Shown: positions 1 to 64,000 of the stretch, piece by piece
How positions within the stretch are numbered: position 1 is the first letter of the stretch
How the letters are laid out: each line of letters begins with the position of its first letter
Source of the DNA: Solimonas soli DSM 21787
GTDB taxonomy: Bacteria > Pseudomonadota > Gammaproteobacteria > Nevskiales > Nevskiaceae
Direction: 5' to 3'
DNA: 64,000 nucleotides
Assembly (NCBI RefSeq): GCF_000474945.1
Contig: NZ_AXDW01000004.1
Coordinates: forward strand, 310,001 to 374,000
Notes under the pieces: model-generated
What the model was told of the DNA's origin: nothing
The model's input: the letters and a program-made list of their open reading frames with translations, nothing else
Databases searched by the model: none
Program-made: the position numbers and the translations under genes

Positions 1-1
1 G

Positions 2-205
2 CGCGTCGCCTTCTTCTGCTGCTGCGGACGCGACGGCGCCCACGCGCTCGGCGACATGGCGAGCCTCAGCGACTGCACGCCGGAGGCGACGCTGATGATG
101 CTCGACCGCGAGATCCAGGCCGGCGATTTCGCCAAGCTCGATGACTTCGTGGCACGCCTGCGCAAGACCGGCGCGACGGCCGCTTCAGTGGAGCGCGCAG
201 CGTAG
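2..205 (+). CDS. 3' end of an unidentified gene
   Basis: This frame is open from the window edge and ends at TAG 203-205, giving 67 residues. It contains a Cys-Cys-Cys stretch (FFCCCGRDG) and a soluble, helical-looking C-terminus (ATLMMLDREIQAGDF). Its last 21 bases overlap the 3' end of the convergent ATPase gene. I do not recognise the family from this fragment. It could be a chance open frame, but the Asp/Glu/Leu composition is more protein-like than the Arg/Ala-rich frames typical of spurious ORFs here. Confidence 0.5.
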   Translation, partial: RVAFFCCCGRDGAHALGDMASLSDCTPEATLMMLDREIQAGDFAKLDDFVARLRKTGATAASVERAA

Positions 206-2737
206 GCGCGGCGCGCGCGGCGCGATGCCGCGCTTCGCCAGGTCGAGCAACAGGAGCAGGGTGAGGCTGGCGGCGAGAACCGTCGCCAGCGCCGCCGGCG
301 GCAGCGTGCCGAGGCCGAGCAGCCGGCGCAGCGGCGCGATCAGCTGGCTCAGCGTCAGCATCAGCAGGGCGAGCGCGAGCACCCACCACAGCGTGCGATT
401 GCGCGGCCGACCCATGCCGCGCAGGCCGGCGGCGAACGAGCGGTTGACGAAGATCAGCACGACATTGCCGAGCAGCAGGCCGGTGAAGGCGAGCGTGCGC
501 TGCGCCTGCGCGTCGGCGCCGAGCCCGGCGGCGTGCAGGTAGAGCGCGCTCACCATGGCCAGCGAGGCGAAGCCCTGCAGCGCCGCCCAGGCCAGCATGC
601 GGTTGGGCAGCAGCGCTTCGCCCGCCGCGCGCGGCGGGCGGCGCATGAGGTCCGGCTCCGCGGCTTCCGCTTCGAAGGCGATCGAGCACACCGGATCGAT
701 CAGCAGTTCGAGCAGGACGATGTGCACCGGCGTCAGGATCAGCGGCCAGCCGAGCAGCAGCGGCAGCAGCGACAGTCCGGCCACCGGGATGTGCACGGCG
801 ACGATATAGACGAGCGCCTTGCGCAGGTTGTCGTTGATGCGCCGGCCCTGGCGCAGCGCCGCGACCAGCGAGCTGAAGTCGTCGTCGAGCAGCACCAGCG
901 CGGCCGCTTCGCGCGCCACGTCGCTGCCGCGGCCGCCCATGGCGACGCCGATGTGCGCGGCCCGCAGCGACGGCGCGTCGTTGACGCCGTCGCCGGTCAT
1001 CGCCACGACTTCGCCGTCGCGCTTCAGCGCCTCGACGATGCGCAGCTTCAGCTGCGGCGGGATGCGCGCGCACACGGCGGCGCCGCGCAGGCGCATGCGC
1101 ATGGCGTCGTCGTCGAGGGCCGCGAGCTCGGTGCCGAGCAGCGGCGCGGCGTCGGTCGCCAGCCCTGCCTGGCGGGCGATGGCACTCGCGGTCAGGGGAT
1201 GATCGCCGGTGACCATCACCACGCGCACGCCGGCGGCGCGGCATTCGGCGATCGACGCGACGACGCCGGGACGCAGCGGATCGGCGAAGCCGATGAGGCC
1301 GCGGTAGCGCAGCGGCGCGGCGTCGAGCGTGGCCGGCGGCGCGCGATCGGCCGGCCAGTCGCCGTCGGCGAGTGCCAGCACGCGGATGCCGCGCGCGGCC
1401 AGGTCGGCGACGCCGGCGCGCAGCGCGGCGAGCGCCGTCGCGTCGAGACCGCACAGCGCGGCGATGGTTTCCGGCGCGCCTTTCGCGGCGAAGCGCAGCG
1501 CCTGACGCCCGGCGTCGCGCCACAGCAGCGCGTAGGCCGGCAGGTCGGCGCGAAAGCCGTATTCACGGGCGATGCGCGTGACGTCCGGTGGCATCAGGCC
1601 GGCGCCGCGCGCCGCGTCGAGCAGCGCGCGATCCATCGGATCGACCGCCTCCGGCTTGCTGGCGTGCTGCGCGAGCGTCAGCATCGCCAGCCGTTCGGGC
1701 GACGCCGCATCGTCGATGCCGCCGGCCGCGCGACCGGGCGCGGCGAGGGCGACGAGCCGCATGCGGTTGCAGGTCAGCGTGCCGGTCTTGTCGGTGCACA
1801 GCACGGTGGTCGCGCCGAGCGCTTCGATCGCGCTTGCCCGTCGCGTCAGCACCTTGAGCTGCGCGAGACGCCGCGCGCCCAGTGTCTGGAACACACTGAG
1901 CACCAGCGGAAACTCCTCCGGCAGCATCGCCATGGCCAGCGCGATGCCGGCCAGCAGACCGGCCAGCCAGCCGTCGCGCCACAGGCCATGAATGAGCACA
2001 ACCAGCAGGCTGACCGCGAGGCCGACGCTGCCGACCACGCGCACCAGGCGGCGGATCTGCCGCTGCAGCGGCGAGGGCGGCTCCTCGATTGCCTGCAGCA
2101 GGCGGCCGATCTTGCCGATCTCGCTGCGCGGACCGGTCGCGCAGACGAGTCCGGTGCCGTCACCGCGCACCACCAGAGTGCCGGCATAGACCTGATCGGC
2201 CGGTGTCAGCGACGCGTCGGCATCGCGCACGGCGTCGGCCGACTTCGACGCCGGCAGCGATTCGCCGGTCAGCAGCGATTCGTCGGCCTGCAGATCGCGC
2301 GCGCCGAGCAGACGCAGGTCGGCCGGCACGCGATCGCCCTCGCTGAGCACGACGAGGTCGCCGCACACCAGGTCGCGGCCGGGGATGCGCTGCAGCCGTC
2401 CATCGCGGATCACCTGCGCGCGCGGGCTGCCCAGTTCGCGCAGCGCTTCCAGCGCGCGCTCGCCGCGCACGCTCTGCCAGATGCCGATGGCGACCGACAT
2501 GCCGGCGAAGCACAGCAGCAGCAGCGCCTCGCCGTGATCGCCGAGCGCGAGATAGATGACGCCGGCCGCCAGCAGCAGGCGGAACATCGGTTCGCGCAGC
2601 ACTTCGGCGGCGATGCGCAGGGCGCTGCGCCGCTGTCGCCGTTCGAGTTCGTTGGGTCCGTCGGCCGCCAGACGCCGTGCGGCTTCGGCGGCGCCGAGTC
2701 CGCGTCCGCGCGACGTGTCCGGCGCCGTCGTGCTCAC
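185..2737 (-). CDS. P-type cation-transporting ATPase (P2-like)
   Basis: An 850-residue integral membrane pump that couples ATP hydrolysis to cation transport. In order it shows an N-terminal cation-ATPase domain (GLGAAEAARRLAADGPNEL), the actuator motif LLTGES, the TM4 ion-site motif MLPEEFP, the phosphorylation motif DKTGTLT, the hinge GDGVNDAP and a C-terminal group of membrane helices. PEEFP in place of the PEGLP usual in Ca2+ pumps leaves the transported ion uncertain (Ca2+, Mg2+ or another). The start is GTG (2737), where homology begins; longer upstream readings are Arg/Ser-rich and run into the stress-protein gene. It lies 28 bp downstream of that gene, so the two are probably cotranscribed. 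ATPases of this type sit beside stress-protein genes in ANR regulons of pseudomonads (known); regulation here is inferred. Confidence 0.9.
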   Translation of the reverse strand: MSTTAPDTSRGRGLGAAEAARRLAADGPNELERRQRRSALRIAAEVLREPMFRLLLAAGVIYLALGDHGEALLLLCFAGMSVAIGIWQSVRGERALEALRELGSPRAQVIRDGRLQRIPGRDLVCGDLVVLSEGDRVPADLRLLGARDLQADESLLTGESLPASKSADAVRDADASLTPADQVYAGTLVVRGDGTGLVCATGPRSEIGKIGRLLQAIEEPPSPLQRQIRRLVRVVGSVGLAVSLLVVLIHGLWRDGWLAGLLAGIALAMAMLPEEFPLVLSVFQTLGARRLAQLKVLTRRASAIEALGATTVLCTDKTGTLTCNRMRLVALAAPGRAAGGIDDAASPERLAMLTLAQHASKPEAVDPMDRALLDAARGAGLMPPDVTRIAREYGFRADLPAYALLWRDAGRQALRFAAKGAPETIAALCGLDATALAALRAGVADLAARGIRVLALADGDWPADRAPPATLDAAPLRYRGLIGFADPLRPGVVASIAECRAAGVRVVMVTGDHPLTASAIARQAGLATDAAPLLGTELAALDDDAMRMRLRGAAVCARIPPQLKLRIVEALKRDGEVVAMTGDGVNDAPSLRAAHIGVAMGGRGSDVAREAAALVLLDDDFSSLVAALRQGRRINDNLRKALVYIVAVHIPVAGLSLLPLLLGWPLILTPVHIVLLELLIDPVCSIAFEAEAAEPDLMRRPPRAAGEALLPNRMLAWAALQGFASLAMVSALYLHAAGLGADAQAQRTLAFTGLLLGNVVLIFVNRSFAAGLRGMGRPRNRTLWWVLALALLMLTLSQLIAPLRRLLGLGTLPPAALATVLAASLTLLLLLDLAKRGIAPRAPRLRCALH

Positions 2738-2765
2738 CGTGGCGCCGCGCGCCGGCGCGTGCCGC

Positions 2766-3737
2766 TCACGCGGCGCGCGTCCATGGCGTGTCGCCGCCGG
2801 GCGGCGCCGGCGGCGTCGCGATGCGTGCGGCCAGCGTCTTCGCCGCACCGTCGGACTTGACGACCAGCACGCTGCACGGCAGCGCGTCGAGCAGGCGTGC
2901 CGTGGTGCCGCCGATGACGATGCGTCCGGGCCGGCGGCGATAGCTCGCGCCGAGCACCAGCAGCTCGGCGCCGATCTCGGCGGCGAAGTGGGCGAGCGCC
3001 GGCGCCGTCGGCCCGACCAGGAAATGCCGCTGCGCGGCGGGCAGGCCGTGGCGCGCGGCGAAGGCGGCGAAGGCTTCTTCGTGCGTGCGCCGCATGGCTT
3101 CGTAGATGCCCGGCGGCAGCAGGGCATCCGCGGCCGGCGCCGCCGACGGCGCCATCGCGTCGAACACGTGGGCCAGCTGCAGCTCGGCGCCGTCGATGGC
3201 GGCGAGCAGGGCGGCCTGCCGCAGCAGCTTGTCGTTGAGTCCGTCGCCGGCGAGGACGTCGGCGGCGACGACGATGCGGCGCGGCGGCTGACATTCGTCG
3301 CGAACCAGCATCACCGGCACCGGGCATTCGCGCATCAGCTGCCAGTCGAGCGCGCTCATCAGCGGTCGCGGCAGGCCGGGCGCCTGCTCGACATCCTTGA
3401 CCACCAGATCGGCGGCGCAGGCGCCGACCTGCGCGAGGATCGCCTCGGCGGCGTGCGCACTCCACACCGCCTCGGTCGTCACCTGCAGACCTTGCGCGCG
3501 CAGGGCCTCGGCCTGCTCGGCCAGCCAGGCGTTGCGCTGCCGCAGGAAGATCTCGCGCATGCTGCGCATGTCCTCGGCGCGCAGGCGGGCGACGACGTCG
3601 AGCGTGGCGCGATGGTCGAAGACGACCAGGTGCAGCGCGGCGCCGCTGCGGCGGGCGAGCCGCACGGCGCGCTCCAGCGCCGGCGCATGATGCAGGTCCG
3701 GCTTGGCGATCAGAAGAATGCGGGCGTAGGCGTTCAT
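2766..3737 (-). CDS. Universal stress protein, tandem UspA domains
   Basis: A 323-residue cytoplasmic protein with two UspA folds, like UspE. The N-terminal domain begins ARILLIAKPD. The C-terminal domain contains a nucleotide-binding-type loop (LVLGASYRRRPGRIVIGGTT) and ends with the usual beta strand SVLVVKSD. The start is ATG 3737; the frame stays open upstream but is unlike the family. It is divergent from the hibernation-factor gene at 3914, and the intergenic region contains an FNR-like palindrome about 100 bp upstream of this start. Such proteins help survival of energy or oxygen limitation; the specific role here is inferred. Confidence 0.88.
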   Translation of the reverse strand: MNAYARILLIAKPDLHHAPALERAVRLARRSGAALHLVVFDHRATLDVVARLRAEDMRSMREIFLRQRNAWLAEQAEALRAQGLQVTTEAVWSAHAAEAILAQVGACAADLVVKDVEQAPGLPRPLMSALDWQLMRECPVPVMLVRDECQPPRRIVVAADVLAGDGLNDKLLRQAALLAAIDGAELQLAHVFDAMAPSAAPAADALLPPGIYEAMRRTHEEAFAAFAARHGLPAAQRHFLVGPTAPALAHFAAEIGAELLVLGASYRRRPGRIVIGGTTARLLDALPCSVLVVKSDGAAKTLAARIATPPAPPGGDTPWTRAA

Positions 3738-3831
3738 TGCGTATCGGACTGGCGGGCGCACGAAAGCGAACCAGCCGCAGCGCGCCGCGGCATGGCGGTT
3801 CTCATCTCGCCACAGGCCGGCCGGGGCGGCC

Positions 3832-3845
3832 TTGACCTGCATCAA
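3832..3845. promoter_or_regulatory. FNR/ANR-like binding site
   Basis: The sequence TTGACCTGCATCAA matches the FNR/ANR consensus TTGAT-N4-ATCAA with one change. It lies between the divergent stress-protein (start 3737) and hibernation-factor (start 3914) genes. Its centre is about 75 bp before the latter start, compatible with an activator site near -41.5 of a promoter. No strong -10 box is evident. Confidence 0.6.
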
Positions 3846-3913
3846 TGCGCCCGGCGACCGGCGCCGCGAGCCTAGAGACAGCCGACCCATCTCCATCGCC
3901 GGGCCTCCCGAAC

Positions 3914-4258
3914 ATGAGCATTCCCCTCAGCATCGAATTCCGTCATCTCGAACGCAGCGCGGCGCTCGAACAGCTGGCGCGCGAGCACTTCGCCGCGATC
4001 GCCGAGCGCTATGGCGACGTCCTGCGCGGCCGGGTGGTGATCGACATTCCGCAGCACCGCCAGCACGCCGGCAAACCGCTGACGGTCGGCATCCACATCG
4101 CGCGCCGCGGCGGCGGTCTCGACGCGTTGCACGAAGGCACGCAGGGCGCGGCGTATGCGACCGTGCGCGACGCTTTCGACGCGCTGCGGCGCCAGCTCGA
4201 CGACGACACGCGCATCCGCCGCGGCGACGTCAAACACCACGCCGAAGACGCGCTCTAG
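3914..4258 (+). CDS. Ribosome hibernation promoting factor-like protein
   Basis: A 114-residue protein of the S30AE/HPF (YfiA/RaiA) family, which binds the 30S decoding centre and silences ribosomes in stationary or starved cells. It starts with the strand PLSIEFRHLERS, continues with a helix (LEQLAREHFAAIAERYGD) and the second half of the fold (VGIHIARRGG...), and ends in a helix RDAFDALRRQLDDD. Length and layout fit short HPF. It precedes a stress-protein gene by 17 bp and lies downstream of an FNR-like box, so it is probably induced under low oxygen together with its neighbours (inference). Confidence 0.8.
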   Translation: MSIPLSIEFRHLERSAALEQLAREHFAAIAERYGDVLRGRVVIDIPQHRQHAGKPLTVGIHIARRGGGLDALHEGTQGAAYATVRDAFDALRRQLDDDTRIRRGDVKHHAEDAL

Positions 4259-4275
4259 GATTTCGCCGCCGCCGC

Positions 4276-5116
4276 ATGAACGCGCAGCCTTACCGGCGGA
4301 TCGTCTGTCTCGCCGAGCCGGCGTCGCCGGCCGCCGGCGTGCATCAGGCGGCGCTGCTGGCGATCGCCGGCGGCTGCCCGCTGCGGCTGCTGCGCATCGA
4401 ACGCTCGCGGCCGATCGATTTCGCCGCGCGTCTGTTCTCGCGCGCCGCGCGCGCCGCGCGCGATAGCTGGCTGACGCAGGCGCGCGGTTCGCTCGAAACC
4501 ATCGCCGGCCGCGAGCGGCGCAACGGTGCGCTGGTCGACGTCGAGGTCCTCTGGGGACGCGGCGGCCTGCGCGCCTGGTGCGCGGCGCTGCGCGCCGGCC
4601 AGGCCGATCTCGTGGTGCGCGAAGCCGGCGCCCTCGGCCGCGGACGATTCCGGCTCGCGCGCGGCGCTGCGCCTGGCGCGCGCCGGCGGCGTGCCGGTCT
4701 ATCTGCCCGACGAAGGTGTGCGCCGTCTGCCGCGGCGCCTGATCGCGCTGCTGCCGGCCGGCGATGCATCGCCGGCCGTCGTCGCCGGCGGTCGGCTGAT
4801 GATGGACGCGCGCTGCTTCGCCGAGCTTTGCGGCGCCGAGCTGCACGTCGCGCTGATCGGCACGGATCATGACACTCACTCGCAGAGCCGCGCGCTGCTC
4901 GCGGCCAGCGCCAGCGCCGGCAAGGTGGCGCGGCAGCACTGCCATCACCGTGATGGCGACTGCGCGACCGCTCTCGACGCGCTCTGCCGGTCCCTGCCGG
5001 GCAGCGCGTTCGCCGTCGCCGCGACGGCGCCGGCCGCGCTGCTCGAGGCGGCCGCGGCACAGCCGCATGGCCTGCTGCTGGTCCCCGCCACGTCCGGCCT
5101 GTCGGGAAAAACCTGA
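4276..5116 (+). pseudogene. Universal stress protein gene with a frameshift
   Basis: Reading from ATG 4276 gives a UspA-like start (MNAQPYRRIVCLAEPASPAAG) and remains protein-like up to about 4650 (QADLVVREAGALGRGR). It then turns into Arg-rich nonsense. The frame one base over takes up the fold (LRLARAGGVPVYLPDEG) and runs to TGA 5114-5116. The two halves together give about 280 residues, the size of the neighbouring tandem Usp proteins. The shift lies within roughly 4640-4670, with no homopolymer to explain it. It may be a true mutation, a sequencing error or, least likely, a programmed shift. It is 17 bp after the HPF gene. Confidence 0.7.
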
Positions 5117-5125
5117 GCGGACGGC

Positions 5126-5139
5126 TTGACCCAGGTCAA
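5126..5139. promoter_or_regulatory. FNR/ANR-like binding site (perfect palindrome)
   Basis: TTGACCCAGGTCAA is a perfect TTGAC-N4-GTCAA inverted repeat. Its centre is 66 bp before the ATG of the stress-protein gene at 5199, good spacing for a class II activator site with a start near 5174. It is the second such site in 1.3 kb, and both precede stress genes, which strengthens each. Confidence 0.62.
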
Positions 5140-5198
5140 GGCGGCAGGCCGCCGCGCCTGTTCAACTGTCCTGCAACGAGACAAGGCAAAGAGGCCCC

Positions 5199-6191
5199 AT
5201 GTCGAAAATCGCGCGCGTCCTGGTCATCGTCGAGCACGTCGACGTGCAGACGGCCGCGTTGCGCCGCGCGGTGCAGCTCGCGCGTCGTGCCGGCGCGCAG
5301 CTGTATCTGCTGCAGTGCGTGTTCGAACCGGTGGTCGAGGTGGCGCGCGTCAACGCCGGCAGCGAGGTCTACCGTCTGGCCAGGGCGCAGCTCGTCGAGC
5401 GGTATCGGCGCGCGCTCGATGCGCAGGCGGCGGCGCTCCGCGAGTCGGGCATGGTCGTCGAAGCCGAAGTGCTGTGGACCGCCGAGCCGCACGATGCCGT
5501 GCTGGTGCGCGCGCTCGAGCTCGAGCCGGATTTCGTCATCAAGGATCTGCGGCCGGCGCGGCGCGGCGCCCGGCGTGCGCCGACGAGTGCGCTGGACGGG
5601 CGGCTGGCGCGCACCTGCCCGGTGCCGCTGATGTTCGTGCGCCCCGATACGCCGCTCCTGCCGCGCCACATCGCGCTGGCCGTGGACCCCGGCCTCGATG
5701 CCGACGACGTCACGCATCCGCTCAACGAAGCGCTGGCTGCCACCGCGCTGCGCGTGGCGACGCTCGCCGACGCCGATCTGCGCCTGGTGCATGCCTTTCC
5801 GTTCCGTCGCCCGGTGCTGGCGGTGCGCGCTTCGGTCGACCTGCGGCGCCTGTACAACGACGTGCGTGCGAGCACCTACGACAAGTTCGGCCGCTACGCC
5901 GACGCACATGCGATTCCCGCCGACCGTCGCCACTGGCTCGACGCCGGCGAGCCGGCGCCGGCGATCGTGCAGTTCGCGGCCGCGCACGAGATCGACCTGC
6001 TGGTCATCGGTTCGACCTATCACTCGATTCTCAGCCGGCTGCTGCTCGGCAGCGTCTCCGAGGCGGTGCTTGCCCGCGCCGCCTGCGACGTGCTGCTCGT
6101 CAAGCCGGCCGATTTCACCGCGCAGCTGCAGCGGCATTATGACTTCGCCGCCTTGCGCGAACGCTACGCGCCGGCGCAGGCGGCCGCGTGA
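5199..6191 (+). CDS. Universal stress protein, tandem UspA domains
   Basis: A 330-residue UspE-like protein. The first domain begins ARVLVIVEHVDVQTAALRRA. The second ends with the conserved loop VIGSTYHSILSRLLLGSVSE followed by CDVLLVKPADF. ATG 5199 is preceded by an AAGAGG ribosome site. It resembles the protein at 2766-3737 and probably arose from it by duplication. The FNR-like palindrome upstream suggests its own low-oxygen promoter. Ligand binding (ATP or AMP) is expected from the family but cannot be settled from sequence. Confidence 0.88.
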   Translation: MSKIARVLVIVEHVDVQTAALRRAVQLARRAGAQLYLLQCVFEPVVEVARVNAGSEVYRLARAQLVERYRRALDAQAAALRESGMVVEAEVLWTAEPHDAVLVRALELEPDFVIKDLRPARRGARRAPTSALDGRLARTCPVPLMFVRPDTPLLPRHIALAVDPGLDADDVTHPLNEALAATALRVATLADADLRLVHAFPFRRPVLAVRASVDLRRLYNDVRASTYDKFGRYADAHAIPADRRHWLDAGEPAPAIVQFAAAHEIDLLVIGSTYHSILSRLLLGSVSEAVLARAACDVLLVKPADFTAQLQRHYDFAALRERYAPAQAAA

Positions 6192-6309
6192 GCGGCGTAG
6201 CCGGGACACGCCGCGATGCGGGGGTATTCAGGGTGTCGGTCGTGCCGCACAGTGCGGCCGTCCGGCAGGCAAGGCGGCGCGGTGCAGGCGATGGACTTCG
6301 GGGGTAGGT

Positions 6310-7296
6310 ATGACGACGGCAATCGGTCCCAGCAGTAATCGGCTGCTCGCGCAACTGTTGCGGGCAATCGGCGTCGCCACGCTGGCGCCGCAGCTGACCA
6401 AGGTGAAGCTCAAGGCCGGGCAGGTGCTGCACGAGGCGGGCGTCACCATCTCCTACGTCTACTTTCCGGTCGACGCGCTGGTCTCGCTGCTGCAGGTCAT
6501 GGCCAACGGCGCGGCGACCGAGATGGCGATCGTCGGCTGCGACGGCATGATCGGCTCGGAACTCATGCTCGGCGTCGACCGCACCACCAGCCGCGCCGTC
6601 GTGCACTGCGAAGGCCACGCCTACCGCCTGTCGATCGAAGTCTTCATGCAGGCGCTGCAGCGTTCGCCGACGGCGCAGCGCATGGTGCTGGCCAGCGCGC
6701 GGGCGCTGATGGTGCAGACGGCGCAGACCGTGGCCTGCAACCGCCATCACTCGCTCAACCAGCAGCTCTGCCGCTGGCTGCTGCTCGGCGTCGACCGGAT
6801 GCCGGGCAACGAGCTGCGCGTCACCCACGAGAATCTCGGCCATGCGCTCGGCGTCCGCCGCGAAAGCGTGACGCTGGCCGCCAGCAAGCTGCGCGAGGCG
6901 GGCGCCATCCAGTACAGCCGCGGCCTGGTGCGCATCCTCGACCGTCGCGCGCTCGAGAACGAGGCCTGCGAGTGCTACCGCATCGTCACCAGCGAGTGCG
7001 AGCGCCTGCGCAGCGCCGCCGAGAACAGCGACGCTCTCCCATCCGTGTTGCAGCGTACGGACGGCGCGTCCGCATTGCCGGACATTGCGGCTCACCGCTC
7101 CGAGCCGACACACGATGCGCCACGCTCCACCAACGACCGCCGCCGCGGCGACCGGCGCAGCCCGACCGATCGCCGTGTCCGGCAGGTCGCCGTCGCTTTC
7201 GCCGACCGACGCGTCAGCGGCGAACGGCGTGGCGGAGCCGCGTCCGAACGGACCGGATCTGCGGAAAAACCGCCTGCTCGCGGACTTGCCGGATGA
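6310..7296 (+). CDS. Crp/Fnr-family regulator with an Arg/Asp-rich tail
   Basis: A 328-residue DNA-binding regulator. Residues about 10-140 form a cNMP-type beta-roll (GQVLHEAGVTISYVYFPVDALVSLL). Residues about 165-235 hold a Crp-type winged helix (VTHENLGHALGVRRESVTLAA) followed by a CECYR motif. The N-terminal Cys cluster of FNR is absent, so it is not a classical Fe-S oxygen sensor. After residue 245 comes a low-complexity tail with repeated DRR units (NDRRRGDRRSPTDRR). That tail reads over the start of the next regulator gene, an overlap of up to about 180 bp. ATG 6310 follows GGGGTAGGT. Its target genes are unknown; the adjacent stress genes and megasynthase are candidates. Confidence 0.82.
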   Translation: MTTAIGPSSNRLLAQLLRAIGVATLAPQLTKVKLKAGQVLHEAGVTISYVYFPVDALVSLLQVMANGAATEMAIVGCDGMIGSELMLGVDRTTSRAVVHCEGHAYRLSIEVFMQALQRSPTAQRMVLASARALMVQTAQTVACNRHHSLNQQLCRWLLLGVDRMPGNELRVTHENLGHALGVRRESVTLAASKLREAGAIQYSRGLVRILDRRALENEACECYRIVTSECERLRSAAENSDALPSVLQRTDGASALPDIAAHRSEPTHDAPRSTNDRRRGDRRSPTDRRVRQVAVAFADRRVSGERRGGAASERTGSAEKPPARGLAG

Positions 7297-7969
7297 GGAA
7301 GCGCGTCGGCTCGGCGCGCTGATCGAACCGCTGGTGCTGCGCGCCGGCACGCAGCTGTGCGGCGACGGCAGCGTCTTCGAGTACGTCCATCTGCCGGCCG
7401 GCGCCGTCCTCGGCCTGCTGGCGCCGGGCGGCGTCAGCGCCGTGCAGGTCGCCCTGGTCGGCGACGAGGGCATGTTCGGCGCGCCGCTGTTCACCGATCT
7501 GCCGCTTGCGCCGCTCGGCGCCGTGGTGCGGCAGAGCGGCGCGAGCTACCGGGTGTCGGCGCGCGAGCTGCGCCGCCTGCTCGGCGACAGCAGCTTCCTG
7601 CGCCGCCGCTTCAGCCGCTATCTCTACGTGCTGATGACGCAGATCGCGCAGGTGGTCGCCTGCACCAGCGTGCACAGCGTCGAGGAACGGCTGGCGCGCT
7701 GGCTGCTGGCGACGCACGACCGTTGCACCGGCGACATCTTCCGCCTCAAGCACCAGACGCTCGCCGACATGCTCGGCGTGCAGCGCACCGGCATCTCGCT
7801 GGCGGCGGCGCGTCTGCGCGATCGCGGCCTGATCCGCTACAGCCGCGGCGTCGTGCAGATCGTCGATCGCGCCGGCCTCGAAGCGCGCGCCTGCGCCTGC
7901 TACCGCTGGTCGCGCGAACTGCACGATCGCACGCTGGCGATGCCGTCAGCGACGGAGGCCATGTTCTAG
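7229..7969 (+). CDS. Crp/Fnr-family regulator
   Basis: A second regulator of the same subgroup. It has a beta-roll (LRAGTQLCGDGSVFEYVHLPAG), a Crp-type helix-turn-helix (LADMLGVQRTGISLAAARLRD) and the matching ending YSRGVVQIVDRAGLEARACACYRW. The start is uncertain. GTG 7229 gives 246 residues, typical of the family. ATG 7115 or TTG 7085 would add a Pro/Ala-rich extension inside the preceding gene. No convincing ribosome site distinguishes them. The C-terminal half clearly parallels that of the upstream regulator, so the pair is a tandem duplication. It lacks FNR cluster cysteines. It ends 132 bp before the megasynthase gene. Confidence 0.8.
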   Translation: MAEPRPNGPDLRKNRLLADLPDEEARRLGALIEPLVLRAGTQLCGDGSVFEYVHLPAGAVLGLLAPGGVSAVQVALVGDEGMFGAPLFTDLPLAPLGAVVRQSGASYRVSARELRRLLGDSSFLRRRFSRYLYVLMTQIAQVVACTSVHSVEERLARWLLATHDRCTGDIFRLKHQTLADMLGVQRTGISLAAARLRDRGLIRYSRGVVQIVDRAGLEARACACYRWSRELHDRTLAMPSATEAMF

Positions 7970-8101
7970 GGCCTGTCGGTCCGGGATCGGTTCAGGCCCC
8001 GGCGCGGGCGGTGCGTCCGCGCCATCGGTGTGGCGTCGAACAGACGGCAGCGGCCGTGGCGGCGAGCATCACATGCATCGAAGCGCAACACGGGCAGGGA
8101 C

Positions 8102-11100
8102 ATGGACAGGATGGCAGCGCCGGCCGACGGCAGCCTTGGAGACGAGATCGCGATCGTCGGCATGGCCGGGCGCTTTCCCGGAGCCGGCGATATCGCGACC
8201 TTCTGGCGGCAGTTGCTTGAAGGCGTCGAGTCGATCTCGCAGTTCAGCGCCGCCGAACTGCAGGACAGCTTCGCCGACGACGTGCGCCGGGCGCCGAACT
8301 TCGTCGCCGCGCATGGCGTGCTCGACGGCGCCGGGCAGTTCGACGCCGAGTTCTTCGGCATGTACGCGCGCGAGGCCGAGCTGACCGATCCGCAGCACCG
8401 CGTGTTCCTCGAATGCGCCTGGGAGGCGCTCGAGGACGGCGGCTGCGATCCGTCGCGCGAGCGCGGCGCGATCGGCGTGTTCGCCGGCTGCAGCATGAAC
8501 ACCTACTTCCTCCAGCACGTCTGCCGCGATCGCGCGGCGCTGGAGGCATTCACCAGCAACTTCCAGCTCGGCGGCTATCCGACGCTGCTCGGCGCCGGCC
8601 GCGAATTCCTCGCCACGCGCGTGTCGTACAAGCTCGATCTGCGCGGCCCGAGCTTTACCGTGCAGAGCGCCTGCTCGACCTCGCTCCTGGCCGTCGCCCA
8701 GGCCTGCCAGAGCCTGCAGCTGTATCAGTGCGACGCGGCGCTGGCCGGCGGCGTGTCGATCACCTTTCCGCAGCAGCGCGGCTACCTGCACGTCGAAGGC
8801 GGCATGGGTTCGGTCGACGGCCATTGCCGGCCGTTCGACGCTGACGCCGGCGGCACCGTGTTCGGCAGCGGCGCCGGCGTGGTGATGCTCAAGCGTCTGG
8901 CCGACGCGCTCGCCGACGGCAATGCGATCTACGCGGTGATCCGCGGCTGCGGCATCAGCAACGACGGCGCCGGCAAGGTCGGCTACACGGCGCCGAGCGT
9001 CGACGGCCAGGTCGGCGCGATCGACATGGCGCTCGCCGCCGCCGGTGTGGCGCCGGACTCGATCGGCTTCATCGAATGCCACGGCACGGCGACGCCGCTC
9101 GGCGATCCGATCGAAGTCGCGGCGCTGCGCCGCGTCTACGCCGGCGACACCTTCGTGCCGGCGTCCTGCGCGCTCGGTTCGGTGAAGGGCAACATCGGCC
9201 ATCTCGACGCCGCCGCCGGCGTCGCCGGCCTGATCAAGGCGGCGCTGTGCGTGCGCGAGGGGCTGCTGCCGCCGACCGTGCATTTCCGCCGCGCCAATCC
9301 GCAGCTCGATCTCGAACACTCGCCGTTCTACGTCAATGATCGCCTGCGCGAGTGGACGCCGCCGGCGCCGCGCCGCGCCGCGGTCAGCTCGCTGGGCGTC
9401 GGCGGCACCAATGTGCACGTCGTGCTCGAGCAGGCGCCGCCGCACGCCGGCGGCGGTGCGCCCGGCGCGACACCGCAGCTGCTGGTGCTGTCGGCGCGCA
9501 GCGCGACCGCGCTCGACGCGGCGCGCCAGCGCCTCGCCGCGCATCTGCAGGCGCATCCGCAGCAGCGCCTCGACGACATCGCCTGGACCCTGCAGACCGG
9601 CCGCCGCCGCTTCGAGCATCGCACTTGCGTGGTGGCCGTCGATCACGCGCAGGCGATCGCGCGTCTCGGCGCGCCGCCCGCCGCCACGACGGCATCGGCT
9701 GCGACGCCGCGCGTGGTCTTCATGTTTCCGGGGCAGGGCGCGCAGCATGCGCAGATGGCGCGGCAGCTGTACGAGACGCAGGCCGGCTTCGCCGCCGATC
9801 TCGATCGCTGCGCCGAACTGCTGGCGCCGCAGATCGGCGGCGATCTGCGTGCCGCGCTGTACGCCGACGAGGCCGGCGCCGCGCCTGCGCACGGCACGCT
9901 GTTCGCGCAGACCGCGCTGTTCAGCATCGAGTACGCGCTGGCGCGCCAGTGGATGCGCTGGGGCATCCAGCCCGACGCCATGATCGGCCACAGCGTCGGC
10001 GAGTTCGTCGCCGCCACCATCGCCGGCGTGCTGTCGCTCGAGGATGCGCTGGCGATCGTCGCCACGCGCGCGCAGCTCATGCAGCGCATGCCGGCCGGCG
10101 CCATGCTCGCCGTGCGCGTACGGGAAGCCGAGCTGCTGCCGATGCTGCCCGAGGCGCTGGGCATCGCCGCCGTCAACGCGCCCGATCTGTGCGTCGTCGC
10201 CGGCGACGAGGACGCGGTGAGCGCGTTCGAAGCCGCGCTGACGGCGCGCGAGATCGTCTGCCGCCGCCTGCACACCGCGCACGCCTTCCATTCGCCGGCC
10301 GTCGAGCCGATCGTCGCGCCGCTGCGCGAGGCGATCGCCGGGCGGCCGCGGCAGGCGCCGGCGCTGCGCTACGTGTCCTGCGTCAGCGGCGACTGGATCA
10401 GCGACGAACAGGCGACCTCGGCCGAGTACTGGGCACGCCACGCGCGCGAGCCGGTGCGCTTCGCCGACGGCATCGCCACGCTGCTCGCCGACGGCGCGCC
10501 GCTGCTGCTGCTCGAAGTCGGGCCCGGCCGCACGCTGTCGACGCTGGCCGCGCGCTGCGCGCCGCGCGAACGCGCCCGCATCTGGCCTTCGCTGCGCGCG
10601 CCCGATGCCGAGGGCTGCGATCTCGAACAGCTGCATGCCGCGCTCGGCGGCCTGTGGGCCGCCGGCTGCGCGCCCGACTGGCAGGCCGTGCACGGCGAGC
10701 GTCGCCGGCTCGTGCATCTGCCCACCTATCCCTTCCAGCGCCGTCGCCACTGGATCGACGCGCCGGCCGCCGGCCGCGCGAGCACCGCCGCTTCACCGAT
10801 CGAGGAATCTTCCGACATGTCCGTTCCCCCGGCCGCCGCCGCCCGCGCCGACGAAGCGCTGATCCGCGAGCTGAGTGCCCAGCTCGAAGCCCTGTCCGGA
10901 CAGAGCCTCGACGCTTTCCCCGATGACGCCAGCTTCCTCGAAATGGGTTTCGACTCGCTGTTCCTGACGCAGTTCGCGCAGAAGGTGCAGGCCCGCTTCG
11001 GCGTGCGCGTCACCTTCCGCCAGCTGCTCGGCGAGCGGCCCTCGCGCGCGGCGCTCGCCGCGCTGCTCATCGAGCAGAACGTCAGGCTGCCGGAGCGCGC

Positions 11101-14100
11101 GCCGCCGGCCCCGGCGGCGGCACCGGCGATGCCGGCCGCGGCGCCCGCCGGCATCGCGACCGCGCCGTCCGGCATGGAAGCCCTGTTCCGCGAACAGCTG
11201 CAGGCGATGAGCGGCCTGATCGAGCGCCAGCTCGCGGCGCTCGGCGCCGCGCCAGCGCCGGCGAACGCGGCGCCGCCGCCGGCCGTCGCGCCGGCAGCGG
11301 ACGCGCCGGCGGCCGCCGAGCGCGAAAGCGGCGGCACGCGCTTCCAGGTCTATTCGCCGGCGCGGCGCCAGGCGGCACCGACGATCACGCCGGCGCAGCG
11401 TCGCCACATCGACGAGCTGGTCGCGCGCTGCACGGCGCTCGCCGCCGCGTCGAAAACCGGTACCCAGCAGTACCGCAGCGTGCTCGCCGATCCACGCGCC
11501 GCGTCCGGCTTCCGCGCCGAGTGGAAGGAGCTGGTCTATCCGCTGGTGTGCACGCGCGCGGCCGGTTCGAAGCTGTGGGACGCCGACGGCAATGTCTACA
11601 TCGACCTGGTCAACGGCTACGGCCAGACTTTCTTCGGCCATGCGCCGGACTTCGTGGTCGAGGCCGTCAAGGCGCAGCTCGACAAGGGGTTCGCGATCGG
11701 TCCGCAGGCCGAGCTCGCCGGTCCGGTCGCGGCGCTGTTCGCGGAGATGACCGGCTGCGAGCGCGTGACCTTCTGCAATACCGGCTCGGAAGCGGTGATG
11801 GCGGCGATGCGCGTGGCGCGCGCCGTCACCGGCCGTGATCGCGTGGTGATGTTCGGCGGCGACTACCACGGCCAGTTCGACGAAGTGCTGGTCAAGGGCG
11901 TGCGCCGCGCCGGCGGCGAGCCGCGTCCGCTGCCGGCGGCGAGCGGCATTCCGGCGGCGGCGGTGTCGAACATGGTCGTGCTCGACTATGGCAGCGAGGA
12001 ATCGCTGCAGTGGATCCGCGATCACGCCGAGGAGCTGGCGGCGGTGGTCGTCGAGCCGGTGCAGAGCCGTCATCCGGATCTGCAGCCTTTCGAATTCCTG
12101 CGCGCGCTGCGCCGCATCACCGAGGCCTCGGGCACCGCACTGGTGATCGACGAGGTCGTCACCGGCTTCCGCACGCACCCGGCCGGCATCCAGGGCCTGA
12201 TCGGCCTTCGCGCCGACCTCGCGACCTACGGCAAGGTGGTCGGCGGCGGACTGCCGATCGGCGTTCTCGCCGGCAAGGCGCGCTTCATGGATGCGCTCGA
12301 CGGCGGCGCCTGGCGCTACGGCGACGACTCCTTCCCCGAGACCGGCGTGACCTTCTTCGCCGGCACGTTCGTGCGGCATCCGCTGGTGCTCGCCGCCGCC
12401 GCCGCGGTGCTCGAACGCATCCGCCGCGAAGGCCCGCAGCTGCAGGAGACGCTGGCCGCGCGCACCGCGGCGCTGGTCGCCGAACTGCGCGCGCTGTTCG
12501 CGCGCTACGGCGTCGAGGCGGCGATCGAGCAGTTCAGCAGCCTGTTCTACTTCAACCTGCACGGCCTGCATCCGCTGGCGCCGCTGCTCTATCACCATCT
12601 GCGCCTGCGTGGCGTCAACATGCAGGACGGCTTCCCGTGCTTCCTCACCACCGCGCACAGCGATGCCGATCTGCGCCACATCGTCGACGCGTTCCGCGAC
12701 AGCCTGGCGGCGATGGCGGCGGTCGGCATCTTTACGCCGCGCGCCGTCGAAGCCGGCGACGCGCTGCTGCCGCTGACCGAGAGCCAGCTGGAAATCTGGC
12801 TGTCGGCGCAGCTCGGCGACGAAGCGTCCTGCGCCTTCAACGAGTCGGTCACCGTGCAGCTCGACGGCGAGCTCGATCGCGACGCCGTGCAGCGCGCGCT
12901 CGATACGCTGGTCGCCCGCCACGACGCGCTGCGCCTGCGCTTCGCGCCGAGCGGCGAGTCGCAGCACGTCGCGCCGCCGGAAGCGCTGGCCTGTCCGTAC
13001 GTCGATCTCGCCGCGGCCGACGGCGTGCACGCCGGCTCGCGCATGGCGGCGCTGATCGTCATCGATGCGGCGACGCCTTTCGATCTGGTCGAAGGTCCGC
13101 CGGTGCGCGCGCAGCTCCTGCGTCTCGCGCCGCAGCGTCACGCCCTGCTGCTGACCGCGCATCACATCGTCTGCGACGGCTGGTCGATCAACGTGCTGAT
13201 CGACGAGTTCCGCGCGCTCTATGCCGCGGCCTGCGAGGGCGGAAGCGCCGCGCTGCCGCCGGCGCCGTCGTTCGCCGCCTACGTCGCCCGCGAGGCGGCG
13301 CGCGACGCGCAGGCGCTGGCCGCGACCGAAGCCTGGTGGCTCGGCCAGTACGCCGACCTGCCGGCGCCGCTCGATCTGCCGCTCGACCGGCCGCGACCGC
13401 TGCTGCGCCAGTACGAGGGCGGCACGCGCACGCGCCGGCTCGATGCGACGCTGATGGACGCCGTGCGCAAGACCGGCGCGCGCCACGGCAGCACGCTGTT
13501 CGGCACGCTGCTGGCGACTTTCCAGCTCCTGCTCGGCCGTCTGGCCGGCAGTCACGACGTGGTGGTCGGCGTGCCGACCGCGGGCCAGTCGCTGAGCGGC
13601 GAGCACGGTCTGGTCGGGCACTGCGTCAACTTCCTGCCGCTGCGCGCGCGCTGGGCGGCCGATACCCCGGCGGCGCAGCTGCTGCGCGATGTCGGCCGCA
13701 TCGTGCTCGACGCGCAGGATCATCAGGACTACACGTTCGGCACGCTGCTGCGCAGGCTCGCCCTGCCGCGCTCGCCCGATCGCCTGCCGCTGACCGAGGT
13801 GCAGTTCAACCTCGAACGCCTCGGCGAGGCGGCGCAGGCCGCCGCGCTGAGCCTGAGCACGACGCCGAACCCGAAGGCCTACGTGAACTTCGACCTGTTC
13901 CTCAACGTCATCGAATCGGCGCAGGGCCTGCGCCTGGACTGCGATTACAACCGCGGCCTGTTCGACGCCGCCACCATCGACCGCTGGCTCGACTGCTACG
14001 TGGCGCTGCTCGAAAGCATCGTCGCCGATGCCGCGCAGCCGGTCAGCCGCCTCGACTGGCTGCGCGCCGCGCCCGCCGCCGCCGCCGCGGCGCCGACCGC

Positions 14101-15877
14101 GACGCCGCTGCGCGAGCTGTGTGCGCACCAGCTGATCGAGGAGCAGGTCCGCCAGCGTCCGCACGCCGAGGCGGTGGCCTGCGCGGACACGGTCTGGTCG
14201 TACGAGGAACTCGATCGCCAGGCCAATCGTGTCGCGAACTACCTGCAGGCCGCGTTCAACGGCCAGCGCGGGCTGGTCGGCGTGGCCGTGCGCCGCAGCG
14301 AGTGGCTGCCGGCGCTGCTGATCGGCATCTGGAAGGCCGGCTGCGTGTACGTGCCGCTCGATCTCTCGCATCCCGTCGCGCGCCTCGAACAGATCGCGCG
14401 GGAGGCGGAAGTGCTCGCCGTGCTGACCGACTCGGGTGCCTACCTCAACGGCCTCTGCGCCGCCTTGCCGACCATCGATCTGCTGGCCGAGGCGCAGGCG
14501 CTCGCCGCCGGTCCGACGACTGCGCCGCAGGTCGGCATCGAAGCCGACGATCTCGCCTACGTCATCTACACCTCGGGTTCCACCGGCACGCCGAAGGGCG
14601 TCGAGATCACGCACCGCTCGCTGGTCAACCTGCTCGAATCGATGGCGCGCGAGCCGGGCTTTGCCGCCGGCGAGCGCCTGCTGGCGACGACCACGATCGC
14701 CTTCGACATCGCCGCGCTGGAGCTGTTCCTGCCGCTGAGCGTCGGCGGCTGCACGGTGGTGGCGACGGCCGACGATCTCGCCGACGGCTTCCGCCTGAGC
14801 GAATGCCTGCGCCATTGCGGCGCCCAGCTGATGCAGGCGACGCCGTCGCTGTGGCGCCTGCTGCTCGAGGCCGGCTTCGCCTCCTGGCCGGGCCTGCGCA
14901 TGCTCTGCGGCGGCGAAGCGCTGAGCCGCGAGCTGGCCGATCGCCTGCTCGCCGGCGGCGGCCGCCTGTGGAACATGTACGGCCCGACCGAGACGACGAT
15001 CTGGTCCTCGTGCGTCGAGCTGCACGCCGACGGCGCGCCGATCACGGTCGGCCGGCCGATCGCCAACACGCAGTTCTACGTGCTCGACGCGCACGGCATG
15101 GTCTTGCCGGCCGGCGTGCCGGGCGAGCTGTACATCGGCGGCGCCGGCGTGGCGCGCGGCTATCACCGCCGTCCGCAGCTGAGCGGCGAGCGCTTCGTGC
15201 CGAATCCGTTCGACAACGGCCGCCTCTACCGCACCGGCGATCTCGCGCAGCGCCTGCCGGACGGCGAGACGCTGGTGCTCGGCCGCCTCGACACGCAGGT
15301 GAAGCTGCGCGGCTACCGCATCGAGCTCGGCGAGATCGAGGCGGTGCTCGGGCGCATCGCCGGCGTCGGCGCCGCGGCGGTGGTGCTGCGCGACGATGAC
15401 GGCGAGCCGGCGCTGACCGCCTTCTACGTGCCCGGCCCGCAGGGCGTCGCCGACGCGGTGGTGCTGCGCAGCCTGCTCGCCACGCTGCTGCCGGAATACA
15501 TGGTGCCGACGCGCTGGTGCGCACTCGACGCGATGCCGCTGACGCCGAACGGCAAGCTCGACCGCAAGGCCCTGATGGCGCTGCCGCTGGCGCCGCGCGA
15601 GGACGCCGAAGCGCCGGCGCGCGCGCCGGCCAATGCGCTCGAACAGCAGCTGTTCGACATCTGGCGCGAGGTGCTCGGCGAGCGCCTGCGCGGCGTCGAC
15701 ACCGATCTGCTGACGCTCGGCGCCGATTCGATCCAGCTGTTCCAGATCGTCGCGCGCGCGCGACGCGCGGGCCTGGCGATCGGCGCCCGCGATCTGCTGC
15801 GCGCGCGCAGCGTCGAACGCCTGGCCCAGCTCGTCGAACTGCAGGCCACTACCGAGCGGGCCGATGCCGAGGCCTGA
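8102..15877 (+). CDS. Hybrid PKS-NRPS: KS-AT-ACP-AMT-C-A-PCP
   Basis: A 2591-residue megasynthase starting at ATG 8102, preceded by GGCAGGGA. Domains: ketosynthase about 14-440 (active-site SACSTS near 190, later HGTAT and KGNIGH); acyltransferase about 540-840 (GHSVG near 627; HAFHS favours malonyl-CoA); ACP Ser in GFDSLF near 950; class III aminotransferase about 1125-1550 (PLP Lys in YGKVVGGG near 1377); condensation about 1560-1990 (HHIVCDG near 1686); adenylation about 2003-2490 (YTSGSTGTPKG); carrier Ser in GADSIQ near 2542. The scheme is malonyl extension, beta-transamination, then amide formation with an amino acid. I read the pocket residues as D-I-L-Q-L-G-M-I-W, close to the glycine code. 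There is no ketoreductase, loading domain or thioesterase, so partners elsewhere are needed. It resembles single modules of mycosubtilin or microcystin synthases. Confidence 0.93.
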   Translation: MDRMAAPADGSLGDEIAIVGMAGRFPGAGDIATFWRQLLEGVESISQFSAAELQDSFADDVRRAPNFVAAHGVLDGAGQFDAEFFGMYAREAELTDPQHRVFLECAWEALEDGGCDPSRERGAIGVFAGCSMNTYFLQHVCRDRAALEAFTSNFQLGGYPTLLGAGREFLATRVSYKLDLRGPSFTVQSACSTSLLAVAQACQSLQLYQCDAALAGGVSITFPQQRGYLHVEGGMGSVDGHCRPFDADAGGTVFGSGAGVVMLKRLADALADGNAIYAVIRGCGISNDGAGKVGYTAPSVDGQVGAIDMALAAAGVAPDSIGFIECHGTATPLGDPIEVAALRRVYAGDTFVPASCALGSVKGNIGHLDAAAGVAGLIKAALCVREGLLPPTVHFRRANPQLDLEHSPFYVNDRLREWTPPAPRRAAVSSLGVGGTNVHVVLEQAPPHAGGGAPGATPQLLVLSARSATALDAARQRLAAHLQAHPQQRLDDIAWTLQTGRRRFEHRTCVVAVDHAQAIARLGAPPAATTASAATPRVVFMFPGQGAQHAQMARQLYETQAGFAADLDRCAELLAPQIGGDLRAALYADEAGAAPAHGTLFAQTALFSIEYALARQWMRWGIQPDAMIGHSVGEFVAATIAGVLSLEDALAIVATRAQLMQRMPAGAMLAVRVREAELLPMLPEALGIAAVNAPDLCVVAGDEDAVSAFEAALTAREIVCRRLHTAHAFHSPAVEPIVAPLREAIAGRPRQAPALRYVSCVSGDWISDEQATSAEYWARHAREPVRFADGIATLLADGAPLLLLEVGPGRTLSTLAARCAPRERARIWPSLRAPDAEGCDLEQLHAALGGLWAAGCAPDWQAVHGERRRLVHLPTYPFQRRRHWIDAPAAGRASTAASPIEESSDMSVPPAAAARADEALIRELSAQLEALSGQSLDAFPDDASFLEMGFDSLFLTQFAQKVQARFGVRVTFRQLLGERPSRAALAALLIEQNVRLPERAPPAPAAAPAMPAAAPAGIATAPSGMEALFREQLQAMSGLIERQLAALGAAPAPANAAPPPAVAPAADAPAAAERESGGTRFQVYSPARRQAAPTITPAQRRHIDELVARCTALAAASKTGTQQYRSVLADPRAASGFRAEWKELVYPLVCTRAAGSKLWDADGNVYIDLVNGYGQTFFGHAPDFVVEAVKAQLDKGFAIGPQAELAGPVAALFAEMTGCERVTFCNTGSEAVMAAMRVARAVTGRDRVVMFGGDYHGQFDEVLVKGVRRAGGEPRPLPAASGIPAAAVSNMVVLDYGSEESLQWIRDHAEELAAVVVEPVQSRHPDLQPFEFLRALRRITEASGTALVIDEVVTGFRTHPAGIQGLIGLRADLATYGKVVGGGLPIGVLAGKARFMDALDGGAWRYGDDSFPETGVTFFAGTFVRHPLVLAAAAAVLERIRREGPQLQETLAARTAALVAELRALFARYGVEAAIEQFSSLFYFNLHGLHPLAPLLYHHLRLRGVNMQDGFPCFLTTAHSDADLRHIVDAFRDSLAAMAAVGIFTPRAVEAGDALLPLTESQLEIWLSAQLGDEASCAFNESVTVQLDGELDRDAVQRALDTLVARHDALRLRFAPSGESQHVAPPEALACPYVDLAAADGVHAGSRMAALIVIDAATPFDLVEGPPVRAQLLRLAPQRHALLLTAHHIVCDGWSINVLIDEFRALYAAACEGGSAALPPAPSFAAYVAREAARDAQALAATEAWWLGQYADLPAPLDLPLDRPRPLLRQYEGGTRTRRLDATLMDAVRKTGARHGSTLFGTLLATFQLLLGRLAGSHDVVVGVPTAGQSLSGEHGLVGHCVNFLPLRARWAADTPAAQLLRDVGRIVLDAQDHQDYTFGTLLRRLALPRSPDRLPLTEVQFNLERLGEAAQAAALSLSTTPNPKAYVNFDLFLNVIESAQGLRLDCDYNRGLFDAATIDRWLDCYVALLESIVADAAQPVSRLDWLRAAPAAAAAAPTATPLRELCAHQLIEEQVRQRPHAEAVACADTVWSYEELDRQANRVANYLQAAFNGQRGLVGVAVRRSEWLPALLIGIWKAGCVYVPLDLSHPVARLEQIAREAEVLAVLTDSGAYLNGLCAALPTIDLLAEAQALAAGPTTAPQVGIEADDLAYVIYTSGSTGTPKGVEITHRSLVNLLESMAREPGFAAGERLLATTTIAFDIAALELFLPLSVGGCTVVATADDLADGFRLSECLRHCGAQLMQATPSLWRLLLEAGFASWPGLRMLCGGEALSRELADRLLAGGGRLWNMYGPTETTIWSSCVELHADGAPITVGRPIANTQFYVLDAHGMVLPAGVPGELYIGGAGVARGYHRRPQLSGERFVPNPFDNGRLYRTGDLAQRLPDGETLVLGRLDTQVKLRGYRIELGEIEAVLGRIAGVGAAAVVLRDDDGEPALTAFYVPGPQGVADAVVLRSLLATLLPEYMVPTRWCALDAMPLTPNGKLDRKALMALPLAPREDAEAPARAPANALEQQLFDIWREVLGERLRGVDTDLLTLGADSIQLFQIVARARRAGLAIGARDLLRARSVERLAQLVELQATTERADAEA

Positions 15878-15910
15878 GCGCGACCCACGCGGTGGCATGG
15901 AGCGACAGTC

Positions 15911-16282
15911 ATGATCGTCGACGCGGCAATGCGGCGCTACGCGCTGATCCGCCTGTTCCGCGAGATCGCCGGCGGCGGCACCGAGCCGCTCGGCGCCGAC
16001 GATCTCGAACGGCAATGGCGGACGGTGACCGGCCTGCGCGGCACCGATCTGACGCTGGCGCTGCAGGACATGCTGCGCGATCAATGGCTCGAGCGTGAGG
16101 AGATCGACGGCTTCACCGAATACCGCATCAGCCTGCGCGGCGCGGTGCTGATGTCGCAGAGCTGGGAAGGCGTGCCCTGGGGCAGCTGGTCGCAGCGCCT
16201 GCGCCTGATGCGCGCGCGCTGGCGGCGCACGCCGTGGCCCTGGCACGTGCGCCGCGGCCGGCGCCTGGTCGACCGCGTCTAG
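15911..16282 (+). CDS. Unknown 123-residue protein after the megasynthase
   Basis: It starts at ATG 15911, 33 bp after the megasynthase, and ends overlapping the convergent CoA-transferase gene by four bases. The first 80 residues look like a winged-helix or small helical fold (ALIRLFREIAGGG, LTLALQDMLRDQWLEREEIDG, YRISLRGAVLM). The last 40 are very basic and Trp-rich (RLRLMRARWRRTPWPWHVRR). I do not recognise the family. Its position suggests cotranscription with the megasynthase; a regulatory or DNA-binding role is only a guess. Confidence 0.65.
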   Translation: MIVDAAMRRYALIRLFREIAGGGTEPLGADDLERQWRTVTGLRGTDLTLALQDMLRDQWLEREEIDGFTEYRISLRGAVLMSQSWEGVPWGSWSQRLRLMRARWRRTPWPWHVRRGRRLVDRV

Positions 16283-17514
16283 CGCCGCGGGTCTGGTTCG
16301 CGCGGGCCGAGCAGCGTGCCGCCGTCGCGCAGGGGCTGCGTCGCCCGCGCGTCGAGGCCGAGCCAGTCGCGCAGCACGTCGTCGGAGTGCTGGAACTGCG
16401 CCGGCGCCGCGGTCGGCGCGAACGCCTGTCCCGGCGTCTTCACCGGCGTGCCGGTAAGGCGCACGACGCCGATGCCCGGATGCTCGGTCTCGTACAGATT
16501 GCCGCGCGCGAGGAAGTGCGGATCGCGCGCGAGTTCGGCGCGCGTGTTGGCAGGACCGCCCGGCACGTCGTGCTCGATGAACAGCTGCATCCACGCGGCG
16601 CGCGGACGCGTCGCGAAGATCGCGCTCAGTTCGCGGTGGATGGCGTCGTCGGTGGCGGCCGTGTCGCCGGCGCCGAGGTCGAGCAGATCGTCGCGGCCGA
16701 TCGCCGTGCAGAAGCGTTTCCAGAATTTCGCCGACAAGCCCTGGAAGAACACCTTGCCGCCGTCCTGTGTCGCGTATGCACAGAGCCGCGACCAGCCGGC
16801 CATCTTGCCGGCGCCGTTGGCGAAGCCCGGCCGCTCGTGCAGCAGGCCGGCATTGAGTTCGACATTGACGCCTTCCGGCAGCCAGTGCGCCGCCGACTCG
16901 GCGCCGCTGACTTCGATCCGCGCGCCGCGGCCGCTGCGCTGTGCGCGCACGACGGCTGACAGCACGCCGAGCGCCGCGTAGAGACCCATGGCATGCATGC
17001 CGACCGGATGGCGGCCTTCGCGCTCGTGCGGCTCCAATGCGTACGGATTCAGCGAGGACAGCGCGCCGAAGGCGTCGAACGACGGGCCGTGCGAGCCCAG
17101 CGTGTGATACGGGCCGTCGCCGCCGAGCCCGGACAGCGAGCAGAACACGAGGCGCGGATGGTCGGCGCGCAGGCGCTCGTCGCCGAGGCCCAGGCGCTCG
17201 AGCACGCCGGCGCGCATGCCTTCGATGACGACATCGGCGCGTGCGGCGAGGCGGCGGAACAGGGCGCGGCCGTCGTCCGTCTTCAGGTCGAGGCCGAGAC
17301 TCTTCTTGCCGCGGTTCCAGCGCAGATGCAGAAAGCTCGGCCCGTCCGGGCTGCCGACCGCCGGCGAGCTGCTGTGGCGCAGCGGGTCGCCATCGAGTCC
17401 TTCGACCTTGACCACCTCGGCGCCCATGTCGGCGAGGTAGCCGCCGAGGCTCGAAGGCCCGAGCTGCGCTACTTCGAGCACGCGGATGCCGGCGAGAAAG
17501 TCGTAGCCGGCCAT
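16279..17514 (-). CDS. CaiB/BaiF-type CoA transferase (class III)
   Basis: A 411-residue family III CoA transferase or alpha-methylacyl-CoA racemase relative. The N-terminus is diagnostic (GIRVLEVAQLGPSSLGGYLADMGAEVVKVE), followed by WNRGKKSLGLDLK and a typical C-terminal part (IGVVRLTGTPVKTPG). Such enzymes activate carboxylic acids by moving CoA between acids. The start is ATG 17514, two bases after the Rieske stop (17517), so the two are translationally close. It is the last gene of a three-gene run with the Rieske oxygenase and acyl-CoA ligase, implying a catabolic route through CoA thioesters. The substrate is unknown. Confidence 0.9.
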   Translation of the reverse strand: MAGYDFLAGIRVLEVAQLGPSSLGGYLADMGAEVVKVEGLDGDPLRHSSSPAVGSPDGPSFLHLRWNRGKKSLGLDLKTDDGRALFRRLAARADVVIEGMRAGVLERLGLGDERLRADHPRLVFCSLSGLGGDGPYHTLGSHGPSFDAFGALSSLNPYALEPHEREGRHPVGMHAMGLYAALGVLSAVVRAQRSGRGARIEVSGAESAAHWLPEGVNVELNAGLLHERPGFANGAGKMAGWSRLCAYATQDGGKVFFQGLSAKFWKRFCTAIGRDDLLDLGAGDTAATDDAIHRELSAIFATRPRAAWMQLFIEHDVPGGPANTRAELARDPHFLARGNLYETEHPGIGVVRLTGTPVKTPGQAFAPTAAPAQFQHSDDVLRDWLGLDARATQPLRDGGTLLGPREPDPRR

Positions 17515-17516
17515 GG

Positions 17517-18683
17517 TCAGCGCGCGCCGTCGAGATCGCGCGCGAGCTGGCGGTGCAGGTGCGCGCAGGCCAGTTCGCTGCGGCCGTAACGGAAGCTGCC
17601 GTGCGGCCAGGCTTCGGCGTTCTGCTGGATCCAGCGTTCCATCGGCCAGTCTTCCTGCATCGCCGCCTGTTCGAGAATCTCCCAGCTCTTGTGCACGCGC
17701 TTCTCGATGTGCTCGTCGAGAATCTCGCTGCGTACGAGGAAGCGGATCTGCACGGTGCAGCGAGCGGCGCTGTCGAGCGCCGGCCACACCGTCCAGAATT
17801 CCACGTGCTCCGGCGCGCCGATCATCATCGCGTTCGGATACAGCACGAGATTGGAGCCGATGTATTTCGAGCCGCCGTCGAGGGCGCCACCGTCCCGGGC
17901 CATGCTGCGCAGCCTGCTGCGCGCGCCGAAGTGCTTGCCGTGGCGGCCGAAGTCCTTGAAGACGCCGACGTTGGTCTCGATCAGCTTGCCGACGCCGTTC
18001 TGGTGCAGGAAGCGCGGGTGGATGATGTCGATCGCGCCGTCCATCACCAGCTTCCAGTTGATGTCCATCGTGAAGGTCTTGTCGATGACGATCTGCGAAT
18101 CCTGCAGCCGCCATGGCGCGATCTGCGCATCGACGTCGGTGCCGAACCAGTCGGCGAGCGAGCGCCGAGCGTCGTTGGACAGGTCGACATAGATCAGGCC
18201 GTGGCGCTCCTCGGCCCTGAACGGCGTCAGACCCTGCGTGGCGCGCTCGATCGGGCCGAACGAGTTCTCGTACGGCACGTGGCGCAGGCCGCCGCCGTCG
18301 CGCTCGTACGACCAGCCGTGGTAACGGCACATGAAGACACGCTTGTTGCCGGACGTTTCCGGCTCGACGCGACCGCCGCGGTGGCGGCACATGTTGAGGT
18401 AGGCGCGCACGCCGCCGTCGCTCTGCCGCGCGACGATCAGTGGCATGCCGAGCAGCTCGCGCGTCACGAAGTCGCCGGCGTTCGGCAGCTCCGAGCGGTG
18501 CGCCACGAACAGCGGCAGGCGCTTGAGCAGGGCGATCTCCGCCTGCGCGCGCGCCGGGTCGGTGAAATGCGCGACCGGCACGAACAGATCGTCGGCGGCG
18601 AGATCGGTCGTGTCGTGCCGCAGATGATCGACGAGGCGCGCGACGACGTCGGCGTCGACCAAGATATCGAGAGGGGTGCTAAT
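17517..18683 (-). CDS. Rieske [2Fe-2S] ring-hydroxylating oxygenase, alpha-type subunit
   Basis: About 388 residues. The Rieske cluster motifs CRHRGG and CRYHGW lie near residues 98-117 and are followed by a catalytic-type domain. It would use electrons from an unseen reductase to insert oxygen into an aromatic or sterol-like substrate; no beta subunit or reductase is encoded nearby. Start choice: the only in-frame codon with a ribosome site (GGGAG, 8 bases upstream) is ATT at 18683, giving (M)STPLDILVDADVV. The alternative TTG 18662 has no ribosome site and begins VDADVV. It is 16 bp after the ligase stop, so the three genes form an operon. Confidence 0.85.
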   Translation of the reverse strand: MSTPLDILVDADVVARLVDHLRHDTTDLAADDLFVPVAHFTDPARAQAEIALLKRLPLFVAHRSELPNAGDFVTRELLGMPLIVARQSDGGVRAYLNMCRHRGGRVEPETSGNKRVFMCRYHGWSYERDGGGLRHVPYENSFGPIERATQGLTPFRAEERHGLIYVDLSNDARRSLADWFGTDVDAQIAPWRLQDSQIVIDKTFTMDINWKLVMDGAIDIIHPRFLHQNGVGKLIETNVGVFKDFGRHGKHFGARSRLRSMARDGGALDGGSKYIGSNLVLYPNAMMIGAPEHVEFWTVWPALDSAARCTVQIRFLVRSEILDEHIEKRVHKSWEILEQAAMQEDWPMERWIQQNAEAWPHGSFRYGRSELACAHLHRQLARDLDGAR

Positions 18684-18699
18684 GCGGCGACTCCCGGCT

Positions 18700-20211
18700 T
18701 CACGCCGACAGCTGCGCGAACAGCTCGACGAGCTGTGAGCGCGCGATTTTGTTCGACGCCGTCTTCGGCAGCGGCTGCTGGCTGAGACGCAGATGTTTCG
18801 GCGCCTTGTAACTGCCGAGCAGGGCGCGCGCCTGTTCGATCACCGCCACCGGATCGGCGAGGCTCGGGCCGTGCACGATCGCCGCGATTTCCTGGCCCCA
18901 GCGTTCGCTCGGCAGGCCGAGCACCACGCATTCGAGCACGCCGGGAATCTGCGCCATCGCACGCTCGACTTCGGCGGGGTACACGTTGACGCCGCCGGAG
19001 ATCAGCATGTTCTTCTTGCGATCGACGATCGTGAAACAGCCGTTCTCGTCGATGCGAGCGAGATCGCCGGTCTTGTACCACTCGCCGTGAAATGCAGCGC
19101 GCGTCTCCTCGGGCTTGTTCCAGTAGCCGGCCATCAGCTGCGGGCCGCGTGCGAAGACTTCGCCGACCTCGCCGGCGGCGACCGGCCTGCCGTCGCTGTC
19201 GCAGATGCGCAGCTCGATGCCCGGCAGCGCATCACCGCAGGAGGCCGGGAAGCGCGCCGCGACCTCGACGCTCGGCGACGACACGCCGGCGCAGCCTTCG
19301 GTGAAGCCGTACTGCTGGCGGATCGTCACGCCCTTGCTGCGGAACAGCTCGAGCAGCGGTCGCGGCACCGGAGCGCCGCCGGTGTAGGCGCTGCGCAGGT
19401 GCGAGAGATCGGCCTCGGCGAAGTCCGGCGCCTGCGCGATGCGTTCCCACAGCGCCGGCACGCCGCCGAAGAAGGTAATGCGCTCGTCGCGCAGCAGGTG
19501 GTAGGCCCGCATCGGGTCGACCGCCTTCTCGATCCAGGCGGTGCCGCCGCTGACCAGCCATGGCGCGAGGTTCGAGATGACGCCGCCGGTGAACGCGAGC
19601 GGCGCGAGGATCAGCATGCGCTCCTCGCCGCCGCGCAGCGCGAAGTTCATGACCAGGCCCTGCATCGCGCAATCGACGGCGCGATGCGTCAGTGCGGCGC
19701 CCTTGGGTACGCCGGTGGTGCCGGACGTGTAGCAAATCGCCAGGATGTCGTCGTCGGGCAGGACGGTATTCTCGAAGCGCGCCGCGCCGGCGAGGATCGC
19801 CGCGTAGGCCTGCGAGCGTCCGCTTTCGAGATCGAAGATGCGCAGTTCGTCGGCCGGGGCATCGCTGGCGATGCCGAGTTTGGCGATCAGTGCCGGCGTC
19901 GACAGCACGGCGCGGCACGCGGCATCGGCGGCGATCTGTTCGAGCTCGAAGCGACCGAAGATCGCATTGAGCGGCACGAAGATCGCGCCGATACGGATCG
20001 CCGCCAGAAACTGTACGCACCACGGCAGGCTGTTGCCGAGCAGACAGCCGACGCGATCGCCGCGACGCACGCCGATGTCGGCGAGATGCGTGGCGACGGC
20101 GGCCGAAGCGCGGTCGAGTTCGTTCCAGCTCAGGCGCTCCTGATCGCAGACCAGCGCGGTCGCGTCGCCGCGGCGCCTGACCCAGAAATCGAGATAGCGG
20201 GCGAAATGCAT
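18700..20211 (-). CDS. AMP-forming acyl-CoA synthetase/ligase
   Basis: A 503-residue ANL-superfamily enzyme. It has the P-loop CYTSGTTGVPKGAALTH, the QQYGFTEG adenylate motif, the hinge YKTGDLARIDENG, and the C-terminal GGVNVYPAEVE with the catalytic Lys region PLPKTASNKIAR. It activates a carboxylic acid through acyl-AMP to acyl-CoA. ATG 20211 is preceded by a strong GAGGAGG-like ribosome site. It is first in the ligase, Rieske and CoA-transferase operon, 29 bp after the GMC gene. The acid specificity (fatty, aromatic or terpenoid) cannot be told from sequence. Confidence 0.92.
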   Translation of the reverse strand: MHFARYLDFWVRRRGDATALVCDQERLSWNELDRASAAVATHLADIGVRRGDRVGCLLGNSLPWCVQFLAAIRIGAIFVPLNAIFGRFELEQIAADAACRAVLSTPALIAKLGIASDAPADELRIFDLESGRSQAYAAILAGAARFENTVLPDDDILAICYTSGTTGVPKGAALTHRAVDCAMQGLVMNFALRGGEERMLILAPLAFTGGVISNLAPWLVSGGTAWIEKAVDPMRAYHLLRDERITFFGGVPALWERIAQAPDFAEADLSHLRSAYTGGAPVPRPLLELFRSKGVTIRQQYGFTEGCAGVSSPSVEVAARFPASCGDALPGIELRICDSDGRPVAAGEVGEVFARGPQLMAGYWNKPEETRAAFHGEWYKTGDLARIDENGCFTIVDRKKNMLISGGVNVYPAEVERAMAQIPGVLECVVLGLPSERWGQEIAAIVHGPSLADPVAVIEQARALLGSYKAPKHLRLSQQPLPKTASNKIARSQLVELFAQLSA

Positions 20212-20240
20212 GGGTAACTCCTCCTCGTTGCCGCTGCGCT

Positions 20241-21872
20241 TCAGGCGCCGCTGCGCATCAGGTCCGCGGCTTTCTCGGCGATCATGATCGTCGCCGCATT
20301 GGTATTGACGCTGGGGATGGTCGGCATCACCGAGGCATCGACGACGCGCAGCGCTTCGACACCGCGCACGCGCAGCTCCGGCGTGGTGACGGCGTCGGCG
20401 TCGCCGCCCATGCGGCAGGTTCCGACCGGGTGATAGGCCGGCGCCGCCTTGGCGCGGATGTACCGGATCCAGGCCGCGTCGTCGGGCGGCGGCGTTTGCG
20501 GCCGGCGATCGGCGACCACGCGGCGAGCGAGCGACGGCATGCCGAACAGGCGGGCGATGAGCTTCTGTGCCGCGACCATCGTCCGCAGATCACGCTCGTC
20601 GCCGAAGAAGCGGTGCACGATGCGCGGCTGTTGCGCGGCATCGAGTTCGACGCGGCCGCGGCTGTGCGGCTGGCACAGCGTCGCCAGGATCGTCATCGTC
20701 GGCTCTTTGGGCATGGCGGCGCTCGCGGTCGACACGGTATCGGGCTCGATGTCATAGGCCAGCGGCAGGAAGTGCAGCTGCACGTCGGGTTCGGCGAGGT
20801 CGTCGCGCGTACGCGCCAGCGCCATGGCCTGTACCGCCGGCGCGCCGAGCGCGCCGCGCCGGCCGAACGCGAATTCGAGCGCCATGCGCAGGCCGCCGAG
20901 CGCGTTCATCTGCGCGTTCAGGCTCGGCACGTTGATGAACTTGTTCTGGCCGACGCCGGGATGCTCCTGCAGATTGGCCCCGACGCCGCGCAGATCGACG
21001 CGTGTCGCGATGCCGCTGGCTTGCAGAAGCTCGCCGGGGCCCAGGCCGGAGCGCATCAGCAGCGCGGCGCTGCCGATGGTGCCGGCCGAAACGATCACCT
21101 CGCGGCGCGCGCTGACGCGCAATGCCTTGCCGTCGCGCACGACATCGACGCCGACGGCGCGCAGACCGTCGAAGGCGATCGAGCGGACCTCACTGCCGGT
21201 CAGCACGGTGAGGTTGGCGCGCCGGCGCGCCGGGCGCAGAAAGGCTTTTTCGGTGCTGCAACGCCAGCCGTCACGCTGCGTGGCGAGAGTCAGGAACGCG
21301 CCTTCGAGATGGCCGCCGACGCGATCGTCGAGACGGGGCAGGGCGCTCTCGCGGCAGGCGTCGAGAAAATCGGCGCACAGCGGATGTGGCCCGCGCATCG
21401 GCGATACCGTCAGCGGGCCGCCTTGCCGATGTTCCGCGTGCGGCGCGCCGGTCCAGTCTTCGGACTTGAGGAAGTAGCGGTGCACGCCTTCGTAATCCCA
21501 GCCGCGCGCGCCGGCTTCGGCCCAGCGGTCGTAGTCGCGACGCGTGCCGCGGACGTAGACCTGACCGTTGATCGAGCTGCCGCCGCCGAGCAGCTTGCCG
21601 GCCGACCAGACGAAGCGGCGCCCATCGATCGAAGGGTCCGGCGCCTGCGGGTAGCGCCAGTCATATGCAGGATGGCCGACCAGTCGGGCGAAACCGACCG
21701 GCAGCTGCACGAGCGGCGATCTCGCTTCGCCGCCGGCTTCGATCAGGATGACGCGGGTGCCGGCGTCCTCGCTGAGGCGTGCCGCCAGGACCGCGCCGGC
21801 GCTGCCGGCGCCAACGATGACATAGTCGGCGGCCGAACCGTCGGCATGGACAGGGGGGATGCTGCCTTCCAC
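20241..21872 (-). CDS. GMC-family FAD oxidoreductase (choline dehydrogenase-like)
   Basis: A 543-residue flavoprotein that oxidises alcohols. It shows the FAD-binding VIVGAGSAGAVLAARL, the GMC signature LLGGGSSINGQVYVRG, and near the C-terminus HPVGTCRMGG with the catalytic His and NTNAATIMIAEKAA. The start is taken as GTG 21872, placed 9 bases after GAGGAGCG; upstream in-frame ATGs add an Arg-rich stretch outside the family. It is the first gene of the likely operon continuing into the acyl-CoA ligase. An operator-like sequence lies about 75 bp before the start. It likely turns a hydroxylated product, perhaps from the divergent P450, into an aldehyde or acid for CoA activation (inference). 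Confidence 0.9.
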   Translation of the reverse strand: MEGSIPPVHADGSAADYVIVGAGSAGAVLAARLSEDAGTRVILIEAGGEARSPLVQLPVGFARLVGHPAYDWRYPQAPDPSIDGRRFVWSAGKLLGGGSSINGQVYVRGTRRDYDRWAEAGARGWDYEGVHRYFLKSEDWTGAPHAEHRQGGPLTVSPMRGPHPLCADFLDACRESALPRLDDRVGGHLEGAFLTLATQRDGWRCSTEKAFLRPARRRANLTVLTGSEVRSIAFDGLRAVGVDVVRDGKALRVSARREVIVSAGTIGSAALLMRSGLGPGELLQASGIATRVDLRGVGANLQEHPGVGQNKFINVPSLNAQMNALGGLRMALEFAFGRRGALGAPAVQAMALARTRDDLAEPDVQLHFLPLAYDIEPDTVSTASAAMPKEPTMTILATLCQPHSRGRVELDAAQQPRIVHRFFGDERDLRTMVAAQKLIARLFGMPSLARRVVADRRPQTPPPDDAAWIRYIRAKAAPAYHPVGTCRMGGDADAVTTPELRVRGVEALRVVDASVMPTIPSVNTNAATIMIAEKAADLMRSGA

Positions 21873-22156
21873 GTTGTTTCGCTCCTCGGGGCCCGGTCTG
21901 TTGCCGGTTCGCCGCCGACAACCGCGGCGACGATTCATCATCGACGATAAATCTAACGATGTAAAGTAACTGGTTTTCCGCCGGACCATGATCGCTTCCC
22001 GACGGCAACGGAGGGCGGCGGCCTAGACAAGAGCGCGGCAGTGTCGGCCGATGGAGAGACAAATTACCAAAGTTGTAATATGATCTTCTTTACCTAATAT
22101 TATTCAGTCAAGGCCGGCGCGCGCCGCGCGGCCTGGTTACAACCAGAGAGGAATGG
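21873..22156. promoter_or_regulatory. Divergent promoter region, GMC operon / P450
   Basis: 284 bp between two divergent genes, much richer in A and T than its surroundings, particularly 21940-21975 and 22060-22110. It contains the operator-like sequence at 21945-21958 and an imperfect inverted repeat TTACCAAAGTTGTAA at 22064-22078. ATG 22157 is preceded by AGAGAGG. TetR control is likely, since a tetR gene lies next to the P450. Confidence 0.6.
21945..21958. promoter_or_regulatory. Putative TetR operator before the GMC gene
   Basis: CGATAAATCTAACG is an imperfect palindrome (10 of 14 positions symmetric). Read on the minus strand it is CGTTAGATTTATCG, which shares TTAGATTTA(A/T)CG with a site directly before the tetR gene (24109-24120), differing at one base. 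A sequence shared by a target promoter and the regulator's own promoter is what an autoregulated TetR system predicts. Confidence 0.5.
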
Positions 22157-23380
22157 ATGGAGACGACGCTTACGCCCACGATCCCGGAGCATGTGCCGGC
22201 GAATCTGGTCTACGACTTCGATATTTACAACGACGCGCAGATCAAGAAGGACCTGCACGCCTCGTACGCGCGCCTGCATCGCGAAGCGCCGCCGGTGTTC
22301 TACACGCCGGCCAATGGCGGTCACTGGCTGATCACGCGGCACGAACTGATGTCGGAAGTAGTGCGCGATTTCGAAACCTTCTCGGCACGCGAGTCGCAGA
22401 TTCCGCGCGTCGAAAATGCGCCACTGCTGATTCCGCTGAATCTCGATCCGCCGGAGCACACCTGGTATCGCCAGGCCGTCGCACCGTTCTTCGGCCCGCG
22501 TTCGGTCGCGGCACGCGAGGAAGAGCTGCGCGAATTCGCCCGCGAGGTGGTCTCGTCGGTGGCGAAGAAGGGCAGCTGCGATTTCGTGCGCGATGTCGCG
22601 GCGCCGTTCCCAGTCACCGTGTTCATGCGCATCATGGGCTTCCCGACCAACCGCTTCGACGATTTCCGCGAACTGGCTGAGCGTTTTTTCAACGCACGCG
22701 ATCCGCAGGAGATCGGCCTCGTCTCGCAATCCATCATCGGCGAGCTGGTCGCCCTGATCGGAGCGAAGAAGGCGGCCGTCGCCGCCGGTGCCGAGAAGAG
22801 CGATCTGCTTTCGCAGCTGGTCGACGCGCAGATCAATGGCGGCCCGATCCAGATGGACAAGCTGGTCGCGCTCTGCTTCCTGTTGTTCCTCGGCGGACTG
22901 GATACTGTCACCAATGCGCTGAGCTTCGCGATCCGCTATCTCGCAGGCGACAAGCCGCTGCAGTCGCGCCTGCGCGACGATCCCGATGCACTCGTACCGT
23001 TCGTCGAGGAGGCGATCCGCCTCTACGGCGTCGTCAACACGCCGCGCATCGTGACCAAGGACTGCGAGCGCCTCGGCGTCAAGTTCCGCAAGAACGACAT
23101 GGTGCTGTGCCTGCTGCCGATGGCGGGCTGGGATGACATGAAGAATGAAAATCCCGAAAAGTTCGACATCGACCGCAAGATGCGTTCGTACCTGACGTTC
23201 TCGACCGGTCCGCATTTGTGCCTCGGGCACTTTCTCGCGCGCCTCGAGCTGCGCATCCTGTACGCCGAGTGGATCAAGCAGATCGGCGAGTTCTCGCTGG
23301 CCGACGGTTATCAGCCCAGCTATCGCGCCGGCATGGTGATGTCGCTCGATTCGCTGCCGCTGAAGTGGGCGGTGCGCTGA
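22157..23380 (+). CDS. Cytochrome P450
   Basis: A 407-residue soluble bacterial P450. It has the I-helix LFLGGLDTVTN (oxygen-activation motif, Gly in place of the usual Ala), the ExxR motif EEAIR, and heme-binding FSTGPHLCLGHFLARLEL with the ligand Cys near residue 354. The general build recalls CYP101/CYP111-type monooxygenases of terpenoids, but I do not assign a subfamily. No ferredoxin or reductase gene is adjacent, so electrons must come from elsewhere. It is divergent from the GMC dehydrogenase and ends 4 bp before the convergent tetR gene. Hydroxylation followed by alcohol oxidation and CoA ligation would make a coherent pathway. Confidence 0.93.
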   Translation: METTLTPTIPEHVPANLVYDFDIYNDAQIKKDLHASYARLHREAPPVFYTPANGGHWLITRHELMSEVVRDFETFSARESQIPRVENAPLLIPLNLDPPEHTWYRQAVAPFFGPRSVAAREEELREFAREVVSSVAKKGSCDFVRDVAAPFPVTVFMRIMGFPTNRFDDFRELAERFFNARDPQEIGLVSQSIIGELVALIGAKKAAVAAGAEKSDLLSQLVDAQINGGPIQMDKLVALCFLLFLGGLDTVTNALSFAIRYLAGDKPLQSRLRDDPDALVPFVEEAIRLYGVVNTPRIVTKDCERLGVKFRKNDMVLCLLPMAGWDDMKNENPEKFDIDRKMRSYLTFSTGPHLCLGHFLARLELRILYAEWIKQIGEFSLADGYQPSYRAGMVMSLDSLPLKWAVR

Positions 23381-23384
23381 GGGC

Positions 23385-24068
23385 TCAGGCGTGCGCGGCG
23401 CGTTTCTTCGCGGCGGGCTTGCGCTTCGCCGGAGCCTTCCTGGTCGCCGCCGGCTTCGCGGCGACGGGCTCCGGCGCGAGGAAGCCGTCGAGATAACGCC
23501 GGATCGCCGCGACGAAGAGTGCTTCGCCATCGAGATGGCTCGCACGCAGCGCCGCCGCGAGTTGCGGCAGTTCCTTGTGATCGAACGGCGGCATCGGCTC
23601 CACACCACGCGCACGGCAGGCCGCCTCGAACAGCGCCGAGCCGAACGTCAGTTTTTCCAGCCCTTCGACCAGCACCATGCGGTGCTCCATCGGCAGCGGA
23701 CAGATGGTGACCCAGTAATCGTACGAAGCGATCAGCAGGTGGCGCGGGAAGAATTGCAGCAGCAGCGGCGCGGCGTTCGGATGCTGGAGGATCGAGTGCC
23801 GTGTCGCGACACACAGCGCGATCATCGTTTCCTTCCAGTCAGTCGACGGATTACGCGGCGCCTTGGCGTCGAGCAGGATGAGGCGCGCCACTTCGGCCAG
23901 CAGTTCCGCCTTCTGGCGGAAGTGGTAGTAGAGCGAGGGCGCTTTTACGCCAAGGCGGTGCGCGACGAGTTCGAGGCTCAGCGCTTCGAGTCCGCGCACG
24001 TCGATGACGCCCAAGGCCGCGCGTGCGGCACGCTCGCGTGAGATCAACGGTTTTGCCGGCCGGCCCAC
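23385..24068 (-). CDS. TetR-family repressor with Lys/Ala-rich tail
   Basis: A 227-residue regulator. Residues about 8-55 form a TetR helix-turn-helix (LSLELVAHRLGVKAPSLYYHF), then a helical ligand-binding domain. The last 25 residues are Lys/Ala/Pro-rich, like a histone H1 or AlgP tail, and may add non-specific DNA binding. The start is GTG 24068. The promoter region carries TTAGATTTAACG, nearly the same as a site before the GMC gene, so it probably represses itself and the catabolic genes until an inducer binds. The inducer is unknown. Confidence 0.9.
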   Translation of the reverse strand: MGRPAKPLISRERAARAALGVIDVRGLEALSLELVAHRLGVKAPSLYYHFRQKAELLAEVARLILLDAKAPRNPSTDWKETMIALCVATRHSILQHPNAAPLLLQFFPRHLLIASYDYWVTICPLPMEHRMVLVEGLEKLTFGSALFEAACRARGVEPMPPFDHKELPQLAAALRASHLDGEALFVAAIRRYLDGFLAPEPVAAKPAATRKAPAKRKPAAKKRAAHA

Positions 24069-24108
24069 AGTGTCTTCTGCTCCAGGTAGGGAACGCCAGC
24101 TATGTGGC

Positions 24109-24120
24109 TTAGATTTAACG
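24109..24120. promoter_or_regulatory. Putative TetR operator before tetR
   Basis: TTAGATTTAACG lies 41-52 bp upstream of the tetR start and matches 11 of 12 bases of the site before the GMC gene in the other orientation. It is AT-rich in a GC-rich surround, consistent with overlap of the tetR promoter. Confidence 0.5.
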
Positions 24121-24488
24121 AGATTCTGCGTTATTGAACGGTGCTGTCAAGTTGCGGCAGTGCGACCGCAAGTATCGAAGAGAAGAACTTCGGCGTCGGC
24201 ATTTCGTGCTGATGCAGCAGGGCAAGGCGTCGCAGCACGCGAAGGGAAAATCGGCGAAAGCCGCCGCGCTCGAAGCCCCGCAAGCGCCGGCGCGGAGCGT
24301 TGCGACAACAGACGCATCATCATCGGCGTCGGGCCCCGCGTCGACCGACAATGGCCTCGCGCCGGACGCGGCATCGTCCGCGGCGCCGGAAGCGCAGGTC
24401 GCGGCGGCAGCCGAGGATGCATGGGGCGGAAGCAGCCAATGCGACACGGCGCCCGTGTGCTGTCGGCGGCGAGCGTCTTTGCCAGGTC
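24121..24488. other. Region without a supportable gene
   Basis: Between the tetR promoter and the decayed outer-membrane-factor fragment I see only Ala/Ser/Arg-rich open frames on both strands, of low complexity and with no family resemblance. No convincing hairpin or RNA gene was found. It may be remnant DNA of the same decayed locus. Confidence 0.5.
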
Positions 24489-24655
24489 TCAGTCGCTGTC
24501 GAGTGCGCGGTACGCCGCGGCCACCGCGCGATCAGCGGTTCCGTCTGCGCGATGGCAAGCGCATCGGCGGCGCGCAGCAGGCTCTCGTCGGCCCGCAGCA
24601 CCTCGACAAGACGGACCGTGCCGCGTTCGCAGGCAGCAGCTGAGGCGCCATGATC
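24489..24655 (-). pseudogene. 3' remnant of an outer-membrane efflux factor gene
   Basis: Minus-strand translation gives AACERGTVRLVEVLRADESL then LLRAADALAIAQTE, which matches the end of NodT/OprM-type outer membrane factors (GxVDLxxVLxAQRxLLxAxDALAxAQ). The expected final strand, RAVAAAYRALDSD then stop at 24489-24491, is present but in another frame, so at least one frameshift separates the parts. Nothing upstream belongs to the same gene. It is about 55 residues of a normally 450-500 residue protein, evidence of an earlier efflux locus here. Confidence 0.55.
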
Positions 24656-24777
24656 GATGCATAATGTATATTATGTAAAGTCATGGGAAAGCCACGTCAT
24701 CAGATCGGCACCACCCGTTCGCCGCAGAGTCCGTCGGCGAGCTTCACGCCGGCGCAGCCCCTTGCCGCCATCGCGCG

Positions 24778-25227
24778 CTATTTCGGATCGATGCCGAAGT
24801 AGGCGTACGCCGAGGCGACCGCGAGCCCCAGCCATGCCTGCCCGAGATTGGTGATCGGCGGCAGTTCCTTGGGATGGTAGAGGCCGACGAAGAACGCCGA
24901 GAGGCCGGCCACGACCCAGGCGACGATGTAGATTGCCGACACCCATTTGAGCAGCGTCTTGGAGCGGTCGGTGGCGCCGGCGGCGAGCGCCCGGGCGGCC
25001 GGCGCTTCGCCCGGCTTGGTCGCGGCGAGTTCGGCGATCACGAGCGCGGAAACCAGACCGCCGACAACCGCCAGGGCCTGCGCCATGCCGTCGTTGAAGT
25101 AGCCGACCGGGTACTTCGTGCAGCCGGCGGTGGCCATGCAGTCGGCGACGAGATAGCCGACGCGGATCAGGTGCAGATAGATGCCCAGCAGGATCGTGGC
25201 GATCAGGCCACCGAATATCGCTTTCAT
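24778..25227 (-). CDS. Small inner-membrane protein, unknown
   Basis: 149 residues with about four hydrophobic segments: AIFGGLIATILLGIYLHLI near the N-terminus, ALAVVGGLVSALVIAELA, IYIVAWVVAGLSAFFVGLY and AWLGLAVASAYAYFGI. Two Cys lie in the first loop (ADCMATAGC), which would be outside if the N-terminus is inside. I recognise no family. It is the last gene of a four-gene minus-strand group after the NlpC/P60-like hydrolase, so it may help deliver or protect against that enzyme (guess). Confidence 0.75.
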   Translation of the reverse strand: MKAIFGGLIATILLGIYLHLIRVGYLVADCMATAGCTKYPVGYFNDGMAQALAVVGGLVSALVIAELAATKPGEAPAARALAAGATDRSKTLLKWVSAIYIVAWVVAGLSAFFVGLYHPKELPPITNLGQAWLGLAVASAYAYFGIDPK

Positions 25228-25285
25228 GCGCTGTACCTCGTTGATGAGTCTGGATCGGACGGCCGGCGGCTCGCGGTGGCGAGCC

Positions 25286-25978
25286 TTACAGGCCGAGTGC
25301 CTTGAAGGTGTTCTTTCCCGCCTCGCCGTCGGCGACCAGACGCCGGGCGATCTGGAACGCGCGCACGGCCTCGGCGGTATGCGGCCCGTACTCGCCGTCG
25401 ATGTCGCCGGGCGAGAAGCCGGCTGCCTTCAGGGCGCGCTGCACGTCTTTCACCAGGGTTCCCTTCATGGTCGGCCTGGTGACGCGCAGCACCAGCCCCG
25501 GCCGCGTGACCGGTGCGATCGTGCCGACCCGATAGTCGATGTCCGGAACGAGCAGCCCGGTGTCCCAGCGGCGCCCGGCGATTTTCAGGTTCGTGACACC
25601 CAGCCTGGAGGACGCCGCTTCGATGGTTCCGCCCTCGCCGTCGCTGAACACGATATGGCCGATCAGGTCCGCCGACGGCGAGCGCAGCAGCAAGGCGCCG
25701 GGCGTCGCCGCCGCTTCGTCGATGGAAATCTTCGTCAGCAGGCGCCGGCTGTCGCGATCCCAATAGCCGGTGTAGGCATCGGCGATCGCCGGATTGCCGC
25801 CGTTGTCGTCGCAGCCGTAGAGCTTGCCGGCCACCTGATAGACCGTCCACGAAATGAACTCGGCACAATCCCAGGGACCCGTCCAGCTCGCGTTGTCCTT
25901 CGGCACCCGCACGCCGAGCACATATTTTTCGCTGACGTGCTTCTGGGCCGCCTTCACGAAGTCATTACCGGTCGTCAT
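25286..25978 (-). CDS. NlpC/P60-like hydrolase with peptidoglycan-binding domain
   Basis: A 230-residue protein. The N-terminal half resembles a CHAP/NlpC-P60 cysteine peptidase: the likely nucleophile Cys lies in WDCAEFISW near residue 37 and the His in LIGHIVFSDG. The C-terminal 70 residues are a PG_binding_1 domain (VKDVQRALKAAGFSPGDIDGEYGPHTAEAV). Together they suggest cleavage of peptidoglycan peptides. No signal peptide is visible, so it may be exported by a special route or act as an effector or endolysin. ATG 25978 has a strong AAGGAGG site. It follows the 108-residue protein gene by 11 bp. Confidence 0.8.
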   Translation of the reverse strand: MTTGNDFVKAAQKHVSEKYVLGVRVPKDNASWTGPWDCAEFISWTVYQVAGKLYGCDDNGGNPAIADAYTGYWDRDSRRLLTKISIDEAAATPGALLLRSPSADLIGHIVFSDGEGGTIEAASSRLGVTNLKIAGRRWDTGLLVPDIDYRVGTIAPVTRPGLVLRVTRPTMKGTLVKDVQRALKAAGFSPGDIDGEYGPHTAEAVRAFQIARRLVADGEAGKNTFKALGL

Positions 25979-25989
25979 GCGAATCCTCC

Positions 25990-26316
25990 TTAGAACCGAA
26001 TGCCGGTTGCGATCGCATCGAACAGCACCTTGAAGACGGCATTGGTCGCCTTCTGCGCGGTCGCCTTGCCGAGAATCTTCGCCTGATCGAGCGCCGTGCC
26101 GAATTCACGTTTCGACGAACGCATCTCGAAGTCGTAGGTCTGCTGGTCGATCTGTCCGGTGACCAGCGCTTCGGTCAGCTCGGCCAGCTGCTGCTCGAAG
26201 GCCTTGGCCGCGTCCCTGAGCACGCGCTGCGCCTGCTTGCCGCCGTCCTTGACGACATCGAGCCCCGCATCCACCGCGCTTTTCCACACGTCCTGCCAGT
26301 CGATCGCCATCGTCAT
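25990..26316 (-). CDS. Small helical protein, unknown
   Basis: 108 residues, mostly charged helix (AQRVLRDAAKAFEQQLAELTEAL, EMRSSKREFGTALDQAKILGKA), possibly coiled coil, with no signal peptide. ATG 26316 overlaps the lipoprotein stop as ATGA. A second ATG (26310) sits better after AAGGGG and would give 106 residues, so the start is undecided. The family is not recognised. It lies between a lipoprotein gene and the peptidoglycan hydrolase gene and is probably translated with them. Confidence 0.75.
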   Translation of the reverse strand: MTMAIDWQDVWKSAVDAGLDVVKDGGKQAQRVLRDAAKAFEQQLAELTEALVTGQIDQQTYDFEMRSSKREFGTALDQAKILGKATAQKATNAVFKVLFDAIATGIRF

Positions 26317-26849
26317 TCCCCTTCTTGCCGAGAGCCGTCCGGCGCGCCTTCCTTGTAGACCTCGCCCGCCATGAGGTGCTCGAACATCGCGATGAAATGC
26401 TGACGCTGTCGCTCGAGAACCCAGTTCGACATGGCGCCGGGCGCGTAGTCGATGGCCGGGTCGCGGTTGCAGTCGGCGCCCTCGCCCGCCGTGCGCGCCT
26501 GCGCGGTGGTGTAGCGGCAGCGATGCACGCGCCGCAGATCGCGCCATCCGTCGAGAATCTTGCGGGCGCTGGCGGCGGAGTCATTGTTGTAGGCGCGCGT
26601 GCGCTCGCGCGCCGTCAGCAGCACGAGATCGTTCTCGATCGTCGCGTAGCCGGCCTTCAGCCTGGCGTAGGAGCGCTCGTCGCCGGTGGCGTCCGTCGCG
26701 GTATCGAAGAAGGTGAGGATGCTTTTGAGATTCTGCAGGCTGGCGTTGTAGGTCTCGGCGTCATACGGCGCCAGCTGGCACGCGCTCAGGCCGAGCGCGA
26801 CGGCCACCGCGAAAAAACCGTGCCGTCCTGCAGCGAGTACAGTGCCCAT
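26313..26849 (-). CDS. Outer-membrane or periplasmic lipoprotein, unknown
   Basis: 178 residues with a lipoprotein signal peptide: a hydrophobic FFAVAVALGLSAC with the lipobox LSAC near residue 24, followed by QLAPYDAETYNASLQN. The mature part is helical, with DLVLLTARERTRAYN and a Cys pair (HRCRY, ADCNRD). The family is not recognised. It is the first gene of the lipoprotein, small-protein, hydrolase and membrane-protein group. The 217 bp upstream (26850-27066) contain nothing I can identify beyond a probable promoter. Confidence 0.78.
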   Translation of the reverse strand: MGTVLAAGRHGFFAVAVALGLSACQLAPYDAETYNASLQNLKSILTFFDTATDATGDERSYARLKAGYATIENDLVLLTARERTRAYNNDSAASARKILDGWRDLRRVHRCRYTTAQARTAGEGADCNRDPAIDYAPGAMSNWVLERQRQHFIAMFEHLMAGEVYKEGAPDGSRQEGE

Positions 26850-27066
26850 GCGATCCCCCGATCACGTTCCCGGGCACCATAGTCCCGAGTGGCATGCCAC
26901 AAACGTGACCGGCGGCACAATGTTTCAGCCAGCGCGCGGCCTCTCGTCGAATTCCGCCCTCGGCCGGCCGCGCGCACGCCGCGATGCGGCGCGCATGGCA
27001 CTACCCTGTCCGCGCGCCGGCCTTGCCGGTGCGGCGCGGATGCCCTAGTCCGCGCCGGATACGTTC

Positions 27067-28485
27067 TCATCGCTGGCGTGACAGCGCGGCATCCCCACCC
27101 AATACCTTGTACAACGTGACGCGATTGTTCTGCTCGGCCAGCTCGAGTGCGATCAAGTCCTGCTGCGCCCCATAAAGGGAACGCAGTGAAACCAGCGCGT
27201 CGAGGTAGCTGTCGATACCACTCCGATAGCGCGCGTCGGCTAGTTCGTAGGAACGCGCCGCCGCTGCCACCAGTGCCTGCTGGGCGGAAAGACGTTCCTG
27301 CAGCGTGGTCCGCACCGCGAGCGCGTCGGCGACCTCTCTGAAAGCGATCTGGATGGTCTTCTCATAACCTGCCACGGCAATGTCGCGCTCGACCTTCGAC
27401 ACCTTGAACTCGGCGCGCAGGCGTCCGGCGTTGAAGATCGGAACGCTGAGCGTCGGGGCGAAAGACCAGCTGCGGTTGTCGCCGCCGAAGAGGCTGGACA
27501 AAGCATCGCTGCCCCGGCCGGCAGCCGCCGTCAGCGAGATGTTCGGGAAGAACGCGGCGCGCGCAGCGCCGATATTGGCATTGGCCGCCTTCAATGTATG
27601 CTCGGCGGCCATCACGTCCGGCCGCGCCAGAAGCACCAACGAATCCAGATCGAGCGGCAATGCCGCGAGAACAACCGGCGCATCCTGCATGGAGTCCGGC
27701 AACAGCGAATCCGGCACCGGCGCTCCCACCATGAGTTCCAGCGCATTCACGTCCTGTTTGAGCTGCGCCGTGTAGGCGGCGACATCGGCACGTGCGCTGG
27801 CAACGCTGGTCTGCACGTGTGCCAAATCGAGCCCGGACACCGTGCCCTGTCGCCGCTGGTATTCGGTCAGCTTCAGGGTCTCGCGCTGGCTTTCCAGCGT
27901 CTTCTGCGCCAGCGCGAGATGGCGAAAGTCGGCCGCCAACGTCAACCAGGTGCCGGTGACTTCCGCGATGAGGCTCAGACGCGTACTGCGTTGCGCGTAG
28001 GTCATCGCAAGGAATGCTTCCTTTGCTTCGTTCTTGAGGCTGCGGACACGGCCGAAAAGATCGAGTTCGTAGCTGGCGAAGCCGACGGAAGTCGTGTATT
28101 CGCGGCGAACCGTGGCGCGCCCGTCGCTGTTCAGTGACGCCGGGCCGCGCGCGGCGCTGGCAGCGATTTCCGCCTCCACCGATGGAAAGAGTTCGGCGCC
28201 CTGGATACGGTAGCGGGCGCGCGCCTTCTCGATATTGAGCAGCGCCATGCGCAGATCACGGTTATTGCCGATCGCCAGTGCAACGACCTGCCGCAAACGC
28301 TCGTCGCGAAGCAGCTCCTGCCACGCGAGATTGGCTATCGCACGATCGCCGCCCGTGGCATCGGCATCGCCGTCGCGCCAGTGCTCTGCAATTGGCTGAT
28401 CCGGACGCCGATAAACCGGCGCCATGCTGGAGCAGGCACCTAGCAGTGTCATCGCGAGCGTACCGGCGAGGAGAAGTCTGCTCAT
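27067..28485 (-). CDS. RND efflux outer-membrane factor (OprM/NodT-type lipoprotein)
   Basis: A 472-residue outer-membrane channel. The signal peptide ends in a lipobox (LLGACSSMAPVYRRP), typical of OprM-like factors. The two repeats of the TolC fold can be followed (AIGNNRDLRMALLNIEKARA, ELDLFGRVRS, then RPDVMAAEHTLKAANANIGAARAAFFP and YRSGIDSYLDALVSLRSLYGAQQDL). It is the distal gene of the adaptor, pump and channel operon, 24 bp after the pump stop. It provides the exit duct for substrates taken from the periplasm or inner membrane. Confidence 0.93.
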   Translation of the reverse strand: MSRLLLAGTLAMTLLGACSSMAPVYRRPDQPIAEHWRDGDADATGGDRAIANLAWQELLRDERLRQVVALAIGNNRDLRMALLNIEKARARYRIQGAELFPSVEAEIAASAARGPASLNSDGRATVRREYTTSVGFASYELDLFGRVRSLKNEAKEAFLAMTYAQRSTRLSLIAEVTGTWLTLAADFRHLALAQKTLESQRETLKLTEYQRRQGTVSGLDLAHVQTSVASARADVAAYTAQLKQDVNALELMVGAPVPDSLLPDSMQDAPVVLAALPLDLDSLVLLARPDVMAAEHTLKAANANIGAARAAFFPNISLTAAAGRGSDALSSLFGGDNRSWSFAPTLSVPIFNAGRLRAEFKVSKVERDIAVAGYEKTIQIAFREVADALAVRTTLQERLSAQQALVAAAARSYELADARYRSGIDSYLDALVSLRSLYGAQQDLIALELAEQNNRVTLYKVLGGDAALSRQR

Positions 28486-28509
28486 GACGGAAAAGGACCC
28501 GCGCCGTAC

Positions 28510-31500
28510 TCAGGCGCCATCGACCTGATCGGCCGCATGAAATTCGGTCGCTCGCCGCTGCTGTCGCGCAGTCAGCAGCGCATAGACCGACGGAATGATG
28601 TAAAGCGTCAGCGCGCAGCCGCAGAGAAGACCGCCAATCACGGCAATGCCCATGGACATCCGGCTCTCGGACCCGGCACCCAAGGCCAGCGCGATCGGCA
28701 GGATGCCCAGCACGGTCGCCAGGCTGGTCATCAGGATCGGCCGCAGACGTGCGGCTGCGGCCTCGGTCGCGGCCTCGCTCGCCGAGCGCACGCCTTCACG
28801 GCGGCGCTGGTTGGCGAACTCGACGATCAGAATGCCGTTCTTCGTCACCAGGCCGATCAGCATGATCAGCCCGATCTGCGAAAAGATGTTGAGGGTCTGC
28901 CCGAATACCCAGAGCGATGCCAGCGCACCGACCAGCGCGAGTGGCACCGTCAGGAGAATCACCAGAGGCCCGCTGAAGCTCTCGAACTGCGCAGCCAGCA
29001 CCAGGTAGATGAGCACCAGAGCGAGCACGAAGACATAGGCCAGCGATGAGGAACTCTCCACGAAGTCGCGCGCCGCGCCGGTCAGGGCAGTCGTGAAGCG
29101 CTCGTCCAGGGTGGAGTCCGCGATCCGCTGGAACGCCTTGATGCCGTCGGCGATCGTGTAGCCGTCCGCCAGAGTGCCTGACACGGTCGCCGAGTTGTAG
29201 CGGTTGTAGCGGTAGAGCTCCGGCGGCGCGCTGTTCTCGCTGAACTGCACCACGTTGTCGAGCGTCACCGGCGGGCCATTGCTCGCGCCGACGACCGGGA
29301 TATTGAGCAGATCGGACGGGCGCGAACGAAAGTCACGGGTGAGCTGGCCGATGACGTCGTACTGCTTGCCGTTCCTGATGAAGTAGCCGACGCGGCTGCC
29401 GCTGAGGCTGGCCTGAAGCGTGCGCGTAATGCTTTCGGTGCTCAGGCCGAGCGTCAGCGCCTTAGTGCGGTCGATCGTCACGCGGATCTGCGGCTTGTTG
29501 AACTTGAGATCGCTGTCGACAAAGCTGAACACCGGGCTCCGCCTCGCCGCCTCCATGAAGGCCGGCACGCGATCGCGCAGCGCCTCGAAATTCAGCGCCT
29601 GCAGCACGAACTGCACGCCGCTGGACGTCGACCGGCGCTCGCCGATGCTGGCCTCTTGCGTGACGTTGACGCGCGCGCCGCCGTAGGCACGGACCATTTT
29701 CTGCAGGTCGGCAGCGATCTGCTGCTGAGAGCGCTGCCGTTCATCGCGATCCTTGAGGAAGATGCGCACGAAGCCGGAGTTGACCGCGCCCTGCGCGCCG
29801 GCGACGTTTCCTGCGCCTGGCACTTGCGTCATCATCAACTTGGCTTCCGGCACGCGGTCGGCGGCGGCCCTGGCCAGGTTGTCCATGAAGTTCTGCATGC
29901 TCTCGTAGCCGGTGCCTTCCGGCGCGGTGGCGCGCAGCCAGACGCGGCCGCGGTCTTCGAGCGGCGACAGCTCGCGCGGCAGCACATGTAGCAGAAGCGT
30001 GATGAGCACGCCGGAAGCGCCGAGAACGAGTAGCGCCAGCCAGCGTCGGCGCAGGAAGCGGCGCAGGCTCGACGCGTAGCGCGCTTCCATGCCGGAGAAG
30101 AATCTTTCGGTCTTCATGAACAGCCAGCCATGCTTCTCGTGCGGACGCAGCAGACGCGAGGAAAGCATCGGTGTCAGCGTCAAGGCCACCACCGCGGAGA
30201 TCAGCACCGCGCCGGCGATGGTCACGCCAAACTCGCGGAACAGCCGCCCCGACAGTCCGCCCATGAACAGCAAAGGCAGGAAGACTACGACCAGGGTGAT
30301 GGTCGTCGAGACGACTGCGGTGAAGATCTCTCGCGTGCCCTCGACGGCCGCACGCATCGGCGCGACGCCGCTTTCGATCTTCGAATAGATATTCTCGAGC
30401 ACGACGATGGCATCGTCGACCACCAGGCCAATCGCCAGCACAATGCCGAGCAGCGTCAGCGTGTTGATCGAGAATCCGGCGGCCGACATGATGCCGAACG
30501 CGCCGACGACGGACACCGGGATCGCGAGGACCGGAATCAGCGTCGAGCGCCATTCGCGCAGGAAAGCGAAGACGACAAGCACCACCAGCACGAAGGCCAC
30601 GAAGATCGTCTCGCTGACTTCCAGCAGCGAGCGCCGCACGTATTCGGTATTGTCGTAGGCGATCTGGACGTTGATGTCCTTTGGCACGTCCTTGAGCACC
30701 TGATCGAGGCGCCGGCGCAGTTCGTCGACGATGTCGATCTGGTTGGCACCGGGCTGTTGCCTGAAATAGAGGCCAGCGATCGGCGTGTCGCCGATCTTCA
30801 GGGCGCCGCGTTCATATTGCGGCCCCAGTGCGGCGTAACCGATGTCGGAAAAGCGCACGACGCGGTCGCCGTCGCGCTTGACGATCATTTCGTTGAAATC
30901 TTCAGCCGTGTTGAGCCGCGACTCGGTCTTCACGGGAAGCTCCACCTTCCCGCCCTCGATGCGCCCCGACGGCAATTCGAGGTTCTCGCGCGTCACCGCA
31001 TCCGAAACGTCGAGCGGCGATATCCCGTAGGCCAACAGGCGCAGGGGATCCAGCCACAAGCGCATGGCGTAGCGCTTCTCCGCCGGCTGGTCAACGCCTG
31101 CGATGCCCGGCACCGTCTGCAGCCGCTCGCGCAGCGAATCGGCATACGCGCTCAGCTCGAGCTGGCTGCGACGAGCGCTCTGCAAGGCGATACCGAAGAT
31201 CGGCGAAGAATCCGCATTGGCCTTGTTGAGTACCGGGGGATCGGCATCGGCCGGCAGATTGCGCGTGGCACGGGAAAGCTGATCGCGGACATCGCTGGCC
31301 GCCGTATCGAGATCGGTGTCGAGCGAGAACTCGGCCGTGATCTGGCTTGCACCTTCCCGGCTCGTGGACGTCAGCGCAGTGATGCCGGCGACTGAATTGA
31401 TCGCCTCCTCGATCGGCTCGGTGATCTGTGCCTGCATGGTTTCCGCCGCGGCGCCGGAGTAGCTCGTCGTGACCGAGATGGTCGGCGGATCGACGGCCGG

Positions 31501-31614
31501 ATATTCGCGGACGGGCAGCCGCGTGATGCCGAGCGCGCCGAACAGGAGGATCAGCAGGGATACGACAATCGTCAGCACCGGACGTGCGACGCTCAGCTCC
31601 GCGAGTCCGCTCAT
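28510..31614 (-). CDS. RND efflux pump, HAE1 (AcrB-like)
   Basis: A 1034-residue inner-membrane proton/drug antiporter. It has the N-terminal helix and PAVDPPTISVTTSYSGA, the proton-relay pair in GLVVDDAIVVLENI, the relay Lys in LVTKNGILIVEFANQRR, and two large periplasmic loops. Length is normal. ATG 31614 overlaps the adaptor stop (ATGA), so translation is coupled. Among HAE1 pumps it looks closer to the MexK/MdtB-like branch than to AcrB itself (SVARPVLTIVVSLLILLFGA), but I cannot fix the substrate. The neighbouring periplasmic amidases raise the possibility that it exports amides or their products. Confidence 0.95.
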   Translation of the reverse strand: MSGLAELSVARPVLTIVVSLLILLFGALGITRLPVREYPAVDPPTISVTTSYSGAAAETMQAQITEPIEEAINSVAGITALTSTSREGASQITAEFSLDTDLDTAASDVRDQLSRATRNLPADADPPVLNKANADSSPIFGIALQSARRSQLELSAYADSLRERLQTVPGIAGVDQPAEKRYAMRLWLDPLRLLAYGISPLDVSDAVTRENLELPSGRIEGGKVELPVKTESRLNTAEDFNEMIVKRDGDRVVRFSDIGYAALGPQYERGALKIGDTPIAGLYFRQQPGANQIDIVDELRRRLDQVLKDVPKDINVQIAYDNTEYVRRSLLEVSETIFVAFVLVVLVVFAFLREWRSTLIPVLAIPVSVVGAFGIMSAAGFSINTLTLLGIVLAIGLVVDDAIVVLENIYSKIESGVAPMRAAVEGTREIFTAVVSTTITLVVVFLPLLFMGGLSGRLFREFGVTIAGAVLISAVVALTLTPMLSSRLLRPHEKHGWLFMKTERFFSGMEARYASSLRRFLRRRWLALLVLGASGVLITLLLHVLPRELSPLEDRGRVWLRATAPEGTGYESMQNFMDNLARAAADRVPEAKLMMTQVPGAGNVAGAQGAVNSGFVRIFLKDRDERQRSQQQIAADLQKMVRAYGGARVNVTQEASIGERRSTSSGVQFVLQALNFEALRDRVPAFMEAARRSPVFSFVDSDLKFNKPQIRVTIDRTKALTLGLSTESITRTLQASLSGSRVGYFIRNGKQYDVIGQLTRDFRSRPSDLLNIPVVGASNGPPVTLDNVVQFSENSAPPELYRYNRYNSATVSGTLADGYTIADGIKAFQRIADSTLDERFTTALTGAARDFVESSSSLAYVFVLALVLIYLVLAAQFESFSGPLVILLTVPLALVGALASLWVFGQTLNIFSQIGLIMLIGLVTKNGILIVEFANQRRREGVRSASEAATEAAAARLRPILMTSLATVLGILPIALALGAGSESRMSMGIAVIGGLLCGCALTLYIIPSVYALLTARQQRRATEFHAADQVDGA

Positions 31615-32735
31615 GAACGTTCTTCGGCCGAATGTTCAGCGGCCGGCTCGGCGGGACCGGCATCGATGTCGACCGTCGTGCCGTCATGTACCTGCTGCAG
31701 ACCGGAGGTAATCACCTTATCGCCGCGCTCGAGGCCGGCGAGGATCTGGACCTCGCCCGCCGTTCGCAAGCCGGTTTGCACCTTCCGGTAACGCGCCTTG
31801 CCGCGCTCGATGATGTAAACCGCGTGCTCGTCGAGCCCAGGGATCACCGCGTCGGCAGGCACGAATATGACGTCGTCGCGCGTCTGTAGCGGCATTTCGA
31901 CTGTAGCGTACGCGCCGGGCAGCAGGCGACCGTCAGGATTCGGGCAGATCGCGCGCAGCAGTGCAGTCCGCGTGCCGGTGTCGATGCGCGGCTCATACGC
32001 GTAGACCTTGCCTATGTATTGTTCGCTGCTGCCCGCCACGCGGAAACTGACCGTAATGTCATTGCGCAGATAAGGCGTGTAGCGCTCGGGAACCGCGAAG
32101 TCGAGCTTGACGTTGTCCAGGCGCTGCATGGAGACGAGCGTCGTGTCGGTCGTCACGTACGCGCCGACGCTGATGGCGCGCAAGCCGATCAGCCCATCGA
32201 ACGGCGCCCTGATTGTAGTCTTGTCGAGTTGCGCCTGGACGACATCGACGTCCGACTGGCGAATCTTCAGGGTGCTGATCGTTGAATCGTAGACCGACGC
32301 GGATATCGCACCCATGGGCAGTAGTGGTTCGCTGCGCTTGACTTCGGCTTCGGCGAGTTCCAGTTCATGGCGGGCGCGCACGAGCGACGCTTTCAGTTCC
32401 GCGTCGTTGAGGCGCACCAGCAGATCGCCGCGGCGAACACGCTCGCCTTCGCGGAAGCGGATTTCGACAACGCGCCCGTTCATTTCGGGACGAAGATCGA
32501 CGCTTTCTTCAGCCCGCAGGCTTCCGGAAGCGACGACCTTGTCGGCGAACGGGCGCGGCTCGATGACGTAGGCGGACACACGCAGAACCGGCGGAGCCGG
32601 CTTCGCGTGCGTGGCGCCGGCCTGTCGAGCCACACCTCCTGAGCCCGGCCGCCACTGCACGGAGGCCAGCAACAAGCAGGTGGCTGCGAGAAGACCGAAC
32701 ACCAGGGACCACGACCGCTTCGGGATTGCAGGCAT
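31611..32735 (-). CDS. RND periplasmic adaptor (membrane fusion protein)
   Basis: A 374-residue adaptor joining pump and outer-membrane channel. It has an uncleaved or signal-type N-terminal helix (SWSLVFGLLAATCLLLASV), a lipoyl-like half (LRPEMNGRVVEIRFREGERVR), a helical hairpin (ARHELELAEAEVKRSEPLL), the second lipoyl half (TTIRAPFDGLIGLRAISVGAY) and beta-barrel and membrane-proximal parts. ATG 32735 is the natural start; a longer TTG start (32783) adds an atypical leader. It is first in the pump operon and begins 154 bp after the amidase gene ending at 32890, so read-through from the amidases is possible. Confidence 0.93.
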   Translation of the reverse strand: MPAIPKRSWSLVFGLLAATCLLLASVQWRPGSGGVARQAGATHAKPAPPVLRVSAYVIEPRPFADKVVASGSLRAEESVDLRPEMNGRVVEIRFREGERVRRGDLLVRLNDAELKASLVRARHELELAEAEVKRSEPLLPMGAISASVYDSTISTLKIRQSDVDVVQAQLDKTTIRAPFDGLIGLRAISVGAYVTTDTTLVSMQRLDNVKLDFAVPERYTPYLRNDITVSFRVAGSSEQYIGKVYAYEPRIDTGTRTALLRAICPNPDGRLLPGAYATVEMPLQTRDDVIFVPADAVIPGLDEHAVYIIERGKARYRKVQTGLRTAGEVQILAGLERGDKVITSGLQQVHDGTTVDIDAGPAEPAAEHSAEERS

Positions 32736-32889
32736 TTTGAGCAGGGAACCGGGCTTGGCCCGGCATTCAAACTCGACATTCAAAAAAACCCGCCGCCGTC
32801 ATGTGTCCACTTGGGGGTTGGGAACGCATGAATCCACTTGGGATGGGAGGGGCGGCGGCGGGGTACCCGGGAAGCGTTTGCGTGAGTTC

Positions 32890-34506
32890 TCAGTGCGGTG
32901 GCGGCTGCCAGCCGCCGAATTCGGATTCGATGGCGAGCATGGCGGCGAGCACGATGTCTTCGCGCCAAGGCTGTGCGGTCAGCATCACGCCGAGCGGCAT
33001 GTGCTCCGGCGAAGTGCCGGCGCGCACTACGCCGCTCGGATAGCCGGCGATGTTGTAGGTCGTCGTGAAGCCGCCACCGCGCACGCCTTCCGCCGAGCGG
33101 TCACCGATCTTCGGCGCCGGTCCGAGCGCCGGCGGGCAGACGATCAGATCGAAGTCCTTGACCCAGGCCATCATGCGCGAGCGCCAGGCATCGCGCTCCT
33201 CGAGCAACTCCGTGAAGGTTGCGGTCTCGATCAACGGATAGTCGAAACGACGGTTCGGGCCGGGTACCGTCGTGTGGTATTTCTCGACCAGGCGCTTCTG
33301 CCAGGCGTTGCCGTCGCCTTCGCGCAGCCGCGTCGATAGATCGGCGATCTTCATCGCATCCGGCGGACGCGACGGCCGCACCGCGCAGCCGAGCCGCGCG
33401 AAGTAGTCGACGCACTTCTGCACAGTGGCCTGCATTTCCGGCGTCGGCTTCGCTGCGTCTTCGGCGAGATCGAAATAGTAGGCAACGCGCAGTCGCGAGA
33501 GGTCCACCCTGCGCGGATCGGACCATGGCATCGGCTGGATTGCGGCATCGATGAAATCGGGTCCGGTGACCAGCGGCAGGATCGTCATCAGGTCCTCCAC
33601 CCGGCGGGCGAGCGGCCCGACCTGCTGATAGGAATCGAACACGCCGCCGTAATCGACGATGTGGCCGGTACGCGGCACGCGGCCGGTGGTCGGCTTCATG
33701 CCGGCAATGCCGTTGGCATGCGCCGGACCGCGGATCGAACCGCCGAAGTCGGAGCCGAAATCGAAGGCCGAGCCGCCGGCCGCGACGATCGCGCCGCCCC
33801 CGCCCGTCGAACCGGATGTCGAGCGCGTATGGTCGTACGGATTACGCGACATGCCGTAGACGATGTTGACCGTGGTGCCGAGGCCGCTCACGCCGCCGAG
33901 CGTGAACTCCGGGGTGTTGGTCTTGCCGAGCAGGATCGCTCCCCGCGCGCGCAGCCGCGCGACCACGGTGGCATCCTTCGGCGGTATGAAGAACGCGCGT
34001 CCCTGCGTGCCGCCGGTCGAGATCACGCCCTCGGTATCGAACGAGTCCTTGATCGTCATCGGCACGCCGTGCAGCGGCCCCGCCCAATCGCCGCGGCGGC
34101 TCCTTGCATCGAGTGTTCCGGCTTCCGCTAGCGCACGCTCCCGGCAGAACTGCACCACGGCGTTGAGCTGCGGATTCACCGCGTCGATGCGTGCGTAGTA
34201 CGCCGCGACCGCTTCGGTCGCCGACAGCTCACCGCCGCGAATCAGGCCTGCGAGCTTGGTCGCCGACATGAACACCAGCTCGTCGTGCTTGTCCGTCGAC
34301 ACCGGCGGCGCTAACTCGGCGCGCGCGGGTTTTCCCCGGGGTCCATTGGCGCAGGCGGCGAGCGCCAGTGGCGCTGCGCCCAGAAGCGCGCGCCGCGCGA
34401 GCGACACCGGAACCGAACGATCACCTGCCTGGTCGTCGGCAGGAACAGCCGCTGCCGGGGTATCCACGGCTGCGTCATACATGGCGTTTTTCGCGGACGC
34501 TTTCAC
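32890..34506 (-). CDS. Exported amidase (amidase-signature family), lipoprotein-type
   Basis: 538 residues from GTG 34506, whose start overlaps the upstream amidase stop (GTGA); ATG 34482 is the alternative. A twin-Arg plus lipobox leader (SLARRALLGAAPLALAAC) suggests Tat export and lipid anchoring. The catalytic triad is present: Lys in MTIKDS near 152, cis-Ser in SGSTGGGG near 232, nucleophile in DFGGSIRGP near 256. It hydrolyses a C-N amide bond of unknown substrate. It belongs to the same subgroup as the amidases at 34503, 37989 and 39674 (shared KTNTPEFTLGG and VPRTGHIVDYGG). It is the last amidase before the efflux operon. Confidence 0.92.
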   Translation of the reverse strand: MKASAKNAMYDAAVDTPAAAVPADDQAGDRSVPVSLARRALLGAAPLALAACANGPRGKPARAELAPPVSTDKHDELVFMSATKLAGLIRGGELSATEAVAAYYARIDAVNPQLNAVVQFCRERALAEAGTLDARSRRGDWAGPLHGVPMTIKDSFDTEGVISTGGTQGRAFFIPPKDATVVARLRARGAILLGKTNTPEFTLGGVSGLGTTVNIVYGMSRNPYDHTRSTSGSTGGGGAIVAAGGSAFDFGSDFGGSIRGPAHANGIAGMKPTTGRVPRTGHIVDYGGVFDSYQQVGPLARRVEDLMTILPLVTGPDFIDAAIQPMPWSDPRRVDLSRLRVAYYFDLAEDAAKPTPEMQATVQKCVDYFARLGCAVRPSRPPDAMKIADLSTRLREGDGNAWQKRLVEKYHTTVPGPNRRFDYPLIETATFTELLEERDAWRSRMMAWVKDFDLIVCPPALGPAPKIGDRSAEGVRGGGFTTTYNIAGYPSGVVRAGTSPEHMPLGVMLTAQPWREDIVLAAMLAIESEFGGWQPPPH

Positions 34507-36026
34507 AGTTTCGGTCTCTGGTAGCCGCCGACGGTCGCCTCGATGAACGCCGCCGCGGCCAGCGCGACGTCTTCGCGCATCGGCTTGGCGATGAACTGCA
34601 CACCAATCGGCAAGCCGTCCGGCGACCAGCCCGCACGCACGACCGCACCGGGCCATCCGGTGTTGTTGAAGACCGGCGTGTAACCGTAATTGCCCGGTTC
34701 CGGCACCATGGCCTTCGGCTCGGCCGGCCACGGCTGCGCCGGTGCCCGGTCGGCCGGACAGATCACGAGGTCGTAGGCCGAAAACCATTGCAGGAACTTG
34801 GAGCGGTTGGCGTCCATCGCCTCGGCCAGGCGCGTGAACTCCGGTGTCTTCACCGTAGGCGCCGGCCTTAGATTGATGACTGGCGAGGTCTTGCTCGTCC
34901 CGTATTTCTTGAGCAGGCGCTTCACCCAAGCACGACCGTCGGCGGTACTCAGTGCCTGGCGAATGTCGCTGGACTCGCGGATCAGCGCTGCGGGGCAATC
35001 CTCGACGACGCCGGCGCCGAGCGAGCGGAACTGCGCGACGACCCGGCGCACGGCGGCGTCGGTCTCAGCCGTCGGCGCCTTCGTGCTGCCGTTGTTGACG
35101 AAGTACGCGATGCGCATGGCCTTCAGATCGACGGTCGACGGCGACAGCCACGGCGCCGGCACGATCGCCGCGTCGACGTAGTCGGGCCCGGCGATGACCG
35201 AAGCGATGAGCTCCAGGTCTTCCGTCCAGCGCGCCAACGGCCCGACGACCTGGAAGGGATCGAAGTAGCCGCCGTAGTCGATGATGTGACCGGTGCGTGG
35301 CACCCGGCCCGTCGACGGCTTGAGGCCGGCGATGCCGCAGAAATGCGCAGGCCCGCGGATCGATCCGCCGAAGTCGGTGCCGATGTCGAAGCTGGATCCT
35401 CCGGCCGCGATGATCGACGCGCCGCCGCCCGTCGAACCACCCGGTTGATAGCCGTGCTTGTAGGGGTTGTGCGTCTTGCCGTAGATCAGGTTGGTCGTCA
35501 TGCCGGACAGCGTCAGCTCCGGCGTGTTGGTCTTGCCCATGACGATGGCACCCGCGGCGCGCACGCGTGCCACCGCGGTGGCGTCCCTGTCGGGGACGTA
35601 GTTGCGGCGGCCAAGCGTGCCGCCGGTGGTTCGAACGCCGGCAGTGGCGAGCGAATCCTTGATCGTGCACGGCACGCCGTGCAGCGGACCGATGCGCTGG
35701 CCGCGCGCCAGCAGGGCGTCGGCCTGTCGCGCTTCCTGCAAGGCGCGCTCGGCGATCGGGTACACCACGGCATTGAGCTGGCCGTTCACCGCATCGATGC
35801 GCTTGAGGTAAGCCTGTACCGCTTCGACGGCCGACAGGCGCCTGGATGCGATGAGCGCCGCAATGCGCTTCGCGGAAGTGAAGTTCAGGTCGTCCGGAAT
35901 GCGCGGCCCCGCCAGCTGCGCCTCGGCTCGCAGGCTTGCGGCGAAGCTCGCGGAGGCGGCGCCGGCTGCGGCCAACTCGGCGAGGAAGCGCCGACGTGAA
36001 CGCGGAAGTCTCAGCAAAGAATCCAT
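34503..36026 (-). CDS. Tat-exported amidase (amidase-signature family)
   Basis: 507 residues from ATG 36026. The Tat leader RSRRRFLAELAAAGAASASF is clear. Lys of CTIKDS lies near 123, cis-Ser of GGSTGGGA near 197 and the nucleophile of DFGGSIRGP near 220. It belongs to the RTGHIIDYGG subgroup. It is divergent from the amidase at 36207, with 180 bp between for two promoters, and coupled by overlap to the next amidase downstream. The substrate is unknown; periplasmic location is inferred from the leader. Confidence 0.93.
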   Translation of the reverse strand: MDSLLRLPRSRRRFLAELAAAGAASASFAASLRAEAQLAGPRIPDDLNFTSAKRIAALIASRRLSAVEAVQAYLKRIDAVNGQLNAVVYPIAERALQEARQADALLARGQRIGPLHGVPCTIKDSLATAGVRTTGGTLGRRNYVPDRDATAVARVRAAGAIVMGKTNTPELTLSGMTTNLIYGKTHNPYKHGYQPGGSTGGGASIIAAGGSSFDIGTDFGGSIRGPAHFCGIAGLKPSTGRVPRTGHIIDYGGYFDPFQVVGPLARWTEDLELIASVIAGPDYVDAAIVPAPWLSPSTVDLKAMRIAYFVNNGSTKAPTAETDAAVRRVVAQFRSLGAGVVEDCPAALIRESSDIRQALSTADGRAWVKRLLKKYGTSKTSPVINLRPAPTVKTPEFTRLAEAMDANRSKFLQWFSAYDLVICPADRAPAQPWPAEPKAMVPEPGNYGYTPVFNNTGWPGAVVRAGWSPDGLPIGVQFIAKPMREDVALAAAAFIEATVGGYQRPKL

Positions 36027-36206
36027 AGGGCCGTCTGACGAAGCGTGGTCAGGGAGGTTCACCGCACGCCGCAGGCGCCGCTGCTCCCTTTCGCTATCAG
36101 ACGGCGCGCCGGCGCGATCCCCCACCTGCCGTCGCATCGCCGGGTCGGGCGCGGCGTGCGGCGGACGTCTTCATCGATGAGCCTGAGTTCGAACGGAGCC
36201 CCGCCG

Positions 36207-37805
36207 ATGAAGCTTTCCCCTGTCCTGCGTCCACTGGCGCTTGCCGCCGCCCTGCTGTTCAACGCTGAGGCGCACGCCCTGGCGATAGAAGAAGCGAGCA
36301 TCGCCGATATTCAGGCCGCCTACCGCAGCGGCGAACTGAGCACCCATGAAGTCGTCGCCGCCTATCTCGCGCGCGTCTCTGCCTACGACAAGCGCGGCCC
36401 GTATCTGAACTCGATCATCAGCCTCAACCCGCGGGCACTCGAAGATGCGGACCGCCTTGACGCCGCCTATCGCGCCAGCGGCAGGTTCAGCGGTCCGCTG
36501 CACGGCATCCCGGTACTCGTGAAGGATTGCATCGACGCCGCCGGCATGCCGCTGACCGCCGGCTTCCAGGGCTGGAAGCACTGGTTCCCGGCCCGCGACG
36601 CGACGCTGGTCGAAAAGATCAAGGCCGCCGGCGGCATCGTGCTCGGCAAGGCGTCGCTGTCCGAGTTCACCAACGGCGGCGGCGACAACATCAACTCCGT
36701 GCTGCCCGGCTTCGCGCGCAACCCGTATAACACGGCTTACGCGACCGGCGGCTCCTCGGGCGGCACCGGCGCGGGCATTGCCGCGAGCTTCGCCACGGTC
36801 GGCATTGGCACCGACACCGGCGGCTCGGTGCGCATGCCGTCGGCGCACAACGCGCTGGTCGGCCTGCGCCCGACCGTGGGGCTGGTCTCGCGCGACGGCA
36901 TCCAGCCGAACAACAGCGTGCGAGATACCGCGGGTCCGATGGCGCGCAGCGTCGCCGACCTGGCCGTGCTGCTCGACGCCATCGTCGGCGTCGACGCGCG
37001 CGATCCCGTCACGGCGCGCGCCAAGGGGCACATCGCCAGGACCTACATGACGGCCCTGAAGAAGGACGCGCTCAAAGGCGCGCGGCTCGGCGTGCTGCGC
37101 CAAGTGTTCGATCCGAAAGTCACCGACCCGCGCATCATCGCCAATTTCAACGAGACACTGGCCGAACTGAGGAAGGCCGGCGCCGAGATCGTCGATCCCT
37201 TCCGCGTATCCGCGATCGAGGGTCTGCCCCGCGCGCCGCAGACGCCGGCGCGCATGAAGGACGACATGATCAAATATCTTTCTGCGCATCCCGGCATCCC
37301 ATATGCGAGCCCCAAGGCCATCGCCGATTCGCACCTCGTGCATCCCTTGCACCAGCCTCGCTGGGACGACATCGCCGCCGCCGGCCCCGTCGAAACGGAC
37401 GAAGCGACGATCAAGGGGCTGCAGACCGAGCAGGCCTATCGCGCAGCGTTCACCGAGGCCATGGATGCCGCTCGCATTGATGCGGTGATCTTCCCGACCT
37501 GGGCGCAGCTGCCAGTCCTCAACGGCGATCGCAATACGCAGATCACCAGCGGCGAGCCCGATCCCAAGGGCGGCGTCACCGGCCTGTCGAGCAGTCTGAC
37601 TTTCGTCGGCAGCACGCTGCAGTGGCCGGCGCTATCGGTGCCGAACGGCTATCTCGGCGAGGGCCTGCCGGTCGGCCTGCAGATTCTCGGCCGCGCCTGG
37701 GACGAGTCCAGGATCATCGGCTACGCCTATGCCTACGAACAGGCCACTCATTACCGACGCCCGCCGGCCAGCGTGCCGCCGCTGCCGCCCGACCTGAAGG
37801 ATTGA
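36207..37805 (+). CDS. Sec-exported amidase (amidase-signature family)
   Basis: 532 residues from ATG 36207, which follows GGAG by 8 bases; ATG 36177 would add ten residues. The Sec signal is LRPLALAAALLFNAEAHA. The triad is Lys in VLVKDCIDAAG near 106, cis-Ser in TGGSSGGTG near 183 and Ser in DTGGSVRMPSAHN near 207. It belongs to the subgroup with AYDKRGPYLNSIISLNP and a C-terminal YAYEQATHYRRPP, shared with the genes at 55146, 56789 and 60224. It is transcribed alone, away from its neighbours, and ends before a strong hairpin. Confidence 0.93.
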   Translation: MKLSPVLRPLALAAALLFNAEAHALAIEEASIADIQAAYRSGELSTHEVVAAYLARVSAYDKRGPYLNSIISLNPRALEDADRLDAAYRASGRFSGPLHGIPVLVKDCIDAAGMPLTAGFQGWKHWFPARDATLVEKIKAAGGIVLGKASLSEFTNGGGDNINSVLPGFARNPYNTAYATGGSSGGTGAGIAASFATVGIGTDTGGSVRMPSAHNALVGLRPTVGLVSRDGIQPNNSVRDTAGPMARSVADLAVLLDAIVGVDARDPVTARAKGHIARTYMTALKKDALKGARLGVLRQVFDPKVTDPRIIANFNETLAELRKAGAEIVDPFRVSAIEGLPRAPQTPARMKDDMIKYLSAHPGIPYASPKAIADSHLVHPLHQPRWDDIAAAGPVETDEATIKGLQTEQAYRAAFTEAMDAARIDAVIFPTWAQLPVLNGDRNTQITSGEPDPKGGVTGLSSSLTFVGSTLQWPALSVPNGYLGEGLPVGLQILGRAWDESRIIGYAYAYEQATHYRRPPASVPPLPPDLKD

Positions 37806-37818
37806 AGGCGTGTTCTCC

Positions 37819-37854
37819 CGCCGTGCAGCCGCGCAAGCTCGCGGCTGCACGGCG
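37819..37854. terminator. Bidirectional terminator-like hairpin
   Basis: A perfect 15-bp inverted repeat (CGCCGTGCAGCCGCG and its complement) around a 6-base loop, starting 14 bp after the amidase stop at 37805. It lies between convergent amidase genes. No T-run follows, so intrinsic termination would rest on the stem alone. Confidence 0.6.
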
Positions 37855-37988
37855 GCGCTTCGTGCCGGCGCTCATCAGTGCGCTCGCATCGCGTGGTCCG
37901 GCGCGTCATGCCGGCCACAGGCGACTCCGAAAAAGGGGCGCCGCATGCACGGGCGCCCAGTCACCACTCACACCACTGAGGAAACGCT

Positions 37989-39659
37989 TCAGATCGGCGG
38001 TTTCCTCCAGCCGCCGCTCTTGCTTTCGAGATGCGCCGCGACGGCGAGGCAGATGTCCTCGCGCCACGGCGCGGCGATGACCTGCACGCCGATCGGCAGC
38101 TTGCCGTCCGCCGACGAGCCGCAGCGCACGACGACGACCGGCCAGCCGGTGCTGTTGAAGATGCCGGTGTACGGCCAGCCGTTGCCGGGGCCGCCGCCCG
38201 CAGCCGCGGCCGCCGCGGCCGGATCGACTTCCTGATCGATCGGCTGCGCCGCCTTGCCGGCGACCGGGCACAGGAAGACGTCGTAGCCCTTCATCCACTC
38301 GAGCATCTCCGACTTCGCCGCATCGTGCTCCTGCCAGGCCTTGATCAGATCCGCGGAACTCAGCGGCTTGGCCTTCGCCATCGCTTCCTTGCGCGACGGC
38401 GAGATGTTGTGCGTGCCCCATTTGTCGGCGAGACGCTGATAGAACGCCCAGCCGTCGCCCATCGTCATGCGGCGGCGCGCGTCTGCAAGCTTGAGCATCG
38501 TCTGCGTCGGTGCCGCCTCCTGCACGCCGGCTGCCGAGGCCTGCAGCCACAGCGCCGCCTGGCGCACGGTCTTCTTGGTGTCCTCGTCGGTCGCGTTGCG
38601 GCCGATCGCACCATTGTCGACGCAGTACGCCACCCTCAGGACCTTGAGGTCGACCTTGGCCGGATCGAGCCACGGTGCCGGAGCGCACGAGACGTCGCGA
38701 AAATCGGGGCCGGCGATGATCGGCGTGATCAGCGCGAGATCCTCGACGCGGCGCGTCATCGGCCCGAGCTGCTGCCAGAGGTCGAACATGCCGCCGTAGT
38801 CGACGATGTGTCCCGTGCGGGGCACGCGTACCGAGGTCGGCTTGATGCCGGCGATGCCGTTGTTGTGCGAGGGGCCGCGGATCGAGCCGCCCCAATCCGA
38901 ACCGATGTCGAAGGCCGCGCCGCCCGCTGCCACGATGGCGCCGGCGCCGCCCGACGAGCCGGAAGTGCTGCGCGTCAGATCGTAGGGGTTGTGCGAGGAG
39001 CCGTAGAGCAGATTGCTGGCCGTGCTGATGCCGGACAGGCCGCCTAGCGTGAACTCCGGCGTATTGGTCTTGCCAAGCAGGATGGCGCCGGCCTTGCGCA
39101 CGCGCGCGACGACGGTCGCATCCCGCTCGGGCACGTACTGCTGGCGGCCGTAGGTGGCGCCGGTCGAGATCACGCCCTCGGCGTCGAGCGAGTCCTTGAT
39201 CGTCATCGGCACGCCGTGCAGCGGGCCGGCCCAGTCGCCGCGCTTGGCGCGCTCGTCGAGCGCCTTGGCCTCGGCGCGCGCGCGCGCATAGCAATTCATC
39301 ACGACGGCGTTGAGCCGGTCGTTGACCTCGATCTGCCGGGCGATGTACGCCTCGACGGCCTCGCTCGCCGTCACCTTGCCCTCGCGGATCAAGCCGGCGA
39401 GCTTGGTCGCCGACATGTAGATCACCTCCTTGCTGCTGTCGCCGGACGCCGGCACCGCAGCCGCCGCGCCCGTCGGCGCAGCGCCGCCGCCCAGCGTCGG
39501 CGGCGTCGCCGGCTTCGGGCCGCAGGCGGCCAGCGCCGCCGCGCCCGCCGCCGCGAATGCGGAGCCGCGCTGGAACAGTTGGCGGCGCGAAGGCATCCGC
39601 GGCGCTTCGTCGTCGGCCTCGTGCTGCCGCAGCTCGTGCATCGGTTCGCGATTTTCCAT
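37989..39659 (-). CDS. Tat-exported amidase lipoprotein (amidase-signature family)
   Basis: 556 residues from ATG 39659, with GGAGG upstream. The leader SRRQLFQRGSAFAAAGAAAL followed by AAC GPKP indicates a Tat lipoprotein, with a Pro/Ala/Gly linker before the enzyme. Lys of MTIKDS lies near 155; cis-Ser of SGSSGGAG and Ser of DWGGSIRGPSHNN follow. It shares the VPRTGHIVDYGG motif with its subgroup. It is the last gene of a probable six-gene operon running from 46382 down, 14 bp after the preceding amidase. An Ala/Gly stretch (DPAAAAAAAGGGPG) near the C-terminus is unusual. Confidence 0.93.
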   Translation of the reverse strand: MENREPMHELRQHEADDEAPRMPSRRQLFQRGSAFAAAGAAALAACGPKPATPPTLGGGAAPTGAAAAVPASGDSSKEVIYMSATKLAGLIREGKVTASEAVEAYIARQIEVNDRLNAVVMNCYARARAEAKALDERAKRGDWAGPLHGVPMTIKDSLDAEGVISTGATYGRQQYVPERDATVVARVRKAGAILLGKTNTPEFTLGGLSGISTASNLLYGSSHNPYDLTRSTSGSSGGAGAIVAAGGAAFDIGSDWGGSIRGPSHNNGIAGIKPTSVRVPRTGHIVDYGGMFDLWQQLGPMTRRVEDLALITPIIAGPDFRDVSCAPAPWLDPAKVDLKVLRVAYCVDNGAIGRNATDEDTKKTVRQAALWLQASAAGVQEAAPTQTMLKLADARRRMTMGDGWAFYQRLADKWGTHNISPSRKEAMAKAKPLSSADLIKAWQEHDAAKSEMLEWMKGYDVFLCPVAGKAAQPIDQEVDPAAAAAAAGGGPGNGWPYTGIFNSTGWPVVVVRCGSSADGKLPIGVQVIAAPWREDICLAVAAHLESKSGGWRKPPI

Positions 39660-39673
39660 TGCATTCCTCCCGT

Positions 39674-41227
39674 TCAGATCGACGGCGCGATCCAGCCGCC
39701 CGTCTGCTTCTCGATGTGCGCCAGCGCCGCGAGCACGATGTCGTCGCGCCAGGGCTGCGCCACCACCTGGATGCCGATCGGCAGGCCCGGCGCCTCCTTG
39801 GAGGTGCCGGCGCGCACCACGCCGGCCGGCCAGCCGGTCGTGTTGTACTCGCTCGTGTAGCTCATGCCGCCGCGCGCCGCGTCGCCGCCGGGCGGCGTCC
39901 AGTCCAGGGGAATCGGCGCGCGCTGGCTCGCCGGGCAGACGATGAGGTCGTACTGCTCGAACCAGGCCAGCTGCTCGCTCTTGATCGCGTCCATTTGCTC
40001 GCAGGCCGCGGTGAACTCGGCCGAGCTGATCACCTTGCCGTCGAGGCGCAGGCCCGGCGACGCCTGCTTGGTGCCGTGCTGAGCCAGCAGGCGCCGCATG
40101 TACTCGCGGCCGTCGGCGGCGCTGAAGGTGCTGCGCGCCTCGCCGAGTTCCTTCATCTTGGGCGGCGCGTCCTGACGGATTGCGCAGCCGAGCTTTTCGA
40201 AGCAGCCGACGCATTGCTTGACCAGCGCCTGCATCTCGGCGCTCGCCGGCACCTGGCCGTTGCTGACGTACCAGGCGACGCGCAGCTTCGCGAGATCGAC
40301 CGCCGCCGGATCGCCGAGCGGCACGGGAGCCATTGCCGCGTCCCAGCCGTCAGGACCCTGCAAGATCGGCAGGAGCAACACGAGATCGGCGACCCGGCGC
40401 GCCAGCGGACCAGTCTCTTGGAAATTGTCGAAGGGGCCGCCGTAGCCGACGATGTGGCCGGTGCGCGGCACGCGCCCGTAGCTCGGCTTGATGCCGGCGA
40501 TGCCGTTGGCGAAAGCCGGCCCCCGGATCGAGCCGCCGTAGTCGGAGCCGATGTCGAAATAGGCGCCGCAGGCGGCGACGATCGCGCCGGCGCCGCCCGA
40601 CGAACCGCTCGGCTGGTAGTCGATGTTGTATGGATTCTTCGTCAGGCCGTATACGAGATTGACGGTGCCCTTGCCGCCGCCGCCGAGCGTGAATTCCGGC
40701 GTGTTGGTCTTGCCGAGCAGGATGCCGCCGGCGGCGCGCGCACGCGCCACGACGGTCGCGTCCTTGCCGGGCACGTAATCCTTGCGGCCGAGCGTGCCGC
40801 CGGTGCTGACCACGCCTTCTGTATCGAACGAATCCTTGATCGTGAACGGCACACCGTGCAGCGGCCCCTTGGGCTTGCCGGCCGCGAGCAGCGCGTCGGC
40901 TTCCCGCGCCTCGGCCAGGGCGCGTTCGCGGCAGGTGGCGACCACGGCGTTGATCTTCGGATTCACCGCATCGATGCGCGCATAGCAGCGCTGCACGAGA
41001 TCGACGGCGCTGACCTGGCGCGCACGCAGCATCGCGGCGATCTCGACGACCGACTTCTCGAGCAGTTCATCGACCGCCGCCGCGAAAGCCGGCGCCGGGA
41101 AGCGCGCCAGGGCCAGCCCGCCGGCGGCCGCGGCCGAGGCGGCGATGAAGCGACGGCGCGAGAGCCGCGCGGTCGTCGCGGCTTCCGGCGTCTCCGCCGT
41201 GAGCGCCGCGCTTTCGGAATCGAACAT
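39674..41227 (-). CDS. Tat-exported amidase (amidase-signature family)
   Basis: 517 residues from ATG 41227. The Tat leader is SRRRFIAASAAAAGGLALA, with a probable cleavage site after PAPAFA. The triad is Lys in FTIKDSFDTEG near 131, cis-Ser in SGSSGGAG near 209 and Ser in DYGGSIRGP near 233. It lies 42 bp after the acetamidase/formamidase gene, and the amidase gene at 37989-39659 follows 14 bp downstream, so both are in the asparaginase operon. Substrate unknown. Confidence 0.93.
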   Translation of the reverse strand: MFDSESAALTAETPEAATTARLSRRRFIAASAAAAGGLALARFPAPAFAAAVDELLEKSVVEIAAMLRARQVSAVDLVQRCYARIDAVNPKINAVVATCRERALAEAREADALLAAGKPKGPLHGVPFTIKDSFDTEGVVSTGGTLGRKDYVPGKDATVVARARAAGGILLGKTNTPEFTLGGGGKGTVNLVYGLTKNPYNIDYQPSGSSGGAGAIVAACGAYFDIGSDYGGSIRGPAFANGIAGIKPSYGRVPRTGHIVGYGGPFDNFQETGPLARRVADLVLLLPILQGPDGWDAAMAPVPLGDPAAVDLAKLRVAWYVSNGQVPASAEMQALVKQCVGCFEKLGCAIRQDAPPKMKELGEARSTFSAADGREYMRRLLAQHGTKQASPGLRLDGKVISSAEFTAACEQMDAIKSEQLAWFEQYDLIVCPASQRAPIPLDWTPPGGDAARGGMSYTSEYNTTGWPAGVVRAGTSKEAPGLPIGIQVVAQPWRDDIVLAALAHIEKQTGGWIAPSI

Positions 41228-41269
41228 TGCAGTCCCCCCTCTACGTGAAGATGTGATCGCCGGCGTGGC

Positions 41270-42409
41270 TCACGGCCTGCCGGAACGGATGACCGGCGAC
41301 TTGTCGCCGACGAACAAAGCTTTCGGAATCATCGCGTGCACGCCCTTGACGTCGTCGACGACCTGCGTGACGCGAAAATCGATGCCGATGCTCGACAGCG
41401 CGAAGGCGCGCTGGAACTCGAGCCCTTTCTTTTCCTCGAGGAACGCGTTGGTCTGGCGGATTGCCATCTGCATCGCCTTGTCGAGGTCCGGATCGAGCCC
41501 GAAAGTGATCCAGTGCTTCGGCGTCTCGGCGCGCGGCGCGCTCAGCTTCATGCCCTTGTGAAGGACGAAGCGGAATACCGCCGTGTTCGCCGTCTCGATC
41601 GCCGTCACCGTCACTTCGCCGTCGCCCTGCGCGGCGTGCGAATCGCCGGTGAAGAACATCGCGCCGCGCCTGAACACCGGCAGGAACAGGCGGGTGCCGG
41701 ACACCAGTTCCTTGCAGTCGAGATTGCCGCCGAACAGTCCTGGCGGGCCGCTGCGGCGGTTGTCGCCCTCCGACGCGGCGGGCAGCACGCCCATCACGCC
41801 GTTGAACGGCCCGAGCGGCACCTCGATGCCATGGTCGAACAGGCCAACGTGACGCCGGAGATCGAGCGGCACCACCCTGGCGTAGGGCGCCGGCACGTCG
41901 TCCGGAATGCCGCCGCGGCCGGGCCGCATGCTCACCACCCCGTACGGGATGCGCGGCTCGACCGAGAGGATCTGCACCTCGAGCGTATCGCCCGGCATCG
42001 CGCCGGCGACGGCGATCGGCCCGATCAGCATGTGCCCGCTCGGAATGCCCGGCTGGCGTGGCGTCTCCTTGAGCACGCGCGCGATCTCGGCCACCGCCTG
42101 GCGCTGCTCGCCGGTCAGCGTCAGGCCCTGGGCCTTGATCCAGGCCTCCGGATCCTCGTCGCCCCAGCGATTGCCGCCGCCGCCGTCGATGCGCACGGTC
42201 TCGCCGCTCCTGACCGTCAGGATCGGCGCCTTCTGCGCCGGGAAATTGCCGATCACGGCATTGGCCGGCGTCTGGTGCACGTAATGGTCGTAACGCGGCG
42301 CGTGATCGAGGAACGGCACACCGGCGTGCGCGGCCGGCGCCAGCATGGCGCACAGCAGAGCCGCCAGCGCCGTGCGGCGGCGCGGCATCTTGTTCGTTTC
42401 AATACTCAT
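41270..42409 (-). CDS. Exported acetamidase/formamidase family protein
   Basis: 379 residues with a Sec signal (RRTALAALLCAMLAPAAHA). It belongs to the FmdA/AmdA fold, unrelated to the amidase-signature enzymes. Typical motifs are GPIAVAGAMPGDTLEVQIL, RPGRGGIPDDV, DLRRHVGLFDHGIEVPLGPF and FFTGDSHAAQGDGEVT (metal-ligand-type His/Asp region). The family hydrolyses short amides such as formamide or acetamide. Its start overlaps the preceding asparaginase stop by 11 bp, so they are cotranslated. Export is unusual for this family, whose known members are mostly cytoplasmic. Confidence 0.9.
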   Translation of the reverse strand: MSIETNKMPRRRTALAALLCAMLAPAAHAGVPFLDHAPRYDHYVHQTPANAVIGNFPAQKAPILTVRSGETVRIDGGGGNRWGDEDPEAWIKAQGLTLTGEQRQAVAEIARVLKETPRQPGIPSGHMLIGPIAVAGAMPGDTLEVQILSVEPRIPYGVVSMRPGRGGIPDDVPAPYARVVPLDLRRHVGLFDHGIEVPLGPFNGVMGVLPAASEGDNRRSGPPGLFGGNLDCKELVSGTRLFLPVFRRGAMFFTGDSHAAQGDGEVTVTAIETANTAVFRFVLHKGMKLSAPRAETPKHWITFGLDPDLDKAMQMAIRQTNAFLEEKKGLEFQRAFALSSIGIDFRVTQVVDDVKGVHAMIPKALFVGDKSPVIRSGRP

Positions 42410-43544
42410 CGAAAATTCTCTGGACCTCTTTGATGTCGTGCGTCTTGGTCAGCGCGAGCTGCAGCAGCAGCCGCGCCTTTTCCGGTTGCAGGTTGTCGCC
42501 GGCGACGATGTGGGATTCGGCACGGCGCGGCGTCATCTGCACCCGGCCGCTGCGCGTGCGCGTCGTCATCACGACGACCACGCCCTTGGCCTGCGCACGC
42601 TTGATCGCCTCGGTTTGCGAGGCGGTCGCTGAACCCGCGCCGATGCCGTCGATCACGACGCCCTGCGCGCCATGCGCCACCATCGCGTCGATCAGATAGC
42701 CGGGCGCCTCCTGGTAGCCGTACGCGACCTCGACGTCCGGCACTTGGGGATACGCGCGGCCGGCGAATTCGGAGTTGAAGGTATGGCGGCGCAGCGGCTC
42801 GCGATAGAACACCACGCGATCCGGATCGGCGAAGCCGAGAGGGCCGACGTCGACGCCCTTGAACGTCTGCATGCGATAGGCGCTGGTCTTCATCACGTCG
42901 CGCGCGGCATTGATGTTCTGGTTCATGCAATGCAGGACGCCCTTGTTCCACGCGTCCTTCGAGGCCGCCACGCGCACCGCGTTGTAGAGGTTCAGCGGGC
43001 CATCGCCGGATAGTCCGGTCCACGGCCGCTGCGAGCCGACGAAGACGATCGGCTTGTGCGTCTTCACGACGAGGTTCATGTAGAACGCGACCTCGGCCAT
43101 GATGTTGGTGCCGTGCGTTACGACGATGCCGTCCACATCCGGCTCGCGCGCCAGCTCGTTGAGCCGCCGTGCCACCACAACCAAATCGTCATAAATTTCG
43201 CTGCCCGCAGCGCGACCGGGCGGCGCTCGGAAATCCTCGGTCGTCACGCGGGCGATATAAGCAAGCTCCGGCAGGTCGTGAATCCAATCCTGGGGATCAA
43301 CGCGCGGCACGCCAGGGCCGCCGTAGTTGGTGATGTTGAGGCGATCAGTCGCGCGGCTCGCGATGGTGCCGCCCATCGACATCAGCACGACATGCGGCAG
43401 CTTCGCGGCGCCCGTCGGGGCCGCTTCCGGCGGCACGCTCCGCGGAATCTCCTGCGCGACGGCAACGCCGGCCGCGAAGGCCAGCAGCGCGGCGCCGATC
43501 CATCGTGCGGCACGCATCGGAGCGTGGTGGGAAAAGTTCGTCAT
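42399..43544 (-). CDS. Periplasmic type II L-asparaginase
   Basis: 381 residues from ATG 43544. A signal peptide (WIGAALLAFAAGVAVAQ) is followed by the first catalytic motif SMGGTIASR and the second VVTHGTNIMAE with the Thr/Asp pair. GSQRPW, GDGPLNLYNAV and a C-terminal VVAGDNLQPEKARLLLQLAL complete the family pattern. It converts asparagine (possibly glutamine) to the acid plus ammonia. It lies 14 bp after a second asparaginase and overlaps the acetamidase gene. A roughly 30-residue linker with Pro and Ala follows the signal. Confidence 0.93.
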   Translation of the reverse strand: MTNFSHHAPMRAARWIGAALLAFAAGVAVAQEIPRSVPPEAAPTGAAKLPHVVLMSMGGTIASRATDRLNITNYGGPGVPRVDPQDWIHDLPELAYIARVTTEDFRAPPGRAAGSEIYDDLVVVARRLNELAREPDVDGIVVTHGTNIMAEVAFYMNLVVKTHKPIVFVGSQRPWTGLSGDGPLNLYNAVRVAASKDAWNKGVLHCMNQNINAARDVMKTSAYRMQTFKGVDVGPLGFADPDRVVFYREPLRRHTFNSEFAGRAYPQVPDVEVAYGYQEAPGYLIDAMVAHGAQGVVIDGIGAGSATASQTEAIKRAQAKGVVVVMTTRTRSGRVQMTPRRAESHIVAGDNLQPEKARLLLQLALTKTHDIKEVQRIFDEY

Positions 43545-43558
43545 CGGCGGATCGCGGC

Positions 43559-44614
43559 TCAGTATTCGTTGAACATGCGCTGGATCTCCTTGGGATCGGA
43601 GGTCTTCGTCAGCGCGAGGCGCAGCAGCACGCGCGATTTCTGCGCGTTGAGGTTGTCGGCGGTCACCACGCCGCGTGCGGCGGCGGCCTGGCTCAGCAGC
43701 ACGCGGCCGCTGCCCTTGCGGTCGCTCTGCACGAACACCGCGCCCTTGGCCTGGCCGTCGCGCACCGCATCGCGGAACGCCGTGGCGCCGTCGTCGAGCA
43801 CGATGCCACGCGCACCGGCGGCGATCAGCGCGTCGATCGCCGCGCGGTCGGCCTCCTGGTAGCCGTAGACGATGTCGACCTTGGGCAGGGCCTTGAGATT
43901 GCCCACGTCGAACTCCGACGCGCTGGTGTGGCGCTTCAGCGAGCGGCGGTAGAAGACGATGCGGTCGGAATCGGCGAAGCCGATCGGCCCGAGGTCGCGG
44001 CTGACGAAGGTATCGACGCGGTACGTGTTGTTCTTGGTGACATCGCGCGCCGCGTCGATCTCGTCGTTGAGCAGCACCATCACGCCCTGCCCGGCCGCCT
44101 CGCGCGAAGCCGCGACACGCACGCTGTTGTAGAGATTCATCGGCCCGTCGCGGCTGATCGCGCTGAACGGATGCATCGCGCCGACCACCACCACCGGCTT
44201 GGCGGACCTGATGACCAGATTGAGGAAGTACGCCGTCTCCTCGAGCGTCGCGGTGCCGTGCGTGACCACGGCGCCGGCGGCGTCGGGCTGCGCCAGCCAG
44301 GCGTTGACCGACCTGGCGAGGGCGAGCAGCTTGTCGGTATCGATGTTGCCGGAGCCGACGTTGGAGATCTCGGTGTAGCTGACGTCGGCGACGGCCGCGA
44401 GCTCGGGCAGGTCGGCGATCAGTTCCGACGGCGTGACCCTGGGACCATCGTTGTACTCCATCAGCTTGTCGCGGTTCGAGGCGCGGCTCTGGATCGTGCC
44501 GCCGGTCGTGAACAGGCGGACCTTGGGCAGCGCGTCGGCGGCCCACGCGCGCTCGCCAGCGAAAGCCAGACCCTGCAGCAGCAGGGCCATGCAGACAGCG
44601 AAACGGATCTTCAT
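43559..44614 (-). CDS. Periplasmic type II L-asparaginase
   Basis: 351 residues. The signal peptide is MKIRFAVCMALLLQGLAFA; the catalytic motifs are FTTGGTIQSR and VVTHGTATLEETAYF, then GAMHPFSAISRDGPMNLYNSV and VTADNLNAQKSRVLLRLAL. It is similar throughout to the downstream asparaginase, both ending in (I/V)QR(I/M)F(D/N)EY, so the two are tandem duplicates. It is the second gene of the operon, 43 bp after the membrane-protein gene. Confidence 0.93.
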   Translation of the reverse strand: MKIRFAVCMALLLQGLAFAGERAWAADALPKVRLFTTGGTIQSRASNRDKLMEYNDGPRVTPSELIADLPELAAVADVSYTEISNVGSGNIDTDKLLALARSVNAWLAQPDAAGAVVTHGTATLEETAYFLNLVIRSAKPVVVVGAMHPFSAISRDGPMNLYNSVRVAASREAAGQGVMVLLNDEIDAARDVTKNNTYRVDTFVSRDLGPIGFADSDRIVFYRRSLKRHTSASEFDVGNLKALPKVDIVYGYQEADRAAIDALIAAGARGIVLDDGATAFRDAVRDGQAKGAVFVQSDRKGSGRVLLSQAAAARGVVTADNLNAQKSRVLLRLALTKTSDPKEIQRMFNEY

Positions 44615-44657
44615 GTCGTTCGGTTCGTTCTCGTCATACGGCGGCGGTCGCCGTCCG

Positions 44658-46382
44658 TCAGTCCTCGATGGCCGTCGCTTCGCGCCGCCATGCTTCGAGC
44701 ACGCGTCGCGCGTCGTCCGCGGTCATGCGCTCGCGCCCCGCGTGCGCCGGCGAGCCGCGCTGCTGCAGTGCGTGCTCGAGCCAGGCGGCGGCGCGTCCGA
44801 CGTCTTGCCGGTATCGCCGCCGGTCGTCCGCCGTCACCGCCTCGCCCTTCAGCGCTGGAATCAGCAGGCGTTCGTAGCGCGCGCGGTCGTGCAGCAGGAA
44901 CGCCAGCGCCGCCTCGCGCGAGGCGGTCGGCTGCAATTCGGCGAGACGCTGCGTCAGCGGCAGCTGCCGCTTCATCGCCGCAAGAGCCTGCTCGGCCATG
45001 CGCGTGGCCTCGGCGCCGCGTCCCTGCTCATTCAGGACGTGCGCCTGCACCATGTACCCTACGTAACCGGCGTTCGGATGCTGCCAGACGGCGATGGCGC
45101 CGACGGTGAGCACCAGCATCGGCAGGCCGAAGTACAGCGACTGGCGCAGCAGCACCGCGGCGGCGGCGCGCGGCCTGCCGTCGAACCACCACGACGCCTC
45201 GCCGCCGCTCGACGCCTGCGGCATGTCGAGGTTCTCGCGGTTCTGCTGATGGCGGACCTTCCAGATGAAGCCGTCGAAGTAGTAGTGCAGCAGCGTCGAG
45301 GTGAAGCCGAGCGCGAGCAGCACCGACATCGGCCAGCGCGCGTCGTGCCTGCCGGACAACAATGAACCGTAGGCCAGGCACAGCAGCACGTAGCCGGCGC
45401 CGATCCATGGTCCGCCCCGCGCGTGCAGGCGTGCGAACGGTCCCGGCCTGGCACGGCCCTGGCGCCGCGCGAGGTTGCGGTTGTAGTGCCAGACGATCGC
45501 CAGGTACTGCGTCATGTGCACGATGCCGACCACGGCGAAGCCGACCTTGAAAGTCCAGCCCGGCGCCCATTCGCGCATCCAGGCGTTCGGCGTATAGGCG
45601 AGGTACATCACGGCGAAGAAGCTCGCGTACAGCGCGAGCTTGACGCGGCTGACGCGCCAGCCGCGGTGCCAGCAGCGCAGCAGGTAGACGGCATACGCGC
45701 CCGCCGACAGCAGCGCGACGGCGACGGCGAGTTTCTCGAGCGCGGCCGGCAGGCCGGGCGGCACCGCGAACACGAGCGGCAGATCGGCCGTGGTGTAGAG
45801 ATCTTCCAGAATCGACGGCAGCCAGTCGCCGCACAGCAGCATGATGGCGATGAAGCAACTCGCCGACAGCAGCAGGTCCATGCGCGCCGCCAGCCTCGGC
45901 GGGGCGCCGCAGTGGCGGTCGTAGATGCGCGTGAAGCCGTAGTGCTGCATCAGGAAGTGCCACGGATCCCACAGCGCGAGGATGATGAACAGGTAGAGGG
46001 CGTTCTCGACTGGATAGCCGCGCAGATTGATGTAGCTCAGCACCGCCATCGCGAAGCCGAACGGGATCAGCGGCGCGAGCAGGAAGGTCCAGCGATGGCG
46101 ACGGAACAGTTCGACGTCGCCATAAACGCGAATGAAGGTCGGCAGGTGATGGGCGACCGTCATGATCACGTGCGTCAGCAGGATCATCGAGGTCGCCGTG
46201 GCTGCGCCGCGCCAACCGAACAGCGCCAGCGCCAGCGCGAACACGAGCACGGGTGCCGCGATGATGAATAGCAGGTCGCGTCGCGGTCCGAGAATCCAGT
46301 TGGCCGGGTCTTGCGTCGCATGTGGCGCGAGGCCGGCCACGGGCGCGCGTGCCAATGTGCTGGCGTAGTCCGGATTGTTCAT
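44658..46382 (-). CDS. His-rich multi-spanning membrane protein with helical C-terminal domain
   Basis: 574 residues with about ten membrane segments. Histidines lie in or near them: LTHVIMTVAHHLPTFIR, ILALWDPWHFLMQHYGFTRIY, VGIVHMTQYLAIVWHYNRN and STLLHYYFDGFIWKVRHQ. This pattern recalls di-iron membrane enzymes (desaturase, hydroxylase or Brp/Blh types) but matches none I can name. The last 120 residues are soluble and tetratricopeptide-like (NEQGRGAEATRMAEQALAAMKRQ). It is the first gene of the operon with two asparaginases, the acetamidase and two amidases, so it may supply or modify their substrate (inference). Confidence 0.75.
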   Translation of the reverse strand: MNNPDYASTLARAPVAGLAPHATQDPANWILGPRRDLLFIIAAPVLVFALALALFGWRGAATATSMILLTHVIMTVAHHLPTFIRVYGDVELFRRHRWTFLLAPLIPFGFAMAVLSYINLRGYPVENALYLFIILALWDPWHFLMQHYGFTRIYDRHCGAPPRLAARMDLLLSASCFIAIMLLCGDWLPSILEDLYTTADLPLVFAVPPGLPAALEKLAVAVALLSAGAYAVYLLRCWHRGWRVSRVKLALYASFFAVMYLAYTPNAWMREWAPGWTFKVGFAVVGIVHMTQYLAIVWHYNRNLARRQGRARPGPFARLHARGGPWIGAGYVLLCLAYGSLLSGRHDARWPMSVLLALGFTSTLLHYYFDGFIWKVRHQQNRENLDMPQASSGGEASWWFDGRPRAAAAVLLRQSLYFGLPMLVLTVGAIAVWQHPNAGYVGYMVQAHVLNEQGRGAEATRMAEQALAAMKRQLPLTQRLAELQPTASREAALAFLLHDRARYERLLIPALKGEAVTADDRRRYRQDVGRAAAWLEHALQQRGSPAHAGRERMTADDARRVLEAWRREATAIED

Positions 46383-46600
46383 GCGCAGCCTCCCGCCGTT
46401 TGGTCACGGAGCGCCCGCGCGTGGCGGACCTGCTGTTGAAGACGGCCGCCGCCGGCCACGCCCTACCCGTTGCGGCCGGCACGCTCGCGATCGCGCACCC
46501 GGGTGGGGGCCGCGATGCCGTTTACGTCCCAACTGTCGTGGCCCGCATTGTCGGGCGAGGTCGTTCGCGCACGTGTGCGTGATGGCGGGGAGGGAGGACT
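46383..46600. promoter_or_regulatory. Divergent intergenic region
   Basis: 218 bp between the His-rich membrane protein gene (minus) and the amidase pseudogene (plus). It must contain the promoter of the six-gene minus operon. A GGGAGG ribosome site precedes ATG 46601, so the pseudogene's 5' end keeps working translation signals. No regulator box was recognised. Confidence 0.4.
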
Positions 46601-47316
46601 ATGCAGATGAGCGCTACGTTGCAGCTGATGCCCGCCGGCGGCAGTTTCCAGATCGAGGAAGCGACGATCGCCGGCATCCATCAGGCGATTCGCGAGGGCC
46701 GCACGAGTTGCCGCGACATCGTCCAGGCTTATGTCGACCGCGCTCGCGCCTACAACGGCATCTGCACGCGTCTCGTCACCGCCGACGACGCGCCGGTATC
46801 GCCGGCGCCCGGCACCGTGCGCGCGAAGCTGCCGCTGCAGTTCCCGATGGAAACGGCCGCCGCCGACGTCCTGCCGGACTTCGGCCAGTACAAGAGCCGG
46901 CCGATCGGGTACGGCCGCATGCAGGCGACGACGTCTGACCCGACCGTGCCACAGCAATATGGCATGGTCGCCGGCATCCCGAATGCAGGGCAGGTCAACG
47001 CACTGGAAGTGCTCAACATCCGCGGCGAGCGCTCGGTGACCTGCAAGGGCAAGTTCGACGCGCCGCCGGGCCAGCCGCTGCCGGCCGGCGCGCCGGCGGT
47101 CTGCGAGGAATTCCGCAAGCAGCCGGACGCCATCGAGACCGCCGCGGCGATGGATGCCCGCTACGGCCGCAAGCCGGACCTCAAGGCCATGCCGCTGTAC
47201 TGCGTGCCGCGCGGGGCGACGAAGCCACCATCATCAAGGTCGCATCCGCTCACGAGGACGCGACGCATCATCGCAAGCCGCCGCCGGACTTCGGTCCGGT
47301 GAAGGGCGAGCCATAG
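46601..47316 (+). pseudogene. Amidase gene with large internal deletion
   Basis: The reading frame from ATG 46601 gives about 205 residues of the large-amidase N-terminus (FQIEEATIAGIHQAIREG ... DLKAMPLYCVP). At about 47210 it breaks into a different frame coding for only the last 33 residues of such an enzyme (ATHHRKPPPDFGPVKGEP, stop TAG 47314-47316). The entire catalytic core (Lys, both Ser) is missing, roughly 1.6 kb compared with the gene at 52682. No signal peptide precedes FQIEEA, unlike its relatives. Bases 46952-47209 are nearly identical to the gene at 52682-54973. Confidence 0.88.
46952..47209 (+). repeat. 258-bp inverted repeat, copy 1
   Basis: Identical except for one base to the reverse complement of 54329-54586. 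On either side the genes are only moderately similar, so the edges are sharp. It encodes the Cys-containing segment before the catalytic core (QYGMVAGIPNAGQVNALEV to PLYCVP). This suggests a recent duplication or gene conversion. Confidence 0.95.
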
Positions 47317-47336
47317 ACGCAGACCCTGCCCCATCC

Positions 47337-47364
47337 GCTCCCGCCGCCGACCCGCGGCGGGAGC
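47337..47364. terminator. Terminator-like hairpin
   Basis: Perfect 11-bp stem GCTCCCGCCGC / GCGGCGGGAGC with a 6-base loop, 21 bp after the pseudogene stop and 17 bp before the next amidase ATG. It may separate the two units. No T-run follows. Confidence 0.45.
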
Positions 47365-47380
47365 GGTATCCATTTCTCCA

Positions 47381-49762
47381 ATGTCGTCTTCGCCCGTCCG
47401 GGAGTCCGCCTTGAGCCGGAACAGCCGTCCCCTGCCCCATCCCCGCGCCCGCAACGCCGCGGTGTCCGGCCTCGCCCTGCTCGGCCTCGCCACCTTCACC
47501 ACCTTCGCCACGCCGGCGATGGCGGCCGCAGGCGCGTTCCAGATCGAGGAAGCGACCGTCGAGAGCATCCACGCCGCGATCCAGTCGGGCGCCACCACCT
47601 GCCGCGACGTCGTGCAGGCGTACATCGATCGCGCGAAGGCCTACAACGGCGTGTGCACGGCGCTGGTCACGCCGGACGGCACCGACATCGCGCCGGCGAA
47701 GGGCTACGTGCGTGCCGGCAGGCCGCTGCTGTTTCCGACGCAGACGGTAAAGGCGTCGAAGGTCCTGCCGCAGCTTGACCAGTACCGCGGCCTGCCGCTC
47801 GACTACGGCCGCATGGAGCCGACCGTCTCGGACCCCGGCGTCATGGCGCAGATGGGCATGCGCGTCGGCATTGCGGATGCCGGCCAGGTCAATGCGCTGG
47901 AGACGCTCAACATCCGCGGCGAGCGCTCGGTCACCTGCAAGGGCGCGTTCGACGCGTCGCCCGGCATACCGCTGCCGGCCGGCGCGCCCGCGGTCTGCGA
48001 GGAATTCCGCAAGCAGCGCGACGCGCTCGAGACCGCCGCCGCCCTCGACGCGAAATACGGCCGCCAGCCGGACCTCGCCGCGCTGCCGATGTATTGCGTC
48101 GTCACCGCCATCAAGGACCCGTATGACACCCGGGACATGCGCACGACGGCGAACAACGACGTCGCCTTCGCGATGGATGCGCCACCGTCCGACTCGACCG
48201 TCGTCGCGCGCCTGCGCGCGCACGGCGCGATCATCTACGCCAAGTCCGTCGCGCACGAATTCAACGGCGGTCCCGGCAATCCCGCCGGCGGCGCCGTCAA
48301 GGCGAAGACCAATCTCGTCGCCGGCGGCCAGGGCATGGGCGCCTGGGCCGGCCAGCCCTGCAATCCCTACGACACCACGCGCGTGACGCGCGGCTCGAGC
48401 AGCGGCTCGGGTGCGGCGGTCTCGGCCAATCTCGTGACCATCGGCATCTGCGAGCAGTCCGGCGCATCGTGCCAGGGCCCGGCCTCGCGCAACGGCATCG
48501 CCACGCTGCTCACCACGAAGGGCGTGCTCCCCGACAACGGCGGAATCGGCTATCAGTGGTTCAACGACCGCGCCGGCATCCACGCACGCACGCTGGCCGA
48601 CGCGGCGCGTGTGCTCGACGCGCTCAAGGACCCGGCGAGCGCCGCCTACGACGACATCCGCGATCCCTTCGCCGCCGTGCCGAAGGCTCTGATTCCGGCG
48701 CAGCCCTACGCCAGCTTCATCGTCGACGACGCGGCACTGCGCAAGAACGGCAGGCCGCTGGCCGGCATGCGCATCGCCATCCTGCGCGAGCACATGGTGA
48801 AGAAGACGCACAACCACGAGGCAATCTCCGACCAGATAGACCGCGAGATCAAGAGCGTGCTGCGCGACCGCCTCGGTGCCGAGCTGGTCGAGACGACAAC
48901 GCCCGACTACCCGGACGATCCCGATGTGCCGAACCTGCGCTACACCTTTTCCGATGCGCTTGCCGAGCTGCTGCCGAGGCTGATGCCGGAAATCTTCTCG
49001 CGCCGCGACAAGAATGGAAAACTGTATTTCGACGTGCCCGGCTACGATGTCACTTCTGCCGACTACCTGCTCAAGCTGAGCCGCCACGAGGCGCCGCTGA
49101 CCCGCGCCATCGACATCACCAACTTCGCGAACTTCGCCGCCACGCCCTGCGTCTCGCAGCTCTGCGCCGACTTCGCCTTCGACATCAACCGCTACCTCGC
49201 CGACCGCGGCGACGCGCGCATCAGGACCTGGGCCGACTGGGTGGCCAACGCCAAGTTCCGCGAAGACAAGTCGCGCGCCGGCGCCGAGAACTGGGTCGCC
49301 TTCAAGGATCACGAGGAAGCCGGCAAAGCCGACCGCCTGGCGCGCAGCACCATCGCGCGGCTCGCGCTGCTCAAGGTGATGCACGAGAACCGCATCGACG
49401 CCTTCGTGCATCCCGAGAACACGGTGCCGACACCGAAGATCCTCGGCCCGAACGTCGGCACGATCAGCCTCGACGGCATCACGCCGTTCTTCCAGATCCC
49501 GCGCGTGGTGATCCCGGCGGGTTTCAGCGACGTGGTCTACGAGCCGCAATACGCGCTCAACGCGGACCACACGGATTACATCTCCGTGCTCGCGCCGGAT
49601 ACGAAGAAGACCAAGCTCGCCCATCCGCTGCCGATCTCGATCACCTTCTTCGCCGGCCAGGGCGAGGAGCCGGCGCTGATCCGCATCGGCACCGCCTACG
49701 AATCGGCCACGCACCATCGCAAGCCGCCACCGGACTTCGGTCCGCTGGCCGACAAGCGCTGA
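47381..49762 (+). CDS. Large exported amidase (amidase-signature family)
   Basis: 793 residues from ATG 47381. TTG 47411, preceded by GGGAG at 6 bases, would give a tidier signal peptide (AAVSGLALLGLATFTTFATP then AMA). The catalytic Lys is in VTAIKDPYDT near 245, cis-Ser in TRGSSSGSGAA near 339 and the nucleophile in SGASCQGPAS near 363. About 120 extra residues with paired Cys (VTCKGAF, AVCEEFRK, MYCVV) stand before the catalytic core, and there is a long insert after it. Normal family members are 450-550 aa. It ends THHRKPPPDFGPLADKR like its subgroup. Confidence 0.92.
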   Translation: MSSSPVRESALSRNSRPLPHPRARNAAVSGLALLGLATFTTFATPAMAAAGAFQIEEATVESIHAAIQSGATTCRDVVQAYIDRAKAYNGVCTALVTPDGTDIAPAKGYVRAGRPLLFPTQTVKASKVLPQLDQYRGLPLDYGRMEPTVSDPGVMAQMGMRVGIADAGQVNALETLNIRGERSVTCKGAFDASPGIPLPAGAPAVCEEFRKQRDALETAAALDAKYGRQPDLAALPMYCVVTAIKDPYDTRDMRTTANNDVAFAMDAPPSDSTVVARLRAHGAIIYAKSVAHEFNGGPGNPAGGAVKAKTNLVAGGQGMGAWAGQPCNPYDTTRVTRGSSSGSGAAVSANLVTIGICEQSGASCQGPASRNGIATLLTTKGVLPDNGGIGYQWFNDRAGIHARTLADAARVLDALKDPASAAYDDIRDPFAAVPKALIPAQPYASFIVDDAALRKNGRPLAGMRIAILREHMVKKTHNHEAISDQIDREIKSVLRDRLGAELVETTTPDYPDDPDVPNLRYTFSDALAELLPRLMPEIFSRRDKNGKLYFDVPGYDVTSADYLLKLSRHEAPLTRAIDITNFANFAATPCVSQLCADFAFDINRYLADRGDARIRTWADWVANAKFREDKSRAGAENWVAFKDHEEAGKADRLARSTIARLALLKVMHENRIDAFVHPENTVPTPKILGPNVGTISLDGITPFFQIPRVVIPAGFSDVVYEPQYALNADHTDYISVLAPDTKKTKLAHPLPISITFFAGQGEEPALIRIGTAYESATHHRKPPPDFGPLADKR

Positions 49763-49779
49763 GCCTCCAAGAGACCGCC

Positions 49780-50250
49780 ATGAAACGATCCGCTCCGTCG
49801 CTCACCGCCTTGGCACTGAGACTGTCCGCTGCCGCGGATGCGGACTCGCCGAAGGTCCACGAGCTGATCGCTTCGCCGAAGACCGTGCATCGCGGCTTCT
49901 TCGACGCCACGCTGCAGTCCGTGCTGACGTTGGATTCGGGCGACATTGTCAAGCTCGAGACCGCCACCGTAAATCGGCGTGCCGAAGGAGAAGATTCCCA
50001 ATGAGCGAGACGCGGCCTACGAAGGCGTCGAGGGCGACGGCCGCGGCGACCACACGCTCAACGGTCCCGTCTACATCCGCGGCGCCGAGCCGGGCGACAC
50101 GCTGGAGATCCGCATCCGTTCGGTGGACGTGCGCTTTCCGATCGCCGGCCAGGGCTTCCGGCCCGGGCGCGGCGTGCTGCCCGACGAGTTCAACTATCAG
50201 AATGAGCGCGTGCTGTGGATCGACCATAATCTGATTCATGACTGGATTCG
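49780..50250 (+). pseudogene. Truncated, frameshifted acetamidase/formamidase gene
   Basis: ATG 49780 gives a signal-like start (SLTALALRLSAAADA) and an FmdA N-terminus (TVHRGFFDATLQSVLTLDSGD), then stops at 50004. A neighbouring frame carries on from about 49980: DHTLNGPVYIRGAEPGDTLE and FRPGRGVLPDEFNYQNERV. Similarity fades near 50225, less than halfway through the usual length. It is thus a remnant with a frameshift and a lost 3' half. It lies 17 bp after the large amidase and was probably once in its operon. Confidence 0.75.
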
Positions 50251-50563
50251 GGCCGACGCCGGTGCCAACCATCTGCGCGCCCGTCACGCCATCCTGCGGC
50301 AAGGAACGTGCTCTACCGACAGCCTGAAAGCTGGCGTGACCTCCATCACGAAAAATGAAATCGCGCCGATAGCGCGCTCACCACTGCACACGCGAAAAAG
50401 CGGGCCGCATCGCTGATGTGCCCGGCCCTTCTGGGCTCGCCGCTAACGCGATGCTGCCATGCTCCAGCCCGGGTGAATACCCGGAACCATGCAGTGCTGG
50501 ATCCGCATTCCACATGCCACACGAGCGATGCCCGACCCCGACGGGGTCGGGCCAACCGGTTGG
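50251..50563. other. Gene-free spacer with a perfect hairpin at 50530-50552
   Basis: No supportable coding in about 310 bp between the acetamidase remnant and the convergent large amidase. The hairpin GCCCGACCCC-GAC-GGGGTCGGGC (10-bp stem, 3-base loop) directly adjoins the palindrome CCAACCGGTTGG and the amidase stop at 50564. It is a likely terminator for that gene, although without a T-run. Confidence 0.55.
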
Positions 50564-52636
50564 CTACGGCTCGTTCTTGACCGGACCGAATTCGGACGGC
50601 GGACGGCGGTGGTGCGTGAGGCCTTCGTAGGCCGAGGCGATGCGGAACAGGAGTGGCTCGTCGAACGGGCGACCGACGAAATCCACGCCGACCGGCAGCA
50701 CCGCTGGCGTCGGGCCGACGAGGCGGATCTTGCGGTCACGCGCGGTGCGCGCGGCACCGCCGCCACCACCACCCGTGTTCTTCCAGGCCGACTCCGGAAT
50801 CTCCGGCGCGTTCGGGTCGCGCACCCAGTCCCAGACCTCGGTGGTGAAGCCGGCCGGCACGGTGATGACCGGGAAGCCCTGCGCGCCGAGGAAGGTCCAG
50901 ACAGCGGCGCGCGCGTTTGGCGGCGGACCGGCGGGCGAGCCGAGCTTGGTCGGCGGGAGGTTCGCCGTCGGATAGACGAGCGCGTCGAGCTTCTGCTCGG
51001 CCATGCACTGCAGGATCATCTGCTGCATCGAGAAGCGGCGCAGCAAGCGTTTGGACATGTCGTACTGCATGTCCTTCTCGGAATTTTCACGCGTGCGCTT
51101 CGGCGTCGGGAAATTCGGTTCGTCGTAGTAGGTGGCCTTGGCGATCAGGTCGGCGTTGGATGTGATGTTCTTGTCGCCGCGCTCGCGCAGGTACAGGTTC
51201 AGCATGTACTTCGCCTGCCCTTCCGCCTCGTTCTGGTTGAAATCGCGCAGCGTCAGGCGCTCCGGCATCTTCGACGGATCCATCTTCATGTCGAGCAGCA
51301 GGCGTGTGTGGTCGTCCACCGGCTTGCCGTCGGCGTCGAACGAGAAGACCTTCGGATAGCGGCGCGTGTACAGGATGTTGTCGTCCTGCGGCGCGAGCTT
51401 CTGGATGCAGGCCGTGAACAGCTCGCCCTCCGGACCCGGGTCGACCACCGTGGCGCCGAGCTTCTTCAGGTCCTCGGCGGCCTGGCCGACCAGGTCGATG
51501 GTCTGCTCGTCCTCCTTGGTGAAGAGCTTCTTGTTCATGTACTCGCGGACCACGCCGATGCGCAGTCCGGCGAGGCTCTTGGCGTCTGCGTAGGACGCAT
51601 AGGGTTTCGCCGGCGTGCGGCCGACGTTGAAGGCGGTGAGCTCGTCCTTCGGGTCGTAGCCGGCAATCACGTCGAGGACCTTCGCCGCGTCCTTGACCGT
51701 GCGGCAGATCGGCCCAACGCGCGTGTTGATGCCGATCTGGATCATGCCTTTGCGGCTGACCAGCTCCTCGGTCGCGGCGATGCCGACGCTGCTCGCGGCG
51801 CTCGCCGGTCCGCGGATCGACGAACCGGATTCCTCGGCGATCGCGCAGGTCACGAGATTGGCGCCCACCGAGGAGCCCGAGCCGGAGCTGGAGCCGCGCG
51901 GGATGCGTTCGGTGTCGTAGGGGTTGCAGAAGGTGCCGCCGTACGTGCTGCGCGGCGTCGCCGAGGCGTACTCGCCGAGATTGGACTTGGCGAGGATGAT
52001 CGCACCGGCGGCGCGCAGGTGCTCGACGAAGGTGGAATCCTCCGGCGGACGGTCGTTCGCATACGGCGCGTCAGCGCCTGCCGTGGTGCGCATGTCGAAG
52101 GTGTCGTACTGGTCCTTGATCGCCATGACGACGCCGTGCAGCGGACCGACCAGCTGGCCGGTCCTGGCGAAGTACGCGTCCTGCTGGGCCGCCACTTCCA
52201 GGGCGTCCAGCATCTTCGGGTCGTCGTCCCTGCCGTCCGTCACGCTGCGCGCCTTGCGCGCATCGAAACCCCATTTCTTGCGCGTCGCCGGCCGCAAGTT
52301 GAGCGTCGACAGCGCGTTGATCTGCCCGGCGTGCGGGATCGTCTCGATCGGCCCGAGGATGCCCTGCGGCTGTTTCACGCAGGTGCCGTTGTAGGCCTTG
52401 ATGCGCCGGAGATACAGCTCGACCAGCTGCGTCGACGTGAGCTGGCCGGAGCGGATCGCGCTCTGGATGTCGTCGATCGTCGCTTCCTCGAGATGGAAAC
52501 CGCCGGGCGCGGCGGCGGCCGGCGCGCTGCCGATGGCGAGCAGGCCGGTGAACGCCGCGGCGACGATCAGGCTGAGCGCGGAGCGCAAGCCTTTCGAGCG
52601 GCGGACGGCGCGCGCGGAGGCGGATGGAACGGACAT
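50564..52636 (-). CDS. Large exported amidase (amidase-signature family)
   Basis: 690 residues from ATG 52636, preceded by AAGGAG. The signal peptide is SALSLIVAAAFTGLLAIGSA then PAAAA. Lys in VVMAIKDQYDTFDMRTT lies near 174, cis-Ser in RGSSSGSGSS near 249 and the nucleophile in ESGSSIRGPAS near 273. The region before the core includes INALSTLNLRPATRKKWGFD, also in the gene at 61869, making the two close relatives. It ends THHRRPPSEFGPVKNEP. A Gly-rich insert (NTGGGGGGAARTARD) precedes the last strand. It lies 45 bp after the next large amidase. Confidence 0.93.
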   Translation of the reverse strand: MSVPSASARAVRRSKGLRSALSLIVAAAFTGLLAIGSAPAAAAPGGFHLEEATIDDIQSAIRSGQLTSTQLVELYLRRIKAYNGTCVKQPQGILGPIETIPHAGQINALSTLNLRPATRKKWGFDARKARSVTDGRDDDPKMLDALEVAAQQDAYFARTGQLVGPLHGVVMAIKDQYDTFDMRTTAGADAPYANDRPPEDSTFVEHLRAAGAIILAKSNLGEYASATPRSTYGGTFCNPYDTERIPRGSSSGSGSSVGANLVTCAIAEESGSSIRGPASAASSVGIAATEELVSRKGMIQIGINTRVGPICRTVKDAAKVLDVIAGYDPKDELTAFNVGRTPAKPYASYADAKSLAGLRIGVVREYMNKKLFTKEDEQTIDLVGQAAEDLKKLGATVVDPGPEGELFTACIQKLAPQDDNILYTRRYPKVFSFDADGKPVDDHTRLLLDMKMDPSKMPERLTLRDFNQNEAEGQAKYMLNLYLRERGDKNITSNADLIAKATYYDEPNFPTPKRTRENSEKDMQYDMSKRLLRRFSMQQMILQCMAEQKLDALVYPTANLPPTKLGSPAGPPPNARAAVWTFLGAQGFPVITVPAGFTTEVWDWVRDPNAPEIPESAWKNTGGGGGGAARTARDRKIRLVGPTPAVLPVGVDFVGRPFDEPLLFRIASAYEGLTHHRRPPSEFGPVKNEP

Positions 52637-52681
52637 GCTGCGTTCTCCTTCAAGAAACCTGCGGAATGCGCGACGCGCGAC

Positions 52682-54973
52682 TCAGGGCTGGCCCTTCACC
52701 GGACCGAAGGCCGGCGGCGGCTTGCGGTGATGGGTCGCGGCTTCATAGGCGGAGCCGATCCTGATGAGGTTCGCCTCCTGCCCCGGCTCGGCCCAGAAGC
52801 CGACGTTGTACGGCAGGCCGACGCCGCCGAGCCGGGTTGGCGCGGCCGCCTCGACGCTCTCGTACTTCTTGCCGTCCGCGGAGAGCTTGAACTCGCCGTC
52901 ATAGATCGAGCCGGCGAAGCCGGCCGGCACGAAGACTTCCGGAATGCCGAGCATGGCGCCGTAGCCGAAGCCGTCGTTGCTGGTGCGCAGCTGCGCGCCG
53001 CCGATCTTGCCCTGCAGCTTCAGGTTCACCGGATTGACGAAGGCATCGAGACGGTTCTGCTCTAGCACCTTGGTCATCGCCATGCGCAGCGCGTCGCGGC
53101 GCTTGATCGTGTAGGTGATGGCATTGGTACGGATGTCCATCTCCTTGTTCTCCCAGTTCTTCATCGCCGCGCGGCGCACGTCGTTGTAGTACTTGGCGTT
53201 GGCATTGAGCGTCTGCCAGTCGTAGACGCGGCTGTCGCCGCGCAGCGTCAGGTACTGCGCGAACTGGAACGCGAAGGTGTAGCCGGTCACTTCGTCCGGA
53301 TTGGGCGGCGGATTGGCAAAGATGGTGCGGAAGTTCATGTTGTCCGGCAGCGGCGCCTTGTGCGCCGATACCGCGACGAGGTACTTGCGGCTGCCGACAT
53401 CCCAGCCCGGCACTGTGAACATGGGCTTGCCGTCCTTCTTCCACGAGAAGGTCTCCGGCATGTGGAACGGCAGGATTTCGGCGAAGGCGTCGCGGAAGCC
53501 GAACGTCATGTTCAGCATCAACGGATCGTCCGGATACTCGGGCGTGACGTCCTCGACCAACTCGGCGCCCAGATCCTTCAGTACCTGCAGCTCCTGGTTG
53601 ACGCCATCGCTGACCGCCGCCGCGCCGGGCGTCGATTTCACGTAGAGCTCGCGAATGACGCCGAGGCGCACGCCGGCCAGCGGCTTGCTGCCGCCGGCAC
53701 GCGTCGCCGCGGCGACGAACGCTCCCGGCTCCGTCGGCAGAACCGCACGCGGCGGTGCCGCGGTGAACGGATCGCGCGGATCGAAATAGCTGCCCGTGGT
53801 CTGGTCGCGGAAGGCGTCGAGGATCGTCGCCGCATCCTTCACCGAGCGGCACATGATGCCCGGACGGTCCTGATACGGATTGGCGCCGATGCTGCCGGCG
53901 AACGAGATCACGCCCTTGGTCGGCACCACCATGACCACGCTCTGGTAGTTGGCCGGACCGCGGCACGAGCCGCCGGTGGTCTCGCAGATCGAGCACATCG
54001 TCAGGTTGGCGGCCACCGCGACGCCCGAGCCGCCGCTCGAACCGCTGGTCTCACGCTCGGTGTCGTACGGGTTGCAGATCGTGCCGCCCCAGGTCGAACG
54101 CGAGCCGCCGGCGCCGATGTACGGATGCTCGACCTTGGCCGCGCCGCCCGGATCGCCGCTGCCGGCGTTGTACTCGGATTCGTTGGCCTCGGCATAGATG
54201 ATCGCGCCGGCGCTGCGCAGGCGCGACACCAGCGTCGAATCCTTCGGCGGCGCATCCATGCCGTAGTTGACGTCGGCACCGGCCGTGGTGCGCATGTCGG
54301 TGGAGTCGTAGATGCTCTTGTTGGCCATCGGCACGCAGTACAGCGGCATGGCCTTGAGGTCCGGCTTGCGGCCGTAGCGGGCATCCATCGCCGCGGCGGT
54401 CTCGATGGCGTCCGGCTGCTTGCGGAATTCCTCGCAGACCGTCGGCGCGCCGGCCGGCAGCGGCTGGCCCGGCGGCGCGTCGAACTTGCCCTTGCAGGTC
54501 ACCGAGCGCTCGCCGCGGATGTTGAGCACTTCCAGTGCGTTGACCTGCCCTGCATTCGGGATGCCGGCGACCATGCCATATTGCTGGTGGACGCTCGGGT
54601 CCGAAGCCGTCTTCTCCATGCGGCCGTAATCCGGCGTGTCGCCGCTGTACTTGCCGAAGTCGGGAACGATCCTGCTGATCGCGATGGTCTCGGTCGGGAA
54701 CTTGCGCGCCTGGCCGACCACTACCCTGCCCATGACCGAGGGTGCCTTCCGGCCGTCCGCCGTGACCAGTGCGGTGCACATGCCGTTGTAGGCCTTGGCG
54801 CGGGCGACGTAACCCTCGACGATCCGCTTGCACGTCACTTCGCCACTGCGGATGGCGTCGTGCATGCCGTCGATGGTGGCTTCTTCAAGATGGAATTCCG
54901 CGTGTACCGGATAGGCACACAAGGCGGAGACGGATACGACTAAGGCCTTCAGCGCTGCTCGCATCGACGACAT
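52682..54973 (-). CDS. Large exported amidase, parent of the pseudogene at 46601
   Basis: 763 residues from ATG 54973, with GGGGAG upstream. The Sec signal is ALKALVVSVSALCAYPVHA. The Lys motif is changed: MANKSIYDS (Lys near 219) replaces the usual (A/T)IKD. Cis-Ser is in SGSSGGSG and the nucleophile in TTGGSCRGPANY. It carries the Cys-containing insert also seen at 47381 and in the pseudogene. Bases 54329-54586 repeat 46952-47209 inverted, with one mismatch. It ends ATHHRKPPPAFGPVKGQP. Whether the altered Lys loop affects substrate choice is unknown. Confidence 0.92.
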   Translation of the reverse strand: MSSMRAALKALVVSVSALCAYPVHAEFHLEEATIDGMHDAIRSGEVTCKRIVEGYVARAKAYNGMCTALVTADGRKAPSVMGRVVVGQARKFPTETIAISRIVPDFGKYSGDTPDYGRMEKTASDPSVHQQYGMVAGIPNAGQVNALEVLNIRGERSVTCKGKFDAPPGQPLPAGAPTVCEEFRKQPDAIETAAAMDARYGRKPDLKAMPLYCVPMANKSIYDSTDMRTTAGADVNYGMDAPPKDSTLVSRLRSAGAIIYAEANESEYNAGSGDPGGAAKVEHPYIGAGGSRSTWGGTICNPYDTERETSGSSGGSGVAVAANLTMCSICETTGGSCRGPANYQSVVMVVPTKGVISFAGSIGANPYQDRPGIMCRSVKDAATILDAFRDQTTGSYFDPRDPFTAAPPRAVLPTEPGAFVAAATRAGGSKPLAGVRLGVIRELYVKSTPGAAAVSDGVNQELQVLKDLGAELVEDVTPEYPDDPLMLNMTFGFRDAFAEILPFHMPETFSWKKDGKPMFTVPGWDVGSRKYLVAVSAHKAPLPDNMNFRTIFANPPPNPDEVTGYTFAFQFAQYLTLRGDSRVYDWQTLNANAKYYNDVRRAAMKNWENKEMDIRTNAITYTIKRRDALRMAMTKVLEQNRLDAFVNPVNLKLQGKIGGAQLRTSNDGFGYGAMLGIPEVFVPAGFAGSIYDGEFKLSADGKKYESVEAAAPTRLGGVGLPYNVGFWAEPGQEANLIRIGSAYEAATHHRKPPPAFGPVKGQP
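54329..54586 (-). repeat. 258-bp inverted repeat, copy 2
   Basis: Reverse-complement partner of 46952-47209 with one mismatch, inside the amidase gene 52682-54973. The two copies flank about 7.1 kb containing one large amidase on the plus strand, the acetamidase remnant and one and a half amidases on the minus strand. Confidence 0.95.
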
Positions 54974-55145
54974 CGAATGGCTCCCCTGTCTAACGTGCCT
55001 CGGACTCCGGAATTCCGGCGGCAGACGCCCGCGCAAGCCGATGCCCCTGGCTGGAACGCGGAAGCTTGCAAGTCCCTCGGCTATTGGACGGGCGCCACGT
55101 CAGTCCCCCGACAGGGAAATCAAAAAAATCCCGATCGCCCGTCGC

Positions 55146-56792
55146 TCAGTGCCCGATGCGGTCGCCGGGAAGCGGCGGTGTGAACTTCGGCAGGCGTCGC
55201 GCGTGCGTCGCCTGCTCGAAGTCGTAGCCGTAGCCGAGCAGCGGGCCGTCGCTGAACGCCGGTCCGAGGAAGGAGACCGTCACCGGCAGGCCATCGGAAG
55301 TCATGCCGGCCGGTACAACGAGATCGGGATAGCCGGCCAGATTCGCGATGTTATAGGCCGAGGACTTCGGCTTCGCCGGTCCCGGATTCGGGGACGGCGC
55401 GATCAGCGGCGCGGCGTTCGGCGTGCTGAGGTAGACGATGGCGTCGAGACGGTCCTTCTGCAGCACCGCGTCGACGGCGCCCTTCACCATCGCCATGCCC
55501 TGGTTCTTCGCAACCCGGTACGCGGGATCGTCGATCGCTGGTGCGTGCGCCTGCGTGTAGTTCAGCCCGTAGGCTTTCTGCGGGCTTCGATAGTGCGTCG
55601 CCGGATCATTCGCGAGGCGCGCGAGATCGGCGAGTGTCTTCGGGAACTGCGGGCCGAGGGTCTTGAGATAGTCGGCGATCTGCGCCTTGAACTCGGCGGC
55701 GCAGATGATCGACGCCAGTTCGTTGTGCGCCGCCAGCAGGTAGTCGGGGTAGTGCACGTCGACGGTCGCCGCGCCCAGGGAACGAAGCGTCCGCACGGCC
55801 GCCTCGAACACCGTGTCGACGTCCGCGTTCTGGCCGCCGAAGTCGCGGGCGATGCCGATGCGCCGCCCCCTGAGCGCGCCGCGCCGGAGAAAGGCCGTGT
55901 AATCGCTCTCGACACGCCCCTGAGCGCGCAACGTCATCGCGTCCGCCGGATCGACGCCGGCCATCACGTTCAGCGCATAGGCGACGTCGTAGACGCTGCG
56001 CGCCATCGGTCCCGCCGTATCCAGCGACAGCGCCAGCGGCACGATGCCGTCGCGCGACAACAGGCCATTGGTCGGCTTGAGGCCGACGATGCCGGTCGCC
56101 GACGCGGGACCGCGCACCGAGCTCGTGGTATCGCTGCCCATGCCGAACTGCGCGAAGCCGGCGGCGATGGCGGCCGCCGTGCCGGTGCTCGAGCCGGCCG
56201 GACCGTGGTCCAGCTCGTGTGGGTTGCGTGTCTGGCCGCCCATCGAGCTGAAGCCGTTCGGAATCGCCGCGGCCTTGTAGTCGGCCGGATCGGTCGAGCC
56301 GCTGACGCCGCCGCCGGCGGCGAACTCGTGCAGATTGAGCTTGGCGACGATGACCGCACCGGCGTCGCGCAGCTTCTTCACGACAAAGGCGTCGTCGGGC
56401 GGCATGCTGCCGGCGAGCAGTTGCGAACCCGCCGTCGTCGGCAGGTCGAAGGTGTCGAAGTTGTCCTTGAGCACGATCGGGATGCCGTGCAACGGGCCGC
56501 GGATCCTGCCGGCCCTGCGTTCGGCGTCGCGCTGCCGCGCCTCGTCCAACGCATGCGCGTTGAGTGTGATCACCGCGTTGATCATCGGGCCTTTCTTGTC
56601 GTACGCATCGATGCGCGCGAGGTACGCGCGCAGCAACTGCTCGGACGTCAGCGAACCGTCGGCGAACGCGGCGTTGACGTCGGCGATGGTCGCCGTATGC
56701 AGATCGATGGCGCTCCGCGCCGGTGGCGCGCCGAGCACAGCGAAGGCCATCAGGCCGGTGAGCGCAAGACGGCGACGCGGCCGCACGCTCAT
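55146..56792 (-). CDS. Sec-exported amidase (amidase-signature family)
   Basis: 548 residues. The signal peptide is RRRLALTGLMAFAVLGAPPARS. Lys in IVLKDNFDTFD lies near 109; cis-Ser is in AGSSTGTAAA and the nucleophile in SDTTSSVRGPASATG, where Thr-Ser replaces the usual Gly-Gly. The C-terminus is YDFEQATHARRLPKFTPPLP. It overlaps the amidase at 56789 by four bases (ATGA) and clearly arose from it or with it by tandem duplication. A 172-bp gap to the next gene downstream may hold another promoter. Confidence 0.94.
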   Translation of the reverse strand: MSVRPRRRLALTGLMAFAVLGAPPARSAIDLHTATIADVNAAFADGSLTSEQLLRAYLARIDAYDKKGPMINAVITLNAHALDEARQRDAERRAGRIRGPLHGIPIVLKDNFDTFDLPTTAGSQLLAGSMPPDDAFVVKKLRDAGAVIVAKLNLHEFAAGGGVSGSTDPADYKAAAIPNGFSSMGGQTRNPHELDHGPAGSSTGTAAAIAAGFAQFGMGSDTTSSVRGPASATGIVGLKPTNGLLSRDGIVPLALSLDTAGPMARSVYDVAYALNVMAGVDPADAMTLRAQGRVESDYTAFLRRGALRGRRIGIARDFGGQNADVDTVFEAAVRTLRSLGAATVDVHYPDYLLAAHNELASIICAAEFKAQIADYLKTLGPQFPKTLADLARLANDPATHYRSPQKAYGLNYTQAHAPAIDDPAYRVAKNQGMAMVKGAVDAVLQKDRLDAIVYLSTPNAAPLIAPSPNPGPAKPKSSAYNIANLAGYPDLVVPAGMTSDGLPVTVSFLGPAFSDGPLLGYGYDFEQATHARRLPKFTPPLPGDRIGH

Positions 56793-58432
56793 TTCAGCGT
56801 GTCGGACGGCAGCGCCGGCGTGTACTTCGGCAGGCGTCGCGCGTGCGTGGCCTGCTCGAAGTCATAGGCGTAGCCGATGATGGCGCCGTCGCTGAACGCG
56901 GGCCCCATGATCGAGATCGTCACCGGCAGTCCTTCGGGCGTCATGCCGGCCGGCACGACGATGTCCGGATAGCCGGAGAGATTGGCGATGTTGTAGCCGA
57001 GGGCGCGCGGTCCGTTCGGCTTCGGATCGGCGGGCGGCACGATCGGCGCCGCGGCCGCCGGACTGCTGAGATAGACGATGGCGTCGAGGCGGTACTTCTT
57101 CATCATCGCGTCGACGGCGCCCTTGACCAGCGCCATGCCCTGCTCCTTCGCGGCGAGGTAGAGCGGATCGTCGAGGTCGAGCGCCACCGAAGCGGTGTAC
57201 TTGAAGGCGAATGCCTTGTGCGGGTCCGGATATCCGGTCTTCGGATCGTTCGCCATGCGCACGAGATCGTCGAGCGTCTTCGGATAGCCGGGCTTGGTGG
57301 TCTTCAGGTAGTCGGCGATCTGTTTCTTGAATTCCGACTGCGTAATGAGGGAGTAGATGTTGTCCTTCGACGCCAGCATGTAGTCCGGATAACGGAAGTC
57401 GACCGTGACGGCGCCGAGCCGTCTCAGGCTTCCGACGGCCTGCTCGAAGACGGCGTCGGCGCCCGGGTTCTGACCGTAGAAATCGCGCGTGACGCCGATG
57501 CGCCTGCCCTTGAGCGCGCCCTTCTTCAGGTAAGCGGTGTAGTCCTTCTCGACGCGGCCTTCGGCGCGCTTCGTCATGTCGTCGGCCGGATCGACGCCGG
57601 CGAGCACGTTGAGCGCCACGGCGATGTCGGTGACGCTGCGCGCCATCGGGCCGCCGGTATCCAGCGACAGCGCCAGCGGGATGATGCCGTCGCGCGAAAC
57701 CAGGCCGTTGGTCGGCTTGAGGCCGACGATGCCGTTGACCGACGACGGGCCGCGCACCGAGCTGTGCGTGTCCGTGCCCATGCCGAACTGCGCGAAGGCG
57801 GCCGCGATGCCGGCGCCGGTGCCGCCGCTCGAACCCGACGGACCCTTGTCGAGGTCGTGCGGATTGCGCGTCTGCCCGCCCAGCGAGCTGTAGCCGTTCG
57901 GCACCGCTCCGGCCTTGAGTACCTCGGGATCCTTGGCGCCGCCGACGCTGCCGCCGCCAGCCGCGAACTCCGAGAGGTTCATCTTGGCCAGGATGATGGC
58001 GCCGGCGTCGCGCAGGCGCTTCACGGTGAAGGCGTCGTCCGGCGGGACACTGCCCTTGAGCAGCCACGAACCCGCCGTGGTCGGCATGTCGAAGGTGTCG
58101 TAGTTGTCCTTCAGCACGATCGGGATGCCATGCAGTGGGCCGCGCAGCTTGCCGGCGCGACGCTCGGCGTCGAGCTGCTTGGCCTCGTCGAGCGCCTTCG
58201 GGTTGAGCAGGATCACGCTATTGATCGTCGGTCCTTTCTTGTCGTAAGCGTCGATGCGCGTGAGGTAGGCCCTGGTCAGTGCCACCGACGTCAGCGAGCC
58301 CCGGGCCATCGCCGCCTCCAGCTCGGGCACCGTCGCCGTTTCGATGTCGAGCGGCGCGGCCCGGGCCGGCAGCGCGAGCGCCAGCGTGAGCAGCAGGAGC
58401 GGCAGGAGCGAAGGGGTCCGCGGCAGGGTCAT
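56789..58432 (-). CDS. Sec-exported amidase (amidase-signature family)
   Basis: 547 residues from ATG 58432. The signal peptide is SLLPLLLLTLALALPARA. Lys in IVLKDNYDTFD lies near 108; cis-Ser is in SGSSGGTGAG and the nucleophile in TDTHSSVRGPSSVNG. The ending is YDFEQATHARRLPKYTPALP. It is the closest relative of the downstream gene at 55146 and resembles the gene at 60224. It sits mid-operon, 34 bp after the Tat amidase at 58467. Substrate unknown. Confidence 0.94.
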   Translation of the reverse strand: MTLPRTPSLLPLLLLTLALALPARAAPLDIETATVPELEAAMARGSLTSVALTRAYLTRIDAYDKKGPTINSVILLNPKALDEAKQLDAERRAGKLRGPLHGIPIVLKDNYDTFDMPTTAGSWLLKGSVPPDDAFTVKRLRDAGAIILAKMNLSEFAAGGGSVGGAKDPEVLKAGAVPNGYSSLGGQTRNPHDLDKGPSGSSGGTGAGIAAAFAQFGMGTDTHSSVRGPSSVNGIVGLKPTNGLVSRDGIIPLALSLDTGGPMARSVTDIAVALNVLAGVDPADDMTKRAEGRVEKDYTAYLKKGALKGRRIGVTRDFYGQNPGADAVFEQAVGSLRRLGAVTVDFRYPDYMLASKDNIYSLITQSEFKKQIADYLKTTKPGYPKTLDDLVRMANDPKTGYPDPHKAFAFKYTASVALDLDDPLYLAAKEQGMALVKGAVDAMMKKYRLDAIVYLSSPAAAAPIVPPADPKPNGPRALGYNIANLSGYPDIVVPAGMTPEGLPVTISIMGPAFSDGAIIGYAYDFEQATHARRLPKYTPALPSDTLK

Positions 58433-58466
58433 GGCGTGAAATCCCGGATGTGCGAGGTGGCGTGGA

Positions 58467-60215
58467 TCAGGCGACGGCGAACAGCGGCGGTTGCCTGAGG
58501 TGGAAGGCGGTGGCGTCCTGGTAGGCCTTGGCAAGCGCGAGCAGCCGCGCCTCGGCGTACGGCTGCGCCATGAACAGCACGCTGGTCGGGGCACCGCTGG
58601 CGGCAAAGCCGTTGGGCAGCGCGAGGCCCGGATAGCACGCGAGATTCGCCATCTGCGAATGGCGCTGGCAGGGGCTGGGAAGCGGCGCGTCGGCGCCTTC
58701 GGGCGGACGCGGCTCGCCCAGCGTCGACGGCGCGAGATAGACATCGACGCCCGCCGTCGCAGCAGCGAGCTCGCGCATCATGATCGAGCGCATGCGCTGC
58801 GACTGCAGATAATCGACGGCGGGAATCAGGCGGCCGGCGCGGAAACGGTCGGCGCGGCCGGTGTTGGTCATCTGCCTGTAGCGGCCCGAGCGCAGCAGAT
58901 CGTCGAAGAAAACCGCCGCCTCGACGCTGAGTTGCACGGTCTCGATATCGAAGTCCGGCACGTTCAGCGGCACGAGCGTCACGCCCATCTCGCGCAGCTG
59001 GTCGAGCGTGGCCTGGTCGTTGCGCTTCCAGTCGGCATCGCGGCCGGCATCGTCGAACGCGGCCGGCAGGTAACCGACCTTGAGCCGGCGCCAGTCGAGC
59101 GTCGCGTCCCAGTTGAACGGGATCCCGCCGACCGACAGATCGCGGCCATCGGGCCTGGCGATCGCGCCGAGCACCACCGCGCAATCTTCGACGCTGCGGC
59201 ACATCGGCCCGAGGCGGTCCTGTGTCCAGCTCAGCGCCATCACGCCGTAGCGGCTGACGCGGCCGAAGGTCGGGCGCAGGCCGGTGACGCCGCAGCGCGC
59301 CGACGGGCTGAGGATGGAGCCGCCGGTCTCGGTGCCGATGGCGAACGGCACGCAGCCGGCGGCGGTCGCCGCGCCGGGCCCGGCCGACGAACCGCTGGAA
59401 CCTTCGTCGAGCCTCCACGGATTGTTGGTGCGACCGCCCCACCACTGATCGCCGCCGGCGAGCTCGCCGGTCGCGAGCTTCGCCAGCAGCACGGCGCCGG
59501 CCTCGCGCAGGATCTCGACGACGCTGGCGTCGTAGTCGAAGACCTGATCCTTGTACGCGCCCGAGCCCCAGGTCGTGCGATAGCCCTTGACCGAGATGAT
59601 GTCCTTGGCGCCCCAGGGCACGCCATGCAGCGGACCGCGGTCGTGGCCGGCGGCGAGTTCCGCGTCCGCCTGCTTCGCCTGCGCGATCGCCACGTCGTCG
59701 AGCATCGTCACCACGCAGTTGAGCCGCGCGTTGTGCTGGCGCAGGCGCGAGAGATACATCTGCGTCAGTTCCAGCGATGTGACCTGCCGGCTCTTGATCA
59801 GCGCCGAGAGCCGGGTGACCGGCCAGAACGCCACCGCTTCGAGATTCGCCGGACGCCGGACCTTGCCGGTCGCGGCGAAGCGCGGCGGCCGGTGCCGGCG
59901 CTCGACCACCATGCCGGGCGTCAGCGGACTGAAGTAGAACGGCGGCGCGACGTCGTTGGGAATCGTAGCCTCGCGGATCTTGCGCATGCGCGCGAGGCTC
60001 TGGGTGACCGGCTTGATCATGGCGTCGATCTCGGCGTCGCTGAATGCGAGGCCGGCGAGCGCGGCAGCGTCGCGGATCATCGCGGCGTCGACGCTGCCCG
60101 CGCCCTGCGCCTGCAGCTGCGCCCAGAGCACGCCAGGCAGCAGGGTGCCGGACAGTCCCAGCGAGGAGAACACCGCCAAAAAGCGGCGGCGCGAGGTTTC
60201 GACCGTCCGGTCCAC
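58467..60215 (-). CDS. Divergent Tat-exported amidase (amidase-signature family)
   Basis: 582 residues from GTG 60215, preceded by GAGGCG. The Tat leader is SRRRFLAVFSSLGLSGTLLP. A roughly 100-residue helical region precedes the core (SVDAAMIRDAAALAGLAFSDAEID, reminiscent of GatC-like or AtzF-like extensions). The triad is Lys in WGAKDIISVKG near 204, cis-Ser in GSSGSSAGPG and the nucleophile in TETGGSILSPSARCG. It is the only member of its subtype in the window. It lies between Sec-type amidases with gaps of 8 and 34 bp, so it is cotranscribed with them. Confidence 0.92.
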   Translation of the reverse strand: MDRTVETSRRRFLAVFSSLGLSGTLLPGVLWAQLQAQGAGSVDAAMIRDAAALAGLAFSDAEIDAMIKPVTQSLARMRKIREATIPNDVAPPFYFSPLTPGMVVERRHRPPRFAATGKVRRPANLEAVAFWPVTRLSALIKSRQVTSLELTQMYLSRLRQHNARLNCVVTMLDDVAIAQAKQADAELAAGHDRGPLHGVPWGAKDIISVKGYRTTWGSGAYKDQVFDYDASVVEILREAGAVLLAKLATGELAGGDQWWGGRTNNPWRLDEGSSGSSAGPGAATAAGCVPFAIGTETGGSILSPSARCGVTGLRPTFGRVSRYGVMALSWTQDRLGPMCRSVEDCAVVLGAIARPDGRDLSVGGIPFNWDATLDWRRLKVGYLPAAFDDAGRDADWKRNDQATLDQLREMGVTLVPLNVPDFDIETVQLSVEAAVFFDDLLRSGRYRQMTNTGRADRFRAGRLIPAVDYLQSQRMRSIMMRELAAATAGVDVYLAPSTLGEPRPPEGADAPLPSPCQRHSQMANLACYPGLALPNGFAASGAPTSVLFMAQPYAEARLLALAKAYQDATAFHLRQPPLFAVA

Positions 60216-60223
60216 GTTGCGCC

Positions 60224-61843
60224 TCAGCGCGCGACGATGTCGGTCGGCAGGGCCGGCGTGTACTTCGGCAGCGCGATGGCGTGCGTCGCCTGCTCGAAGT
60301 CGTAGGCGTAGCCAAGCAGCCGGCCTTCGCTCCACGCGCGGCCGAAGAAGGAGATCGTCACCGGCAGGCCGCCTGGCGTCATGCCGGCAGGAACGATGAT
60401 GTCGGGAAAGCCGGTCTCGTTGGCAAGCGCCGCCGGGCCGCTCATGCCGCCGCCCGCGGCCGGCGCCTGACGCGCCTCGCCGATTTCACCCGCCGGGCGC
60501 GGCACGCTCGGGTAGATCATCGCGTCGAGCCTGTGCTGCGCGAACAGACCCTCGATCACCGCTGTGGTCAGCGCCAGACCCTGATTCTTCGCGGCGAGAT
60601 AGAGAGGATCGTCGATGCCCGGCGCCTTCGCCATCTTCGCCATGCTGTCGCGCTTCCACGGACTCGTGTAGGCGGTCTTCGGATCGCGAGCCTTGGCGAC
60701 CAGTTCGTCGATCGTGCGCGGGAAGCCGGGCCTGAGCGTCTTGAGATAGTCGGCGATCTGCGCCTTGAATTCGATGTCGATCATCATCGTGTGCATCGGG
60801 CCGATGCCACGCACGAGGAACTCCGGCAGCTTGACCGGATCGACGATGGTGGCGCCGAGCGTCTGCAGCCTGAGGATGGCCTGCTCCATCACGAAATCGG
60901 TCTGCGGGCTCTGGCCGAAGAAATCGCGCATCACGCCGATGCGTGCACCCTTCAGCGAGCCCTTCTTGAGAAACTTCGTGTAGTCGGTCTCGAAATGACC
61001 GGCGCTGGCCGCCGTCGCCGGATCGGCCTTGTCGACGCCGGTCATGGCGCCGAGCGCGATGGCGCAGTCGGCGACGCTGCGGCACATCGGGCCACCGGTG
61101 TCGAACGACAGCGCCAGCGGGATGATGCCGTCGCGGCTCAGCAGGCCGCGTGTCGGCTTGACGCCGACGATGCCGTTGGCCGACGACGGATTGCGGATCG
61201 AGCCCGCCGTGTCGCTGCCGAGCCCGAACTGCGCGAAGGCTGCGGCGATACCGGCGCCGGTACCGCCGCTCGACCCGGAGGGGCCGCGCGAGGGATCGTG
61301 CGGATTGTGCGTCTGGCCGCCGAGCGAACTGTAGCCATTCGGCGCACCACCGCTGTACGCGAACTCGTGCAGGTTGACCTTGGCGAGGATCACCACGCCG
61401 GCGCCGCGCAGCTTCTTCACCATGAAGGCGTCGTCCTTCGGGATCGAGCCGAGCAAGAGCTGCGAGCCGCCGGTGGTCTGCAGATCGTAAGTGTCGTAGT
61501 TGTCCTTGAGCAGGACGGGAATGCCGTGCAGCGGACCGCGCACATGGCCGGCGCGGCGTTCGGCGTCGAGCGCGCGTGCCTGCTCGATCGCGTTCGGATT
61601 CAGCGTGATGACCGCATTGACGTGCGGCCCCTGCTGGTCATACGCGTCGATGCGCGCCAGATAGGCGCGGGTGAGCGCCTCCGCGCTCAGCGCGTCGTCG
61701 CGCATTGCCGCGCCGAGTTCGGCGATGGTCGCCGTGGTGATGTCGAGCGCCCGGGCGGGCAGCGCAGCGGCGACGCCGGCCAGGGTCGCGCCGAACAGCA
61801 GCGCATAGCGCGAGAACAGAGGGAACGCGGAAGCGAGGCGCAT
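60224..61843 (-). CDS. Sec-exported amidase (amidase-signature family)
   Basis: 539 residues from ATG 61843. The signal peptide is YALLFGATLAGVAAALPARA. Lys in VLLKDNYDTYD lies near 113; cis-Ser is in SGSSGGTGAG and the nucleophile in SDTAGSIRNPSSANG. The C-terminus is YDFEQATHAIALPKYTPALP. It is of the same subfamily as 55146, 56789 and 36207. It starts 25 bp after the large amidase at 61869 and ends 8 bp before the next start. No strong ribosome site is seen, so translation may depend on coupling. Confidence 0.93.
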   Translation of the reverse strand: MRLASAFPLFSRYALLFGATLAGVAAALPARALDITTATIAELGAAMRDDALSAEALTRAYLARIDAYDQQGPHVNAVITLNPNAIEQARALDAERRAGHVRGPLHGIPVLLKDNYDTYDLQTTGGSQLLLGSIPKDDAFMVKKLRGAGVVILAKVNLHEFAYSGGAPNGYSSLGGQTHNPHDPSRGPSGSSGGTGAGIAAAFAQFGLGSDTAGSIRNPSSANGIVGVKPTRGLLSRDGIIPLALSFDTGGPMCRSVADCAIALGAMTGVDKADPATAASAGHFETDYTKFLKKGSLKGARIGVMRDFFGQSPQTDFVMEQAILRLQTLGATIVDPVKLPEFLVRGIGPMHTMMIDIEFKAQIADYLKTLRPGFPRTIDELVAKARDPKTAYTSPWKRDSMAKMAKAPGIDDPLYLAAKNQGLALTTAVIEGLFAQHRLDAMIYPSVPRPAGEIGEARQAPAAGGGMSGPAALANETGFPDIIVPAGMTPGGLPVTISFFGRAWSEGRLLGYAYDFEQATHAIALPKYTPALPTDIVAR

Positions 61844-61868
61844 GGACGAATCCGTCTGTGGAAGGAAA

Positions 61869-63869
61869 TCAGTCGCGCAGGGCGCCGAAGCCGGGCGGCG
61901 CGCGACGCGCATGCGTGGCCGCCTCGTAGGCGGCAGCGATGTGCAGCAGCGTGGGCTCGTCGAAAGGACGGCCGAGGAAATCGATGTTCACCGGCAGCGC
62001 GGCCTTCACCGGCCCGACCAGGCGCGTGCCGTCCTCGGCCTTGTCGTCGGCGACGCGGTCGTAGACCTCGGTCGTGAATCCGGCGGGCACCGAAATCGCC
62101 GGCAGGCCATTGGCGCCCAGCAGCGTCCAGGCCAGCGCCGAGCGGCCGTTGACGGTCGGTTCTGTCGGCGCGCCGAGCTTCGGCGCCGGCACGTTGCCGG
62201 TCGGATAGGTCACCGCATCGAGCTGCAAGCCCGCCATGCATTGCAGGGCGATCTGCTGCAGCGCGAAGCGCAGCTGCATGCGGCCCGCCAGGTCGAGCGT
62301 GCGCTCGGCGTTCTTGCCTTCCAGCGACTTCTTCTTGTCCGAGTAGCCGGAGCCCTGGCGGATGTCGCGGTAGAACGTCGACTTCGCGATCAGATCGGCG
62401 GTGCTCGTGATATTGGCGTCGCCGCGCTTCTTGAGATAGAGATCCAGCACGAAGCGGCCCTCGCCGGAGGAACGATCGCCGCCGATGCCGCGGATGGTCG
62501 GCGCCTTGCCGTCGTGCGGGAACAGCGCCGGATCGGCCGACATCGCCACCAGGGTCGCAAGCTGATCGGCGCCGGCGGGGAACAGCTGCGGATACTGGCG
62601 CGTGAAGCCGGAATTGAAGGCCGACGGCGTGTAGCGCGCGACGCAATCCTGGAACAGCGCGCCGCCCGGACCGGGATCGACGATCGTTGCACCCAGCTGC
62701 TTCAGCACCTCGATGCCGCGCTCGACGATCTCGATGCTCTGCGCGTCGGCCTGCGTGAACAGGCGCCTGTCCATGTATTCGCGCATTACGCCGATGCGCA
62801 CGCCGCCCAGGCCCGGCGTGGCGCTCGCGCTGCTCGCGTAAGCTTGCGCGGGCTTGCGGCCGACGCCGAAGGCAGTCAGTTCGTCCTTCGGATCGTAGCC
62901 GGCGATCACGTCGAGCACGCGCGCCACGTCGCCGACGGTGCGGCACATGGGGCCAACGCGGTCGTTGAGGAACGAGGCCGGCACGATGCCGGCACGGCTG
63001 ACCAGTTCCTGCGTCGGTGCCAGGCCGACGATGTTGTTGTTCTTCGATGGATTGCGTACTGACGGGCCGGACTCCTCGCCCACCGAGCACATCGTCAGAT
63101 TGGCGGCGACCGAGGCGCCGGAGCCGCCGCTCGAACGACCAGGACTGCGCTCGGTGTCGTAGGGGTTGCAGCTCACACCGCCGAACGAGCTGCGGTCGCC
63201 GCTGGCGTACTCGCCCATATTGGCCTTGCCGATGATGATCGCGCCGGCGGCGCGCAGCTTGCTCACGAAGCTTGCGTCTTCCGACGGACGATCATTGGCG
63301 TACGGCGCGTCGGCGCCGGACGTCGTCCGCATGTCGAAGGTGTCGTACTGGTCCTTGATCGACACCGGAATGCCGTGCAGCGGACCGACGAGCCTGCCGG
63401 TCGCGGCGAAATCGCGATCGAGCGCCGCCGCCACCTCCAGCGCATCGGGCATGCGCGGGTCGTCGTCCCTGGCATCCGTCATGCTGCGCGCCTTGTGCGC
63501 GTCGAAGCCCCACTTCTTGCGCGCGGCGGGACGAAGATTCAGGGTGATCAGCGCATTGACCTGTCTCGCGTCGGCGATGGTCGTCACCGACCCGAGCACG
63601 CCTTGCGGCTGATGCACGCAAGTGCCGTTGTACGCCCGAATGCGTTCGAGATAGGCCTTGACAACGTCGGTCGCCGTGTAGCGATGGGCGAGGATGCCCT
63701 GCTGAATCCGTTCGATCGTCGCCTCTTCGACCTGCGGCGTCTCGGCCGCCGCCACGGCGGAATGGAGAATGGCGGTACCGGCGATCAGCATCGTGGCGAT
63801 CGCATGCCGCAAGCGGTACAACACGGACAAGATGGAACGTGCAACGGTGTGCGCGGACGGACGGCGCAT
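61869..63869 (-). CDS. Large exported amidase (amidase-signature family)
   Basis: 666 residues from ATG 63869, preceded by AAGGAG at 6 bases. The hydrophobic signal is AIATMLIAGTAILHSAVAAA. It has the pre-core region VNALITLNLRPAARKKWGFD as in the gene at 50564, Lys in VSIKDQYDTFDMRTT near 172, cis-Ser in GRSSGGSGAS and the nucleophile in ESGPSVRNPSKNN. It ends THARRAPPGFGALRD. It heads a run of seven minus-strand amidases, at least the first five in one tight operon. The partial amidase upstream ends 87 bp before. Confidence 0.93.
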   Translation of the reverse strand: MRRPSAHTVARSILSVLYRLRHAIATMLIAGTAILHSAVAAAETPQVEEATIERIQQGILAHRYTATDVVKAYLERIRAYNGTCVHQPQGVLGSVTTIADARQVNALITLNLRPAARKKWGFDAHKARSMTDARDDDPRMPDALEVAAALDRDFAATGRLVGPLHGIPVSIKDQYDTFDMRTTSGADAPYANDRPSEDASFVSKLRAAGAIIIGKANMGEYASGDRSSFGGVSCNPYDTERSPGRSSGGSGASVAANLTMCSVGEESGPSVRNPSKNNNIVGLAPTQELVSRAGIVPASFLNDRVGPMCRTVGDVARVLDVIAGYDPKDELTAFGVGRKPAQAYASSASATPGLGGVRIGVMREYMDRRLFTQADAQSIEIVERGIEVLKQLGATIVDPGPGGALFQDCVARYTPSAFNSGFTRQYPQLFPAGADQLATLVAMSADPALFPHDGKAPTIRGIGGDRSSGEGRFVLDLYLKKRGDANITSTADLIAKSTFYRDIRQGSGYSDKKKSLEGKNAERTLDLAGRMQLRFALQQIALQCMAGLQLDAVTYPTGNVPAPKLGAPTEPTVNGRSALAWTLLGANGLPAISVPAGFTTEVYDRVADDKAEDGTRLVGPVKAALPVNIDFLGRPFDEPTLLHIAAAYEAATHARRAPPGFGALRD

Positions 63870-63956
63870 CGTTTCTCCTTCGCCGTCGAACGGCCGGGCT
63901 TTCACATCGATGAGACGTATGCGGCGGGCGGCTCCCTACCCTGCTGTCCCGCTGCC

Positions 63957-64000
63957 TCAGTACTCGAACTTTTCGCCGGGCAGCGCCGGCGTGGTCGATG
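63957..64000 (-). CDS. C-terminal end of another amidase, cut by the window
   Basis: The minus strand reads STTPALPGEKFEY then TGA (63957-63959). The preceding residues continue beyond the window. The ending TPALPG(E/D) matches the last residues of the Sec-type amidases in the run (YTPALPSD, YTPALPTD, FTPPLPGD). With only about 13 residues the assignment rests on this match and on position and strand. Confidence 0.55.
   Translation of the reverse strand, partial: STTPALPGEKFEY

Follow-up and report, generated by a model that had tools for sequence, protein, structure and literature searches.

An array of apparently exported amidases beside TonB-dependent receptors in Solimonas soli: a candidate amide-utilisation locus

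Gene content of the island

The window analysed here is a stretch of 64,000 nucleotides from Solimonas soli DSM 21787. A dense array of amidase-signature (PF01425) genes follows an RND efflux operon and reaches the right border. Genes were called with a codon-usage script instead of a standard caller, and the script missed the ECF sigma gene of this locus. Start codons and leaders were assigned by eye, without a signal-peptide predictor, and export types in the list are predicted from these N-termini. Below, "triad" denotes intact Lys/cis-Ser/Ser motifs and "leader" a leader-like N-terminus.

27067..28425, minus: OEP, outer-membrane efflux protein, end of the pump operon; PF02321, 170 bits
28510..31614, minus: AcrB-type RND efflux pump; PF00873, 973 bits
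31611..32579, minus: membrane-fusion protein (MFP) of the RND pump; PF16576, 84 bits
32890..34482, minus: Tat-type exported amidase, lipobox-like LAAC; PF01425, 299.6 bits; start shifted upstream by eye; triad
34503..36026, minus: Tat-type exported amidase; PF01425, 318.5 bits; start shifted upstream by eye; triad
36207..37805, plus: Sec-type exported amidase; PF01425, 308 bits; triad; Verrucomicrobia protein match at 73% identity
37989..39659, minus: Tat-type exported amidase, lipobox-like LAAC; PF01425, 291 bits; leader; triad
39674..41227, minus: Tat-type exported amidase; PF01425, 313 bits; leader; triad
41270..42409, minus: FMD, acetamidase/formamidase family; leader; PF03069, 94 bits
42399..43517, minus: ASN2, asparaginase homologue; leader; PF00710; HGTD motif reads HGTN
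43559..44614, minus: ASN1, asparaginase homologue; leader; PF00710; HGTD motif reads HGTA
44658..46382, minus: MEM574, membrane protein with 8 hydrophobic segments, module marker; no Pfam or NCBIfam match
46601..47302, plus: broken long-type amidase, N-terminal part and C-terminal piece, both nearest to gene 52682
47462..49762, plus: long-type exported amidase, 766 aa; PF01425, 123.6 bits; leader; triad
49979..50416, plus: FmdA remnant; PF03069, 25.5 bits, under the cut-off of 27
50564..52636, minus: long-type exported amidase, 690 aa; PF01425, 220.7 bits; leader; triad
52682..54973, minus: long-type exported amidase, 763 aa; PF01425, 139.5 bits (searched as 52682-54865); leader; triad
55146..56792, minus: peptide-amidase-like exported amidase; PF01425, 316 bits; leader; triad
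56789..58432, minus: peptide-amidase-like exported amidase; PF01425, 310 bits; best PDB match 5ac3, 338 bits; triad
58467..60215, minus: Tat-type exported amidase, GatC-like N-terminal extension (by eye); PF01425, 281 bits; triad
60224..61843, minus: peptide-amidase-like exported amidase; PF01425, 323.5 bits; leader; triad
61869..63869, minus: long-type exported amidase; PF01425, 231 bits (searched as 61869-63791); leader; triad
63957..64000, minus: 14th amidase, final 44 bases inside the window

An earlier note on the window had expected the island to run on to the right, and this is the case. The extension, numbered on past 64000, contains the following features.

63957-65555, minus: 14th amidase, full gene; PF01425 above cut-off; triad
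65596-67239, minus: 15th amidase; PF01425 above cut-off; triad
67469-70045, minus: TBDR1, TonB-dependent receptor
70319-73183, minus: TBDR2, TonB-dependent receptor; STN domain PF07660, 33 bits (cut-off 28.4)
73480-74490, minus: FecR; PF04773, 69 bits
74495-75130, minus: ECF sigma, longest ORF; PF08281 and PF04542
75137-75152, minus: sigma-54-like element
75559-76827, minus: 422-aa ORF, no Pfam match
up to the contig end at 77160, minus: partial ExbD-like ORF (by eye)

The ECF sigma, FecR and STN-bearing TBDR identified by the Pfam search form a FecIRA-type layout, from which signalling is predicted. The first reading overlooked the TonB import and ECF/FecR genes with their sigma-54-like site, mostly because they sit beyond the window. 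With these elements, the locus goes beyond a mere set of amidases.

The amidases and the asparaginase homologues

The thirteen complete amidase genes that the earlier note had counted are all present at 32890-63869; the fourteenth, cut by the window end, follows them. All 15 island amidases score above 27 bits against PF01425 in the Pfam search. Their motifs are intact, as the note had read them: Lys, the first Ser of GSS/GST and the nucleophile Ser occur in 15/15, and the Lys/cis-Ser/Ser triad occurs in 220/220 amidase rows when relatives are included (21/238 ORFs, short or low-scoring, were excluded before this count). The proposed export leaders are also borne out by eye, with a leader-like N-terminus in every one of the 15. 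At least five (32890, 34503, 37989, 39674 and 58467) show a twin-arginine leader by eye; in 32890 and 34503 it is included only if translation begins further upstream than called. We take the LAAC of amidases 32890 and 37989 to be lipobox-like. The genome (4.19 Mb) yields 20 PF01425 rows, two of them second pieces of another row's gene, which leaves 18 genes. Fifteen of these fall within a single 34-kb stretch, for which a naive calculation gives a chance of 4e-27.

The suspected pseudogene at 46601-47302 consists of an N-terminal part fused to a C-terminal piece, both nearest to 52682, to which it is 81% identical over 571 bases. The acetamidase/formamidase gene and its remnant were likewise found where the note had placed them (41270-42409 and 49979-50416), the remnant at 25.5 bits against a cut-off of 27. 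FMD passes its Pfam family (94 vs 27 bits) and fails the NCBIfam cut-off for formamidase FmdA (NF045496, 63/500 bits). The NCBIfam amidase cut-offs were missed by the five amidases searched (best 464/534).

An assembly chimera or collapse, which the note had named as a possible refutation, is ruled out because similar arrays occur in independent genomes. Recent tandem amplification is ruled out for most members; score comparison indicates mostly old, distinct lineages. The closest row of all 15 amidases is from S. flava, and for 10 of the 15 a Verrucomicrobia protein outscores any window paralogue. The genes 55146 and 56789 resemble each other closely, and each is matched by a separate gene in S. 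flava.

Among solved structures, the core type is matched best by the peptide amidase of Stenotrophomonas maltophilia (PDB 5ac3, 1m21; 338 bits), a member of the same amidase-signature family. We take both entries to derive from this organism and the enzyme to be exported and specific for C-terminal amides. Its type is one among the set of 15 genes here.

Two further genes had been read as L-asparaginases. While both belong to PF00710, the catalytic Asp is absent from each. The catalytic residues of type II L-asparaginase are Thr, Tyr, Thr, Asp and Lys, as given in an excerpt of PMC8256714. In the alignment Asp is replaced in 25/25 rows, by Ala, Ser or Gly in ASN1 (12/12) and by Asn in ASN2 (13/13), whereas Thr, Thr, Lys and the aligned Tyr are retained in all 25. 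ASN1 and ASN2 thus share the family and four of the five catalytic residues with type II L-asparaginase and differ in the Asp. Two non-array asparaginase genes (G451, G025) retain HGTD; 30 loci were read on one strand, which showed the HGT motif in part of them. ASN1 passes TIGR00520 (346.6 vs a cut-off of 314.3) and ASN2 misses it (302.2). Because the catalytic Asp is missing, the two proteins, judged by their sequences, should not be called L-asparaginases. The loss could also render them inactive.

Co-inheritance and promoter elements

The module is patchy yet coherent across 58 genomes of the family. MEM574 (matches >500 bits) and the TBDR (>740 bits) occur in 13 genomes each; counting only such matches, 12 genomes carry both, 2 a single one and 44 neither (p 1.9e-10, kinship ignored). 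Weaker TBDR matches are present in 55/58 genomes, and MEM574 has an extra 19-bit match in G065. The structure model of MEM574, made from one sequence, is poor (pLDDT 51.8). In the class the TBDR type is scarce: with two candidates scored per genome, 2/369 sampled genomes matched at E 1e-40, namely S. soli itself and one partial match.

Stretches were fetched from 11 family genomes, including our own. ECF/FecR/TBDR genes are found in most of them, motor genes (DUF3450, two ExbB, two ExbD, TonB, TPR) in 9, RND/MFP in 8, MEM574 in 9 and ASN1 with ASN2 in 8. Pfam was run on representatives of these block genes; ExbD and TonB were named by eye. The motor genes adjoin the receptors in relatives, and the S. 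soli locus shows the partial ExbD-like ORF only. Among 153 other genes that encode >100 aa and lie no more than 6 kb from an amidase, no additional conserved family (at least 3 genomes, >80 bits) was found.

The earlier note had made locus conservation in relatives a test of the island. Module carriers do keep the clustering, but several are split over 2-3 contigs or loci (G010, G023, G037, G042). G031 has the receptor operon and the sigma-54-like element without MEM574; it gives 8 amidase matches genome-wide, with none in the 20 kb fetched around the operon. G039 has MEM574 and at least 20 amidase matches but lacks a strong TBDR match, and G041 has 13 amidase matches and neither marker. An array-less Ramlibacter control gave 16, exceeding some array genomes; for rich genomes the counts are minimum values, since no more than 17 candidates were scored.

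A sigma-54 promoter is defined by a GG-N10-GC element upstream of a gene, and sigma-54 governs more than nitrogen. Such an element lies upstream of the ECF gene in 11/11 testable receptor operons, which are related by descent. The strict form was derived from the first eight (8/8), so that the independent test consists of the three held-out operons fetched after the pattern was fixed (3/3). The element is best described as sigma-54 promoter-like. Sites of this kind show no excess within the window (20 observed vs 24.8 expected), and loose NtrC-like matches occur in just 4/8 upstream regions.

Verrucomicrobia-labelled genomes and one marine gammaproteobacterium also contain related amidase arrays, accompanied by TBDRs akin to those of the island and by a pair of asparaginase homologues. 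An amidase-only query (60224..61843) retrieved arrays that carry TBDR1/2 homologues, and the ASN1/ASN2 pair is present in four genomes. TolC-like proteins adjoin two Verrucomicrobia arrays (78 and 81 bits to the window OEP). Neither a FecR/ECF homologue of the probe kind nor a strict sigma-54 site was found in the Verrucomicrobia stretches examined. These genomes are mostly MAGs by title; Opitutaceae EW11 (G452) is not titled as one.

A candidate TonB-coupled amide-utilisation locus

It is reasonably probable that the island is a nitrogen-primed, substrate-sensed locus, through which an amide-rich compound is imported via TonB and hydrolysed in the periplasm, in the manner of a polysaccharide-utilisation locus (PUL) with amides in place of polysaccharides. 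Nitrogen shortage would increase expression of the ECF sigma from the predicted sigma-54 promoter, and FecR would restrain this factor until the STN-bearing outer-membrane receptor meets its ligand. The freed ECF sigma would then activate the amidase array together with the two TBDRs that form one co-directional block with it, as well as the Tat-amidase/ASN/FMD operon. An ExbB/ExbD/TonB motor would power uptake into the periplasm. There, the amidases, the two modified asparaginase homologues and the FmdA-type enzyme would act in a fixed division of labour, releasing ammonia and carboxylates. A clear inner-membrane importer for the products was not found at the locus; MEM574 is a membrane protein without a known family. 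The earlier note had envisaged a varied amide pool; a single family of complex amides would account no less well for a lone pair of receptors accompanied by many amidases that are conserved and distinct.

The RND pump may remove leftovers, and its presence is equally consistent with detoxification. It is possible, if unlikely, that amide-bearing antibiotics or peptide toxins are destroyed in the periplasm and their remains pumped out, the TBDRs serving as entry route or sensors. The pump and outer-membrane efflux protein adjoin the array, RND/MFP genes recur in the family and TolC-like proteins accompany the two Verrucomicrobia arrays. However, the motor genes and two TBDRs point to uptake of a compound, a master regulator preceded by a sigma-54-like site suits nutrition better, and a resistance system would hardly need a set of this size.

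We consider iron acquisition improbable. On this reading, xenosiderophores would enter via the TBDRs, and the amidases would release the iron by cleaving the amide or hydroxamate backbone. The best matches of TBDR1 are siderophore receptors (enantio-pyochelin receptor in the PDB, 46 bits; TIGR01783, 92/223 bits), but these scores lie under the family cut-offs and the likeness is weak. The ECF-FecR-TBDR order is the classic iron-signalling layout, according to an excerpt of PMC1790865. No Fur box was found at up to 6 mismatches in the S. soli and G010 stretches; those of G006 (S. flava DSM 18980) and G012 gave matches with 5-6 mismatches, with none at ECF/TBDR starts among the matches listed (up to 5 per stretch). 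None of the matches listed for the four stretches searched is convincing. A sigma-54-like element stands before the ECF gene instead.

A plainer alternative is that duplicated peptide amidases simply scavenge peptides, with no special import or control and with incidental neighbours. This would agree with the Stenotrophomonas match of the core type, yet is already largely refuted and hardly probable: in the family the neighbours occur together far above chance, they turn up again in other lineages, and the amidases are mostly old and distinct.

Returning to TonB-coupled amide use, we see about an even chance that the island represents an undescribed class of "amide utilisation locus", equivalent to PULs but directed at nitrogen. 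Such a class would be sigma-54-primed and ligand-triggered, with a conserved set of enzymes that Gammaproteobacteria and Verrucomicrobia have exchanged and with asparaginase homologues of new amide chemistry, and would target one abundant amide-rich natural product. No such system was found in the literature searched, which supports novelty weakly, as most subscription journals and all bioRxiv preprints were outside its scope. If the proposal is true, bacteria of two or more phyla have in common a dedicated system that imports and hydrolyses an amide-rich compound, and the organic nitrogen source of these bacteria becomes testable. The locus would also provide about 15 amidases, apparently exported, whose specificities are conserved and presumably differ from one another, and an altered asparaginase-fold active site would be on offer.

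Two further known systems bear comparison. FecIRA cell-surface signalling has the same components in the same order (ECF sigma, FecR, STN-bearing TBDR). Unlike FecIRA, the island places them on amidases, a sigma-54-like element precedes the ECF gene, and no Fur site was found in the S. soli locus. In the CUT loci (TBDR-containing carbohydrate utilisation loci) of Xanthomonas and the PULs of Bacteroidetes, as excerpted from PMC1790865, a TBDR gene adjoins degradative enzymes and regulators, and such loci are common to unrelated aquatic bacteria. The island shares both traits, its TBDR gene lying next to degradative enzymes. While CUT loci and PULs hold carbohydrate enzymes, the island holds amide hydrolases of three families; no carbohydrate enzymes or sugar regulators were found among the searched proteins of the island or of its relatives (for the relatives, a minority of the accessory genes). 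Beyond the CUT/PUL pattern, the island adds ECF/FecR genes with a sigma-54-like site, an RND pump and, in 9/11 family genomes, motor genes within the locus.

Gene content of the island

The claim of the earlier note that this region holds an amidase array was borne out, and the array is larger than reported, with a 15th amidase, receptors and regulators past the window end; its interpretation as a periplasmic system degrading a varied amide pool proved half right. The window occupies positions 310001-374000 of contig C3 in a 4.19-Mb Solimonas genome of 34 contigs. Genes are named by their lower coordinate in it, with the numbering continued past its end.

Hydrolase array and its continuation on the same contig
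32890-63869: 13 complete amidase-signature genes, plus the end of a 14th
42399-43517 and 43559-44614: the asparaginase-family genes ASN2 and ASN1
also in the window: a broken amidase, an acetamidase/formamidase gene, a remnant of another and, in the island, a 574-residue membrane protein (MEM574)
past the window end: remainder of the 14th amidase, a 15th amidase, two TonB-dependent receptors (TBDR1, TBDR2), FecR, an ECF sigma factor and a 422-residue ORF
contig end, past the window: partial ExbD-like ORF, named by eye

From the ECF gene through 50564, all called genes lie on one strand with gaps below 300 bases. The left flank of the array encodes an RND pump with fusion and outer-membrane proteins. 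Farther left, a single 2588-residue ORF (8111-15877) resembles a polyketide synthase by eye. An ExbD-like gene, also recognised by eye, stands at a contig start or end in both our genome (L001:14840-15160) and Solimonas flava (L011:22-450), and is possibly a repeated gene.

Catalytic residues and descent of the hydrolases

All 15 amidases pass the Pfam cut-off, with the catalytic Lys, the first Ser and the nucleophilic Ser conserved in each. The triad is intact in 220 of 220 alignment rows, which comprise the island amidases, array members of relatives and three amidases that our genome encodes outside the island; of 238 amidase ORFs on the stretches fetched, 21 that were short or low-scoring are not among the rows. 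An N-terminal leader was seen by eye in all 15, with twin arginines in at least five; in 32890 and 34503 it is present only if translation begins upstream of the called start. The PDB comparison covered three amidase types. Peptide amidase is the closest entry to the core type (338 bits) and, more weakly, to the long type (154 bits), while no solved structure is close to the Tat type, which matches GatA best (158 bits). The predicted Tat-exported amidase 58467-60215 carries a GatC-like N-terminal extension (by eye), resembling an exported GatC-GatA fusion.

In a FastTree phylogeny of the 220 amidases, the nearest row of every window amidase is an S. flava protein. Eight (50564, 36207, 63957, 65596, 37989, 34503, 39674 and 58467) sit in Verrucomicrobia-containing clades that hold no second window member, with supports of 90-100; the clade of 58467 includes S. 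flava, G012 and the Verrucomicrobia genome G451 (support 100). For ten of the 15, the score against a Verrucomicrobia protein exceeds that against every window paralogue, with identities reaching 75%. Judged from these comparisons, the amidase set looks old, conserved and phylum-crossing, with partner genomes that are mostly Verrucomicrobia-labelled MAGs. It would be explained most simply by horizontal transfer, in either direction.

Bacterial type II asparaginases are described as using Thr, Tyr, Thr, Asp and Lys, with the Asp as proton sink (extract of PMC8256714). In our alignment ASN1 and ASN2 retain four of these residues, and the Asp is replaced by Ala, Ser or Gly in all 12 ASN1 rows and by Asn in all 13 ASN2 rows. 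Two asparaginase-family genes outside arrays retain it; our genome has no PF00710 match besides ASN1 and ASN2. Either the pair acts on a different substrate, one that brings the missing group itself or is cleaved without it, or the enzymes are impaired. Since two different kinds of replacement are each strictly conserved, the alignment favours another substrate.

Co-inheritance and a sigma-54-like element

Among 58 family genomes, MEM574 (>500 bits) and TBDR1 (>740 bits) are each matched in 13, and together in 12. At least 13 amidase matches occur in 14 genomes, namely all 13 MEM574 carriers and G041; the remaining 44 have at most nine, and the counts for the rich genomes are minimum values. 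Fisher tests over the 58 genomes, with kinship ignored, gave 1.9e-10 (MEM574/TBDR), 4.4e-12 (MEM574/amidases) and 1.3e-9 (TBDR/amidases). Three genomes are exceptions: G031 has the receptor operon, no MEM574 and eight amidase matches, all of them outside the 20 kb retrieved around its receptors; G039 (230 contigs) has MEM574 and 20 amidase matches and no strong TBDR; G041 has 13 amidase matches and neither marker. Among ten other genus members compared, S. flava (G006) and G010 carry the module.

Across stretches from 11 family genomes, the recurring blocks are TBDRs with FecR and mostly also ECF, the TonB-energising genes (DUF3450, two ExbB, two ExbD, TonB, TPR; 9/11), RND/fusion protein (8/11), MEM574 (9/11) and the ASN1-ASN2 pair (8/11). 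No other gene family recurs near the amidases in three or more genomes. The energising block was not seen beside the receptors in our genome or S. flava, where the contig ends with a 422- or 391-residue ORF and an ExbD-like ORF. In G010, G023, G037 and G042 the blocks are spread over two or three loci or contigs. G007 (L019:7713-19566, G007:C18), and S. flava (L018:7849-19745, G006:C14) in addition to the module, have a different five-amidase locus, adjoining a typical TBDR (Pfam for L018) and FecR- and ECF-like genes. A nitrilase-like gene (by eye) immediately precedes two more amidases at G012:C5:1024195-1028248.

The textbook sigma-54 form is TGGCAC-N5-TTGCT. With at most two mismatches, it stands ahead of the ECF gene in all eight operons whose upstream DNA was then examined, against a chance expectation of about 0.05 per 250 bases. 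In seven it precedes the called ECF start by 29-259 bases; in our genome, where the gene-calling script had called no ECF, it lies just before the longest ECF ORF. A strict form derived from these eight, NGGCAYN5TTGCW, occurs eight times in 1,478,956 strand-bases (20 family stretches), each time before an ECF gene, and precedes the ECF gene in all three held-out operons (G012, G042, G040). G036 and G044, whose contigs start inside the operon, are not counted. Among the 11 element-bearing operons, the fetched stretch around that of G031 contains no amidase, and that of G040, on a 13.6-kb contig, counts for the element only, not for amidases. The element is absent from the second amidase/TBDR loci of S. 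flava and G007, and the window itself has no excess of such sites. In array pieces outside the family there is one strict match, in the Rhodospirillaceae-labelled MAG G457, not before an amidase. The element suggests nitrogen control, short of proof. A histidine kinase and a sigma-54-activating response regulator adjoin the second amidase cluster of G010 (L017:1259-4479, G010:C28); a kinase (L009:18253-19653) and a regulator-like gene (by eye) likewise adjoin amidases in G012.

Arrays outside the family and reading of the locus

A search with one amidase as the only query kept 80 of 108 loci, eight of them with at least five amidase ORFs: S. flava, six Verrucomicrobia/Opitutae pieces (five genomes) and a marine gammaproteobacterium. 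Within the pieces examined, five of the eight include a TBDR1/2 homologue; the other three are 9-13 kb contigs packed with amidases. Such a receptor occurs in two of the 72 poorer loci (L021, L052). In 11 hand-picked genomes, genome-wide amidase matches number 29, 36, 12, 13 and 30 (Verrucomicrobia-labelled, with arrays), 15 (marine gammaproteobacterium), 31 (G457), 3 (an Opitutales genome with two amidases adjoining a receptor) and 11, 16 and 8 (no array). On these figures, the system is marked by clustering and not by raw number alone. Array genomes also contain ASN1/ASN2 pairs (G451, G452, G455, G456), divergent asparaginases (G450, G451, G455) and, at weak scores, ExbB/ExbD-like genes (G452, G453, G454, G455). 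In G457, a peptide-amidase-like gene has as neighbours FecR, an ECF-like gene and a pair of TBDRs of a different type (L028:1544-11611).

As predicted from the sequences, the locus combines receptors with a motor, regulators that sense a ligand and hydrolases that are exported, which is the make-up of a utilisation locus. Its three unrelated hydrolase families are known to release ammonia from carboxamides, and no peptidase scored above cut-off among the proteins searched. Together with the sigma-54-like switch, this makes nitrogen scavenging from an amide-rich compound the most economical account. The RND pump may remove the de-amidated remains; alternatively, it may point to a toxic compound. 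The locus is made of ordinary parts, and their combination was not found in the open-access literature searched. It falls outside the class of CUT loci and PULs, because no carbohydrate enzyme was found among the proteins searched, but its working would be similar to theirs, as that of a TBDR-linked degradative locus (extract of PMC1790865).
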